Shown one piece after another: positions 1 to 64,000 of a stretch of DNA of 64,000 nucleotides (within the stretch, counting starts at the first letter, position 1; every line of letters starts with the position of its first letter). Where the stretch lies: contig NC_083581.1 of the NCBI RefSeq assembly GCF_027579695.1, positions 60,958,200 through 61,022,199 on the forward strand, written 5' to 3'. The position numbers were made by a program, and so were the translations under genes. The DNA comes from Neoarius graeffei (taxonomy: Eukaryota > Chordata > Actinopteri > Siluriformes > Ariidae). Below the pieces are notes generated by a model. The model did no database searches. It was not told where the DNA came from and worked only from the letters and a program-made list of their open reading frames with translations.

Positions 1-828
1 GCTGCTGGAGATGCGGAGCCTGGCCGGATACAGCAGACCGTAGCGGACCCCAGGTTTCCCTCGAAGCATCTTTCTGGCGGCCCTGGCTTTGGCAACATTA
101 GCAGCGTAGTCTGGGAATATAGCGATCAGGTTTCCGTTGTAGTTGAGTTGGCCGCCCCGGCCTCTGGCTTTCCTCAGGATGTCCATGGCATCTCCCTCGT
201 TGTGTAGCTTTGCAATAATTACACAGGGCTTGTCTCCGGGTCTTCTTTGTGTCAGGCTGCGGTGTGAGCGTTGGATTAATACCTCTCCGTCCAGGTGTAA
301 CACTTCTCTGAGGAGTTTGGAGACCGCGGTGGGAGAGCTCGACCCCGGCTCTTCAGCTACACCCGTGCTCCGAATGTTTCCTCTCCTCATTCTGCCCTCC
401 ATGTCCTCACACTTTCCTTTTAAATCTTTAACCTGCTTCTTGAGGTCCGTTACCGTAGTTTGCACAGACACAACTTCATCCGACCACGCTGACAGTCCGA
501 CCTTGACAGCCTTCATATTAGCTTTCATATGCTCAACCTCTGTGCGGATAACGGTTGTGTTGTTAGCTATCTCAGTTTTCACGTCTTTTATTTCCTTCTT
601 CAGCGATTCAAAATCCTCCGCCAGCGCGCTCTTCAATTCTTTTCTAATAACTGACGATATAGCTTTTCTTAATGAGAAGAGGATGTCCGCTTTGATTGTT
701 GCGGTGTCCATGCTTGTACTTACTTCAGGTACAGGTGGGGTCAGGTTGGATTTGTCTGGACTTTTAGCCGAGGAGGTTTTAGGCCTTGTGTTAGACCGAC
801 ATTCGTATTTTCGGAGAGTTGCTGCCAT
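1..828 (-). CDS. L1/Tx1-type LINE ORF1 protein, N-terminal 276 codons (cut by window edge)
   Basis: Read on the minus strand from the ATG at 826-828, the frame is open for 276 codons to base 1 without a stop. A charged coiled-coil region (about residues 45-145, rich in K, E, L and V heptads) is followed by an RRM-like part and then a C-terminal-domain stretch whose last visible residues include GVRYGLLYPARLRI, the hallmark of L1 ORF1p (Transposase_22 family). ORF1p is the RNA-binding chaperone that coats LINE RNA; ORF2 would lie left of the window. This copy has no visible break, so it is much younger than the L1 at 7-29.5 kb, and its sequence differs from that copy. It sits in the vps13d intron, in the same orientation as the gene. 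Confidence 0.8.
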   Translation of the reverse strand, partial: MAATLRKYECRSNTRPKTSSAKSPDKSNLTPPVPEVSTSMDTATIKADILFSLRKAISSVIRKELKSALAEDFESLKKEIKDVKTEIANNTTVIRTEVEHMKANMKAVKVGLSAWSDEVVSVQTTVTDLKKQVKDLKGKCEDMEGRMRRGNIRSTGVAEEPGSSSPTAVSKLLREVLHLDGEVLIQRSHRSLTQRRPGDKPCVIIAKLHNEGDAMDILRKARGRGGQLNYNGNLIAIFPDYAANVAKARAARKMLRGKPGVRYGLLYPARLRISSS

Positions 829-1198
829 GAACGTTGGTTCTGCAACCCTCTGACCTCGCCGAGTGGTGTTAATTACACAGTTACCACATTTAGTTTATAT
901 TTTCGAGCGTAGATGTCATGTATGTTAATCGTCAAAATTCTGCAGGAGCTCACAAAAGTCCGTCTTACCCCATTGTGGCTCACTAGCGCCCCCCACAGGA
1001 ATAGTTAAGCATTAACAATAAATCTAATATAGCAATTTTTACGATTAAAGTGATTCATATAGGTAGCGGTCTGAGTGAATGACCTTGATGTCCCTGACAT
1101 CAGAGCAAGAAGTCTATCGGTCTCATCGCCATTTCCGCTATACTAAAACACAGAGCTGACTGCAACTCCGATCCTCCATTTTGAGCTAATTTATCGTC
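829..1198. other. Probable LINE 5' leader, otherwise unassigned
   Basis: Lies upstream of the ORF1 start at 828 (minus), so part of it is probably that LINE's 5' UTR. No clear LINE 5' boundary or target duplication was found. No coding potential seen. Confidence 0.3.
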
Positions 1199-1579
1199 AT
1201 GCCACGCAGATGTGTTGCTGGCGGGTGCAGCAACACGACAGAAGGTAGATTTACGTTGCATTCATGGCCCAAGAAGGTTCAAACTGCAAAGATTTGGACG
1301 CGTTTTGCGAGAAGTTCACGGGCACATTGGGCGGCTACGAAGTGATATCTCCTCTGCTCTGCACATTTTACTGAAGACTCGTACGAGACCTCTGATCTGT
1401 TGAGGAGCGTTGGCTATAAGCCTGTATTGAAAGAAGGTGCAGTACCAACAATTAAAGGAAAAGAAAACTATAAGAAAAGGAAAGCAAGCTCAGTTGCACC
1501 AGTTCTCCCAGAGTGTGAGCCGAGGGTTGTTGCTAAAACCCGGGACAGAACGAGATGTGGCATATCGCTCGGGCAGTGA
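1199..1579 (+). pseudogene. THAP-domain protein relic (transposon-derived), one in-frame stop
   Basis: From the ATG at 1199 the frame reads MPRRCVAGGCSNT..., the start of a THAP zinc finger (first two Cys of the C2CH set). An in-frame TGA at 1343 interrupts it, but the same frame continues with LCSAHFTEDSYETSDLLRSV, which supplies the last Cys and His of the THAP domain. It then runs to a TGA at 1577. The stop could be a CpG decay of CGA to TGA. THAP domains bind DNA and occur in P-element, Kolobok and ISL2EU-type transposases. No catalytic domain was recognised downstream, so the family is unresolved. Confidence 0.7.
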
Positions 1580-2760
1580 CCTCCCCGAGATTGTTGCTAA
1601 AACCGTTGACATCCTGTCCCATCCCGGGTTTTAATAATTGCCTGAGCCGAGCAGTAATGGTGGAGTACTCAGTATGGAGAAAATGGAGAATGAGTGGACC
1701 AGCCGTCTGATTTTTCCCCTGGATTTGCTTGCCTCAGCAGCAATATCTCGCTGTTACGTGGAAAAAGCAAATGAACAAAGAACTGAAAGTCAGATTGTTT
1801 CAAAACAATTGGCCACAAGGTCGGCCTTCAAGAAGCGAGAACACAGACGGGTAAGAAGCGACTCTCCTTTGGATACAAAACAACAAAAACAACAACACTT
1901 GTTGTTTACCTGCATTTAGATTAATACATGTAACTTGTATTGTGTGTTTAAGTTAGCGGTATAAGATTATTTAATTTGCTTCAGAATGTGATTGTCTCAG
2001 TTCATCTGATTATTTAATTAGCCTTTTACGTTTTATCAGTGAAAATGCATGCATGTACATGTATGTTGCATAAGTTATAACACCTATCCTGTTTTAATAA
2101 GAGTCAACCCACAATCATTGGAGTCAAATCAGTCTTAGTTGAGCAAGTCGGTAACAGTATTTCTTACTTTCACCATAAATTTTTATTGATATGACTTCGG
2201 TCTATAGCTGTAAAAGGCCTCGGCCTTAAAACCGGTTCCCGCTGTGACGTCACGCACTCAGGGCTGGCTGGCACAGCAGGGCAGCTCGAATGCCAACTTT
2301 GCGGTCGATTTTAACTGTCAAAAATATATTTTTTAAATTCCCATTTATGCAGCATACAAGAGTCAAGGATGGAGATACTATCCACTCAGAAACGTATTTA
2401 AAAATAAAGGTTATGCGTATCTCCTTTAAGCTAGAGGTGTGGATTGTCATTTTTATTTTCTGAGCAAGCTGCATTTACAGCTATTCCACTGTCTTCCTGA
2501 TTAACTTACACATACATGTGTGCACACACTGCCAGAGCTGGGTCAGAACACGACCATGCTGCTTTGTGGAGGTGGGGAGGAGTGTCACAATTTAAATGAA
2601 TAAATAAACATTGGTTCTTTTTCAGTTCAGTTGTGCTTCATTTTGTAACATTCTACCAGGTGTTTATTCTACAGGTTCTACAAGTTAGTCAGTAAATCCA
2701 GTCGGTTGCTTCAGAGGCATTAGGTTTTGTAAGCGTTGTGGCAATAATACAACAATGCGT
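1580..2760. other. Degenerate transposon body, unresolved
   Basis: Probably the continuation of the THAP-bearing element. A weak inverted repeat pairs 1536-1558 with 1611-1633 (AAAACCCGGGA against CCGGGTTTT). A possible exon end with a GTAAG donor lies near 1850. A GC-richer patch at 2215-2290 with TGACGTCAC resembles a promoter but cannot be tied to a gene. Confidence 0.3.
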
Positions 2761-2769
2761 TGACAGAAA

Positions 2770-2931
2770 ATGTAGCTTTAATACTTAAGTATTTTTAAAA
2801 GCAAGTACTTCAGTACTTTAACTTAAGTAAAAATTTGACTGGACAACTTTCACTTGTATCGGAGTAACGTTTGACCAGTGGGATCTGTACTTTGACTTAA
2901 GTAATGAAGTTGGGTACTTTGTCCACCTCTG
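2770..2931. mobile_element. hAT-type element end fragment
   Basis: Stretch of CTTAAGTA/AAGTACTT-like repeats ending in TGGGTACTTTGTCCACCTCTG. Its reverse complement begins CAGAGGTGGACAAAGTA, a terminus recognised from fish hAT elements. The partner terminus is not visible in the window, so this is a solo or truncated end. Confidence 0.5.
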
Positions 2932-3270
2932 CCATGTTGACAAAAGTGCAATGCAACTATGCCTGAGCAAACCATTATTTGTAGGCAGTCATTTGCAGTT
3001 TGCTCAGCCAATCAAAACAGTGTAAAAAAATAACTTGAATGATAGCACTTTTTTCTTTTCGTGGTCTGGTTTCCATCAAATCCTGCGCTCTGATTGGCTG
3101 GCAAGTGGGTCTGTATCGTAGGATATGGACCCCTGGCGACTCGCTCGTTCACAACAACAAACATAGTAGCGTTTTTTGTCAACATTTATCTTTTTTTTTT
3201 TTACAAGATTATCAAAAATCTTATACATTTTTGCCAGCAATTCTCAGGAGAATAGCATTAATTTTACAGC

Positions 3271-3363
3271 ATGGATAGCGATAACGACAGTGTTCACAGC
3301 GAAAGCGAGTTTTACTACCCTGAGGAAGAAGAAATAAAAGAAAACATTTCAGGAGAAAGCTAA
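3271..3363 (+). other. Small acidic ORF, probably a transposon N-terminal fragment
   Basis: A 30-codon ATG ORF beginning MDSDNDSVHSESEFYY and rich in Glu, Asp and Ser, followed by a stop. It is preceded by a pyrimidine-rich tract ending in TTTTACAGC. I associate this kind of acidic N-terminus with proteins carried by fish transposons, but no domain can be seen. Confidence 0.25.
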
Positions 3364-3384
3364 AAACCTGTAACTGTTGCTAAC

Positions 3385-3645
3385 GCCGAGCAAAAACATG
3401 GCTGAATCCTGAATGACTCAATTTTGTATAAATCGGGGACTACATAGGCGGCAAAATGTAGTTTTTTTCCCTGCCATGGAAGTGCACTTGTATACCGAGG
3501 AGGAAGCCATTTGCATTGCAGCCGTGAATGAGGATTCAAAATGGCGGCTCGCCTCGGCTCGGTTTTCCCTTTCGGGCGCTCTCGTTTTCTGTTAGAATTT
3601 GGTAAAGAAAAAAATAAATATATTATTTACCAGCTTAAGGTCGGT
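3385..3645 (-). repeat. Dispersed repeat shared in inverse orientation with 27880-28110
   Basis: The segment from the CATGGCTGAATCCTGAATGA region to the AAGAAAAAAATAAATATATT region is matched, reverse-complemented, inside the ISL2EU-like element at 27561-29247. Shared landmarks include CATAGGCGGCAAAATGTAG, TTCCCTGCCATGGAAG and the TTTCGGGCGCTCTCGTTTTC block. The copies are clearly diverged. It is probably a fragment of a related ISL2EU-type element. Confidence 0.6.
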
Positions 3646-3650
3646 CCGTA

Positions 3651-3740
3651 TGGTGAAATACCGTGACCTCAGCCTTGAATACTGACCTCGGCCCAGAGGG
3701 CCTCGCTCAGTACTTTCAAGACCTCGGTCACAGTATTTCA

Positions 3741-3743
<3 letters not shown>
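3651..3743. repeat. 93-bp hairpin (imperfect inverted repeat)
   Basis: Begins TGGTGAAATACCGTGACC and ends GGTCACAGTATTTCACCA. The arms are about 44 bp around a GGCCCAGAGGGCC centre, with a few mismatches. It abuts the repeat at 3385-3645 and probably belongs to the same element. Confidence 0.8.

Positions 3744-3791
<48 letters not shown>
3744..3791. repeat. (AT)n microsatellite
   Basis: About 24 AT units directly after the hairpin, followed by a T-run. Confidence 0.95.
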
Positions 3792-3800
<9 letters not shown>

Positions 3801-3864
3801 TTTAGTTTTCACATAAATCAGCTGCATATTTATAACATACATAAAATGATAAGTGATCCCTCAC

Positions 3865-3942
3865 CTGCTTTGACCTCAAAGGGCAGATCGAACTCTCTGA
3901 GTGCATCTTTCCTTAAAGGAAGATTCTCGAGCTCTACTGCTC
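3865..3942 (-). CDS. vps13d: vps13d second coding exon
   Basis: A 78-bp exon on the minus strand encoding AVELENLPLRKDALREFDLP and then FEVKA, the direct continuation of the VPS13D N-terminus. It is bounded by an acceptor (TTACGTTACAG) at 3943 and a donor (GTGAGG) at 3864. Two phase bases at each junction keep the glycine codons split as expected. It is separated from the start-codon exon by a 103-bp intron. The next exon is not found between here and base 1, so the following intron, which holds the L1 and THAP debris at 1-3.8 kb, leaves the window. Confidence 0.85.
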
Positions 3943-4045
3943 CTGTAACGTAAACGAACACCAGTCATTCCGCTCAATCACTCAATCATTCAAATTACAG
4001 ACACAAGCAGCATGCCACACAAGTGTATGTATAAAACACTCCTAC

Positions 4046-4142
4046 CTTTAAGAAGAGCAACAGAGAGCTGGTCAGTGTTAAGGTTGCTGACGTATTTGCC
4101 CAGGTATGTGTTAAGTACCCAGGCAACAAGTCCCTCTAACAT
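4046..4142 (-). CDS. vps13d: vps13d start-codon exon (VPS13D bridge-type lipid transfer protein N-terminus)
   Basis: The minus-strand ATG at 4140-4142 opens 32 codons plus one base ([18 protein letters not shown]...ending SVALLK), a near-exact match to the VPS13D N-terminus known to me. The donor GTAGGA follows at 4045. VPS13D is a very large (over 4000 aa) lipid-transfer protein; its N-terminal chorein segment starts the hydrophobic groove, and the protein acts at ER-mitochondria and peroxisome contacts and in mitochondrial quality control. Only about 57 codons of the gene are in the window; the rest lies to the left. The bases before the ATG (ACC) suit initiation. No frameshift or stop seen. 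Confidence 0.87.
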
Positions 4143-4220
4143 GGTGAGAGGGAAAAGTGGCAGGGGATCCTTGATGACGATAGATGGAGGTTAACAATGC
4201 TCACTCCAGGCATTTGAAGT
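4143..4220 (-). other. vps13d: vps13d 5' UTR part of the start-codon exon, with its 3' splice site
   Basis: On the minus strand the sequence TTTCCTGTTTGCTAG (AG at 4222-4221) is a plausible acceptor 78 bp before the ATG. This means at least one non-coding exon lies further right, consistent with the start codon lying in the second exon. Confidence 0.55.
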
Positions 4221-4298
4221 CTAGCAAACAGGAAATAAAATGCTAAATGTGACTCAGAGTTGTACTATATCAATCTATCGACCTATACATACACACAG

Positions 4299-4420
4299 GT
4301 GCTTGAAAGTTTATGAACCCTTTCAAATTTTCTATATTTCTGCATAAATATGACCCAAAACATGATCAGATTTTCACACAAGTCCTATAAGTAGACAAAG
4401 AGAACCCAACTAACCAAACT
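4299..4420 (+). mobile_element. Tc1-like element, one end only
   Basis: Begins with CAGGTGCTTGAAAGTTTATG and continues with TTTCTGCATAAATATGACC and AGATTTTCACACAAGTCCTA, recognised from a common fish Tc1-type terminal region. The opposite end is not present. Confidence 0.55.
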
Positions 4421-5398
4421 GCTAAAAAAGTTAATGCTGACTAAAACAGAAAGGTGTCAGCATTAACTTGTGCTACAGTAGCGCTTCTGTGGGATTGGAC
4501 CAGACACCTCAAGGAATCCAGGGACACATGTCTGGCGAAACAAATCCGAGATAATTGCAAAAGAAGCTTTTTATTCCCGAAATTTGTGATTTTCGTTTTT
4601 TTCCATCATATGCAAGTTGAGATCTTGAAGAATGCAATCAGTATTTCAGATAATAGATTGTTTTGTTGGAAAAGCATACATTTTTTGTTGCAAATTGTCT
4701 CGTTTTTGTCAGGACTGTAGCCTGCTGGGGGGTGTGGGTAAATTACCATATGAGCCATTCACATGATGATTTAAGTCTTTTGTTTGTTTGTTTTTTTGCC
4801 AATCAGCTGTATGATATGAGTTGAGCTCGTGGCTACTTAAGCTGCATACATGCATGTAATTTCACTATGGAATGAGCAAGCTAAACAGAGCGCAGAGGAG
4901 CTGAAACACCACGAAGCAAACAGACGCACGGTAGTTACATAAGAGATAACCATTTCTAGCAAAAAAAAAAACGCAACCAAAAAGAAGTGTTCTAGGACTA
5001 CATTATTCCATCGGAGGCATTGATGTGTGCAAGGCGACGTTTCTCTTTCTGATGGGGTAAGTTTATTAATCTAAGGCTGTGTGGTTATTTTTGCATGTAA
5101 CAGAGTGTTGTGGTTTGGTTACATGAAACTAGCATTGTCTCATCATCGTGCTATCTTTCTTTCTTACGGTGTGAGTAATTTTTCAACCACAAAACGTTAA
5201 AGTATACTTTAGGACTTATTTTTGTACTTCATAATTGTTTTGGGCATACTTTGCATGGAAGGAAAATTGACGTGGTGATCTTTGTTTACATGAAAGTAGC
5301 ATCGTGCTAGCTAGTAGGGGGTAGGGCTTTCCTTAATATCATGCAAATGAGCACCATTATGTGCCCGCCCTACACCCAGAGTAAATGAGATGGAAAAC
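4421..5398. other. Nothing identifiable (intron sequence)
   Basis: No coding potential, terminal repeats or known repeat family recognised. The right end (from about 5040) is continuous with 6692-6960 once the MITE at 5402-6688 is removed, so it may be part of the same THAP-bearing unit. Confidence 0.3.
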
Positions 5399-5401
5399 TT
5401 T

Positions 5402-6688
5402 TGGCCCTTTTCCACTACCCTTTTTCAGCTCACTTCAGCTCGCTTCAGCTCACTTCAGCTCGCTTCAGCTCACTTCAGCCCGACACGGCTCGCGTTTCGA
5501 CTACCAAAAACCAGCACGACTCAGCTCGTTTCAGCCCTGCTTAGCCCCTAAAACTCGCACCGTTTTGGAGTGGGGCTGAAGCGAGCCAAGCCGTGCTGAG
5601 TGGGGCTGGGGGCGTGAGCAGACACTCCCCTGTGCACTGATTGGTGAGGAGGCGTGTCCTCACATGCCCACACACGCCCCGCGAGCGCGCTGGGATCTGT
5701 AAACACCGCAAACCCGGAAGAAGAATAATTATGAATTACGAGAATTTCTGAAGCCTTATGCGCCTCGCCTCATCTATACGCTCTTGCCAGTATCTGTCCG
5801 CGTTGTCGGTGACAACAAGCCACAGCACCGAGACCAGCAACACTAACGACTCCATGTCCTCCATGTTTATTGTTTACTATTCGGGTCGTGAGACTACCGC
5901 TTAAAAGATCACTGAATCAGTGACATACAGAGCATCGTGGACGAGTTCGCGGAGCGCAAGGCTCGTCGTATGCCCTTCAAATAATGCGCGCAGTAGGCTA
6001 TTGATGTTTTATTATGAGCCATGTACAGTATGTCGCCTAATGTTTTTTTGTTTCTGAGTTACATGTTCGTTTGAAGGACTTAATGTACAAAATAACATAG
6101 TTGCACCCCGGAGTGTTGAAATTGGTAAACACAGTGCATTCAGTGAGGTTTGCACCGCCCTCCTTTTATTTCTGACTCTTCCTGTCAGCGTTGCAACCTC
6201 TGAGCGCTCATTCGTATGCCCTTCAAATAATGTGCGCAGTATAGGCTATTGATGTTTTATTATGAGCCATGTACAGTATCCTAATGTTTTTTGTTTCTGA
6301 GTTACATGTTCGTTTGAAGGACTTGATGTACTAAATAACATAGTTGCACCCGGTAGTGTTGAAATTGGTAAACACCGCAGTTGCGGACATTTTGTAGCCT
6401 AAAATGATGTTATGATAAGCTTTAATAAAGGGCCCGGTCATTTGCCCCGCCCCCGGCCCGGCTCTGACTTGTTCCGCCACTGTCACTGATGTCACTGTTT
6501 GCGCTGCTTAACGGCATCACATGACGTCCACCCACTTTCACTAACTCCACCCAATGTGTCCACCCACTTCCAGCCAGCACGGTTCAGCGCGGTTGTAGTC
6601 GAAATGCAACTCCAACAGCCCCGCTCAGCTCGACTCAGCTCGACTCGGCACGGCACGGCTCAGCCGCGTTTGTAGTGGAAAAGCGGCA
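5402..6688 (+). mobile_element. Harbinger-type MITE family A, copy 1 (enlarged)
   Basis: Starts TGGCCCTTTTCCACTACC and ends TTGTAGTGGAAAAGCGGCA; the inner ends carry TTCAGCTC/CTCAGC arrays. Flanked by TTT at 5399-5401 and 6689-6691. Four other copies lie at 32106, 33674, 36104 and 41681. Copy 1 is about 600 bp longer because of an insert at about 5910-6485 that contains a direct duplication (about 5970-6115 and 6212-6365, both with GGCTATTGATGTTTTATTAT) and, between the copies at 6150-6210, a hAT dimerisation-type peptide (LTLPVSVATSERSF). Confidence 0.8.
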
Positions 6689-6691
6689 TTT

Positions 6692-6976
6692 GAGGGTGAT
6701 TTTCTCCCTTCCCTGTTTTAAGAGGTATGCACTTTCAAAAGGCCACACATTCTTCAAATATTGTCAGATCTCCACATGGAAGGCATCATTGGAAAGCTTA
6801 GAAACTGTACTTTCTGAATCTGTCAATAACTCAAAATGCCCCCGGGCAGACGTGTCCCTGGATTCCGTTATCTGACAAACAAACCGCTTGAGTTGAGTCC
6901 ACTTCCGTTTACTCGCATTGACGTTTGGCCTGAGTGCAGGCGTGCGTTCGGGAATTTCCAAAGAAAAACCATGCCT
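6692..6976 (+). other. Former 5' flank of the THAP exon at 29564
   Basis: Runs up to the left L1 target-site copy (6960-6976). Without the L1, this sequence would directly precede the THAP ATG now at 29564. It is not strongly CpG-rich and no promoter element is certain. Confidence 0.5.
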
Positions 6977-7115
6977 GAGTCACGAGACGCGGTTGGTAAA
7001 GACGGCTGCCTGAGCCGAAGTTCCAACTAGCATCATAAAATTAATCCTACAACTAGTGCCTAATAATAACTACAAGAAAGCTTCTAAATGCAAGACACGT
7101 TCGTGGTCATATAGG

Positions 7116-7610
7116 ATGGCAAAACAACTCAAACGCAGGGATATTAAGAAGCATTTGCGGCATCAGAGCACACACCATGATGGCGACGACAACAGCTCAG
7201 AGGCCCCAGAGGCAGCACGTTTTAGCCAGGACATTGCTAATCTCTTTGCTACACTGCAAAAAATATCCAGCGATCTCGCCAGCCTTGACGACATACGCCG
7301 AACCACAACCTCAGTTGAAGGAAACTGTCTTCACTCATCTCACGAGTGGTGGAAGTGGAGAAAAGGGTAGAATGGCTGGAGGACTCCGATAAAAAACTGA
7401 AGGCGTTGGTGGAGGCTAGCCCGCTTGCTACCAAAGCAGAGTTAGAGGATCTCCAGGATAAACTTGAAGATATGGAGAATTGCAACAGACAGAATAATCT
7501 ACGATTTGTAGGCGTCCCAGAAGGTGAAAAGAACTGGGATATGGTGGTGTTTATGCAGAAACTACTGACATCGATCCTTGGCTGGAACGAAATGGCGCAA
7601 CCACCGGAGA
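7116..7610 (+). pseudogene. L1 ORF1 remnant (N-terminal and coiled-coil part)
   Basis: The ATG at 7116 opens MAKQLKRRDIKKHL. A frameshift near 7350 moves the reading to a coiled-coil frame (KRVEWLEDSDKKLKALVEAS...), followed by the RRM start motif NLRFVGVPEGEKNWDM typical of L1/Tx1 ORF1p. The protein stops at PPEI where the Tc1 element begins. The remaining RRM and C-terminal domain are absent on the other side, so about half of ORF1 is deleted. Confidence 0.75.
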
Positions 7611-7612
7611 TA

Positions 7613-9215
7613 CAACCCCGATTCTAAAAAAGTTGGGACAAAGTACAAACTGTAAATAAAAACAGAATGCAATAATTTACAAAACTCAAAAACTGATATT
7701 GTATTCACAATAGAACATAGACAACATATCAAATGTCGAAAGTGAGACATTTTGAAATTTCATGCCAAATATTGGCTCATTTGAAATTTCATGACAGCAA
7801 CACATTTCAAAAAAGTTGGGACAGGGGCAATAAGAGGCTGGAAAAGTTAAAGGTACAAAAAAGGAACAGCTGGAGGACCAAATTGCAACTCATTAGGTCA
7901 ACTGGCAATAGGTCATTAACATGACTGGGTATAAAAAGAGCATCTTGGAGTGGCAGCGGCTCTCAGAAGTAAAGATGGGAAGAGGATCACCAATCCCCCC
8001 AATTCTGCGCCGACAAAGAGTGAAGCAATATCACAAAGGAGTTCGACAGTGTAAAATTGCAAAGAGTTTGAACATATCATCATCTACAGTGCATAATATC
8101 ATCAAAAGATTCAGAGAATCTGGAAGAATCTCTGTGCGTAAGGGTCAAGGCCAGAAAATCATACTGGGTGCCCGTGATCTTCGGGCCCTTAGACGGCACT
8201 GCATCACATACAGGCATGCTTCTGTATTGGAAATCACAAAATGGGCTCAGGAATATTTCCAGAGAACATTATCTGTGAACACAATTCACCGTGCCATCCG
8301 CCGTTGCCAGCTAAAACTCAATTAGTTCAAAGAAGAAGCCGTATCTAAACATGATCCAGAAGCGCAGATGTCTTCTCTGGGCCAAGGCTCATTTAAAATG
8401 GACTGTGGCAAAGTGGAAAACTGTTCTGTGGTCAGACGAATCAAAATTTGAAGTTCTTTACGGAAATCAGGGACGCCGTGTCATTCGGACTAAAGAGGAG
8501 AAGGACGACCCAAGTTGTTATCAGCGCTCAGTTCAGAAGCCTGCATCTCTGATGGTATGGGGTTGCATTAGTGTGTGTGGCATGGGCAGCTTACACATCT
8601 GGAAAGACACCATCAATGCTGAAAGGTATATCCAGGTTCTAGAGCAACATATGCTCCCATCCAGACGACGTCTCTTTCAGGGAAGACCTTGCATTTTCCA
8701 ACATGACAATGCCAAACCACATACTGCATCAATTACAGCATCATGGCTGCGTAGAAGAAGGGTCCGGGTACTGAACTGGCCAGCCTGCAGTCCGGATCTT
8801 TCACCCATAGAAAACATTTGGTGCATCATAAAATGGAAGATACGACAAAAAAGACCCAAGACAGTTGAGCAACTAGAATCCTACATTAGACAAGAATGGG
8901 TTAACATTCCTATCCCTAAACTTGAGCAACTTGTCTCCTCAGTCCCCAGACGTTTACAGACTGTTGTAAAGAGAAAAGGGGATGTCTCACAGTGGTAAAC
9001 ATGGCCTTGTCCCAACTTTTTTGAGATGTGTTGTCATGAAATTTAAAATGACCTAATTTTTCTCTTTAAATGATACATTTTCTCAGTTTAAACATTTGAT
9101 ATGTCGTCTATGTTCTATTCTGAATAAAATATGGAATTTTGAAAATTCCACATCATTGCATTCCGTTTTTATTTACAATCTGTGCTTTGTCCCAACTTTT
9201 TTGGAATCGGGGTTG
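7613..9215 (+). mobile_element. Tc1/mariner transposon, about 1.6 kb
   Basis: Long terminal inverted repeats (about 60 bp, starting CAACCCCGATTCT and ending GAATCGGGGTTG) with TA at 7611-7612 and 9216-9217. It carries a transposase with one frameshift (7921-8998). It sits exactly at the break between L1 ORF1 and ORF2. Confidence 0.92.
7921..8998 (+). pseudogene. Tc1-type transposase, single frameshift
   Basis: The N-terminal part (start at 7921, or more likely the in-frame ATG at 7975, MGRGSPIPP) holds the paired-type helix-turn-helix (KIAKSLNISSSTVHNIIKRF). It ends at a TAG near 8323. A one-base shift restores the frame ([13 protein letters not shown]), which continues to 8998. The DD34E triad is complete: Asp in [10 protein letters not shown], Asp in [10 protein letters not shown], then exactly 34 residues to Glu in SPIENIW. 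The catalytic core is intact, but the frameshift splits it from the DNA-binding half. A diverged relative lies at 57965-59300. Confidence 0.9.
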
Positions 9216-9221
9216 TATTTT

Positions 9222-9949
9222 CTATTCTGAAATCCAAACAATTTGACTTCGTGTTTCTCCAGGAGACGCGCCTCTCCGCTGAAGAATCAGAGAAATTGTG
9301 TAGAGGATGGGTGAGCCATGTTTATATTATAACATAGGATCTAGCCAAAGCTGTGGGGTGTTGAGACTTATTAACAGAAAGCTACAATTTAAATGCATTA
9401 GATAATTCAAAGATACCAGAGGAAGGATCCTCACTGTAGTTGCAGAAATACAAGGTCACATGATTATTTTGACAAATGTTTATGCACCAAATCGAAATGA
9501 ACCACAGTTTTTTGCTGACCTGGAGGCTAAAATGCTACAGGCAGGAGATTATAATGCTATTATCGGGGGAGATTTCAATTTGGTAATGGATCCCATTCTC
9601 GATTGTAGTAGTACTGTTCCAACAAGATTGCCTAAAGCGTTATTAGCAGTGAGAAGTATGGTTGAGTCTTTGGGGTATATAGATGTGTGGAGAATGTTGA
9701 ATCCAAAAGGAAGAGATTACACCTTTTTCTCTGCCACGCATTCAACATTCTCCCGTTTTTCTCGTCTCCAAAAACCTCCTACAGTCAGTGATTTCCTGTT
9801 CTATTGGAAGTATTTTAGTTTCTGACCATGCGTCAGTTAGCTCGGAGGTGCTACCTTTTAGTGACAGGATTCGAATGCCGAGATGGAGATTTAATTCATC
9901 CCTCTTACTACAATCTGAATTTAAAGAGGCATTAAGAAATCAAAATATA
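9222..9949 (+). pseudogene. L1 ORF2 endonuclease domain
   Basis: Begins after the Tc1 with FVFLQETRLS, the APE-type endonuclease motif with catalytic Glu. It then shows ILTNVYAPNRNEPQFF, AIIGGDFNLVMDP (Asp and Asn of the active site), DVWRMLNPKGRDYTFFS and SDHASVS (terminal Asp-His). Several frameshifts occur around 9330-9440 and 9760. The domain nicks target DNA to prime reverse transcription. The first part of ORF2 before FVFLQETR is missing. Confidence 0.8.
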
Positions 9950-9951
9950 TA

Positions 9952-10480
9952 CACTACCGTTCAAAAGTTTGGGGTCACTTTGAAATGTCCTTATTTTTGA
10001 AAGAAAAGCACTGTTCTTTTCAATGAAGATCACTTTAAACTAATCAGTAATCCACTCTATACATTGCTAATGTGGTAAATGACTATTCTAGCTGCAAATG
10101 TCTGGTTTTTGGTGCAATATCTCCATAGGTGTATAGAGGCCCATTTCCAGCAACTCTCACTCCAGTGTTCTAATGGTACAATGTGTTTGCTCATTGCCTC
10201 AGAAGGCTAATGGATGATTAGAAAACCCTTGTACAATCATGTTAGCACAGCTGAAAACAGTTGAGCTCTTTAGAGAAGCTATAAAACTGACCTTCCTTTG
10301 AGCAGATTGAGTTTCTGGAGCATCACATTTGTGGGGTCGATTAAATGCTCAAAATGGCCAGAAAAATGTCTTGACTATATTTTCTATTCATTTTACAACT
10401 TATGGTGGTAAATAAAAGTGCGACTTTTCATGGAAAACACAAAAATTGTCTGGGTGACCCCAAACTTTTGAACGGTAGTG
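9952..10480. mobile_element. 529-bp Tc1-type MITE with perfect 27-bp inverted ends
   Basis: Positions 9952-9978 (starting CACTACCGTTCAAAAG) are perfectly inverted at 10454-10480, with TA on both sides (9950-9951, 10481-10482). There is no transposase. It lies inside the L1 ORF2 linker. Its right side continues into the snapback at 10481-10606. Confidence 0.93.
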
Positions 10481-10606
10481 TATTCAGTTCAATGAACCTA
10501 CAGCACCCTGTGCAGGGATTGCCTGGGAGGCGCTACTCCCAGGCAATCCCTGCACAGGGTGCTGTAGGTTCATTGAACTGAATACACAACCGTTCAAAAG
10601 TTTGGG
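10481..10606. repeat. Snapback: 49-bp perfect inverted duplication of MITE flank plus partial MITE end
   Basis: 10481-10529 is L1 sequence (encoding EPTAPCAGIAWEA). After the 6-bp spacer GCGCTA it is repeated in inverse orientation at 10536-10584. It is followed at 10585-10606 by 22 bp of the MITE terminus (one mismatch). The L1 frame resumes immediately after as AVLRGYIIQHASYIK. The right half is therefore an inverted copy of the junction between the MITE end and its flank. Confidence 0.9.
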
Positions 10607-10650
10607 CTGTATTGAGAGGCTATATTATCCAACATGCCTCTTATATAAAA

Positions 10651-10951
10651 GAGTATTTAGTGATACCGAGGGAGAGAAAATAGTGCCAAGCGATTTCGAG
10701 GTGTGACTTTTTATTTGGCAACGGTTTTGTGATGCAAATATATCACTCTTTTGAACACATACTGTTTTGAGACGAAAAACGTTTTACTTTCGTGACCCCA
10801 ACAAACTTGCCGGACTACTTTCGTCTGGACCAAAACTGGACAAGAACTGGACTCACAGGATGCTGTCGGGGGTAAGTCAGTGTGTTTGCACGACACTATT
10901 GATGGGGATGCCATACAGATTCATGTCAAAAATCCCGAACTATCCCTTTAA
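10651..10951 (-). mobile_element. Truncated MITE-like repeat ending in TTAA
   Basis: Interrupts the L1 ORF2 linker between HASYIKE and LTQLKYDYNYILSQ. On the minus strand it begins TTAAAGGGATAGTTCGGG, a repeat start recognised from fish genomes. The other side (TATTTAGTGATACCG...) has no matching inverted end, so it is incomplete. Confidence 0.6.
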
Positions 10952-12108
10952 GAGCTCTTACACAACTCAAATATGATTATAATTACATACTGTCACAGAA
11001 AGTGGAATTCTCGCTCTTCAGAATGAGACAAAGATATTACGAATCAGGTGACAAAGCAGGCAAATTATTGGCAAACTGTTTAAAACAGAAAGAACTGTCA
11101 TCTATTATTTCGGCAGTTAGAACAGAAGAAGGTGAATTAGACGCTAAAACAGTAGATATTAACAATATGTTTACAGACTTCTATGTGAATTTATATACAG
11201 CAGACACTCAGTGCAATGAAGAGGACATGGAAATGTTTTTTCAAGGATTGGAGCTACCCAGATTATCCAAATCACAAAAGACAGACCTTGATCGGCCAAT
11301 AACCAGTCAAGAAATTATCGGGGTAATTAAAGGACTACCAACTGGAAAGGCCCCGGGACCAGATAGCTTTACAGATGAATTTTTAAAATGTTATGCCACT
11401 GAACTGACACCTCTATTACTCAGTATGTAGAATGAAGCATTTGTAAAGGGGGAGTTACCAGCTACTCTATCAAAAGCATTGATAACACTGGTTCTTAAAA
11501 AAGGAGAAGGATCCTTGTTACTGTAAGAACTATCGTCCGATTTCCCTTATTCCATTAGATGCCAAAATTTTGTCCAAAGTGCTTGCAAATAGACTGGAGA
11601 AGGTAATGACCTCTGTAGTGCACGAAGATCAGGTGGGGTTCATTCGGGGACGTAGCTCTGCAGACAACACTAGACGCTTTATTAATATTACGTGGGCAGT
11701 CTCAGATTCTAATTCGCCAACTGCTGCTGTATCGCTTGACGCTGAAAAGGCGTTTGATAGGGTGGAATGGGGATTTCTGTTTAGGACTTTAGAAATTTTT
11801 GGTTTTGGAGAAATTTTTATAAAGTGGATACGCCTGTTGTATAATGGGCCAGAAACAGCAGTACAAACTAATGGATACATCTCTTCATATTTTGAGTTGG
11901 GGACAGGTACACGCCAGGGTTCACCCCTTAGCCCTCTATTATTTTGTTTGGTGATGGAGCCTCTGGCGGCTGCAGTTAGGGGTGATGATAATTTTCCGGG
12001 GGTGATGTATAACGGCTCTGCCCACAAATTAATGATGTTCGCGGACGATATTCTGCTACTGGTATCAGACCCTGTGGTATCAATACCCTCATTGTTGAAC
12101 ACAATTAA
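10952..12108 (+). pseudogene. L1 ORF2 reverse transcriptase domain
   Basis: Contains the fingers/palm motifs in order: GLPTGKAPGPDSF, then after a frameshift near 11515 NYRPISLIPLDAKILSKVL, QVGFIRGR, AVSLDAEKAFDRVEW (first catalytic Asp), TRQGSPLSPLLF and KLMMFADDILLLV (FADD, catalytic Asp pair). A TAG at 11428 and the frameshift inactivate it. It ends at LLNTI where a TTAA element is inserted; the frame resumes at 14225 as TFSKISGYMVNW. Confidence 0.9.
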
Positions 12109-12283
12109 GGGCAATTCCATGTAAATGTCAACCTCACCATGCAAAAATAAAGCAACATGTAATACATCAAAACCACTCCCAGAGATCTCACCTAGGCCTG
12201 TATTTTACAGATGTGAATAAGTTGAACCAATTTGTAACCAACCTAATATGTCACTGTCAGTCTTTCTTTCTTATAATGTAAAA

Positions 12284-13579
12284 TAAGGTATTAGGCAGAG
12301 ACCCGTCCACCCGTAAATTTGACGGGTGATTGCCGATTTCAACGGGCAAGTATACACACAGACGGATACTGAAACGGACGATAATGCCGAAAATTTTCGC
12401 ACATGAATACTCCCACATGTCGTCCGATAAATCCAGTTATGTTCCGCCCACACATGGACTGGCCATCGGGAGTAGCGGGAGTTTTCCCGGTGGGCTGGTG
12501 GTTCAGCGTGGGCCGGCGGAGAAAAAAAAAAAAACAGTTGCGCGCTGGCCTTTAATATGATAAGCAATGTTAACAGTTTCTTTAACAAACTGTTAACATT
12601 GCTTATTACAGTTGCGCGCTGGCCTTTAATATGATAAGCAATGTTAACAGTTTGTTAAAGAAACTGTTAACATTGCTTATCATATTAAAGGCCAGCGCGC
12701 AACTGTTTTTTTTTTTTTGTTGTTTTTTTTCTCCGCTGGCCCACACTGAACCACCGGCCCACTGGGAAAACTCCCGCTACTCCCGATGGCCAGTCCGTGT
12801 GTGGTTCCGCCATCATTTACAAATCGTAAGAAACACAATTTAATACGAAAAATACTGAAAACTTGAAATGAAAAATCAGAATATTTCATCGTTTCCGCCA
12901 TTTTGGCCCGCACTGAATCTTGTAACATGCGGACTGAATAAATCGCGAATTCTGATTGGTCGAAAATTGCCAAACACCCTGCGTTGTAGTTTCCTCTTTC
13001 TTGGCGGGAGAACCACATTTTTTTTTGCTGACTCACTCTTCTGGATCAAGATGAATCCCAACAAACGCCCCAAATTGAATGTGACAAAAACTGATTCGTT
13101 TTTCCACAAAAAGACAGAAAAGGTATGTGTGATACATTGATTAACAAGGGGGTTTCATTGGGGTATGGTAAAATAGAATACTGTTGGTTTTTTTTTTTAT
13201 TAAATACTGTAACTAGATCAAAAGATTATATACAATTCATTGTTGTTTTTCTTTTCACTTTTGTTACCAAATCAAACACCATACATACATCTGATACATT
13301 CAGGAGTGAAACTGAAAAAAATACAAAGTAAAAATATGCAATATTTCTGATCAAAAATTACACGCCATTTCACCCTGAAAATGTCCTAGAATGCAGGAAA
13401 TGAAGTCTAAATTTCAAAAATTTTCTGGGGGGGCATGCCCCCAGACCCCCCTAGAGGGACTTCGCGCCTGCAGCGCTCGTCTTCGCACCTGCAGCGCTCG
13501 TCTTCGCACCTGCGGCGCTTATCAGGATTATATAAAATATTATTTTTGACTGGTAAATTTCTTTTTCTGCCTAATACCC
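12284..13579. mobile_element. 1.3-kb DNA element nested in the TTAA element, 10-bp target duplication
   Basis: Flanked by TAATGTAAAA at 12274-12283 and 13580-13589. Its ends are inverted: GGTATTAGGCAGA against TCTGCCTAATACC. It carries a possible first exon (about 13050-13121, MNPNKRPKLNVTKTDSFFHK, then GTATGTG donor) resembling N-termini of hAT/zinc-finger transposases. It also has a GC-rich block near 13430-13450 similar to one at 25370-25390 in another element. The long duplication would fit a MULE-type element, whereas the peptide suggests hAT. Confidence 0.6.
12450..12803. repeat. Long inverted repeat with duplicated hairpin centre
   Basis: The arms carry GACTGGCCATCGGGAGTAGC (left) and GCTACTCCCGATGGCCAGTC (right), then A-rich and T-rich tracts and GTTGCGCGCTGGCC / GGCCAGCGCGCAAC. 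The centre holds two copies of a smaller palindrome (AGCAATGTTAACAGTTT... and inverse). Arms total roughly 150 bp each with small differences. It lies inside the 12284-13579 element. Confidence 0.85.
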
Positions 13580-14332
13580 TAATGTAAAACCCAAGCTAAA
13601 ATCAACTTTGATCATGTACAATTCTATATTATTGCCACAAGCCACAGAAATGTATGCTAAAATCCACAAAACAGCAAAACAATAGCCATCCTAAATATTA
13701 TTTAAGAACTTTGATAGTTTTAGCTGATATTTAGAGAGTTTTTCAAAGGGTTATGGTGGTTAAATTGCTGATTTTCTAAACATATGCCATGTCTATTTCA
13801 GATGCGTCACATCCGTAACGGAATTTCGTCACATCCATAACGCTGACTTTTCCTTCCGAAACTCTGCATGAAATACAAAATATTTTAAACAAAGATTTTT
13901 TAATATTCACCTTGGACCCCTCTATCAAATGGATATCTCCATTTCGACATTAGGTTTACAATTTCACAGAGTTTGATAAAAACGTACAGTCACCCAAGAA
14001 AAGTGATACTTTTTCTGTCACATCCATAACGCATCTTTTATTGGCATTTTCTGGCATGCCCTAGATGTACTATGGGAATTGTTCTTGTTCTATCACTTCT
14101 CCAGTATGGTACAGCCTTAAAATATGCAACACCTGTTTAAATACTGGGAGACAATAAAACATGCACTGGGTCATTTGTTGCCATTTTGAGTTCAAGTGTC
14201 ACGTCCATAATGCTGGAATTGCTCTAAACACCTTTTCGAAAATCTCAGGATATATGGTCAACTGGGATAAATCTGAGGCTCTTCCTTTAACAAAGTATTG
14301 CCCATCCACACTCTTTCAAGCTGGAAGATTTA

Positions 14333-15307
14333 GGCTACATCCACACGACAACGGCAACGAGATGTTATTAAAAAAAATATCGCATCCACATGGGCAATGG
14401 ATCAGTAAAATATCAGGTACATATGGCAACACAACGCTTGCTGAAAACGATGCAATACACATGCCACACCTCTAGGGGCGCTGTAAGACGGTCCCTTCGG
14501 AGACACCAGAACAATAGAAGAAGTAAGGACGCATGCGCATAAACTATTATGCGCGAGACTTCATATTAGCCACAAAGTCAGAAAAATCTGTTCGTAAAAT
14601 TACATTATAATGACCAAATACAATGAAAAGTATTTTTCCAGTCTCACCTGTGAAAGGTAATCCCATGTGATCTCGTTTGGACGGCAAACCTGTTGGTACA
14701 GTTAAACGCAGCATATGAATGAGGCATCTTTATTCTCCGCTTTGACCCATCCAATATGGCAGCAAGGATGACGTATGATTCTACGCGGAAGGCGGCGTCT
14801 TTAATGGTCCGGAATAAATTGAATGCTACACGCTGATGGATTAATTTGTTCTTCTACGCCCTTTTTGAGGAATGTATTGTAGGACTTAAACCAACATCTG
14901 AAGAGGTGAGATCGCTCCTTTTTTTCCCTATTTTTGCTGGCGGGATTGACTCTCACTCTCTCTCTCTCTCACTTTGCACCATTACACAATAAATATTCAC
15001 AGTGAAAATATTTTGTAAGCGTGTTTCATGAACCAAGTTATAGGATTTGTTGACAACTCGCATCGAGTTCGTTACACTTCTACCTGGCGTGAAGCACATG
15101 TGGTTGTGACGTCATCGTAAACAAATCCGTTCTACTCATCCAGACGACTTCGCAACGGCGCCGTTGCCAGATCTTTCCACTCTGGAACCCGTTCTCAAAA
15201 GATTTCGTTTCGGGGCACCCAAAACGCCAGTGCCGTGTGGACGCCAGGCCGAAACGATAAACAATTTTATCGGATTCACCTGAATCCGTTGCCATGTGGA
15301 CAGGGCC
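14333..15307. mobile_element. PIF/Harbinger-type MITE, 975 bp
   Basis: Flanked by TTA at 14330-14332 and 15308-15310. Ends: GGCTACATCCACACG on the left; the reverse of the right end is GGCCCTGTCCACATGG, with CAACGG shared further in. Removing it and one TTA restores the L1 frame (LFQAGRF|RWPKQGLKYLG). No ORF of note. Confidence 0.8.
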
Positions 15308-16190
15308 TTAGATGGCCTAAGCAGGGGCTAAAATATCTTGGTATCCTTTCCCCCCTAAATTAGAAGGTATTATTAAGGGGAACTTTGACCCCTTGATACA
15401 GGGACTGGACATTGATGCGAAACATTGGTCGTCATTGTATCTGTCTTTATGGGGAAAAGTTAATGTCATTAAAATGAACTGTGTCCCCAGGATTAACTAT
15501 CTGCTTCACTCTCTGCCATTAAATATCCCAGACAGTTACTTCAAACGACTCAACAATATATTTAAAGAATTTCTGTGGAATGGGAAACGAGCACGTATGA
15601 ATATGAAAAAACTACAAAAGGCCAGTCAACAGTGGTGGATTAGGACTCCCAGATTTAGTATATTACTATTATGCATTTAATCTCAGGCACTTGGCACATT
15701 GGGCTTTACCTCCAGAGAGAGCCCCCCCATGGTACAGCATAGAGCAGTCTGTGTCAGCCCCCCTCCCTCTCCTCCACTGTCTGTCCACTAAATTATCTAG
15801 ACATAAAAGGGCTCATCCAATCATATCTCACCTTCAAGGTGGATGGAGAAGGATCTCAGGGCTGATAGATTTCGACCCTCGTTTAAACGAAGTTGCTAGT
15901 ATATGGCCAAATCCTAAGTTAAATATTAATTAAAAAAAAAAAGCAGCATTTATCTGGAAGGACTGGGTAGAAAGGGGCATCCTTGTATTAGAAAATTTAT
16001 TCAGTACTAACATATTTAAAACATTTGATGGCCTTAAAGTGCATATTCTGGACCAATTTCTTTTTTTTTTTTTTAATATGAAAGTATGTCCCTTTACACA
16101 CTCATCCAGAAGGGTAATTTTGCACAAGGCCATCTGTCTACAGCAGAAAAACCTAAAATAATAAAACGCATCTGGAAAAATCCCAAGGGA
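15308..16190 (+). pseudogene. L1 ORF2 region after the reverse transcriptase
   Basis: Continues the L1 protein from 14225-14332 across the Harbinger MITE. Motifs include WPKQGLKYLGI, WSSLYLSLWGKVNVIKMNC, PRINYLLHSLPLNIPDSYF and FKEFLWNGKRARMNMKKLQ, then after shifts LRHLAHWALPPERAPPW. This is the conserved post-RT part of L1/Tx1 ORF2. It breaks at about 16190 where a THAP-bearing insert starts. Confidence 0.8.
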
Positions 16191-16216
16191 GTCTGGAGCC
16201 AGATTCGTGACGTTAC

Positions 16217-17343
16217 CTGCAGAAGCGCCAGCAGGCTGCGAGAGCTTTGCACGGTTTCAGTGCACAGTAGGGCTGGGTATCACCAGATACCTCACGATAC
16301 GATACTATGGCGATATTTTGCCCACGATAACGATATCATCACGGTACAGCGATTCTGCGATAATCGATATATTGCAAGAAATTTCAACCACATCACGATA
16401 TCTGTGTCACTGAAGAAAATCAGAATTTATTGACCACTGTAAAATTACATTTCACATACATAACTACACACTCTTGCCAGACATATATTTGTCTCTATTC
16501 TAGTGCTGGCAAAACCAAGAGTTGCTTCACTACAACATACAGAAAATTCCCATTTCTGTGCTAGTATTCTCAACTTTTCTGTAAGCATAGACACATCAGT
16601 GCTGCTTAACAAGCAGAATCAAATTGTTTTATGAAAACTTAAAACTTGCACTGCAGACTGCACATGCATTTCAGTGCTAACACTGATATCCATTTGTTCT
16701 TTGTAAACTTGAGAACATAGACCTGAGAACATTTAACTTGTGCTTATTTTGCAGGAACAACACACTGTCTGAAACACATTGAAAAGTGCAGTGGGCATCT
16801 TAATTGGAGCATCTTAATTTAATTGGAGCGAAACAGGTTTTGCAAAGTGCATTCTCTTTGTCCGGCTCACTGTTTTTTTTCTCCTTTCCTTTGGAATCCA
16901 AAGTGCCTCCAAACATCTGCCTTAAAGTTCGGCGGCATCTCTAGGTTTATGTTAGCAGCCATGCTTGCCTGTTTTTTTTTCCTCACTGCAACCGCCGGGG
17001 AAAAAAAGAGAAGACGAAGAGTGCCTTGCAGTGAGGTACCGGCACAGCGACACCTCGCGGAGCGGAGGTGCGGAAGTCGTACTGGATTTACAACCCGTCT
17101 GAAACATGATTTTATTATTTGAAAAAATATCGATATTCAAATTTTGAGTATCGATATTGAATCGGAAGACAAAGTATCGCGATATATCGCCGTATCAATA
17201 TTTTTGCACACCCTTAGTGCACAGCCTGTGTAGACCAAGCGCTCCCATTTCTCTCTCATTGTCCGGTCTTTTGGAAAACGATGAGTACTAATCCCATCAA
17301 GATTGGTGTTGCTACACCCTCCTACGATACATCTGTTAACCAT
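16217..17343 (-). pseudogene. THAP-domain first exon (minus strand), split by a hAT MITE
   Basis: The minus-strand ATG at 17341-17343 opens MVNRCIVGGCSNTNLDGI, then STHRFPKDRTMREKWERLV: the first two THAP cysteines and the following conserved Pro and Trp. A hAT MITE (16268-17216) interrupts it after YTGCA. Beyond the MITE the frame continues to a GTAACG donor at 16216-16212, so this is an exon of a transposon-borne THAP gene inserted in the L1. It differs from the relic at 1199 and the exon at 29564. The ends of the inserted element (about 16190 and 17645) are not resolved. Confidence 0.65.
16268..17216. mobile_element. hAT MITE, 949 bp, 8-bp target duplication
   Basis: Flanked by GTGCACAG at 16260-16267 and 17217-17224. 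Starts TAGGGCTGGGTATC and ends GCACACCCTTA. Sub-terminal CGATA/TATCG-rich repeats lie on both sides. There is no transposase frame. Confidence 0.92.
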
Positions 17344-17645
17344 TTTAATAATTACGCGATAACGTTGAAGAAATTTGCAGAAAACCACCAGGTCATTTTC
17401 TCATAAACAAATCAGCGCTGATATAGGATTCAGAAGGAGGCGTCCCGCACGCAACGTCACGAAAATCAATGTTTGCCGGGAAATCCAAATGCCAAGTTTT
17501 TTTCAGAGGCGGACCAATTCGCCTCAAATGGCTTGATTTCAACTGAATTTTTCTGGTATTGCGCAAGGTTAAAAGAAAATTGCACAAAATGCAAAATGTG
17601 ACAGATATTTGACCAAAGTTTAATATAAAATAGGAGAATTACATT

Positions 17646-18172
17646 GATCTTGCTCCTGAATTTACCCGTGATATGCACTTTAAACAAGAATACAATCTAC
17701 CCAAAACTCAGTTCTGGAGATATCTTCAATTGCGCCATGCACTACAGGGGATTTATGGGTTGAGTTTATACCCCCCAAAACCAGCAGATAAGTTAGACAA
17801 AATCCTCCAAGTATTGGGTAAAGGTCATGAAGCAGCTAAATATCAAAGGATGCTGATGGAATGTGAAGGGGAGATAGGGATCTCGGCCCTGAGACTTTCC
17901 TGGGAAAGAGACTTGGGGGTATCATATGATAAACAGGAATGGGCTACGGTTTGTGGGAATTCTCGAACAATGTCAAGGGACTTGAGGGTTAGGCTTATTC
18001 AATTTAAGATTCTGCACCGATTCTATTGGACACCAAGTAGGCTCTTCAGACTTGGGTTAAAAGATTCAGATACTTGTTGGAAATGTTGTGTGGAAGAAGG
18101 TACAATGATACGTGTTGTGGTCATGTCCTAAGATTAATCAATACTGGATGAAGATTCACGGTTACATAAGGA
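17646..18172 (+). pseudogene. L1 ORF2 C-terminal region with Cys motif
   Basis: Resumes the L1 protein after the THAP-bearing insert: NLPKTQFWRYLQLRHALQ, ISALRLSWERDLGVSY, RVRLIQFKILHRFYWTPSRL and DTCWKCCVEEGTM. A one-base loss near 18105 breaks the following LWSCPKINQYW motif. The Cys-rich end is typical of L1/Tx1 ORF2. It is then split by the 9-kb hAT at 18173. Confidence 0.82.
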
Positions 18173-18306
18173 CAGGGGTTCTCAAACTTCTTTGCTCTGG
18201 GGCCCAGTAATGTTAGGCCTTGGTGCTGCAAGGCCCTGCATAGGCCTATGCCTCTGTGCGCCCCCCCACACATCATGTGCGCCTCTATAGCTAGATAGAT
18301 GCATAC

Positions 18307-18307
<1 letters not shown>

Positions 18308-18341
<34 letters not shown>
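18308..18341. repeat. (AAT)n microsatellite
   Basis: About 11 units; related ATT-rich tracts follow near 18520 and 18650. Confidence 0.9.
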
Positions 18342-19988
18342 CTATTATTTATTTTGTTGTTCTTTTGTTAGTAGTACTTGTTACAAGTAGCAGGCTTATA
18401 CCAGCATAACAATATTTTGGCTAAATAAGACCTAACAGGCAGAATTGTAGAAAATTGCCAAATGACCAGTAACTGTCCAAAGATATGTCATTATAATTAT
18501 AATTATTATTATTAGTCCTAGTATTATTATTATTATTATTGCTGCTTAGACCTAAACTATTATTAAACAATGGAAACTAACAGAAGTGCTTTGGCTTTGA
18601 GATTGTCAAATTACATAAATATACTGATATGTAGGCCCAATAATTTGACTATTATTATTATTATTATTATTATTAACCTATTATTACCATTTGTGTAAGA
18701 ACCATTAAACCAAGATTTTTTTTTTTACTTTTGTGTTTGAGATTTTTTTTTTAAACTACACCTTTGAACTTGAAGCACTGCCAAACAGTGCCTCAATAAC
18801 ATACACACACTTATAAAAAGGTCTACCAGAAACATGGGACCTCAAACCGAGAAACCTAAAGACCCACTGCAGCCCTAATACTGACTGATTACACAGTCTC
18901 AGTATGAAGAAGGGAGAACTGAACGTAGGCTACGTGCTGACTTTTAACCTCAAATGACAGGCCCAGTCAGCCACAGAGATTTGGTAAAAGAAAAGTCAGC
19001 ATTCTAATGCGAAGGATGTGCCTGCTTTCTCGCCACTAACAGGTCGAAACGAGGAAGACAGGGTGACAAGGCCACTCGGAGCGTGTTTTCTGAGTCGAGC
19101 CTGTTTCGGTATTTTGTCTCTGTGGCTGTCAAATGTGAAAATGCGGTCTCGCAGAGGTATGTTGAATGGAAAGGCATCAGTGTTTTCACTGCCATCTCAC
19201 TCAGCTGGGGATATTCATCGCAGCATGACAGCCAGAATTCAGACAGAGAAAGTCGACCAAATCTCGACTGCAGACCAGCATCGCACGAAAGCTCCAGAAG
19301 TTTATCCTGCACCACAGGTGGCAGAACACTCGTTTCTGGGTTGGTGAACGGATCTCTTACCCATTGCTTTTCCGTGAGATGGGATTTTGAGGGGAAGTAT
19401 GAATCAAAATGACGCAGTGTTTCGGTAAGGTGTTGCGTGATCGCTGCCGGCACCTGCCCCAAATCCACACCTTCATCAGCCAGAGACAACAGACAGCCGA
19501 ACATGTCAAACACACCTCTATTAACTCTGTTGGTCCAGACTGAGAGCTTCTTTTTGAAAGCCATGATTATCATTGGCTTGAAAAATGTCACACGCTTGGC
19601 CTTGGATCGACAGGTTTAGCATATTGAAATGGTCCAGGATGTCAGAAAGATAAGCTACCTTTATAAGCCAAGACTGATCTCGCAGGTGATCGGCAAGATT
19701 GGACCGTTTATTTGTCAAGAATGCCTCAACCTCATGCCTCAACTCGTACACTGTGTTCACCACTTTACCCCGTGACAGCCAACGAACCTCAGAGTGCAAG
19801 AGCAGATGAACATGATCTGCACCCATCTCATCACACACAGCTGTAAATAGACGGGAATTTGTCGGATTGGCCTTAATGAAGTTCACTATTTTGACCACTT
19901 GATTTAAAACTTCATGAAGCTCTGTGGACAGGTGTTTAGAGGTAAGTACCTCTCGATGAATAACACAGTGCGTTGCCTGCACTGATGG

Positions 19989-22900
19989 TAGTGCTGTGTA
20001 CCGGTATGCCGAACCGGTACTGGACTTGTAAAGTTTCGGTTCAAGTCCGGTTAAAACCGGAACGTCGGGAACCGGTACTTGGACTTGCAAAAAAACTAGC
20101 ACTTACGTATATTCTCCCTTTTGTTCTAAGCCATCTAAAACCTTCCATAGATCGAGAAATTTGTGCTGAGAAAAGATGAAAAACATCGTGTCGGTTTCTG
20201 ATATGGCGGCCATTACTGAACTCACGGAGTCTCACAAACTGTCGCAACTGCTCGTAAGATCTGTGTGACGTCAAGGGAAGCTAGCGATGTGATTGGCTTA
20301 GACATAGCGTGGACAGCGTGGGCTGCTGTGGTCGCCATATTGGATATTTGGTAGTGTAGCTAACTCCTTTGTTTGGTCTACGGCGTCATGGGTCATGTAA
20401 ACACAATGCCGCAGTGCTTTAAATCCAGTAAGGTGTGGGAGCATGTGACGAAACTGCTGCTAGATACTGCGAAGTGTAACCTGTGCGGGAACGTGATCAA
20501 GTGCGCTGGGGGAACATCGAACATAGCGAGGCACTTGAGGCGAAACCACAAAATAGAAACGACTCCACATGCGGCCTCAGCCACATTGGCGGCGATCTTT
20601 GGCGAGCAAAATAACAACGATCGAGGTAAGCTGAACAATACTTTTTGGAGGATTTTCAGTTCAGGAAATAGGCTTGTAAAAAAATTGCCATTCTTAGCAT
20701 TATAGCAAGATATAGTAGCATCGGGACTAGCTGACTAGGGTGTTTATTCAGCGTCATCTTTTCTTATGCGGGGAGCAAAACAATGTACCTAATGCAAGAC
20801 AAAGACACTGTCAGCATGGCTAATTTCTAGTAGTCACAGTCCGAAACACACGTAGGTCGTATTATCAGTTGATTCTTAAATACTACATTTTTTTTTAATC
20901 ATGGCAAGTTTGCAACGGTAGGTTCATCATGTATATTATGAAATCTATGATAGTCTTTTTTATTTTGTATGATCACCTGGCAAGATAACTAATAAACAAG
21001 TAATAATATATTAAAGATTGCTTATTTCCTTTATTATTTACACAGTAACCCTGAGAAAGTAGGACTATGCTTTGGTTCAATTGGTTAAATCAATTTTATT
21101 TTGCTTTCAGCCCAGGCCCAACCTCGACGTGCCCCACAGCCCCCACCTGTGTCCCACACTGCCACTACTGGGACACTTGCCTTACCATCACTAGATCCAT
21201 TACAGTCAACGTCAAGTTCCACTTCCACTGTGGCCAGCACTACTGTAACGCCTTTTACCTTGGCAAAGCTTACCAAGATGCCTCCAGAGAAACAGCATAA
21301 GATTGTGTCATTACATCGTAAAATCACTGCGCCCATTCTCCATCGTGGAAGACCCATAATTTCGGGCAGTCCTAAGCGAGCTGAACCCATCCTACAAAGT
21401 CCCAAGTCGTGGAGAAGTATCAGAGAGGTTCATCCCCAAGATGTACGAAGCAGCCCTTCTCAATCTCAAGACTGAGCTGCAAGAGGTGGAGTACGTGGCC
21501 TTGACTGGAGATGGTTGGACATCTAGGGTGGCTGACTGTTACTTGACACTGACTGTCCACTACATGAAAGACTGGGAGATGAAAGTAAGAGTCCTACAAA
21601 CGTTGAAGGCAGAAGTTTCCCAGACAGGGGACAACATCGCGGCCGAGATTGGACAGTGTTTGGAAGACTTCAACCTCAAGGGCAAAGTAGAGGTAATGAC
21701 CACTGACAATGCAAAAGCCATGGCCAATGCTACTACCAGTGCATGGATTCCACTGTCTCTAGGATGTTTTGCCCACACTCGATCTTTCCACACAGAAGGC
21801 CATGAATGTGCCCACTGTAGGCACAATGCTAGCTATCATCAGACCTGCCATCACATTTTTCCGCAACTCATATCTTGGTAAGGTTGTGCTAAAGGAGAAA
21901 CAGAAAGCGCTGGACAGACCATTTCACAACTTAATCCTGGATTGTAAGACAGGCTGGAATAGCTCTTACATGATGGTCGAGAGATTCGTAGAGTAATACC
22001 CAGCAGTAGTGGCAGCATCCCTCAATGAGAGACTTAAGAAGAAAGACAGCTTTAAGAAGCTGCAACGATGCACAGACAAGGACATTGAGAGGATGGAACA
22101 GTTCCTGGAGGTGATGAAGCTTCCTTACAAGATAACTGTGGACATGTCATCTGAGAAACGCCCAACATCAGGGCAGGTGCTCCCCATGATCGAAAAACTG
22201 GAATTCCACCTGGCTGAAAAAGATGATGAGAAGTTCACCAAAGACATCAAAGCAGCCATCAGGAATGATCTAGCGACCCGGTACCACCAGGATGATGCAA
22301 GGAGAGAATTCCTTCAAGAGGCTACCGCCCTAGACCCCAGGTTCAAGGGTTCCCCTGTCGTGACCGTGGATGTGTGGGATTGGATAACAAACAAAATCGA
22401 AGTTGCCTGGGCCCAAGTACAGGTGAAGAAGGAAGCAGAGGAGGAGGGAGCTATGCCACAGTTGCCACTACAGGTCGAACAGGAATTACAGGATGGTCTT
22501 TGTGACACTGACGCACCTTCTCCTGCTAAGAAGGCAAAGCTGACAGCCATGGAGGAAATATTCCAAGATTAAGACGATCTCATGGTGACCCACGTTGAGC
22601 CACCCCTGCCTGTCCAACTACGTATTCAACAGGAGATCCTGAAGTTCAAATGCATGCCAAAGCTGAAATCAACAGATGATGTTATTGCTTTCTGGGGGGG
22701 AAATCTGATGAGCTACCATTGCTCAGTACATTCGCAAGGAAGTACCTGACTGTTCCTGGTACAAGCGTGCCAAGTGAGCATGTCTTTAGCACTGCTGGTG
22801 ATATTGTGTCTGCCGAAAGAGCAACACTTGACCCAGACAATGTCAATATGCTGTTGTTCTTGAACAAGAACACAAAGACTTGTACTCTTGCATATTGAGT

Positions 22901-23533
22901 CTCGACAGTCCACAGTCTCCTCACTGTCCGAGTGACAGACGATAGATGCTTAAGTTAACTACGTATGACATTTGTATCAAAATTGTATGTATGTATGTAC
23001 ATCATTATGTAGTATGTACACATGTAGAGTTGTAGAAAAGACATGGTGTACAGACAGTACAGTACACTCTAGACTGTACAGTCACTACAGTGTATAGTAG
23101 TGTAATGTGTATAGTCTACTCTACACTCTACCTTTCAGCAAAGTTTTAGGGATTTAGGCTCAGTCAGCTCAGGGACTGCTTGGTTACTTTAGTTTGGTAA
23201 ATGAAATAAATATTTGTACTTTGTAGTAGTTCACGTCATAAGTCATTTGTAGACTAAGTGGCAAAAAGTGTATGTAACATTTTTTTACATTTGTACTTTG
23301 TAGAGAAATGTAGGCACAAGTTGGAAGTCTTGGAACACAATAAACCGGACAAGTTTGAATTTGAGTTGATTTCAAATTTTCAATTGATAATTACTTAGCT
23401 TACAATAAGTTCACTTTAGTTACTCACACAAGCCATGGGTTCAGGTCCGGACTTCTAGGTCCGGACCTGAACCTGAACCTCTGGACTTGAGTCCGGACCT
23501 GAACCTGAATGTGAGTTTAGGTACGCAGCACTA
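19989..23533 (+). mobile_element. Ac-like hAT transposon, 3.5 kb, 8-bp target duplication
   Basis: Ends are inverted: TAGTGCTGTGTACC on the left, GGTACGCAGCACTA on the right. The left target copy is ACTGATGG (19981-19988). The right copy (from 23534) was split by a second element at 23541, but joining across that element gives ACTGATGG again. Sub-terminal repeats of CCGGAC/GTCCGG type (20048-20085, 23440-23510) are likely transposase-binding sites. It carries a transposase gene on its plus strand. Confidence 0.92.
20388..22898 (+). pseudogene. Ac-like (ZBED1-type) hAT transposase, two exons, decayed
   Basis: Exon 1 (20388-20625) encodes a BED zinc finger: WEHVTKLLLDTAKCNLCGN, then GGTSNIARHLRRNH, with a GTAAG donor. 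Exon 2 starts at 21111 after TTGCTTTCAG. The core reads MPPEKQHKI, LTGDGWTSRVADCYLTLTVH (catalytic Asp), VEVMTTDNAKAMANA, LGCFAHT and TGWNSSYMMVERF. The C-terminal dimerisation part is YLTVPGTSVPSEHVFSTAGD then IVSAERATLDPDNVNMLLFL, ending at 22896-22898. Defects: frameshift near 21310, TAA at about 21355, frameshift near 21778, TAA at 21994, stop at 22570, frameshift near 22700. Confidence 0.9.
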
Positions 23534-23540
23534 ACTGATG

Positions 23541-25542
23541 CAGGGCTCGACATTAGCACTTGCCCGATGGCCCAGCGGTATTTTTTTTACGTTTTTCGGG
23601 CCAGTTCGGGCCACTAAATTTGGCCAAACAGTGGCCCGGGCGGGCCAGTACATTTTCGATACAAATTAACAAATTTTATTACTCATACTTTACCCAGAAT
23701 TGTGAAGAAATTGTTCGTAAAATGCACCTTTTCGATACGAGGTCTGTCTTTGTTTTCGTCACGCTCCGCTCCGCGGCAGGAGTGTGTCGTCTTCGTGCAT
23801 CTTCGGAGATGTTCGGTGCTGTTTGGAGGCGTCATTTTGGCGGGAAAATAGCATCTTGTAGATGAAGACGGTTGCGGCAAGGAGACCATCAGAATGGTGA
23901 AATTCAAATAGAAATATGTTCAAACTCCACGCTCCCCAACCTGGCCAAAGGCCAAGTAAACAGTTTAAATACGATCGTGCATATATTAACTAATCGGGTG
24001 TTAACGAACGGCTTCATTTTGAACTCGGCAGCCAATCAGAGCGCGCGACGTCACGCTCTGTTTACAACTCGCCAAATATGGCGCCGAATCGTAAAACAGC
24101 ATTTCAACACGCGCGCTTTAGCTTCAGATGGTGTAAAATCGTTCAGACTTTGTATATTAATATCAAAATTTCAGGATACACTGCCAAGAAATATGGCTAC
24201 ACGTGTATCAACTTTTAGTGATTAAAGAATGAAGTATAAATGTTGGTTGCTATGACTGAAATAGAAGAACAGATAAAATAATGTGGTAAATTAGATCTGA
24301 TCCCATATATTTAAATTATTCAAATATCCAAAGATGATGAAATGTATAAAAATAGCCAAACTAGGTCTACATTAGTTCATTACAACAAATAATAACTATT
24401 CTGACCCTCTCTGGTACAACCAGACCATACTAAACCCAGGATACCCCCAGTTGCTTGGGTATCTGCTGTTGCCATGGCAACGGTTTATGCAAATGAGCTG
24501 AACTTGCAAAAAATTTACTACTAGTTCCCCCAAGGGCATATCCTGAAAATTTGGTGTTTATATCTTGTCTTACTAAAAAAATACATAATTTCACCCCTTT
24601 TTGGCTCACCTGAGCATACCTGTTAATTAGCTAATTAACAAGTAATTAGGGTTATAAATCACCCCCGAGCAGGTAAGACTTTGCAAAAATCTCACTAGAT
24701 TATTCCCCAAAGTCCACCCTTTCAGGAAATGTATGGTTTGTCAATGATTCTCATGATATTTTATTAATTAAGAAAAAGAACTTCTTCATGGGCAATAAAA
24801 ATGCCCATTTAAATCCAGCATGATGAGGGTTAGTATGCCACCCTCACCTTTCATCCAGACTTGGGACTGGCCTGTGTGTGTCTTGTGGCTATTATATAAA
24901 GGTGTATTTAAAAAGTTCATTGTACCTCTATTTCTATAAGAATATCTACAGTGGTGAGAATTCAATATCTACAATGTTGAGAATATATGAGCCAAAGTTG
25001 AAACCATGACAAAAAAGGAAAATATGTCTATATCACACAGGGTGGGCTACAGGCAAAGCTTATTCTATAAACAAGTTAGTTGCATGGTGAGGCAAAACTT
25101 AGCTTATTCTAAAACTTATACAAACAATTGTTAATGTAAAACAGTAACCAACAGCATGTGTTAAATGAACAGAGAACAAGAACAAAGGAAATTTTTAAAT
25201 GTAACTAAGAAATTGATAGAACAAGAAATGCAAACAATAAAATATCAATGTGAACAAACAATAAAGATATAATAATGTTAACAAAATATGAATAATCTTA
25301 TTTTCATTAATTTCACCTTAAAATGCACCAGAATGCACGAATATGAATTGAAAAATCAAAATTTTATGGGGGAGGGCCCCCGGACCCCCCTCTTTGTGCA
25401 AGCACCTGTGGTGCTTGCAGCAGCTGCCGTGGTTCGGGTACCGCGCGCGTTTGGGCCACCACATTTTCCATTTGGGCCAGTAACTTTTCAATTCCACTGG
25501 CCCAATGGGCCACCAGTGGTAAATGCTTAATGTCTAGGCCTG
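23541..25542. mobile_element. 2-kb hAT-like element inserted in the target repeat of the Ac-like hAT
   Basis: Left end CAGGGCTCGACATTAGC; right end reversed CAGGCCTAGACATTAAGC. Both ends continue with GGGCCA-rich repeats. TGATG is duplicated at 23536-23540 and 25543-25547, a 5-bp target, as in hAT5-type elements. A GC-rich block (25370-25390) resembles one in the element at 12284. No transposase is recognisable; the interior is AT-rich. Confidence 0.75.
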
Positions 25543-25839
25543 TGATGGTGAAATGGCTTTTACCCGAGCAACAACTCCGTTGTGCCTGCCAGTCATAGCC
25601 GCTGCCCCATCTGTGCAGACACCAACGCAACGCCCCCATATTGCGACACAACCATGCCCAGAGATGTACCCATCAAGCATACGGAATATTTCTCCAGCGG
25701 TTGTGGTCCCTGGAAACACCTTACAAAACAAAAAATCCTCATGAAACCCGCCCTCATGACCATATCTGATGTAGACCAGAAGCATAGCCAAGTTAGAGAG
25801 ATCCATGGTCTCATCCAACTGAATGGCAAACCAGTCATG

Positions 25840-26351
25840 CCCCTTTTCCACCAAAGCAGTTCCAGGGCTGGTTCGGGGCCAGTGCTTAGTTTGGAACCGG
25901 GTTTTCTGTTTCCACTGACAAAGAACTGGCTCTGGGGCCAGAAAAACTGGTTCCAGGCTAGCACCAGCTCTTTGCTGGGCCAGAGGAAAGAACCACTTAC
26001 GTCAGCGGGGGGCGGAGTTGTTAAGACCAACAACAATAGCAAGACCACAAAAGATTGCCATTTTTAAGCGACAAGAAGCAGCAGCTGTACAAACGCAAAG
26101 TCATCCATTATTATTGTTGCTGTTGCTGCTGCTTCTTCCGTGTTGTTTTTGCGTCGATATTCGCGCCAAGGTTTATGCAAACGTAGCGACGTAACTGACG
26201 TATACAGCGACGTAATGACGCATCTCCCCTTAGCACCTCGAGCTATGGAAAAGCAAACTGGTTCTCAGCTGGTTCGCAAGTTGAACGAGTTGTGAACTAG
26301 CACCAGCACTGGCCCCAAACCAGCCCTGGAACTGATTTGGTGGAAAAGGGG
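25840..26351. mobile_element. 512-bp MITE family B, copy 1
   Basis: Inverted ends CCCCTTTTCCACCAAA and TTTGGTGGAAAAGGGG, continuing into GCAGTTCCAGGGCTGGTTCG-type sequence. It interrupts the ZBED5-like frame between ERAKSSY and DWFAIQL, with an apparent 2-3 bp target. A second copy is at 42425-42937. Confidence 0.85.
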
Positions 26352-27262
26352 TATACGATGACTTCGCCCTTTCTAAAATTTGCATTTCGATGTCTGCCGC
26401 CATATCGCCAATTCGACAACAGACCGTGCCATTTGACAGAGGAATCTCTCTTACTTTGGCTGCAGTAGCCAGACCCAACACCTCACTACAAGCAGTAACA
26501 ATCGAAGGCATAATTAGCTTCTTCCCAATTGTGAAGGGTGCCTGACATTTGGAAATGTGGTGTGAAATCATGTATGATGCCTTTGTTAGCTTTTCATTCT
26601 CGGTCAAATTACTTTCAACACTTTAGTTTGGGTGGCCAATTCATCACATTTTCTTCTAAAAAAATCCTCCGATTTATCCTTGAGATGCGAATGTTTAGTT
26701 TCCAAATGCTGGCGTAATTTGGATGGCTTCATAGCTTCGTTGCTTAGCATGGTTTAGCAGATAACACAGATTGGTTTTGGGGGACAACTATCACTTGAAA
26801 TAAAGCCGAATTGTATGTATGAAGGGTCATAATTGCGAGTGAATGGGCGATATTTTTTTGCCTCTGGCTCATGTTGTGTATCTGCACTGTCAGATGGGCG
26901 CTTTCCAAAGAAAGAGTCAAGAGTAGCTTGCTTTGAACATGCCATGATATTGCTCTCATAAAGCGTGTGCGCACGAATGACTGGACTTGGGACAGAATGA
27001 ATGAATAAGTGCAAGTGTGCAACCTTGCGCGGGCAGGAACGCTTAACATTCTAGAATGGGGGGGGGCGGGACTTACGCTACGTGGCACACAGTGACAAAA
27101 GCACTGACAGCAGAGCCAGCCAATCGCTCTTCTACATAATCTGATTGACAGTCACCAGTAGTTTGAAATTATAATACTGACTACTAGTGCAGAGGCAGGC
27201 TTGCGGACAGACAGTAATCTTCTCACGGACCGGTACCGGTCCATGGCCCATAGACTGAGAAA

Positions 27263-27449
27263 CACCATATTAGGAGACCGTAAAGTGCTGTCTGCTTTTC
27301 CTCAGCCACTAAAATCCTGGACACAAACTGCTATCATGATTGGACGACAGATTATTCTCAGGAACTGGAAGAAACATGGAGAACCTCCTTTCCAGGACTG
27401 GATGACTGAATTAGGCAAAGTAGCTGCATATGAAAAGGATGTCATATAG
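27263..27449 (+). pseudogene. C-terminal end of L1 ORF2
   Basis: Reads LGDRKVLSAFPQPLKSWTQT, AIMIGRQIILRNWKKHGEPP, FQDWMTELGKVAAYEKDVI and a stop at 27447. This is the conserved L1/Tx1 tail (ILLNWK...W...L...EK). It proves that the LINE continues 9 kb beyond its previous segment. The 3' UTR follows, split by the element at 27561. Confidence 0.85.
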
Positions 27450-27676
27450 GATGCAGGACAGAACAGAAAAGTTCTTTCTGAAGTGGGGCATGTACCTTGA
27501 CACTATACCGTATCTGTTCCAATGGAAAAAATAAGTGGATGCTCAGGAATTGTTATGAATAGACCCCTTTCACATGACGTCACCACGCCGCGAGATTTTG
27601 TTAGGCGCCATATTGGAAGACCAAGTACATGCACTCACAATATAAAACAAAGTACGAGCGAGAGTAAAGTGACACG

Positions 27677-28947
27677 ATGGATGATAATTCGGGTTACGTG
27701 AGTACATTACCAGTTGCAGAAAGGGCACGGTATGTGGAGAAACTGGCTGTGATTGATGGGTTTGACCCATATGATAAGACTCAGAAAAAATTATGTGAAT
27801 CCAAGCACACAGTTTAACGCAAAAGTTCGTTTATATCCCGACCTTGTCAGCTGTCAGATTTATGTTAATGGACCCGGTAAGCTGGTAAATAATTTTTTTT
27901 CTTTACCAAATTCTAACAGAAAACGAGAGCGCCCGAAAGGGAAAACCGAGCCGAGCCGCCTCACGGCTGTAATGCAAATTGCTTTCCTCCTCGGTATACA
28001 AGTGCGCTTCCATGGCAGGGAAAAAGAAACTACATTCTGCCGCCTATGTAGTCCCCTATTTAAACAAATAGGAGTCATTCAGGATTCAGCCATGTTTTTG
28101 CTCCGTGCTTTTACTCGACCAAAGTTATACAGTATTATGAGCTTTAAATTGCATAAATAAAACCATTTGGTAAAACTTTGAAGAAGAGATTGTACTGGTT
28201 TAAAGTTTTTACCTAACGTTTTCATGTCGACTCCAATTAATACACTAGTAGAATCGATGACTAGTTTAGTAGGCCAAAACTTTTTTCAATTTTTGACTGT
28301 ACCAGCCTGAAAAAACTTGCGACAGTCAAATGGAAAAAAAGCAAGCTGGTCATGTTGTACTGGACTAATCTATGACTGATGAGTATAGTAAGTGATACTA
28401 GTACTGATACAATAAAACAGACGACTGTAATCTGGTAGGCAGCACGATTTATATTATTTCTCCGTGTCAGATACATAAGGAGGACCGCACACCAACAGGG
28501 GTGATAGCGTTCCGGCGCCGCGCCGGATTTCCGGCGTACCGTGGCTGGGGAAAAAAAAAAAAAATCTAGTTCGCTCATTGTCCTGTGTCATTCTGAGATG
28601 CGCAGATAGACAGTAAAGGGAATTCGCATGATATGGAACTAGTGGGAAAAAAGTGCCGTCACGGCACGAATCCGGCACGGCGCCGGAACGCTATCACCCC
28701 TGCACCAATTCTGCCATCTGTTTGCTACCCAGACATTGTAAACTATTTGTTGTTTACACCCAGTGCCTACACTGCTGATGACTTGAAAGCCTACAAAGGG
28801 CTACAGGCTTACAATTATGTTGTTAGTGGCTTGGTTCGTGATATTACAGCTGTTATTAAGAATAACCTACACATAGTTATTATTATTAAATTGTATAAGT
28901 CTGGGAGGCTTGCTCCTCATACAGTTATCAACTTGAGGCCAATTTAG
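27677..28947 (+). pseudogene. ISL2EU-type accessory (YqaJ/SWIM family) protein, N-terminal exons
   Basis: Exon 1 (27677-27817) reads MDDNSGYVSTLPVAERARYV, then EKLAVIDGFDPYD, and ends in a stop through decay. Exon 2 starts at 28471 after TCCGTGTCAG; a 207-bp MITE splits it at 28496. It continues LPSVCYPDIVNYLLF, TPSAYTADDLKAYKGLQAYN and YVVSGLVRDI to a stop at 28945. The YPDIVNYL and AYKGLQAYN motifs resemble the start of the YqaJ-nuclease proteins that accompany THAP transposases in ISL2EU elements. No nuclease domain remains here. Confidence 0.6.
28496..28702. mobile_element. 207-bp palindromic hAT-type MITE
   Basis: Ends CAGGGGTGATAGCGTTCCGG and CCGGAACGCTATCACCCCTG are exact inverses. 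Inside are GGCGCCG repeats. CACCAA lies directly on both sides (28490-28495, 28703-28708). It splits the second YqaJ-type exon. Confidence 0.9.
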
Positions 28948-29563
28948 CATGTTTTAAATCTGAATTTCTTGTGTTTGCTTACCTCAAAGTGTCCGCAGAT
29001 CATGCACAGACTTATCCATTATATCCACAGTTTTTTGCCAAGTCTCACACAGGTTTCTTTCAAGTCTACTGTTGGGCCAATAAATCATAAATAAAACAGC
29101 TCAGATTTGTTTGTTTAAGTCGTTTGCCACTCCACTTTATTCTCGTGGGTTCACATACCGCTGCCGTTATCACGAGTTTGTTGGTCTTCCAAAATGGCGC
29201 AGGGTCTGTTTACTTCCGGTTTCGGGTGACACCAGTGAAAGGGGTCTATAGGGTGGAGATGTGATGATTATGGGATTATTGTTTATTTACTACTTGTCTT
29301 GTTTAAGTTTTTGTTATTACTATACTCTTTTTCAGGTTTTATGTTATTTATTATGACATGATAGTTCTCTTTCTGTGAATATATTTACAAGTTTGCTTGA
29401 GCTATGCATAGCCACTTTATTGTTAAGATGACCCCTCGATGTTACAGGTGGGTGGAAGAAAATGTTCTGTGTTGGAATAGAATGCATTCTGTATTCTCAG
29501 TGATGCTACTGATTTGTATATTATAAAATTTAAAAAACGCAAGTCATAAAAAAAAGAAAAACC

Positions 29564-30038
29564 ATGCCTTATTGCTGTGCAGTGAACTGTAACAACGGGA
29601 CCGGTTCAGGAAGAAGTTTTTACCTTTTTCCGAGAGAGGAGAAGAGGTGGAGAGAGTGGATTGGCTTTTTCCAAAAGAGAAGAGGCAGAGCGAGTGGGTT
29701 GGCTTTTTCCGAAAGAGGAGAAGAGGCGGAGCGAGTGGGTTGGCTTTTTCCGAAAGAGGAGAAGAGGCAGAGAGAGTGGATTGGCTTTTTCCAAAAGAGA
29801 AGAGGCAGAGTGAGTGGTTTGGCTTTTTCCGAAAGAGAAGAGGCGGAGCAAGCGGGTTGGCTTTTTCCGGAAGAGGAGACGAGGCAGAGAGAGTGGATTG
29901 TGCGCGTGAAGCCAGAGGGTTGGCTTTTTCCGAAAGAGGAGACGAGGCGGAGAGAGTGGATTGTGCACGTGAAACAAAATCAAGCAGTCAAAGAAGAAAC
30001 GGAGCAGCAACGCTCAAGCAAAAAGGAGAAGATTGGAG
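29564..30038 (+). CDS. THAP-domain first exon with internal repeat expansion
   Basis: The ATG at 29564 opens MPYCCAVNCNNGTGSGRSFY, then LFPREEKRWREWI: the first THAP cysteines, FP motif and Trp. In place of the usual continuation, the FP-to-WI part is repeated about eight times in-frame or in shifted frames (29631-29970). It then runs on as WIVHVKQNQAVKEETEQQR to a GTAAAC donor at 30039. The exon is open for 158 codons despite the expansion. The last THAP Cys and His would be in a later exon, which I cannot identify. The L1 target duplication covers its start codon. It may be a host-like or transposon-borne THAP gene; the expanded copy is probably not functional. Confidence 0.55.
29631..29970. 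repeat. Coding minisatellite, about 45-51 bp unit, about eight copies
   Basis: Units of the form GGCTTTTTCCGAAAGAGGAG plus AAGAGGCGGAGCGAGTGG, varying in length and by point changes. The unit corresponds to the THAP segment LFPKEEKRQREWI. The last two units include GTGCGCGTGAAG/GTGCACGTGAAA, probably the ancestral downstream sequence. Confidence 0.85.
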
Positions 30039-31526
30039 GTAAACATTTTTACTTTTGCTTGCAATTGACAAGTCAAGAATCCTGACGGATCCTGTACAAT
30101 CGTAGTGGAAACGAGACAAAGGGATATTTCCTCGCTTAGAGTAGGCTATAAATAGTATAATGCTGCGGATAGCAGGCTAATATGGCCTACCGGCGCACTG
30201 TCAAGTCATCGTTACCTATATCCACTAGGGAGGGCGGTTTAATTATTCTTCAAGAGGGCTCTTATTTAGTATTACAACGAAAGTAAGAATTTATCCTAAC
30301 TACCAGGATAAATCATTTGGGCGCGAGTCTTGTTGAGGTCCGGGGTCACCACGATCCGAGTCGGCCGAGTCGCTGTCTGATTCCGAGGCCGCACGGTCAA
30401 ACCAGTGAGCCACATTCACCGATTGCTTCGCAACGGCCATAGGTTCATACATGTATGGTTTCACCTCTCAATATTTAATTTGGAGAGTTCCTGCTTCAAA
30501 ATGGCTATCGCTTTCAGACATTTTACACAACCTCTCACGACCAAAGTCCGTACACATGTGCTCGGTTCACAGGTAAACACAGAACTGCTCCTGGTCTGTT
30601 TGGCTTGAATGACGTCATGACGACGGTCCCCTGGCGGTGAAAGTGCACATAAGTGAGATGTAAACAAACCTTCGGAAATTGGGCAAAACAGTATATTTTA
30701 ACCGTTTTATTCAATTTTAGGGTGCAAATTAGACACCGGGAAGATCGAATTCGCTTTTTGGGTTGTTCTTCTAGACAATAAAGTTGATATTCTACGTTTC
30801 ACCTCCGACCATTGCCTATGACCTTTAAGAGCAGGAGCTTTGTTTCTGTTATTAGAGGAACACAGTCCTGTGCAAAATATTTATATATCGGGGGGGGGGG
30901 TCGTTATATCATCCACCTCTGAGTTTATTTAAAAAAAAAAAAAAACACCCACACTGTCACAACAGAACGGCTGCACTGATTCAGTTACAGGTTGCCAGGT
31001 CTGTATAAAAACACCCACAACCTACACACTAACTAAACAATTTTAAACTCAAACATCCTGTCATGACGCAGCGCAGGTTTTTTTTTAACCTAGAGATGGA
31101 TAATATTAAAAAAAAAAAACACACAATATATAAATATTCTCAAACAGTACTGTTCAAAAGTCTTGGCACCATATTGTTTTCTTCATACAAACTTTGCTAT
31201 AGATTTCTATTTTATGATTTCTACATTATCGAGGAATGGACCTACAGTCAGAGAGTTCTACACAAACACACTGAACTTTACAACAGCTGCAAGCATGTGA
31301 AATGGAAATAAATCGACTAAGGCGGGAAAAACTATTTTAGATAAAATTGTTATTGTCCATTACAAGTAAAATGTAACCAATAACCAAACTTCAACTCAAT
31401 GTGTGATCATTTTATGTTGCAATTCACAACTATTCTATGGTTTTCCTAAAAAAAAAAAATAGTACTCACAAAATAGGGGGAAAGTGATAATATTGGGCGG
31501 TTGGGCGGCAAGTGGGTTTAAAAGTT
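30039..31526. other. Intronic sequence with no recognised feature
   Basis: Contains G-runs (30889-30900), A-runs and a CpG patch near 30330-30400. No ORF with family similarity was recognised. It may include the continuation of the THAP-bearing unit. Confidence 0.3.
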
Positions 31527-31768
31527 AATGTCGATCCCTGGAGACAAGCAACCATTCACACCTACGAACAATTTAGAGTAGCCAGTTGACCTAATCCACA
31601 TCTCACTGGACCATGAGAGAAAACCAGAGCACCCAGAAGAAACCCACAGAGGCATGGGGAGAACATGCAAACTCCACACAGAAAGGCCCCAGTCGGCCAT
31701 GAGGTTCAAACCAGGAACCTGCTTGCTGTGAGGTGAATGTGCTAACCACTGCATCACTCACATAAAAT
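31527..31768 (-). mobile_element. tRNA-headed SINE, old truncated copy
   Basis: Diverged head half of the common SINE (CATTCACACCTACG..., AACATGCAAACTCCACACAG, GCTTGCTGTGAGGTGAATGT). The tail half is missing. Orientation is minus. Confidence 0.8.
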
Positions 31769-32105
31769 ACACATTGAGGCCAAATCGATCCTACTTATTA
31801 CTTACATTCTGCACTCAACCATTGTCACCTTCATATTTGTATTTGCTCCTTTACACTTGTGTAGTCATATACAGCAGGTATGGGAAATGAACAAAATTCA
31901 TCTGCCAAGTTGCTGTGAATGCTGTACATTCCACAAACAAAGACTTTCTGTTCTCATATGGAATTCACTCTGTCTGGTTTCAGACCACATTTTTTACTTG
32001 TGGAAAAACACAACAGAAAGACACCATAAGGGTGATACAATGATGATCCTCTTACAATAGACCTGTGATTAAAGGAAATGAATATGTTCAGCTTATGTAA
32101 TATAA

Positions 32106-32768
32106 TGGCCCTTTTCCACTACCCTTTTTCAGCTCACTTCAGCCCAACACGGCTCGCGTTTCGACTACCTTAGAGCAGCACGACTCAGCTCGCTTCAGCC
32201 CTGCTTAGCACCCAAAACTCGCACGGTTTTGGAGTAGGGCTGAAGCGAGCCAAACCAAGCCGAGTGGGGCTGGGGGCGTGAGCAGACACTCCCCTGTGCA
32301 CTGATTGGTGAGGAGGAGTATCCTCACACGCCCACACACGCCCCGCGAGCACGCTGGGCTCTGTAAACACCGTAAACCCGGAAGAAGAAGGATTACGAAT
32401 TACGAGAATTTCTGAAGCCTTATGCGCCTCGCCTCATCTATACGCTCTTGCCAGTATCTGTTGGCGTTGTCGGTGACAACAAGCCACAGCACCAAGACCA
32501 GCAACACTAACGACTCCATGTCCTCCATGTTTATTGTTTACTATCCGGGTCGTGAGACTACCGCTTGAAAGCTCACTGATGTCACTGTTTGCGCCGCCTA
32601 ACGACATCACGTGACGTCCACCCACTTTCGCTAACTCCACCCAACGTGTCCACCCACTTCCAGCCAGCACGGTTCAGCGCGGTTGTAGTCGAAATGCAAC
32701 TCCAACAGCCCCACTCAGCTCGACTCAGCACGGCACGACTCAGCCGCGTTTGTAGTGGAAAAGCGGCA
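32106..32768 (+). mobile_element. Harbinger-type MITE family A, copy 2
   Basis: 663 bp, same ends as copy 1, flanked by TAA (32103-32105, 32769-32771). The middle has an ORF fragment on the minus strand beginning MEDMESLVLLVLVLWLVVTD, shared by all copies and possibly a remnant of an autonomous element's protein. Confidence 0.88.
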
Positions 32769-32805
32769 TAATATCATCATATACACACACATATTACACT
32801 TACAT

Positions 32806-32806
<1 letters not shown>

Positions 32807-32845
<39 letters not shown>
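32807..32845. repeat. (AC)n/(AT)n microsatellite
   Basis: About 15 AC units followed by a short AT run, close to the end of MITE copy 2. Confidence 0.9.
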
Positions 32846-32846
<1 letters not shown>

Positions 32847-33165
32847 GGGCAACTTTTTCCATGGAATTAAAACATGTATTCTATTCCCTTCTAGTGGGTT
32901 TATTGACGGCATGCAATATTATCATATCGATTATCCTCCATGTATTACGCCACTCTCCCCAATGGAGAATGAGCGTGCAATATTGTTATAATATTGCACA
33001 TTGTCAAGACAACACGACATCACATGCGAAGATCCAATGACAAAACTTTGCTGCTGCGCATACGCAGAATCATTTCTTTGTCGGCCGGGAAAGACAGACG
33101 ACAAGGCTAAACCAGTGCAAGGTTTAAGCGCTAAATAAATAACCTGAAAACTGAAACTAAAGACA

Positions 33166-33557
33166 CGCTGAACACCTGAAAGGCTACCAAAAGTTCATTA
33201 TATATTCTTCACACGTGTTTACAAAAGAAAAACATACCAACGGACATCAAAAAAACTGGAAAAGAGACACGTGGGAGATGTAAAACTTCCGTGCTAGCGA
33301 GTGACTGCTACAGAAACATGGCCGCGAGGTTAGCTTCATTAAAAGCGGAAGATTTAAAGAGAAAGACGCGCTGAACACCCGAAAGGCTACCAAAACTTCA
33401 CTGGATATTCTTCACACATATTTACAAGAGAAAAACATACCAATGGACATCAAAAAACTGGGAGAGAGAAAAATAGCAGAAATACTGTCAAAGTTCTACT
33501 TGGAGGTGAGGAAAAGTGACAGAAACTTTTACAAGAGGATTTCACTTGTGGACTTCA
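33166..33557 (+). pseudogene. Crypton-like (DUF3504-type) tyrosine recombinase first exon, with partial duplication
   Basis: The ATG at 33318 opens MAARLASLKAEDLKRK. After a one-base shift near 33363 it reads ALNTRKATKTSLDILHTYLQ, EKNIPMDIKKLGERKIAEIL and SKFYLEVRKSDRNFYKRISL, ending at VDF followed by a GTAAAT donor (the donor now lies after the SINE, at 34616). The pattern YL.EKN...L...L..FY.E.R..D...Y matches the N-terminal domain of Crypton-derived proteins (KCTD1/QRICH1-type). 33166-33262 is a diverged extra copy of 33366-33462, placed upstream of the ATG. The catalytic domain is not in the window. Confidence 0.6.
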
Positions 33558-34606
33558 CTCATCTCATCTCATTATCTCTAGCTGCTTTATCCTGTTCTAC
33601 AGGGTCGCAGGCAAGCTGGAGCCTATCCCAGCTGACTATGGGCGAAAGGCAGGGTACACCCTGGACACACAAATGGCCCTTTTCCACTACCCTTTTTCAG
33701 CTCACTTCAGCTCGCTTCAGCTCACTTCAGCCCGACACGGCTCGCGTTTCGACTACCAAAAACCAGCACGACTCAGCTCGCTTCAGCCCTGCTTAGCCCC
33801 TAAAACTCGCACCGTTTTGGAGTGGGGCTGAAGCGAGCCAAACCGTGCCGAGTGAGGCTGGGGGCGTGAGGAGACACTCCCCTGTGCACTGATTGGTGAG
33901 GAGGAGTGTCCTCACATGCCCACACACGCCCCGCGAGCACGCTAGGATCTGTAAACACCGCAAACCCGGAAAAAGAAGAATTACGAATTACGAGAATTTC
34001 TGAAGCCTTATGCGCCTCGCCTCATCTATACGCTCTTGCCAGTATCTGTCCGCGTTGTCGGTGACAACAAGCCACAGCACCAAGACCAGCAACACTAACG
34101 ACTCCATGTCCTCCATGTTTATTGTTTACTATTCGGGTCGTGAGACTACCGCTTAAAAGCTCACTGATGTCACTGTTTGCGCTGCTTAACGACATCACGT
34201 GACGTCCACCCACTTTCGCTAACTCCACCCAATGTGTCCACCCACTTCCAGCCAGCACGGTTCAGCGCGGTTGTAGTCGAAATGCAACTCCAACAGCCCC
34301 GCTCAGCCCGACCCAGCACGGCACGGCTCAGCCCGACTCAGCTGCGTTTGTAGTGGAAAAGCGGCAAAAGACACAGACAACCATTCACACTCACATTCAC
34401 ACCTACGGTCAATTTAGAGTCACCAGTTAACCTAACCTGCATGTCTTTGGACTGTGGAGGAAACCGGAGCACCCGGAGGAAACCCACGCGGACATGGGGA
34501 GAACATGCAAACGCCGCACAGAAAGGCCCTCGCCGGCCACGGGGCTCGAACCCAGGACCTTCTTGCTGTGAGGCAACAGCGCTAACCACTACACCACCGT
34601 GCCGCC
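33558..34606 (-). mobile_element. tRNA-headed SINE split by MITE copy 3
   Basis: Tail part 33558-33670 and head part 34370-34606. Flanked by TGGACTTCA at 33549-33557 and 34607-34615. Box-B-like GGCTCGAACCC (minus GGGTTCGAGCC) and box-A-like regions are in the head. Confidence 0.9.
33674..34366 (+). mobile_element. Harbinger-type MITE family A, copy 3
   Basis: 693 bp, flanked by AAA (33671-33673, 34367-34369), inside a SINE at the AGACACAGACAACC site. Confidence 0.88.
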
Positions 34607-34776
34607 TGGACTTCAGTAAATCCCTTTTGTTTTGAACAACTGCAGTGTAACAATGAACTACGACCAAAAGTAACTTTGAACTTGAACTGTCAGCCTGGAT
34701 ATAGCTTGTATACAAGCTGGGTTGTTGTTTAGGCATGGATTCCACTTCTGATATGACACAGCTATGAGAAGACATT

Positions 34777-35358
34777 CCGTGTGTCCAAAATCACTCACTC
34801 GTTCACTACTCCCTACTCACTATATCGGGGATTACTCTACAGAGAACTATATAGTGAGCTCACTGATAAAATGAATAAACACTTTCGGACACTACATCGC
34901 CATGCTGTTATTTACGTCATTACTGTCGCACAATTAAAACGTGCCAGATCAGTCGACTGTTGGGTTTTCAAAATAAGAAATACATGCATGTATTTTTGTG
35001 ATAAATACATATTATACTGAGCATACTTCCCACATTAGTAAATACAAACCACTTTGTGTCTGCTGCATCTTTCAGTTCTTGTAAATCAAGGCTAAATACT
35101 TTCTTCTTTGCCACTGCCTTTTATTAAATCAAATTTGAGGCTTTTGATTTGATTTCTTTCAGCATGACTGCAATACATGATGGTATATATTGCTTCGTTA
35201 GTGAGCATCGGTTGTACACTACTTTTCATGATGCATTGTGGGATACTTTGAGTGCACTATACAGGGTGGAATAATTCTTACTATACAGTACATTCGGACA
35301 GCACTACAAAATGGCGACCTCGCTATATAGTGAGTAGGGAGTGATTTCGGACACAGGG
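34777..35358. mobile_element. 582-bp MITE with inverted ends and ATT target
   Basis: Left CCGTGTGTCCAAAATCACTC, right GAGTGATTTCGGACACAGGG (two mismatches as inverses). Both continue with TCCCTACTCACTATAT / ATATAGTGAGTAGGGA. ATT is on both sides. Probably Harbinger-like, given the 3-bp target. Confidence 0.8.
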
Positions 35359-35963
35359 ATTGTATCAGCCGATACCGGATACTGACATCCTCATAATAAC
35401 CAAGCCACGTTATGCAAAATGTCACAGACGTGCTAGTGACATGCTTGAAGACAAGTTGTGTGTAGTAAAAAAGAAAAAGTTCTGTATATCAGTGAATAAA
35501 GAACATAAGCCAAAAGGTCTATGATTTCCCAATTTGCATCTTGGAGGGCTGGAGTCTAGGACAGATAAGGCACTGCACAGGGTGGTGAAGATCGCCCAGC
35601 GTGTCGTAGGAGCCTCGCTTCCTCCTATTGAGGATGTCTACAGGAAGCGATGTCTCAGGAGAGCCATAAACATCATCAAAGACTCCTGCCATCCAACTCT
35701 TCACTCTTCTGCCCTCTGGAAGGCGCTACAGGAGCCTTCGGACCAAAACCACCAGGTTCAGTTTTTTTCCTTCAGCTGTCTCACTGCTGAACTCCACCCA
35801 CCCACCCCAACAAACTGAATTGACTTCATTGCACTACTGTTTATTCATGTTTTGTATATACTGCAAATATCTATGTATTTGCACTACAGTTCATTCATAT
35901 TGCACATTTTGAACATACTGTAAATATGTATCATATCATTATACCATTCCATACCCTGCAATT

Positions 35964-37025
35964 CCTCATCTCATCTCATTATCTCTAGCCGCTTTATCCT
36001 TCTACAGGGTCGCAGGCAAGCTGGAGCCTATCCCAGCTGACTACGGGCGAAAGGCGGGGTACACCCTGGACAAGTCGCCAGGTCATCACAGGGCTGACAC
36101 ATATGCCGCTTTTCCACTACCAACGCGGCTGAGTCGTGCCGTGCTGAGTTGGGCTGAGTCGAGCTGAGCGGGGCTGTTGGAGTTGCATTTCGACTACAAC
36201 CGCGCTGAACCGTGCTGGCTGGAAGTGGGTGGACACATTGGGTGGAGTTAGCGAAAGTGGGTGGATGTCACGTGATGTCGTTAGGCGGCGCAAACAGTGA
36301 CATCAGTGATCTTTTAAGCGGTAGTCTCACGACCCGGAGAGTAAACAATAAACATGGAGGACATGGAGTCGTTAGTGTTGCTGGTCTTGGTGCTGTGGCT
36401 TGTTGTCACCGACAACGCCAACAAATACTGGCAAGAGCGTATAGATGAGGCGAGGCGCATAAGGCTTCATAATTCTCGTAATTCGTAATTCTCCTTCTTC
36501 CGGGTTTACTGTGTTTACAGATCCCAGCGTGCTCGCGGGGCGTGTGTGGGCATGTGAGGACACGCCTCCTCACCAATCAGTGCACAGGGGAGTGTCTGCT
36601 CACGCCCCCAGCCTCACTCAGCTCGGTTTGGCTTGCTTCAGCCCCACTCCAAAACCGTGCGAGTTTTGGGGGCTAAGCAGGGCTGAAGCGAGCTGAGTCG
36701 TGCTGTTCTTAGATAGTCGAAACGCGAGCCGTGTCAGGCTGAAGTGAGCTGAAGTGAGCTGAAAAAGGGTAGTGGAAAAGGGCCATTAGACACAGACAAC
36801 CATTCACACTCACATTCACACCTACGGTCAATTTAGAGTCACCAGTTAACCTAACCTGCATGTCTTTGGACTGTGGGGGAAACCGGAGCACCCGGAGGAA
36901 ACCCACGCGGACACGGGGAGAACATGCAAACTCTATACAGAAAGGCCCTCGTCGGTCACGGGGCTCAAACCCAGACCTTCTTACTGTGAGGCGACAGCGC
37001 TAACCACTACACCACCGTACCACCC
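35964..37025 (-). mobile_element. tRNA-headed SINE in an L2-like tail, split by MITE copy 4
   Basis: Tail part 35964-36103, head part 36786-37025. Near-identical flanks CCCTGCAATTCC and CCCTGTAATTCC mark its target duplication. Confidence 0.88.
36104..36785 (-). mobile_element. Harbinger-type MITE family A, copy 4
   Basis: 682 bp, inverted relative to copies 1-3, at the ACACATA|TAGACACAG point of the SINE (flanks ATA and TTA). Confidence 0.88.
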
Positions 37026-37383
37026 CCTGTAATTCCTGTACATTTATATGTATATTACACTTGTTATTTACTGCTATGCACTTCTGGTTAGATGCAATCT
37101 GCATTTCGTTGCCTTGTATCTGTGACATGTGCAAAGTTGAATCTAATCTCATCTAACCTGTCAGGTTTATTGAGAGTCTAAGTGCAGGGAAACTGCTGAA
37201 ATCCAGTCCTCCAGAGCCTGAATAACTAAAGAGGCCTGCCTGATTTACACCCTTCAAGAGGAAGGATAAGAAATCAGAAAGTGCATAAGTCACTTGACAA
37301 ATAGCCACAAAGCTGTTAAAAACAACCTTGCAGTGGTAAACAGCTAGTGTGCTGAGGAAATAGGAGCTCAGAAGCAGATCACA

Positions 37384-38534
37384 TGCATACGGAAGCCGAG
37401 AGAGGCCCTTCATATGATCCTTTTTTTTTTATTCACCTTGTTATCCCAAGATAATGACATAATTAATTCAGGATGTCGAGAAAACAACACAACTAATTCA
37501 AAATCTCGAGAAAACAAAACCGTTATTTAGAGATCTCGAGAAAACAAAACAGTTATTCTGTGATCTTGAGAAAACAAAATTATTTCATGATCTCGAGTAA
37601 ACAGCTGAGAAATGGTTCATTCAGGTGCGCCAAGAGACTTGTGATATGCTGACTTTGGGGCTATTTCTCATTCTGTATAGACGCAACTTTGGTCATTAGA
37701 ATGTCTGGAATAATCGATCACCTAATAAGGCAATATTATTTTGTTTTCTCGAGATCACGGGATAAGTGTCTTGTTTTCTCGAGATCACGGGATAAGTGTC
37801 TTGTTTTCTCGAGATCACGGGATAAGTGTCTTGTTTTCTCGAGATCACGGGATAAGTGTCTTGTTTTCTCGAGATCACGGGATAAGTGTCTTGTTTTCTC
37901 GAGATCACGGGATAAGTGTCTTGTTTTCTCGAGATCACGGGATAAGTGTCTTGTTTTCTCGAGATCACGGGATAAGTGTCTTGTTTTCTCGAGATCACGG
38001 GATAAGTGTCTTGTTTTCTCGAGATCACGGGATAAGTGTCTTGTTTTCTCGAGATCACGGGATAAGTGTCTTGTTTTCTCGAGATCACGGGATAAGTGTC
38101 TTGTTTTCTCGAGATCACGGGATAAGTGTCTTGTTTTCTCGAGATCACGGGATAAGTGTCTTGTTTTCTCGAGATCACGGGATAAGTGTCTTGTTTTCTC
38201 GAGATCACGGGATAAGTGTCTTGTTTTCTCGAGATCACGGGATAAGTGTCTTGTTTTCTCGAGATCACGGGATAAGTGTCTTGTTTTCTCGAGATCACGG
38301 GATAAGTGTCTTGTTTTCTCGAGATCACGGGATAAGTGTCTTGTTTTCTCGAGATCACGGGATAAGTGTCTTGTTTTCTCGAGATCACGGGATAACTGTC
38401 TTGTTTTCTCAAGATCACGGAATAACGGTTTTGTTTTCTCGAGATTCTGAATTAATTATGTCGTTATCTCGGGATAACAAGGTGAATTAAAAAAAAGATT
38501 ATATGAAGGGTCTCTCGCAGCTTCCGTACATGCA
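37384..38534. mobile_element. Foldback-type element with 30-bp repeat array
   Basis: The ends are inverted over about 90 bp: TGCATACGGAAGCC...CCCTTCATATGATC and TTCACCTTGTTATCCC on the left, their inverses on the right (GGGATAACAAGGTGAA...GCTTCCGTACATGCA). The left arm holds four diverged units in one orientation; the right arm holds the array 37741-38460 in the other. No clear target duplication. No transposase. Confidence 0.8.
37741..38460. repeat. Minisatellite: 30-bp unit, 24 tandem copies
   Basis: Unit TTGTTTTCTCGAGATCACGG plus GATAAGTGTC. The first 21 copies are identical, the next has one change, and the last two are diverged and merge into the element end. Each unit centres on the palindrome TCTCGAGA. 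The unbroken open frames over this array are an artefact of the 30-bp period. Confidence 0.97.
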
Positions 38535-38535
38535 G

Positions 38536-38537
<2 letters not shown>

Positions 38538-38570
<33 letters not shown>
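38538..38570. repeat. (AT)n microsatellite
   Basis: About 16 units, immediately right of the foldback element. Confidence 0.9.
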
Positions 38571-38572
<2 letters not shown>

Positions 38573-38636
38573 GCAGTAATACAAGTTAAAGGCAGTGTTT
38601 TGGACAGACTTTTATTGGTTTATCATCTTAACTTAC

Positions 38637-38930
38637 CATTGTCTTGAGACGGCGATTATGTAGGTCGTTTAGAAGAAACCAGTTTGGTTTAGTGTTTAAT
38701 CCACACAACTGTAATTAGGTCACTGGTTTAAAAAGAAAGAAAGAAAGTTTAGATAATGAGCAGTAAGTGTCCTTAAACAAAAACGCTGTCCTTGTTATTA
38801 AAAAAACCGGTGAGGAAACACAGACTTTGCATTCGTTAATTCGTCACTCTAGGTTTTCACCAAGACAGAAAACGAAAGTGAAGTAACTCACACTTACTCA
38901 CTCACTGAGCTGCGACCCTGAGCTGAGACC

Positions 38931-38968
<38 letters not shown>

Positions 38969-39345
38969 AGTGAGAGGAGCAGCGACGGCGGGCTGAACTT
39001 AGCCTTCCAGCTAGCTAGCATGGCTCTTTAGCCAACAACCAGCAACTTTTTACCCGTGACATAAAACTACCTGAAACGACGCGCTAAACTGCTTTGTGTA
39101 AACGTCACCAGGTCAGCCTTTCACTTTCACAAAATGCGTTTTAACAAACCTGTCCGCGGACATTACAGCACCCGCTGTGTGTGTGTGTGTGTGTGTTTAC
39201 CGCTGCGGTTACATGTCAAACCTGCACGAGCCTCCCTCCCTTCAACTTCCGGGAATGACAGGCGTTCCAAAGGTGCTCTTCCGGTCACGTGGCAAAACAA
39301 AACCCCTCGCCAACCACGTGATTGTGTTTGTCGTCATCTAGCGTG
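38637..39345 (-). promoter_or_regulatory. Candidate vps13d promoter and first non-coding exon
   Basis: Unique, CpG-containing sequence without recognised transposon. It has two CACGTG E-boxes (39286-39291, 39315-39320), two ETS-type sites (ACTTCCGG at 39245, CTTCCGG at 39278) and no TATA box. On the minus strand, strong donors occur at 38636-38631 (ATG|GTAAGT) and near 38900 (GTGAGTGAGTAAGT). This would supply the 5' exon required by the acceptor at 4221. The first E-box, read on the minus strand as CACGTGAC, resembles a TFEB/CLEAR site. It could instead serve a plus-strand transcript. Confidence 0.4.
38934..38967. repeat. (GA)n microsatellite in the candidate first exon
   Basis: About 16 GA units. 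A (GT)n run of about 10 units follows at 39177-39196. Confidence 0.9.
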
Positions 39346-39380
39346 AGGAGGCCCGAACTGACAGATCGATCGAAGTTTAT

Positions 39381-41178
39381 ATGAGCCATTCCACCGAATC
39401 GGTGCCATTTCCGTGCCATTTTATGTATAAATGCACATAAAAATGTACTTTAAAATACATTTCCTTATTACGCAGAATGTCCTGCACATTGATCTGATTT
39501 CAAATTTAAGATATATAATTGTAAGGATTAATAAAAACTACCTAAAACACTGAAAAATAGCATGTGTTGCCTGTCCCCGCACTCTAACTTTATACTTAAC
39601 TATGAAATATTATGGGCAGCACGGTGGTGTAGTGGTTAGCGCTGTCGCCTCACAGCAAGAAGGTCCGGGTTCGAGCCCCGGGGCCGGCGAGGGCCTTTCT
39701 GTACGGAGTTTGCATGTTCTGTCCGTGTGGGTTTCCTCCGGGTGCTCCAGTTTCCCCCACAGTCCAAAGACATGCAGGTTAGGTTAACTGGTGACTCTAA
39801 AGTGAGTGTGAATGGTTGTCTGTGTCTATGTGTCAGCCCTGTGATGACCTGGCGACTTGTCCAGGGTGTACCCCGCCTTTCGCCCGTAGTCAGCTGGGAT
39901 AGGCTCCAGCTTGCCTGCGACCCTGTAGAACAGGATAAAGCGGTTACAGATAATGAGATGAGATGAAATATTATGATTAAAATCCTTCAGAAACAGTATT
40001 CCTTTTGCACTGTTGTGTGACTCCGTATCCTATCCATGGTTTAAATATATTTTTTTTTTCATAAGAAATCCACAATATCTTAGTTAAAATACACATTTTA
40101 GTCATGTCCCTGGGTTTTCACTCAGTCCTGTTACTCAAACATATTACCCCATCTGACAAATTTGGAACATTCCGTAAATCACATGCTCAACAGGAAGTTA
40201 CATCAGCTGTGTCTTCTGAAGGCCATGGGAAGACCAAAAGTTAGTTCTCTCATTTACTTTTCTGTATATTTGATGATTTTTTAACTTTGACTGATAAGGT
40301 CAATGTCAACATACTTTGATTGATTGATTGATTGATTGATTACTTTATTCTGAACAATAAAGAAGAAAGATATAAAAATAAAAAAAAATTTTAATAAAAA
40401 AATGCAATAATCAAAACATCGTCATAAACAAACAGAATAGCGTAGCCACAAGGCAGTAACATAATAATGTTCAGAAAGTATTAGGAAGAAGTAACTTATC
40501 CAGTCCTAACCCTCTATACCATCGCTAATCAAACGTCACTTTCCGCCATAATAAACTATATATACAAAAGAAAACAAAAGCAACAAGCAAAAAGAAAACA
40601 TACCAACATACCAAGACATACTGACATGGTATAATATCGACCAAATCAAATCATATATACAGATACTTATGTTATGCATATATACACACATACAATGCAT
40701 CTATACAGTACATACATATACACATACCTATAACTATACACAAAATACAAGATCAGTCACAGACTTACTCTCAATTTCATCATCACCTATATAGTCTGCC
40801 TGTTACTTAAATTATTTCTTAGATGATATTTGTTCATTTTAAAAATACAGATTTTTGGTAAATCACTAGAATGTGCTAAGTGTGGTCATGCTATTAGCGA
40901 TGATGCCATGTGGCTTAATTCCATGTATTAGCTAATCCTAGGCTAAAAACTCAGTCCTGTTACTTTCAGAGTTTTGGTAACAGGACTGAAAAAAAGCCAT
41001 CTTTGACTTCCAAACCTTGTAAAAAATAAATAACGTAGCATGAGGTTGACCAATACACATTTTGAATAGTTAAATATGTGTGTTATTATAATCAGTGTTG
41101 AAAAGATATAACAAATTAAGTTTAATTTGGGAGCGGTACAACAAGCAAATGGCACCCATTCGGTGGAATGTCCCATAT
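39381..41178. mobile_element. 1.8-kb DNA element with inverted ends, containing a SINE
   Basis: Left end ATGAGCCATTCCACCGAATC with GGTGCCATTT; right end GGCACCCATTCGGTGGAATG. Both ends also carry AGTCCTGTTAC-type repeats (about 40125, 40950, 40980). A (TGAT)n run and AT-rich LINE-tail-like sequence occupy 40318-40800. The target duplication is unclear. Confidence 0.6.
39615..39962 (+). mobile_element. tRNA-headed SINE, full length
   Basis: Head GGGCAGCACGGTGGTGTAG, box-A-like TAGTGGTTAGCG, box-B-like GGTTCGAGCCCC, tail ATAATGAGATGAG. Flanked by ATGAAATATTATG at 39602-39614 and 39963-39975. Confidence 0.93.
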
Positions 41179-41680
41179 GCTTACTTTTGAAATGGCTCAT
41201 CATACAGTTATGTACATTGAAATATTTTTGGATAGGCTCAGGGAATTCTAATAGAAAACACAAAACACCACACACACACACAGCTTAAACAAACTCGAGT
41301 CAAATAAGCATGTCTGTGAAGATTCTCAGTCATCCAGGTCATAATAAACCGTGGGTGGTAAAAGAGAGCAACTGGATTTGCTTGATGATTCTTGAAGACA
41401 TTTCACTTCTCATCCGAAAGGCTTCTTTAGTTCTGTCTGACTAATAGGGAGTATCAGGTATTTATCCTCTCATGGATGAAAAGCAATCCTAAGGTGTCGT
41501 TGAGTCTGTTGGTTGCAGCCCTGTTGAGTCTGCAGCCCTGTTGGTGTGGGTCACTAGGGGCCGGGTGTGAACGGCCTAGAGAGTTGTTGGGGTGATCAAT
41601 GGATAGTTGGTTCTCTCTGTCCTCTTGTGAGTCACTGAAAACAGCTGGGCACACTTCCCAGACAACTGATTACACACCAA

Positions 41681-42383
41681 TGCCGCTTTTCCACTACCAA
41701 CGCGGCTGAGTTGGGCTGAGCCGTGCCGTGCTGAGTTGGGCTGAGTCGAGCTGAATGGGGCTGTTGGAGTTGCATTTCGACTACAACTGCGCTGAACCGT
41801 GCTGGCTGGAAGTGGGTGGACACATTGGGTGGAGTTAGCGAAAGTGGGTGGATGTCACGTGATGTTGTTAGGCGGCACAAACAGTGACATCAGTGAGCTT
41901 TTAAGCGGTAGTCTCACGACCCGGATAGTAAACAATAAACATGGAGGACATGGAGTCGTTAGTGTTGCTGGTCTTGGTGCTGTGGCTTGTTGTCACCGAG
42001 AACGCCAACAGATACTGGCAAGAGCGTATAGATGAGGCGAGGCGCATAAGGCTCCAGAAATTCTCATAATTCGTAATTATTCTTCTTCCGGGTTTACGGT
42101 GTTTACAGATCCCAGCGTGCTCGCGGGGCATGTGTGGGCATGTGAGGACACTCCTCCTCACCAATCAGTGCACAGGGGAGTGTCTCCTCACGCCCCTAGC
42201 CCCACTCGGCTCGGTTTGGCTCGCTTCAGCCCCACTCCAAAACCGTACGAGTTTTGGGTGCTAAGCAGGGCTGAAGCGAGCTGAGTCGTGCTGCTCTAAG
42301 GTAGTCGAAACGCGAGCCATGTCGGGCTGAAGTGAGCTGAAGCGAGCTGAAGTGAGCTGAAAAAGGGTAGTGGAAAAGGGCCA
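41681..42383 (-). mobile_element. Harbinger-type MITE family A, copy 5
   Basis: 703 bp, flanked by CAA (41678-41680, 42384-42386). It lies near the loop of the large palindrome. Confidence 0.88.
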
Positions 42384-42424
42384 CAAAACCCAGATGTTTT
42401 CAGTGACTCACAGGAGGACTGTTA

Positions 42425-42937
42425 CCCCTTTTCCACCAAATCAGTTCCAGGGCTGGTTCGGGGCCAGTGCTGGTTCACAACTCGTTCAACTTGCGAGCCA
42501 GCTGAGAACCAGTTTGCTTTTCCATAGCTCGGGGTGCTAAGGGGAGCCACGTCATTATGTCACTGTATACGTCAGTTACGTCGCTGTGTTTGCATAAACC
42601 TCATTGTGAACATCAAAGCAACAACAACATGGAGAAGAAGAAGCAGCAACAACAACAACAACAATAATGGATGACTTCACGTTTGTACAGCTGCTGCTTC
42701 TCGTCGCTTAAAAATGGCGACCTTTCGTGGTCTTGCTATTGTTGTTGGTCTTAACAACTCTGCCCCCCCCGCTGACGTAAGCGGTTCTTTCCTCTGGCCC
42801 AGCAGAGAGTTGGTGCTAGCCTGGAACCAGTTTTTCTGGCCCCAGAGCCAGTTCTTTGTCAGTGGAAACAGAAAACCCGGTTCCAAACTAAGCACTGGCC
42901 CCGACCCAGCCCTGGAACTGCTTTGGTGGAAAAGGGG
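42425..42937. mobile_element. MITE family B, copy 2
   Basis: 513 bp with the same inverted ends as the copy at 25840-26351. The interior has (CAA)n and GAAGAAG stretches around 42640. Target duplication not clear. Confidence 0.85.
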
Positions 42938-43212
42938 CAAGAGAGAACCAACAACCATTGATCACCCCAACGACTCCCTAGGCCATTTACATCCGGCCCC
43001 CAGTGACCCACACCAACAGGATGACTCAATGACACCTTAGGATTGCTTTTCATCCATGAGAGGATAAATATCTGATACTCCCTATTAGTCAGACAAAACT
43101 AGAAGAAGCCTTTCGGATGAAAGGTGAAACGTCTTCAAGAATCTTCAAGCAAGTCCAGTTGCTCTCTTTTACCACCCACGATCAAATAAGTACAACAAAA
43201 ATACAACAAACA

Positions 43213-43237
43213 TAGATAGATAGATAGATAGATAGAG
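43213..43237. repeat. (ATAG)n microsatellite
   Basis: Six ATAG units. Confidence 0.9.
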
Positions 43238-43321
43238 CTGGGAAATTATGTTACAGCAGCAAGTTATCAGACATGTGGGGAATACAACATAAAGTAGAAT
43301 GAAAGATACATCTACAAACAA

Positions 43322-43575
43322 GCCATCCATCACTGCTTATCTTGTGCAGGAGCCTATCCTAGCTGATGGGTGAGAGGCAGGGTATACACTGGCACATAGA
43401 GGCAAACACCCATTCACACCTACAGTCAATTTAGAGCCACCAATTAACCTAATTGTGGGGGAAACGTGGGAAGAACATGCAAACTCCACACAGAAAGGCC
43501 CTCGTCAGCTGCTGGACTTGAACCCAGAACCTTCTTGCTGTGAGGCAACAGTGCTAACCACTACTCCACCCGGCT
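43322..43575 (-). mobile_element. tRNA-headed SINE, diverged
   Basis: All SINE landmarks are present but shortened and diverged (AGCCTATCCTAGCTGATG, CATTCACACCTACAGTCAAT, CCTTCTTGCTGTGAGGCAAC). Confidence 0.82.
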
Positions 43576-43941
43576 GTTTGTGTCACACTGAACTTAAAAA
43601 TAAATAAATAAATTGCAGCTTTAAAGTGTTAATCAAATGATGCTAACCCTCCGAAGACTCACAGAAACTGCATAAAGCAAACAGAAATATCCGTAAACCC
43701 AAAGCCTTCTGTCATTAAACAGATGGAAGAGACCGAAAAAGCCACAGGGACCGACCGGAGTGCCCATAAATTACACAAAGAGTCCGCAGGCACAGAAAAG
43801 GAAGCAGAAATCACAGACATGCCACGGACTGTGACATTTACTTATTGTTATTGCAGGCTCTAACTTTTATTCCCATGCTGATCATGTAGCTCCTTTTGGA
43901 CCACAATGGAAATAAGTGCCTGCATTTTATTGTGTTATCCA

Positions 43942-43946
<5 letters not shown>

Positions 43947-43984
<38 letters not shown>
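43947..43984. repeat. (ATT)n microsatellite
   Basis: About 12 ATT units. Confidence 0.9.
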
Positions 43985-43985
<1 letters not shown>

Positions 43986-44437
43986 GATTTTTAATACAAT
44001 GTCATTTTAATAATGAACAATTCAATTCAATTCAATTCAAAATCCATTCCCTCAGAGAGAAAAACAAAACAGAAAAAAGGCCGACTAAAGATTCCCTCAT
44101 AAATTTGCAAGCAATTGCATATGAAGACTAAGGATTTGTTTACTTCATTGCAACCTTTTCTGGATCTTATTATAATTTCAGACATGGAAGACATGCTGAA
44201 TTAAACCAAAGTCTTCAATTTCACTTTCAACGTCTTAAAACAAATTAAGAAGTCTAAAACAATTAAATGTTTTGGACTGCTGAAGTTCATAATTAAAATA
44301 TCTTACCTGCATTTATATGTTTACTTTAATTAATTTAGCCTATTTATCCCAAATTAAATATCCTATTAATTTATTAATAGGATATGTGATATTTCAAGGA
44401 AAATATCACATATCCTATCTGTGAATAAAAGATCCAT

Positions 44438-44438
44438 G

Positions 44439-44484
<46 letters not shown>
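44438..44484. repeat. (AT)n microsatellite
   Basis: About 23 units. Confidence 0.95.
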
Positions 44485-44487
<3 letters not shown>

Positions 44488-44639
44488 TGACCAGGATCTG
44501 ATTGCCACAAATGAACAGAATGTGTATTAGGCTCCTGTATATATTTTGTCTGGATGTGTAGTCTCAGTGTTGTACACATCGTGGCGCAATGGGACAAAAA
44601 AAATGCTGTTTATGTGCAAACGTGTGACTATAGTGTGTC

Positions 44640-44795
44640 TTGAATGGTGAGGAAGTCATGACCTAATGATTAGTGCTACAGTTTTGGGACCAAAAGGTTG
44701 CTGGTTTGATTCCTTGGGCCAAAAGGTTGCTGGTTTGATTCCCTAAACCAGCAGGAATAGCTGAAGTGCCCTTAAGTAAGACACCTACTACTTTA
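44640..44795 (+). mobile_element. Second type of tRNA-derived SINE, head part
   Basis: Has a tRNA-like stretch (CTAATGATTAGTGCTACAG, GGTTTGATTCC) and the downstream CTGAAGTGCCCTTAAGTAAG. A 24-bp block containing CCAAAAGGTTGCTGG is tandemly duplicated at about 44690-44742. The matching tail (TCTGGATAAGAGTGTCTGCT) lies at 46595-46640, on the other side of the LINE, so the LINE may have split this SINE. Confidence 0.6.
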
Positions 44796-45373
44796 TTAAT
44801 TGATAAATTAATTTAAACGCATTACATCAATATAAGTAAAACATATAAATACAAGTAATATAAAACTTATAAAATAAATAAAATTAAAGTTCAAGGCTAT
44901 AAATAATATATTTAAAATTTCCTAAAACCACCTTCCATTTTCAATGAGGTGATCACGTGAAGCGGCCTTAAATTTTGCGTTATCCTCTATATTAACAATA
45001 TCTCCTGGAAGCCTATTCCACTGATTAATCGCCCAAGGAAAGAAACTATTTGCATGCTGATTACAATTTGAATGTGGCCGTAAAAAAGTAATAGTTTCCA
45101 CCCCTTGAAATACGAGGTAGAGGAATAAGATACAAGTCTCTCTCAATATCAATAGTCCGATATACAATCCAATGAAACATAGCCAATCGAGAGAGAACTC
45201 TTCTACATTCAAGGGATGGCCACTCCAATTTGTTGAGCATATCAGTTACTACCCCTGGTTCCCTCGAATAATTATTAAAACACAATCTAGCTGCGGTATG
45301 TTGAATCATATCAAGATGATATATGTCTTTTTGAAGATAGGGATACCAAGTAGAATTTGCATATTCTATCTTG

Positions 45374-45746
45374 GGTGGCACGGTGGTGTAGTGGTTGTCG
45401 CTGTCGCCTCACAGCAAGAAGGTCCGGGTTCGAGCCCCATGGCCGGCGAGGGCCTTTCTGTGAGGAGTTTGCATGTTCTCCCCGTGTCTGCGTGGGTTTC
45501 CTCTGGGTGCTCCGGTTTCCCCCACAGTTCAAAGACATGCAGGTTAGGTTAACTGGTGACTCTAAATTGACCGTAGGTGTGAATGTGAGTGTGAATGGTT
45601 GTGTGTCTATGTGTCAGCCCTGTGATGACCTAGTGACTTGTCCAGGGTGTACCCCACCTTTCGCCCGTAGTCAGCTGGGATAGGCTCCAGCTTGCCTGTG
45701 ACCCTGTAGAACAGGATAAAGCAGCTAGAGATAATGAGATGAGATC
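45374..45746 (+). mobile_element. tRNA-headed SINE, full length
   Basis: Inserted in the LINE between RPK and IEYANS. A short target (ATCTT) is visible on both sides. Confidence 0.9.
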
Positions 45747-45891
45747 TTAGGTCTTATTAAACTACAATGAAGTTTAGATTTACAGGTTACAGAGACATTT
45801 CTAAAATTCCTTCTGATGACACCGAGGGTTTGTTTAGCACTAGATGTAATGTGTGCAACATGCTCTGACCATTTTAGATTTTCAGAAAGTC

Positions 45892-46251
45892 TCATCTCAT
45901 TATCTCTAGCCACTTTATCCTGTTCTACAGGGTCGCAGGCAAGCTGGAGCCTATCCCAGCTGACTACGGGCAAAAGGCGGGGTACACCCTGGACAAGTCG
46001 CCAGGTCATCACAGGGCTGACACATAGACACAGACAACCATTCACACTCACACCTACGGTCAATTTAGAGTCACCAGTTAACCTAACCTGCATGCCTTTG
46101 GACTGTGGGGGAAACCGGAGCACCCGGAGAAAACCCACACGGACAACATGCAAACTCCACACAGAAAGGCCCTCGTCGGCCACGGGGCTCGAACCCGGAC
46201 CTTCTTGCTGTGAGGCGACAGCGCTAATCACTACACCACCGTGCCACCCTT
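45892..46251 (-). mobile_element. tRNA-headed SINE, full length
   Basis: Inserted in the LINE after LGVILSE. TTTCAGAAAGT is found on both sides. Confidence 0.92.
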
Positions 46252-46654
46252 TCAGAAAGTATAACACCTAAATAAGAGTAATGATGAACTCTATCTAAGC
46301 TATGATTATTGAGGACATATATTGTATCTTGAATAGTTTTCTTGGTGGAAAAACAGATAGTATGACATTTGTCAACATTAAATGACATTTGCCAATCTTT
46401 TTCCCACTTGCTTAAAGCATCTAGATCTTTCTGTAGATGCTGGCAATCAGTCAGATTATTTACATATGGTACGATATAAAAAACAGTCATCAGCAAACAA
46501 TCTTATTATTGATGTGATGCACGAAGGCAAGTCATTAATGTAAATCAAGAACAGTAATGGTCCTAAAGCCTAGTCTGTTCTGGGTAGGTTGTATGTCACT
46601 CTGGATAAGAGTGTCTGCTAAATGCCTCTAATGTACTATAATAGAAGATCACAA

Positions 46655-46658
<4 letters not shown>

Positions 46659-46709
<51 letters not shown>
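46659..46709. repeat. (TG)n microsatellite
   Basis: About 25 units. Confidence 0.95.
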
Positions 46710-46710
<1 letters not shown>

Positions 46711-46734
46711 TTAAATAATCAGGATAAAGTCTGA

Positions 46735-46985
46735 TCATTGCCTTATTTCTGTATTGCACTACATTTACCTTTATTTTGTACTATACTGGGTGTGGGGTTT
46801 TTTTGCTTTTATTTTGCACTATATTGCCTTTACTTTGTATTTTTTCTTCCGCCTATTTATTTATTTATTTATTTATTTGTAATTGGCATTCATGGTGGAC
46901 AGCAAACTAAGAATTTCATTGTGCAAGAGGACATGTCCTTACTGTGCATATGACAATAAACACTTTGAACTTTGAACTTGAACTA
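46735..46985 (+). mobile_element. L2-like LINE 3' tail
   Basis: Ends AAGAATTTCATTGTGCAAGA, GGACATGTCC, GACAATAAACACTTTGAAC and a short TTGAACT repeat, as typical for L2-type fish LINEs. (TTTA)n lies at 46855-46877. Confidence 0.65.
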
Positions 46986-47557
46986 AAGGGATTTATTTCT
47001 GTAAAAATGTTGTTGTTTTTTATGTGGAACAGATGATAAACTGGGTCTTTATCCCATACTAGAATATGAAATATCCTGATATGGGTGTAATCTACTGTAA
47101 TTATTATCATAATACAAAATAAATTTGCTTCATCACTGTTTGTTAGTTTCTTTACAGTCTCTTATCTGAATCGAGACTTTCAGTGTCACCTTTAACATGA
47201 CTCCACTTGCTTTACATTGTGATCTAAATTTGTAACTGTGAATACTGAACCATACTGTAGTCATCCATCCAGATGCCACAGGATAATCTCCTACCAGAGG
47301 CCACAGTTATCCCACCGACCCTCAATACAAACAGACATCATGTGTGCATCGTCATAATATGATCAATCTTACAACTACAACAATTACTGCTCTTAGAGAG
47401 AATTTTCAGCCGTAAACTCAGCAAGTGGAGATCTACAGCTTACTGACCGGTCATGTGCCACCACATAATCCACAGTGTCGCTTCCGAGGCATAGCGAGCC
47501 ATCTGTTCAGGTCACAGTATTACAGATCTCCACATCTGGACAGAAGAAGGGAGCAGT

Positions 47558-47606
<49 letters not shown>

Positions 47607-47827
47607 TAATCATACGTTTCCAAGGTTTTAATCATACATGTGAACAGACAGGAAAGATCCTTTTCTAAAGGGTTTCCTGACGATTATTTGTATGATAAAG
47701 GCTTCTACGGTAGCTTTCCAAATGGCTCTTACTGAGACTGTTCCTGAAAGAAAAATCCTCTATTGTATGATTCCACATGAAAAGAAAATCCTTTCTCTCA
47801 TTATGTTCTGGGGGCATTTTGCTGGTA
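46986..47827. other. No recognised feature apart from (CT)n at 47562-47602
   Basis: AT-rich unique-looking sequence. The (CT)n run is about 20 units. No gene seen. Confidence 0.4.
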
Positions 47828-48078
47828 CACTCTCAGAAAATAAAGTGCATTATTGTACCTTGAAGGGTACAATGGCTTATCACTGGGGCAGTACCCTCTA
47901 AGGTACTTATTTGTACCATTTATATACTGATTGGGAACATATATGTACCTTTTTGGCCCTAAAAAGGTACACATAGTTACCTTGAGGTCCAATAATGAGC
48001 CCTAGGGGTACGTTAGTGTAGATTTTACCTTGAAGGACAGAAATGGACTCCTACTGTACCCCTATTTCTGACAGTGTA
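47828..48078. mobile_element. 251-bp mariner-type MITE
   Basis: Ends CACTCTCAGAAA and TTTCTGACAGTG with TA on both sides (47826-47827, 48079-48080). Interior GGTAC-rich inverted pieces (GTACCTTGAAGGGTAC, AAAAAGGTAC). Confidence 0.85.
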
Positions 48079-48080
48079 TG

Positions 48081-48780
48081 GTGTAGGTCCACTTAGGGGG
48101 AAACATCCCTGCAAATCAATGCAAAGTTATTATAATGAAACATTCCTATCCTGATGGAAGTGGTCTCTTCCGGGATGACACTGCCCCTGCCGTCTACAGG
48201 AACATGATATAAATTGTTTGGTGTGACATGTTAGTATTGGCCACCACCATAATCAAAACACAAACCCAGGGACTATCTTTTGGCCAGAACAGTGTTTATC
48301 ACTCCAGTATGGTTTTAGGGACTTGCGGAATCTGTGCCAAGGCACGCTTAAGCAGTTCTGCTGGCTTGTGGTGGCCCAACACCTTACTAAGACACTTTAG
48401 GTGGGTTTGTCCTTTAATTTGCTCCCCGAGGGACAACGTGTGGAACCCTTTAGGATGCCAGATAGAACCATTTTTCTAAGAATCAGTGATAAAGCTAATT
48501 ATTTTATTTAAGATTTGGGTACACAAAAAAGCATTAAAATGATGCACAGTATTCAAAACTCATGCATTCACCAGACAGTTTAATAGGAATACCTGTATCC
48601 CTGGCCATTCATATAGCTATCTAATCAATACATCAAATGGCAGCGGCGCAATGAAGATTGGATTAGTAAAACATTGCCTAGTCTTTTTCCAATCTTCAGC
48701 AGCCCAGTTGGAGTGAGCCTTGAGGTTTGATGCATTGGGCATCCTGACATGATTTTCTGCTCATCAAATTTGTAAAGAGT
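48081..48780. other. No recognised feature
   Basis: Unique-looking intergenic sequence without coding potential or terminal repeats. Confidence 0.4.
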
Positions 48781-48926
48781 GGTTTCTCTGGCTAGAGTGG
48801 TGGTTAGCACTATCATCTCACAGCAAGAAGGTTCTGGATTCGAACATCACAGCCACCTGGGGCCTTTCGGTGTGGAGTTTGCATGTTCTCCCCATGCCCA
48901 AGTAGGTTTCCTCCCACAGTCCAAAG

Positions 48927-50217
48927 CAGTGTTGTAGTCGAGTCACTAAACCTCAAGTCTGAGTCCAGTCTCGAGTCCCCAGTGTTCAAGTCCAAGTCAT
49001 TAAAAAAAATTTCGAGTTGAATCCACTATTGATCCGAGACGAAAATGAGACTCTAACTGCACCGTTTGACGGTGGTTATTTTAGCACCATTAACATTAGT
49101 TTGTTCCTGAACATGATGTATGAACAGGTGAATGTGCATTCTCTTTGTCAGGGAGTGCAGAGTATTCTGTCAGAGATGGTTGGGAGACGGCTGTAAGCGC
49201 AGAAGGTGTATTTATTAATACAAGTGAAGACAGGTAAACAATCCAGAACGACAGGCAAAATCGTAAAATGGTGAAACAAGCAATAGTTCAAGCGAGGCAC
49301 AAACAGGCTATCGTAGATTCAGCAGAATCAAAGACAAGAAACAGGAAATCAGGAATCAGGAAACAAAACAAGGACATAAGGCTCAGTAACATGTTAGCAA
49401 CGCAACTCAATACTTTGCAAAGTAAGTGCGTTTTCACAGTTTTTATATAGGCATGCTGATTGTGCCTTAATCCTGTGCAGGTGCGAGTCATTTATGCGTG
49501 CATGAGAGTCTGCTTGGTGCGTGCGCTGTCCAGAGCGTGCCTGAAGGTCTAGCTGATGCATGGGCCAAGGCACGCAGGTGTGACACTCTTGCACAAAATT
49601 AGTACAAAAATTAACCTCATCTCATTATCTCTAGCCGCTTTATCCTGTTCTACAGGGTCGCAGGCAAGCTGGAGCCTATCCCAGCTGACTATGGGCGAAA
49701 GGCGGGGTACACCCTGGACAAGTCGCCAGGTCATCACAGGGCTGACACATAGACACAGACAACCATTCACACTCACATTCTCACCTACGGTCAATTTAGA
49801 GTCACCAGTTAGCCTAACTTGCATGTCTTTGGACTGTGGGGGAAACCGGAGCACCCGGAGGAAACCCGGGCGGACAACATGCAAACTCCACACAGAAAGG
49901 CCCTCGCTGGCCACGGGGCTCGAACCCGGACCTTCTTGCTGTGAGGTAACAGCGCTAACCACTGCACCACCATGCCGCCCACAAAAATTAATGTAGATAT
50001 AAATATCTTATGCCAAATTATTATGGCATGTTACAAAAAATAAAGAAAAAAATCAAAGTCCTGGTCTCCAGTTTACAAGTCCGAATGCAGTTAATGCACT
50101 AGTCTGAGTCCAAGTCCAAGTCATCGGTGCTCAAGTCCAAGTCAAGTCACGAGTCCTTAAAATTAGGGCACGAGTCGGACTCGAGTCCAAGTCCTGGACT
50201 CAAGTACTACAGGCCTG
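48927..50217. mobile_element. hAT-type element family C, copy 1, 8-bp target, contains a SINE
   Basis: Starts CAGTGTTGTAGTCGAGTC and ends GACTCAAGTACTACAGGCCTG. Sub-terminal arrays of GAGTCC/CAAGTC repeats on both sides. Target GTCCAAAG. Without the SINE it is about 0.9 kb. No transposase. Confidence 0.9.
49615..49980 (-). mobile_element. tRNA-headed SINE, full length
   Basis: Flanked by ACAAAAATTAA at 49604-49614 and 49981-49991, inside hAT family C copy 1. Confidence 0.93.
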
Positions 50218-50410
50218 GTCCAAAGACATGCAGATTAGGTAAACTGTCTGCTGTAAATTGTCCATAGGTGTGAATGTGAGTGTGAATGGTTGTTCATCTC
50301 TGTGTTAGCCCTGCAATAGATTGGCAACCTGCCCACGGTCTGCCTCTCACCTAAAGTCAGCTGAGATTGGCTCCAGCTTTTCCCGTGACCCTGACGGATA
50401 AGTGGGATGG

Positions 50411-52560
50411 ACGGAGGATGGTTGTCATAGTTACCAAGGTTATGGTTATCATAACCGTCCTGCCAGCATGAACCTGTCTGACTTCTCTCATCAACAAGCC
50501 ATTTCCACCCAAACAACTGGTGCTCATTAAACATTTTTTTGTTTTTCACACCATTTTGTATAAACTCTAAAGACCATTGTGCATAAAAAAATCCTCTAAT
50601 ACTCAAACCTGTCTGGCATCAACAACCACAAAGTCACTGAGATCACATTTTCCCCATTCTTATATTTGATGCGAACCTTAACTGAAACTCTTGATCTGTA
50701 TGAGTTTGCAGTGCATTGCTGCCATATTATTAATTGGTTGCATGAATGAGCAAGTATTCTTATTACTCCTATTATAAAGGCTGAATAGTGTATTTTCTGA
50801 ATTTTTATGCTGTAAACATGTTCGTCATTCCATTGTCAAGGGTTGAAATGATATATTTTGTACCATGCTGTTAATTCCAGCATGAATCTATCCGTTTTCC
50901 AATTTGAGCATAAAGTATTTGACTCTCAGTTTGTTCAAGCAGCATCTTTCATAGGGATGTCCTTTCACAACCTGTGTAAGTCAGCAGCGTCTGTGTCAGT
51001 AACAAGAGATGAACAAAGGAAGCAAGGTCAAATTGCTGTTATTCAAAGGGATCTGGGTTTCCTTCTCAGGGTGTCCATAATGAGTCAGATGCTTGCGGAT
51101 CAGTGATCTAATCCCCATGTTCACGGTAATTCTTGCTGGTATCCATTTACACTGGTATCGTTGGTCAGTCTGGTTTGTGACCATGTTGGTGAATTTAAAA
51201 GTCTTTGATTACTGAAAAATGAAATGGTATTAGATTTTCAGCTCTGGTATTTTTATAATAAAAATACAAATGTACAATTTGGCTGAGTAGACGTACCCGT
51301 AATAAAGCCAGACAACAGAGTTGTTTCTATGCTTTAACTAAGTGGAAGCTCATAGCTCTGAAAGGGGTATACAGTTATATAGTACAATGTGTCAAAGATA
51401 TAGTAGGTAGTCTATAACAATGAAAAAATCTCATTCAAATCTTCATCTCTATACTTGTCTTTTAAATGGATGTTGAAATACAATCATGCATTGAACGTTT
51501 TTTTTTTTTCTTTCGAAAATGCATACATCTCCTTTCAGTCTGGCATGGTGTGAAGGCAAAGTGAGACACATGACGCTGCAAATCTACAAACCTCGTGCCT
51601 CGGTGACTGCATCTTTCCTCAACACATTTGGCCCACAACCATGTAACCATGGCGACAGCAAGAATTCAACCAATAAGGATCCTTGTATCTGTATATACTT
51701 TCCTGACTCATCCCACTACCTGCCTCTGGACGTGAAGGCAGAAATAAATTGTTAATAATAAATGGCACTGCTTTTATCTCACATCAGTATGGCATTTGTC
51801 GAGAAGCTCCATCCACACTTGGCTTTGTCTGAAGCTTTGTCTGTAGCTTGTTTGCTTCATTATGCCCCGAAGCTGCAAGTGTGCTCTGTCAGATTGCTTA
51901 GAAGCACACAAATCACCTCTGTGCAGTCTGGGTCACCCTTTATCCACATGTTCGCTCTATACACATGTGCCTAATCTCATCGCCTGTAATTATTACTCCT
52001 ATTATTTAGATTAATGTACCCTGCCATGCACCATGTGTTTATATATGGAATTGTGCTAACATTTGTAATGATGGTCCCATTTAAATGCATAACATAATGT
52101 AGTTTATATAACTGAATGAAATGTAAAATGTAAGAATGAAAAAAAACCAGGCAAGTGAATGTCAATGGAAGTCCTAATGCTGTGATTATGAGTAATATGT
52201 GGAATCAAATGGGATAAAACATCAAATGTGGAAATAATGCTATAAATCAAGCTATTTTCTATCTCACATTACTTTTTTTTGATCAGAGACGCGCAACCAG
52301 ATTGTTGTTGCTACAGTACATGTGCTGTAAGAGTATTCCTCCCACACACTGCAGATGTACACCTCTCATTTTGTTGGTCTTCTCTCAGAAAATGTGTCTT
52401 CTTTTACACTAATTGGCCTATTTATATTTATACATAGTAACATAACTACATTGATATTGTGTTTCTTTTTTTGCATAATCACAGATAATCATTTATTGAC
52501 AAACTGAGCATCAGGCTATTTGGGTTTTTTGGGGTGACGCAATGAATAGTTTTAATTCTC
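50411..52560. other. Intergenic sequence, nothing identifiable
   Basis: Largest stretch of the window without a recognised repeat. I find no splice-bounded exon with family similarity. It is the most likely place in the window for lineage-specific non-coding elements. Confidence 0.4.
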
Positions 52561-52564
52561 AGAA

Positions 52565-52905
52565 AAGAAGAAGAAGTCTTTATTTGTCACATGCACAGTG
52601 AAATTCATCCTCTGCATGTAACCCATCTGAAGCAGTGAACACACACACACACACGCACACACACACACCCAAAGCAGTTGGGGGTTAGGTACTTCAGCCC
52701 AACCTCAGGCCATGGATGCCCCCTGTTGACCTAACCACATGTCTTTGGACTGTGGGAGAAACCAGAGCACCTGGAGGAAACCCACACAGACACAGGGAGA
52801 ACATGCAATCTCCACACAGAAAGGCCCCCATCGGCCGCTGGACTCAAACCCAGAACCTTTTTGCTGTGAGGTGACAGTGCTAACCCCTACACCACCGTGC
52901 CGCCC
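52565..52905 (-). mobile_element. Composite SINE: common head with a different tail
   Basis: The head (52733-52905) matches the common SINE, but the tail reads CTTTATTTGTCACATGCACA, GTGAAATTCATCCTCTGCAT and an (AC)n run. Copies of this type are also at 58264-58628 and 61575-61866. The poly-GAA end at 52565 marks the 3' end. Confidence 0.8.
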
Positions 52906-53006
52906 AACATTTGAGGAATTTGCAAAGGTCAGCACAGCCTAAGTGCAGTGGCTGGGCCTCACTTTGGGCAAACCACCTTCTTGATCATGGTATTGTCCCT
53001 GCCAAG

Positions 53007-53803
53007 CAGTGTTGTAGTTGAGTCACTAAACCTTGAGTCTGAGACCAGTCTCAAGTCCCCAGTGTTCAAATCCAAGTCATTAATCCTGTGCAGGTGCAAG
53101 TAGTTTACCGCGTGAGAGTCCGCTTGGCAGGCGGCACGGTGGTGTAGTGGTTAGCGCTGTCGCCTCACAGCAAGAAGGTCTGGGTTCGAGCCCCGTGGCC
53201 AACGAGGGCCTTTCTGTGCGGAGTTTGCATGTTCTCCCCGTGTCCGTGTGGGTTTCCTCCGGGTGCTCCGGTTTCCCCCACAGTCCAAAGACATGTAGGT
53301 TAACTGGTGACTCTAAATTGACCGTAGGTGTGAACGTGAGTGTGAATGGTTGTCTGTGTCTATGTGTCAGCCCTGTGATGACCTGGCGACTTGTCCAGGG
53401 TGTACCCCGCCTTTCGCCCGTAGTCAGCTGGGATAGGCTCCAGCTTGCCTGCGACCCTGTAGAACAGGATAAAGCGGCTAGAGATAATGAGATGAGATAA
53501 GTCCGCTTGGTGTGTGCATTGTCCAGAGTGTGCCCGAAAGTCTATCTGTGTGACACTCTTACATGAAATTAGTACAAAATTAATGTAGATATAAATATCT
53601 TATACCAAATTATTATGGCATGTTATCAAAAAATAAAGAAAAAATCTGAGTCCTCGTCTCCATTTTCCGAGTCCTAATGCAGTTATTGTATGAGTCCGAG
53701 TCCGAGTCATCAGTGCTCAAGTCCGAGTCGAGTCACGAGTCCTTAAAATTAGGGCACGAGTCGGATTCGAGTCCGAGTCCTGGACTCGAGTACTACAAGC
53801 CTG
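53007..53803. mobile_element. hAT-type element family C, copy 2, contains a SINE
   Basis: Same ends as copy 1 (CAGTGTTGTAGTTGAGTC, GACTCGAGTACTACAAGCCTG). Flanks CTGCCAAG and CTGCTAGG are a diverged 8-bp target. Confidence 0.85.
53128..53499 (+). mobile_element. tRNA-headed SINE, full length, best-preserved copy
   Basis: Flanked by AGTCCGCTTGG at 53117-53127 and 53500-53510. Box-A-like TAGTGGTTAGCG and box-B-like GGTTCGAGCCCC (53183-53194) can act as an internal Pol III promoter. The tail (ATAATGAGATGAG) lacks poly-A. Confidence 0.95.
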
Positions 53804-54589
53804 CTGCTAGGTAAGTATTCATGCACAATACAACATGTAGCAGCATTCTTCACAGAGCAGAAAACAACGTCTTCTTCTGTTCTTTATTTTGCATTGATGC
53901 TGAGCTTCTTTGAGGAGGGAAAACATATATTAAGACAATATTTCTATTGGCCAGATATGAGATCCCTGTTTTATAATGTCTTATTGAGTTGTTTTACTCA
54001 CACGGTACTGAAAGAATACTGTTAATTGTTTATAAGTTTGCTGAACAGTACAGCACCTGAACAGTTCTGATGTAAAGAAAAAAGTGTCCACAGTAGATGT
54101 GAAGATGAGACTGATTTTAAATCTCACTTCTGTCTGATATGAAAGGGATTCTGGCCAATTCCATCCACTCATATAGACAAACACACACTGCCCACTCCTG
54201 CAGTGAATATGTAGGCGTCTGAGCACCAGCGTACTGGAACACTATTCTTTTTCCTTGAGTTTTATTCTTATTTTGTGTATATGTGTGTATTTTGTGCGTA
54301 TGTTGCCCTGTGAGAGACCAATGTCCGATGCAGGGTGTATTCTCATCTCACACACAGTATTCCCAGGACAGGCTTTGGATTCATTATGACGCTCCATCCA
54401 CTTAGAATTTGACCTCATGTACATAATAAACTACTCAACAAACTCCTCAACAGAGTTTGGCCTTTTTTTGGTGGTGGTGGTGGTGGGGGGATTCCAGTTC
54501 CTATGTCCAGCTCTAGTCCACAAAAAAATTGATTATGGCTTTATAAATAACTTGGAATAATTGAATTGTTTAACAGTTTGGCGTCACCA

Positions 54590-54595
54590 TTTATT
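54590..54595 (-). terminator. lrrc38: Candidate lrrc38 polyadenylation signal (AATAAA)
   Basis: TTTATT on the plus strand. It is about 0.8 kb after the stop codon, and the sequence between is free of recognised repeats. Confidence 0.4.
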
Positions 54596-55411
54596 TCATT
54601 GTACACAAAGTAAAAAAAAAAAGAAAAGAGAAATGAAAGTGTTGCAATACATTTGATTTCATAATTTCATTCTCAACATTTTGCCTAAATCGCTGGTTGT
54701 CCTCTGGTTACACTTGAAATATAAGTACATCATCTTGTAAATGGGAAGCATGATATCCAAGTAGCTGTGAGCAGTTTGTACATTTCTATCGACATCAGTG
54801 ATTAGAGCTTTAGTATGCATATCTCGATCCCTCACCCACCCGTTCCAGTCTCAGTAATAAAATACTAATTTCTAGGAAATTCTTTGGTGACCTGAGTCAA
54901 TATGAAAGCCTACTTTATGGCTTACTGGGATTATGTGCAATATATCATCTATCATAAAGTGCAAGTTTACAAACCTTACAAGATTTCAGGGAGATTGAAT
55001 TCCACATTAGCAAAAAATAACAGAAACCATTAGCTCCCTTGCTGATTTACATAAAAATAGCAAGTTCGTGACAATATGCTATGAATGATTTTGCTCAGTA
55101 CCTCAGTAATTAACAGCTGGAATACAGAAACCTGGAACACATTTATGTGGTGTTGTTACTAGAACAGTTTACACTTTAAGGCTTGGTTGAGTAATTTGTA
55201 TTCAAGTATAAAAGTGCTCCGACATTTTGCATCATTCAAAAAGGTTGTGAGTCACTGGGCATATGGTGGCTTATTCAGCCCCACCTTACTCACTCCAATA
55301 TATTAATCTGGGGACTTTTTATATGGACACATGACACTCCATCCGTCATCCAAACTGAGGTGCAATAATAGTAAATCTGTCCAGGGCAAGGCTCTGAAGC
55401 ATAGCTGAAAC
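54596..55411 (-). other. lrrc38: lrrc38 3' UTR (probable)
   Basis: Repeat-free AT-rich sequence between the stop codon and the AATAAA signal. Its end is inferred only from the signal. Confidence 0.45.
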
Positions 55412-55656
55412 TCACTCATCCCCCTCCTCCTCATCTGTCCTCTTGGCTTTAAGTCGCTGGAAGCAGTGGATGATGGAGGCCAAGAAGAAGCTGGCAATAA
55501 TAGCAGCTACTGATATACAGATCCCAGAGAAAATAACTATGAGATAGTCTTTAAGTGACAATACTCCCTGACATTCCCGGAAGCTCTCCTCAGAAAGCAT
55601 GTTGAGAGAGATCTGCCGTCCGTCCATTGGGAGTGAGCAGTCCATTCCCTCCAGTC
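55412..55656 (-). CDS. lrrc38: lrrc38 terminal coding exon (BK-channel gamma subunit family)
   Basis: The minus-strand acceptor TCTCTCTGTCCCCCTGCAG at 55657 opens an exon of 81 codons: LEGMDCSLPMDGRQISLNML, then SEESFRECQGVLSLKDYLIV, a single membrane helix (IFSGICISVAAIIASFFLAS) and an acidic cytosolic tail ending TDEEEGDE, with TGA at 55412-55414. This matches the C-terminal exon of LRRC38: CSLPM, SLSLTD-like and IFSG.SI.AAII.SFFLA are shared. LRRC38 is a type I leucine-rich-repeat membrane protein that shifts BK (KCa1.1) channel gating. The LRR exon lies right of the window. A basic RLKAKR patch follows the helix. No defects seen. Confidence 0.87.
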
Positions 55657-55805
55657 CTGCAGGGGGACAGAGAGACATCAGACAGTGAGAGACGAGGCCA
55701 GGACTCCAAATATTGTGAATGATATTAAAAAGGCCTGAACATTAATCTGAAACCAATTAATTAATCAATAAAATCTGAAAAAAATATAAATACATAGTTA
55801 TTTCA

Positions 55806-56047
55806 TTTCATCTCATTATCTCTAGCCGCTTTATCCTGTTCTACAGGGTCGCAGGCAAGCTGGAGCCTATCCCAGCTGACTACGGGCGAAAGGCGGGGTT
55901 CACCCTGGACAAGATAGTTATAATTCTCATCTCATCTCATTATCTTTAGCCGCTTTATCCTGTTCTACAGGGTCGCAGGCAAGCTGGAGCCTATCCCAGC
56001 TGACTACGGGCGAAAGGCGGGGTTCACCCTGGACAAGATAGTTATAA
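55806..56047 (-). repeat. Tandem duplication of a SINE tail plus flank
   Basis: Two copies of about 120 bp, each a SINE tail fragment (TCATCTCATTATC to ACCCTGGACAAG) followed by ATAGTTATAATT. Both break at the same SINE position and share the same flank, so one arose by local duplication. Confidence 0.85.
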
Positions 56048-56455
56048 TTAAACATTTTAAAAGCAGAGTTTGTAAAAGGTGTTTGACAATGACCGTTTCC
56101 AGAATTGATCATGGACAATTAATCACTGACATGCAGTGATACTGTTCATTTTAGTGTGCAGTAGATTGTAAAGGTTGGTATATATTTAGGGCAAAATGAA
56201 GACAACAAAATACATTTTATACCAAGAAAAACATTTATAGTTAGATTTCACTGAGATTCCTTTCTTATACATAATAAAAAGTCATCAGATAGTATGTTAA
56301 GATATGAGTGGACAAACAAACAAATAAACAAACAAACAAATAAGTTCAAACTGCCTCTTTTTAATATGCTATGAATATTCTCAAACAACTTGTATGCCCA
56401 TTCTTTGCCTTATAATATACTACAACAACAACAACAACAATAATAATAATAATAG

Positions 56456-56797
56456 GCGGCACGGTGGTGTAGCGGTTAGCACTGACACCTCACAGCAGGA
56501 AGGTCCTGGGTTCAAGCCCAGCGGCTGGCGAGGGTCCTTCTGTGTGGAGTTTGCATGTTCTCCCTGTGTCTGCGTGGGTTTCCCCCAAAGACATACAGGT
56601 TAGGCTAACTGGTGGCTTTAAATTGACCATGAGTGTGAATGGTTGTTTGTCTCTGTGTCAGCCCTGTGATGACCTGGTGACTTGTCCAGGGTGTACCCTG
56701 CCTTTTGCCTGTAGTCAGCTGGGATAGGCTCCAGCTTGCCTGCGACCCTGTAGAACAGGATAAAGCAGCTAGAGATAATTAGATGAGATGAGAAGAC
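56456..56797 (+). mobile_element. tRNA-headed SINE at a (CAA)n(TAA)n tract
   Basis: Preceded by (CAA)n and (TAA)n (56413-56454). Its 3' flank AGAAGACTTCGACATTAGT is identical to that of the SINE at 59989. Confidence 0.9.
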
Positions 56798-56811
56798 TTC
56801 GACATTAGTAC

Positions 56812-57548
56812 TGGCTTAAGCAGGGGGACACGTCTGGCACTGCAGGATTTGAGTCCCTGGTGGCGTAGTGTGTTACTGATGGTAGCCTTTGTTACTTTGG
56901 TCCCAGCTCTCTGCAGGTCATTCACTAGGTCCCCCCGTGTGGTTCTGGGATTTTTGCTCACCGTTCTTGTGATCATTTTGACCCCATGGGGTGAGATCTT
57001 GCGTGGAGCCCCAGATCGAGGGAAATTATCAGTGGTCTTGTATGTCTTCCATTTTCTAATAATTGCTCCCACAGTTGATTTCTTCACACCAAGCTGCTTA
57101 CCTATTGCAGATTCAGTCTTCCCAGCCTGGTGCAGGTCTACAATTTTGTTTCTGGTGTCCTTTGACAGCTCTTTGGTCTTGGCCATAGTGGAGTTTGGAG
57201 TGTGACTGTTTGAGGTTGTGGACAGGTGTCTTTTATACTGATAACGAGTTCAAACAGGTGCCATTAATACAGGTAACGAGTGGAGGACAGAGGAGCCTCT
57301 TAAAGAAGAAGTTACAGGTCTGTGAGAGCCAGAAATCTTGCTTGTTTGTAGGTGACCAAATACTTATTTTACTGAGGAATTTACCAATTAATTCATTAAA
57401 AATCCTACAATGTGATTTCCTGGATTCTTTCCCCCCATTCTGTCTCTCATAGTTGAAGTGTACCTATGATGAAAATTACAGGCCTCTCTCATCTTTTTAA
57501 GTGGGAGAACTTGCACAATTGGTGGCTGACAAAATACTTTTTTGCCTC

Positions 57549-57552
<4 letters not shown>
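56812..57552 (-). mobile_element. Tc1-like element, truncated
   Basis: The right end (minus-strand start) is CAGTGAGGCAAAAAAGTATT. The leader contains a TATA-like GTATAAAAGACACC, and the transposase N-terminal half follows (56813-57186). It is cut at 56812 in the middle of the coding region, directly beside SINE-associated sequence. Confidence 0.85.
56813..57186 (-). pseudogene. Tc1-like transposase, N-terminal half
   Basis: The ATG at 57184-57186 opens [20 protein letters not shown], then [20 protein letters not shown] (paired-type helix-turn-helix), [17 protein letters not shown] and [20 protein letters not shown]. The frame is clean up to LLKPV, where it is lost. The DDE domain is absent. 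Different family from the Tc1 at 7613. Confidence 0.88.

Positions 57553-57589
<37 letters not shown>
57553..57589. repeat. (GT)n microsatellite
   Basis: About 18 units, abutting the Tc1-like terminus. Confidence 0.95.
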
Positions 57590-57594
<5 letters not shown>

Positions 57595-57964
57595 GAGTGT
57601 TTAGTGGGGCAAAACCCCACTGTAATTACTGCATACTGCACATGAATAGTGCCAGTTTTTTATTTACTTTTTTATTATATCACTAGCCTATGAACCAGTT
57701 AAGGCCCATTGCACAGCAGTAAGATGTGCATGAGATTTTATTTATTTATTTATTTTAATACAGCTGTCATTTGCAAAATTTTCTGGATTGGCCTCCATTT
57801 TCACAGAAATTACTTTAATCTCCTTTCAAAAATGGTGATGTCAGCAAGCAACTGTAATCACGATTTGGTACAAAATCAGTATCCAGGAAAGGCCAAGTCT
57901 TTGATAAGGAAAGATGTGCTGATGATCTACAGTTTGTCAACAAATGTGGGAGAAAATTATTGAA

Positions 57965-59300
57965 ATGTTTAAAAACAATGTTACTCAAAGAAAGATAAGA
58001 AGGGATTTGGAGGTTTCACCCTCCACGGGGCATAATATTATTAAACGATTCAAGGAATCTGGAGGAATTTTGGTATGTAAAGGGCAAGGGCACAAGCCTA
58101 AGCTGAACACTCATGATCTCTGATCCCTCAGATGGCACTGCATCAAGAACCCTTATTCATCTATAGCTGATATAACCACATGGGCTTTGGATTACTTTGG
58201 CAAACCTTTGTCAAGCATGACAATACAGAGTTGCATCCACGAATGCCAGTTAAAACTTCACTGTACAAAAAGGAAAGAAGAAAGAAAGAAACCTTTATTT
58301 GTCACATGCACACTTCAAGCACAGTAAAATTCATCCTCTGCATTTAACCCATCTGAAGCAGTGAACACACACACTCAGAGCAGTGGGCAGCCACACCAGA
58401 GCACCCAGGGGTCAGGTACCCTGCTCAAGGGCACCTCAGCCAAGGCTGCCCCACGTCAACCTAACTGCATGTCTTTGGATTGTGGGGGAAACCAGAGCAC
58501 CCAGAGGAAACCCACGCAGAGAACATGCAAACTCCATACAGAAAGGCCCTCGCCGGCCACTGGGTTCAAACCCAGAACCTTCTTGCTGTGAGATGACCAC
58601 GTTAACCACTACATCACCGTGCTGCCCTGTTAACTGTGTCCAGAAGTGCTGTTGACTTCTTTGGGCTTGGAGACATCTGGGATGGACCATCACACAGTGG
58701 AAACATGTATTGTGATCAGACGAATCATTATTCCAGGTCTTTTTTGTAGGAAAAGAATGCCGTATGCTCCGGACTAAAGATGAAAAGGACCATCCAGATT
58801 GTTACTAGCAACACGTCCAAAAGCCAGGGTGTGGGGTGATGTCAGTGTCCTTGGCAAAGGTTACTTACACTTTTGTGATGGAGCATTAATGTAGAAAAGT
58901 ACATTGGGATTTTGGAGAGCTATATTCTGCCTTCAAGACGACATCTTTTCCAGAGATATTTCAACAAGACAATGCAAAACCACATTCTGCACACATTACA
59001 AAGGCATGGGTGTGAAAAATATGACAATGACGACCCTGTACTGTTGCAGACCTTAAGACCTGTTTGTAGAAGAATGGGACAAAATAACACCTCAAACGCT
59101 TCATCATTTGGTGTCTTCAGTTCTTAAACATTTTTTAAGTGTTGTGAGAAGGAATGGCAACATTATAAAGTGGTAAATGCTTTACCGTCCCAACTTTTTT
59201 TTTTAAATCTATTGTAAGAATCAAAATTGAAATGTGTTTATTTTGAAAAACCAATAAAAATCATGAGGTAAAACATCAAATAATGTGTCGTTGTATTGTT
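57965..59300 (+). mobile_element. Ancient degenerate Tc1-type element split by a composite SINE
   Basis: Pieces correspond to the transposase at 7921-8998 (HNIIKRFKESGGILVCKGQG, SDES, RPSRRHLFQRYFNKTMQNHI-like, HIINW end) but with many frameshifts and stops. The catalytic QHDNAKPH is degraded to QQDNAKPH-like. The right end (GTCCCAACTTTTTT, near 59190) matches the Tc1 at 7613. A SINE at 58264-58628 interrupts it. Confidence 0.75.
58264..58628 (-). mobile_element. Composite SINE (common head, alternative tail)
   Basis: Same architecture as 52565-52905: tail CCTTTATTTGTCACATGCAC and CAGTAAAATTCATCCTCTGC, then CTGCTCAAGGGCACCTCAGC, then the common head to GTGCTGCCC. It ends in (GAAA)n at 58269. 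Confidence 0.85.
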
Positions 59301-59988
59301 TTCAGTGCAATAGAGGTCAAATATTATTTACAAATCATTGTTTTCAGTTTTAATTTCAATTTCAACACAATATGGCAATTATTTCTGATTTGGTATTGTA
59401 AAACACAATTAATCAGGCCCATAAAAACCAAACCAAACCAACCACCAAACAAACAAAAAAACCCTTTCAGTTGAAGCAGTTGAAAATCTGGCAGGAATTG
59501 GATGCATGAACATACAGAACCCCCACACAGTGTGGAGGACGGTAAGAGCAGCAAAAGAAGGCCTCAAAGAGTTTTAGAGTTTTACTGCCGAGTTGAGATG
59601 ATTGTTGCAGATTCAAAACTGTGAGACGCCACCTCAGTTAGAACAAGCAGTTTAGAATAGTATCAGTAATAAAGTCCTTCAAGAGAGCAACCCACAGAAT
59701 GCAGTGCTGAACACCAAATGGCTGAAGTACACAAAGTAATGCTTTTGCAATGGCCAAATCAGTCTCTGGGATTTTAAATTCTGTGGCAAGACTTGAACTG
59801 AACAAGAACACGAAATGCACAAAGCAAAGAATACAAAGAAACAGGAAAAGTTTGACATTAAGGAGAACACCAAGATCCTCGACAAGTGTCTCCAACCTTG
59901 TTAAATATTTAAAGGATGAGGCTCAGTGCATAGAATTCTCAGCTCTGAATGCATTGATTAATTTTCGCTCACAAGAATTCGACATAGG

Positions 59989-60345
59989 GGTGGCACGGTG
60001 GTGTAGTGGTTAGCGCTGTTGCCTCACAGCAAGAAGGTCTGGGTTCGAGCCCCGTGGCTGGCGAGGGCCTTTCTGTGTGGAGTTTGCATGTTGTCTGCGT
60101 GGGTTTCCTCTGGGTGCTCTGGTTTCCCCCAAAGACATGCAGGTTAGGTTAACTGGTGACTCTAAATTGACCGTAGGTGTGAATGGTTGTCTGCGTCTAT
60201 GTGTCAGCCCTGTAATGACCTGGCGACTTGTCCAGGGTGTACCCCGCCTTTTGCCTGTAGTCAGCTGGGATAGGCTCCAGCTTGCCTGCAACCCTGTAGA
60301 ACAGGATAAAGCGGCTAGAGATAATGAGATGAGATGAGAAGACTT
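59989..60345 (+). mobile_element. tRNA-headed SINE, full length
   Basis: Left flank TTCGACATAG, right flank TTCGACATTAG form the target duplication. Confidence 0.92.
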
Positions 60346-60384
60346 CGACATTAGTTCAGGCTGTAAAGCAAGTCACAGGATTGT

Positions 60385-60560
60385 ATATTAACAGCACTTG
60401 GCAGATGCTCTTTTCCATAGCAACTTACATTTTTCTCATTTATACAACTGAGCAGTAAAGGCGCTTGATCAAGGGGCCAGCTGTGGCAACGTTGGATTTT
60501 GAACTCACAACCTTCCCATCAGTAGGCCAACTTCTAAACCACTGAGCTACCACTGCCCTT
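60385..60560 (-). mobile_element. tRNA-derived SINE of the type at 44640
   Basis: Contains AGCACTTGGCAGATGCTCTT (minus AAGAGCATCTGCCAAGTGCT), CTTGATCAAGGGGCC and the inverted tRNA-like TTTTGAACTCACAACCTTCC with CACTGAGCTACCACTGCCC. Confidence 0.75.
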
Positions 60561-60611
60561 TACACATCGTGTTAATGTGCTTGTTCAAATATGGTATCGT
60601 TTCCATAGTTA

Positions 60612-60960
60612 CAACCACGAGTTGGCCTAGTGGTTAGGGTGTCTGCCTCTCAACCGGGAGATTATGAGATCTACTCATGGTTGGGTCAGACCAAAGACTA
60701 TCATAAAAATGGTACCTACTACCGTCTGGCAAGGCATGCTGCAATACAGATATGAGTAGGGAAGTCAAACTCTCACGGTTACCAGAGGACTAGCCCCCCA
60801 CTGTAACCCTAGCTGTATAGGCGAGAGGCTGAGGGCTATCAAAATGGAGATCAGCGCCGCACCCATATGCCTTAAAGAGCTGGTTAGTACTGGACAGGAG
60901 ACTGCCTGGGAAGACCAGATTCTGGCATGAGAGGGACTTTGACATAGTTACAGCTTGACT
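60612..60960 (+). mobile_element. SINE with tRNA-like head and 5S rRNA-like tail
   Basis: The head has CGAGTTGGCCTAGTGGTTAG and CTCAACCGGGAGATTATGAG (tRNA-like boxes). The 3' part (60878-60925) reads CTGGTTAGTACTGGACAGGA and GACTGCCTGGGAAGACCAG, closely matching the 3' half of vertebrate 5S rRNA (CTGGTTAGTACTTGGATGGG, GACCGCCTGGGAATACC). No RNA gene is implied. Confidence 0.7.
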
Positions 60961-61218
60961 GGAGGATGGTGGATTCTCCTCATAAACAGATTAAAATCAT
61001 GTATAATCGTAGATATAGTGAGCTTTTCAGTTAATAAATATTTATGTTGCATTTTTAGAAGGAGTCTCCAGTGTCACTGCTTTGTAAAGTGTAAAGCTGT
61101 AACTTCAGGTTTTGTGACATGAAATTGGATAAGCTGAGAAGAGGCTGGTTTTATAGCTGTTTATAGGTGTTATTACATAAGTAATTTGCTTCATGGATTA
61201 AATGATTAAATGTTACTA

Positions 61219-61826
61219 TTCATTCATTCATTCATTCATTCATTTTCTGTACAGCTTATCCATTGGAGGTCGTGGGTGAGCTAGAGCCAATCCCAGCTTA
61301 GATAAGATGAGAGATGGGGTACACCCTGGACATCCAGAAGTATTTGATTCATTATGTAATGGGAATGGTAGTGTAGTGGGCATGGTAGTGTAGTGCATGG
61401 TAGTGCACTGTCGCATCACAGCAAGAAGATTTTGGGTTTGAGCTCAGTGGCCAATAGGGGGCCTTTCTGTGTGGAATTTGTATGTTGTCTGCATGGGTTT
61501 CATCTGGGTGCTCTGGTTTCCCCTACAGTCCAAAAACATGCAGTTAGGTTAACATCCAGAAGTATTTGACTCATTACATAATGAGTACGGTGGTGTAGTG
61601 GTTATGTTATGTAGAAGTGGCATGGCCTGAAGGTTGGGCTGAAGTGCCTTTGAGTGAGGCACCTAACCCCCAACTGTTCCCAACTGTTCAGTGGGCATAG
61701 CTGCCCACTGCTCTGGATATCTCTGTGTGCTCATTGCTCACGTATGTGTGTGTTCACTGCTTCAGATGGGTTAAATGCAGAGGAGTAATTTCACTGTGTG
61801 CTTGAGCGTATGTGTGATAAATAAAG

Positions 61827-61857
<31 letters not shown>

Positions 61858-61866
61858 CTTCTTCTT
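61219..61866. mobile_element. Cluster of SINE fragments
   Basis: 61219-61335: SINE tail in minus orientation, starting with (ATTC)n. 61372-61550: SINE head in plus orientation, flanked by near-identical CATCCAGAAGTATTTGA repeats (61332, 61551). 61575-61866: composite SINE with the alternative tail, ending in (CTT)n. Together they show at least three insertion events. Confidence 0.75.
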
Positions 61867-62572
61867 CCAATTGTGCTCATCATTTTAAAACAAATGTCTG
61901 GCATAAGACAACATACCAGATTACAACATTTCGAAAAATATATAGTGATTCAACAAACCTAAACCTTTCCCTCTATTTTTAGGTTGAAAATATCACCAAT
62001 TGCATGTTATTTTATACGTCTATTTCATATAAATATTTGAATACAAATCAGTTGAAGTAATCTGACAATACTGCTGAAAACATCAGTGGTCTCATTATAT
62101 GTCTTTATGCATTACACATCCTATAATGACAGAGATACCAGTGTGATTGATGTACTGTCTTGGGCAGAAGTCAGACAATATCATGGAGTGTGGCAGAGAA
62201 TGTATGAGTCAGTCCAACTAGAAGGGCTTTTCCACACACAAAAGAGATTCAGTGACCTCAGCTTCCTTTATTACATGGCCATCCTCTCAGCTCCACACAC
62301 TCTTCCAGTCTTATGCACGTCATGGAAGATTATAACTGTCTTACACAACAGCTACCTCAGAGTATACAAATCTCACACAGACACGCGAACGCACATGTGA
62401 TCAATAATATTTTTAACTCTTTAGTTAAAGCATGTAGTAATTAAAACCTGAGAATCTAGAAACCTTTGTTGCTGCAATCTATAATCAATCATATTTTATT
62501 TGTAGTTCAGACAAGCACGTTTGCACATCTGGTGTTTATGATTTATTTCAACTTATAGAATATGGTGCAGCG

Positions 62573-63640
62573 GCACGTTGGTGTAGTGGTTAGCGCTGTC
62601 GCCTCACAGCAAGAAGGTCCGGGTTCGAGCCCTGTGGCCGGCGAGGGCCTTTCTGCGCGGAGTTTGCATGGTGTCCACGTGGGTTTCCTCAGGGTGCTCC
62701 GGTTTCCCCCACAGTCCAAAGACATGCAGGTTAGGTTAACTGGTGACTCTAAATTGACCGTGAGTGTGAATGGTTGTCTATGGTGGGGTTTACATTAGAC
62801 CGTATCAGCGGATCATCAGATTAACGTTTTTAAAACGATTAGCGTGCACACAGCAACGCCAATACACGATTCACGTGCACACAGCAACGCCAATACACGG
62901 ATACGCTTGGCTCCGCAGGCATCCTGCGCTCCAAATCACTCCGCCCTGAACAGCGAGTGCCCTCTGGAGGGTGCGCACTCCGGCCCTGCGCAGCTCACAG
63001 AGCGCGCGAGTGAAGTGCATGAGCAGTGATTCGGGACTGAGCCGCTGTGTGTGTGATCCTAGTGCATATCGGGCATGCGCGTCACTTGCCACTTGCAAGT
63101 GGAAGGATGGCAAGCCTAAAGACAATCATAACTACACAATGGGCAGTATTTGCATCAGTATTTTCATACTTTTATACTCTTTAATGAAAGGTGATACAAG
63201 GCAGAAGTCCGCGCCGTTTTTCAGCAGTCGCGTCACATGACCAACGCCAGCGAATCAGGAAGGTGGATGTCACAGTGACGTTGTCCAATGACAACGCCAG
63301 CTAGAGCTCAGCACAGCGTATCCGCGTATCCGCGTATTCTCAATGTTTACACAGCACCGGACCAGACACGATCTGGATTGAATACGTGGACCCTGGCGGA
63401 TTCCCGTTTCCCGGCGTTTCCCGGCGTTTTAATGTAAACGGACAGTGCATCCGCGAAGAAAACGAGACAGATACGGTCTAATGTAAACTTGGCCTATGTG
63501 TCAGCCCTGTGATGACCTGGCGACTTGTCCAGGGTGTACCCCGCCTTTCGCCCGTAGTCAGCTGGGATAGGCTCCAGCTTGCCTGCGACCCTGTAGAACA
63601 GGATAAAGCGTCTACAGATAATGAGAGAGATGAGAATATG
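62573..63640 (+). mobile_element. tRNA-headed SINE split by a Harbinger-like MITE
   Basis: Head 62573-62782, tail 63495-63640. The split point is GTCTATG|TGTCAG of the SINE. Confidence 0.9.
62783..63494. mobile_element. 712-bp MITE with GTTTACATTAGACCGTATC ends
   Basis: The left end contains GGTTTACATTAGACCGTATC, the right end GATACGGTCTAATGTAAAC, exact inverses apart from the outermost bases. TATG is on both sides (62779-62782, 63495-63498). GC-rich interior with GCGCGC and CGTATCCGCG motifs. Confidence 0.85.
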
Positions 63641-63884
63641 GTGCTGCTGAATTCTCAAATCGGCTTGGTCCCTGGCTGATGTGGTGAAACTTTTTGTGAG
63701 GTGATTTTTTTTTTTTTTAACGTTTATGGAAAGAGTCTCCAGTGTGACCACTTTGTAACAACTAACAATACAAAAAGTATTTTGGTCTTATTGATTTGAA
63801 GAAAAAAAAAGAGATATCAGTGATGGGATGACCATTTACAGCTGCTATAATGTAAGTGATAACAGGAACTAACTTGTTTCATGG

Positions 63885-64000
63885 ACATTCATCCATTATC
63901 TGTAGCCACTTATCTTGTTCTACAGGGTCACAGGCAAGCTGGAGCCTATCCCAGCTGACTTGGGCGAGAGGCGGGGTACACCCTGGACAAGTTGCTAGGT
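63885..64000 (-). mobile_element. tRNA-headed SINE, cut by window edge
   Basis: Tail part (ATTATCTGTAGCCACTTATC ... CACCCTGGACAAGTTGCTAG) in minus orientation, continuing beyond 64000. Confidence 0.88.

Follow-up and report, generated by a model that had tools for sequence, protein, structure and literature searches.

From our reading of a 64-kb stretch of DNA (the window, C13:60958200-61022199), we conclude, with a probability of about 0.96, that an L1 copy lies in a THAP-bearing repeat and was later entered by DNA elements that were themselves entered, with losses of sequence. The L1 copy occupies window positions 6977-29552, and its approximately 4.54 kb of L1 sequence are spread across 22.6 kb. 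The region from 6841 to 30500 was read (Table 1). In addition, seven related L1 loci of 9.9 kb (L010-L016) from the searched genome (2.34 Gb) were read and aligned singly to the window, rather than through a consensus.

Table 1. Components of the nest in order of window position
Feature	Position	Strand	Basis or remark
THAP repeat, left part	6876..6976	+	includes the left 17-bp duplication copy (6960-6976)
L1 5' end and N-terminal part of putative ORF1	6977..7612	+	sister alignment starts at 6977 (L016) and 7144 (L012)
Insert A, Tc1/mariner-type	7613..9215	+	TA/TA; long inverted repeats; bridges the 912-bp L1 deletion
L1 ORF2 endonuclease segment	9218..9951	+	human ORF2p match; sister alignment
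Insert B, MITE with Tc1-type ends	9952..10480	+	TA/TA; 24/24 TIR bases match
L1 segment IQFNEPTAPCAGIAWEAL	10483..10535	+	sister alignment
71-nt inverted copy of 10459-10529	10536..10606	-	1 mismatch; spacer GCGCTA
Short L1 segment starting AVLRGYIIQHASYIK	10607..10658	+	sister alignment
Insert X, right part of a putatively young TTAA-ended element	10659..10946	+	left part missing
L1 reverse transcriptase segment	10947..12108	+	RVT_1 4.4e-33; human ORF2p; sister alignment
Insert C, TTAA-type	12109..14224	+	right TTAA mutated to TAAA; sister empty sites
Insert C.1, inside C	12284..13581	+	8-bp duplication ATGTAAAA; empty in the C copy of L011 (1/1)
Insert C.1a, inside C.1, palindromic	12449..12803	+	8-bp duplication GTTCCGCC; TIR+TSD above all 200 controls
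L1 segment between C and D	14229..14332	+	ORF2p and sister alignment
Insert D, Harbinger-like MITE	14333..15307	+	TTA/TTA; sister empty sites
L1 thumb/post-RT segment	15311..16037	+	ORF2p and sister alignment
Insert E, TTAA element	16038..17679	+	frame rejoins; sister empty sites
Insert E.1, inside E, hAT-type MITE	16268..17216	+	8-bp GTGCACAG; empty in 7/7 E copies
L1 ORF2 C-terminal segment	17684..18167	+	ORF2p and sister alignment
Insert F, hAT element, transposase gene on minus strand	18173..27267	-	Dimer_Tnp_hAT PF05699 2.5e-6
Insert F.1, hAT element	19989..23533	+	ACTGATGG; zf-BED 2.6e-11; empty in 6/6 F copies
Insert F.2	23541..25542		TGATG/TGATG; in right target copy of F.1
Insert F.3, MITE	25839..26352		borders known to within about 3 nt
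L1 ORF2 C-terminal end and 3' UTR	27268..27561	+	ORF2p and sister alignment
Insert G, contains G.1	27562..29246		TA-flanked; 12-bp TIR; empty in 3/3 sister copies
Insert G.1, inside G	28496..28702		6-bp CACCAA; score above all 200 controls
L1 3' UTR end and A-rich tail	29249..29552	+	sister alignment
THAP repeat, right part	29553..30829	+	29553-29569 is the right copy; THAP start; internal minisatellite

A single L1 copy inside a dispersed repeat

The L1 copy is bounded by an exact 17-bp duplication, AAAGAAAAACCATGCCT (6960-6976 and 29553-29569), which occurs at only these two places when both strands of the window are searched. The longest word shared by chance between the two 300-bp end regions was 14 bp in 3000 order-1 resamplings. 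Such a target-site duplication together with an A-rich 3' end is characteristic of L1, and the top PDB match of both the endonuclease (5.4e-15) and the reverse transcriptase (4.1e-45) was LINE-1 ORF2p. Along the window the ORF2 pieces matched human L1 ORF2p chains at rising residues: 31-148, 91-206, 338-494, 522-723, 778-877, 1071-1142 and 1128-1225. The two overlaps in this series (31-148 with 91-206, and 1071-1142 with 1128-1225) stem from queries that have window DNA in common. In the queries for residues 31-148 and 1128-1225 the length of the X-filler was chosen by hand, so that the missing length cannot be measured from them; the same holds for the query over the short L1 segments beside B. 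The missing lengths were measured against sister copies instead.

ORF1 gave no Pfam match, and its PDB search returned one unrelated weak match only; we call this putative reading frame ORF1 from its position and from the sister copies. Its remainder sits in 912 bp that are lost here, and the frame is open in L012. An ORF1 probe found six other genomic matches, comprising four at 91-93%, one at 82% and a 47-base piece at 94%. We take the element to be an L1/Tx1-like non-LTR retrotransposon of fish type, its fish origin and Tx1 likeness being our assumption. With fish L1/Tx1-like elements it has in common a putative ORF1, endonuclease, reverse transcriptase, C-terminal domain, A-rich tail and target duplication; unlike them it is broken by inserts and most likely dead, that is, inactive and without function now, since its reading frames are interrupted at many places. 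Scanning a viral contig collection with the L1 reverse transcriptase yielded no relative, and the scan of a genome contig collection a single match, 23% identical, in a bacterial bin.

A search with the reverse transcriptase piece found, besides its own locus, at least 40 matches (40 scored of 104 candidates); those listed include five long ones at 90-97% and two at 78-82% identity, the others being below 72% or short. L010-L014, the five close copies, follow the window L1 collinearly, most pieces being 88-97% identical. The remaining two, L015 and L016, stand further off, at 76-87%. The comparison drew on L016 at the L1 5' end, at the B site and across the A interval; in L015, the parts that align left of C and right of D are separated by an unaligned piece of 101 nt, where about 104 bp of L1 are expected. 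The sequence-only reading of the window had placed ORF1, endonuclease, reverse transcriptase and C-terminal pieces of one L1 in order between the 17-bp duplication, and the residue order and sister collinearity bear this out. It had also named overlapping L1 segments or mixed subfamilies as what would speak against a single copy; no segments overlap, and identity to L012 is 88-96% across every L1 piece. This comparison, of the sort which that reading had put forward but with sister copies in place of a consensus, confirms a single L1 copy enlarged by nested insertions.

The host of this L1 is new relative to that first reading. The right target copy leads into a THAP domain (3.8e-9), and a 77-bp probe of this repeat occurs at no fewer than 40 places at 99-100% identity (40 scored of 1598 candidates). 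Since the probe is multicopy, the THAP unit is a dispersed repeat, and the interpretation of the THAP start as a single-copy gene severed from its promoter was rejected. Eight THAP-repeat loci were returned, one of which is the window itself; the seven others, which lack the L1, all connect window position 6976 with 29553 or 29554, overlapping by 16-17 bp, and the exact joined bases of the empty L1 site were read in L051. As these copies carry the empty site, the L1 is itself nested, and the THAP repeat is its dispersed host. At the right end of the repeat, both the window copy and the five loci read there run to TTTAA, and the sequences diverge beyond; on the left the window copy departs from the other copies at 6876. 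Within 29564-30085 the repeat has an internal minisatellite of alternating 38/41-bp spacing, whose alignment differs between copies. Further on, window positions 31500-64000 hold dense, mutually matching repeats with a tandem array at approximately 37741-38478. Literature listings on LINE insertions into a THAP start codon had nothing relevant, and those on 5-bp and TTAA targets gave one unrelated paper.

That two or more distinct L1 copies lie side by side and mimic one is extremely improbable. Identity to the sister copies does vary by piece (about 88-97% in most) and L1 sequence is absent at three gaps, as such an arrangement would allow, but no part overlaps another, all parts follow one order and one orientation, a single 17-bp duplication surrounds them, and the THAP repeat is uninterrupted at that point in all seven copies read.

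Insert borders and empty sites

For 14 inserts, X being left out, terminal inverted repeats and target duplications were scored together (TIR+TSD) against 200 resamplings each. The scores of A, B, C.1a, F.1, F.2, F.3 and G.1 exceeded all 200 controls; that of E.1 was reached by 2/200 and that of D by 7/200. Scores were not distinct from controls for C (179/200), E (37/200), F (50/200) and G (49/200), and those of C, F and F.1 are lenient, as inexact duplications were counted. C.1 scored 24 at its corrected borders, equal to the maximum among its 200 controls. Being weak by score, C, E, G and C.1 rest on empty sites, and F rests on its family. Among the inner inserts, C.1a and G.1 rest on their own ends and duplications; for the others empty sites were read. 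Superfamily names derived from target size and ends are our assumption, except where there is a Pfam match.

Insert A has the TA target, inverted ends and DDE transposase of Tc1/mariner elements; the transposase is split over two frames (DDE_3 1.3e-13, with a paired-type HTH). Members of the same Tc1 family also lie elsewhere in sister L1 loci (L011 5687-7271, 93%; L013 8112-9721, 96%). The B site is empty in all three close copies that cover both of its sides (L011, L012, L014).

Four of the five close copies (L010, L011, L012, L013) have an exact TTAA empty site for C; L014 also lacks C, but about 53 bp are gone around the site. Removal of the insert and one target copy rejoins the L1 frame as NTINTF at C and as GRFRWP at D, as had been read from the window, and the empty sites give the same joints. 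D has an empty TTA site in 5/5 close copies and hence the 3-bp duplication of PIF/Harbinger, a name which we assign presumptively from target and ends. A query spanning C and D, read through one frameshift, aligned continuously to L1 ORF2p (157 query versus 160 chain residues). The L011 locus holds a C copy without C.1, whose two parts are 95.5% and 98.1% identical to the window. C.1 had been considered a Harbinger element with a TAA target; this was rejected in favour of the 8-bp ATGTAAAA, the score at the first borders being reached by 200/200 controls. Likewise, a 6-bp duplication for C.1a was rejected in favour of 8 bp. The middle of C.1a (12534-12706) contains a 73-bp direct repeat and 49-bp arms with a 1-nt spacer, possibly another fold-back event.

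E is a second TTAA element, at which the L1 frame rejoins as GLKQEY; its site is empty in the 4/4 L1 copies that cover it, and six E copies read elsewhere have TTAA at both ends. The TTAA target of Kolobok/piggyBac type was found at C and E, and at the right end only of X and of the THAP repeat. We presume that THAP with TTAA points to Kolobok; C, E, X and the THAP repeat may belong to either superfamily.

The hAT transposase frame of F runs on across F.1 plus F.2 (ISPSVQATHC) and across F.3. Six F copies were fetched, and the ends of L036 were left out of the duplication count; the 8-bp duplication was exact in L033, L034, L035 and L037 and 7/8 in L038. F therefore has both the 8-bp duplication and the transposase of hAT, with the left duplication of the window copy cut by a deletion. 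Because the family makes 8-bp duplications, the right copy here is TATTAGGA, with the deletion entering the left copy; the pair CATAAGGA/TATTAGGA, which agrees in 6/8 positions, was rejected since sister L1 copies show the deletion into the left copy. The empty site of F.1 plus F.2 reads CTGCACTGATGGTGAAA in 6/6 F copies. The F.3 site, too, is empty in 6/6, reading CCAGTCAGATGA without an AT duplication target, so that the AT target proposed for F.3 was rejected; the frame is still kept. A second copy of the F.3 family lies at window positions 42423-42942. Among the targets assigned from the window alone (TA, TTAA, TTA, AT and 8 bp), corrections concern the AT of F.3 and the right TTAA of C, which is mutated.

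L1 sequence lost or rearranged at the inserts

The expectation of a collinear alignment with gaps exactly at the element borders held for collinearity and failed for border exactness at A, X and F, since part of the L1 is missing there. The view that every gap is a clean element plus target is likewise not supported, one gap moreover being an inverted duplication. At X, about 80 bp of L1 were lost along with the left part of the element (versus L011 and L012). At least 39 other places carry X at 99-100% identity (40 scored of 943 candidates). All seven loci that were read extend beyond it on the left, with two or more kinds of left extension, and stop at TTTAA on the right; the family is very young. 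At the left flank of F the loss is 46 bases (about 50) relative to L011, L012 and L013. At B, the window lacks five L1 bases present in sister copies, which fits with the L1 frame being unrestored there.

The TAs on either side of A are 912 bp apart in L012 and both are native there; the interval contains the rest of ORF1, the spacer and the ORF2 start. We infer that two Tc1 copies, or else aberrant transposition, caused this loss, and we somewhat favour a transposon-bridged deletion, in which two Tc1 elements 912 bp apart recombined or one end used a nearby TA. The single Tc1 with clean TA ends, and the joined L1 flanks that happen to share one frame, would also suit a source L1 that already had the deletion, with the Tc1 later inserting precisely at the joint. 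This is unlikely: as the TAs of L012 are native at both distant sites, the joint must have fallen on a common TA that the Tc1 then hit, and the 912 nt are held by both close copies read there (L012, and L062, in which they are interrupted) and in parts by the distant L016. The 71-nt inverted copy was derived from 22 nt of the B end and the 49 nt after it, and is younger than B, whose end it includes. It is absent from 5/5 close sister copies, which have 4 nt there (AAGG in three, one-base variants in two). The palindrome 10459-10606 was rejected as a transposon, being local B end and L1 inverted. A near-perfect palindrome with a 6-nt spacer could suggest a separate foldback element, but this is very improbable given that its sequence is local B end and local L1 and that it replaces 4 nt, with no inserted unit in any of the five close copies. 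Rather, it looks like the product of a fold-back template switch. The available part of a study of short-range template switching (PMC7954356) describes a short inverted local copy, a small spacer and few lost bases, as found here; the present event differs from what is described there in spanning a MITE/L1 joint and in that the ancestral sequence of this very locus lies outside the comparison.

Order of events and relation to known nests

Insertion by a target-primed route is usual for L1, and the 17-bp duplication and A-rich end suggest that the L1 entered a THAP-bearing repeat in this way, across its start codon; the right side of that repeat ends at TTAA. The L1 would then have been entered by no fewer than eight DNA elements (A, B, X, C, D, E, F, G), which in turn received C.1, C.1a, E.1, F.1, F.2, F.3 and G.1. 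Target duplication left frame and flanks rejoinable, as can be read at C, D and E; the other changes, visible against sister copies, are losses of 912 bp at A, about 80 bp at X, about 50 bp at F and 5 bp at B, as well as the 71-nt inverted copy. At its deepest, the nest has five levels (THAP repeat, L1, C, C.1, C.1a).

The sequence-only reading had taken many events to be orderable here, which goes too far: nesting orders parent and child only, plus two further cases. The order read from nesting is the THAP repeat, the L1, then A/B/X/C/D/E/F/G; within these, C precedes C.1 and C.1 precedes C.1a, E precedes E.1, F precedes F.1/F.2/F.3, and G precedes G.1. The two extra cases are the precedence of B over the inverted copy and of F.1 over F.2; in the latter, F.1 has ACTGATGG as its left target copy, which the other order would explain only with a mutation. 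The order is thus partial, and nesting does not rank A, B, X, C, D, E, F and G against one another. Among the matches listed, identity to family copies is 99-100% for X, 95.5-98% for C, 96-97% for E and, within the probe, 93-95% for F; these values point to a young X but are no clock.

The arrangement had also been called rare, which is not supported: in the available parts of the respective papers, ordering nested elements is established by REANNOTATE (PMC2672092), TinT (PMC3014933) and interruption analysis (PMC2517846), the first two being methods for precisely this. The present analysis resembles these in its parent-child order and defragmented host. It is unlike what those parts describe in that several steps were checked at base level against empty sister sites and non-transposition losses were set apart. 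No report of this locus was found among the papers listed by the literature searches, which is weak evidence. The locus is a well-resolved further example of nested elements and no new kind.

It is a clear but ordinary illustration of mobile elements piling up inside one another, and a clean teaching case, five deep, in which most steps can be compared with empty sites of the same genome and host-element sequence was lost at three insert borders. It also cautions that perfect TA flanks are no proof that the two flanks once adjoined. If the transposon-bridged deletion at A is true, nested clusters would lose host-element sequence via their inserts, and the gaps of defragmented elements would concentrate at the borders of inserts, as seen here for A, X and F.
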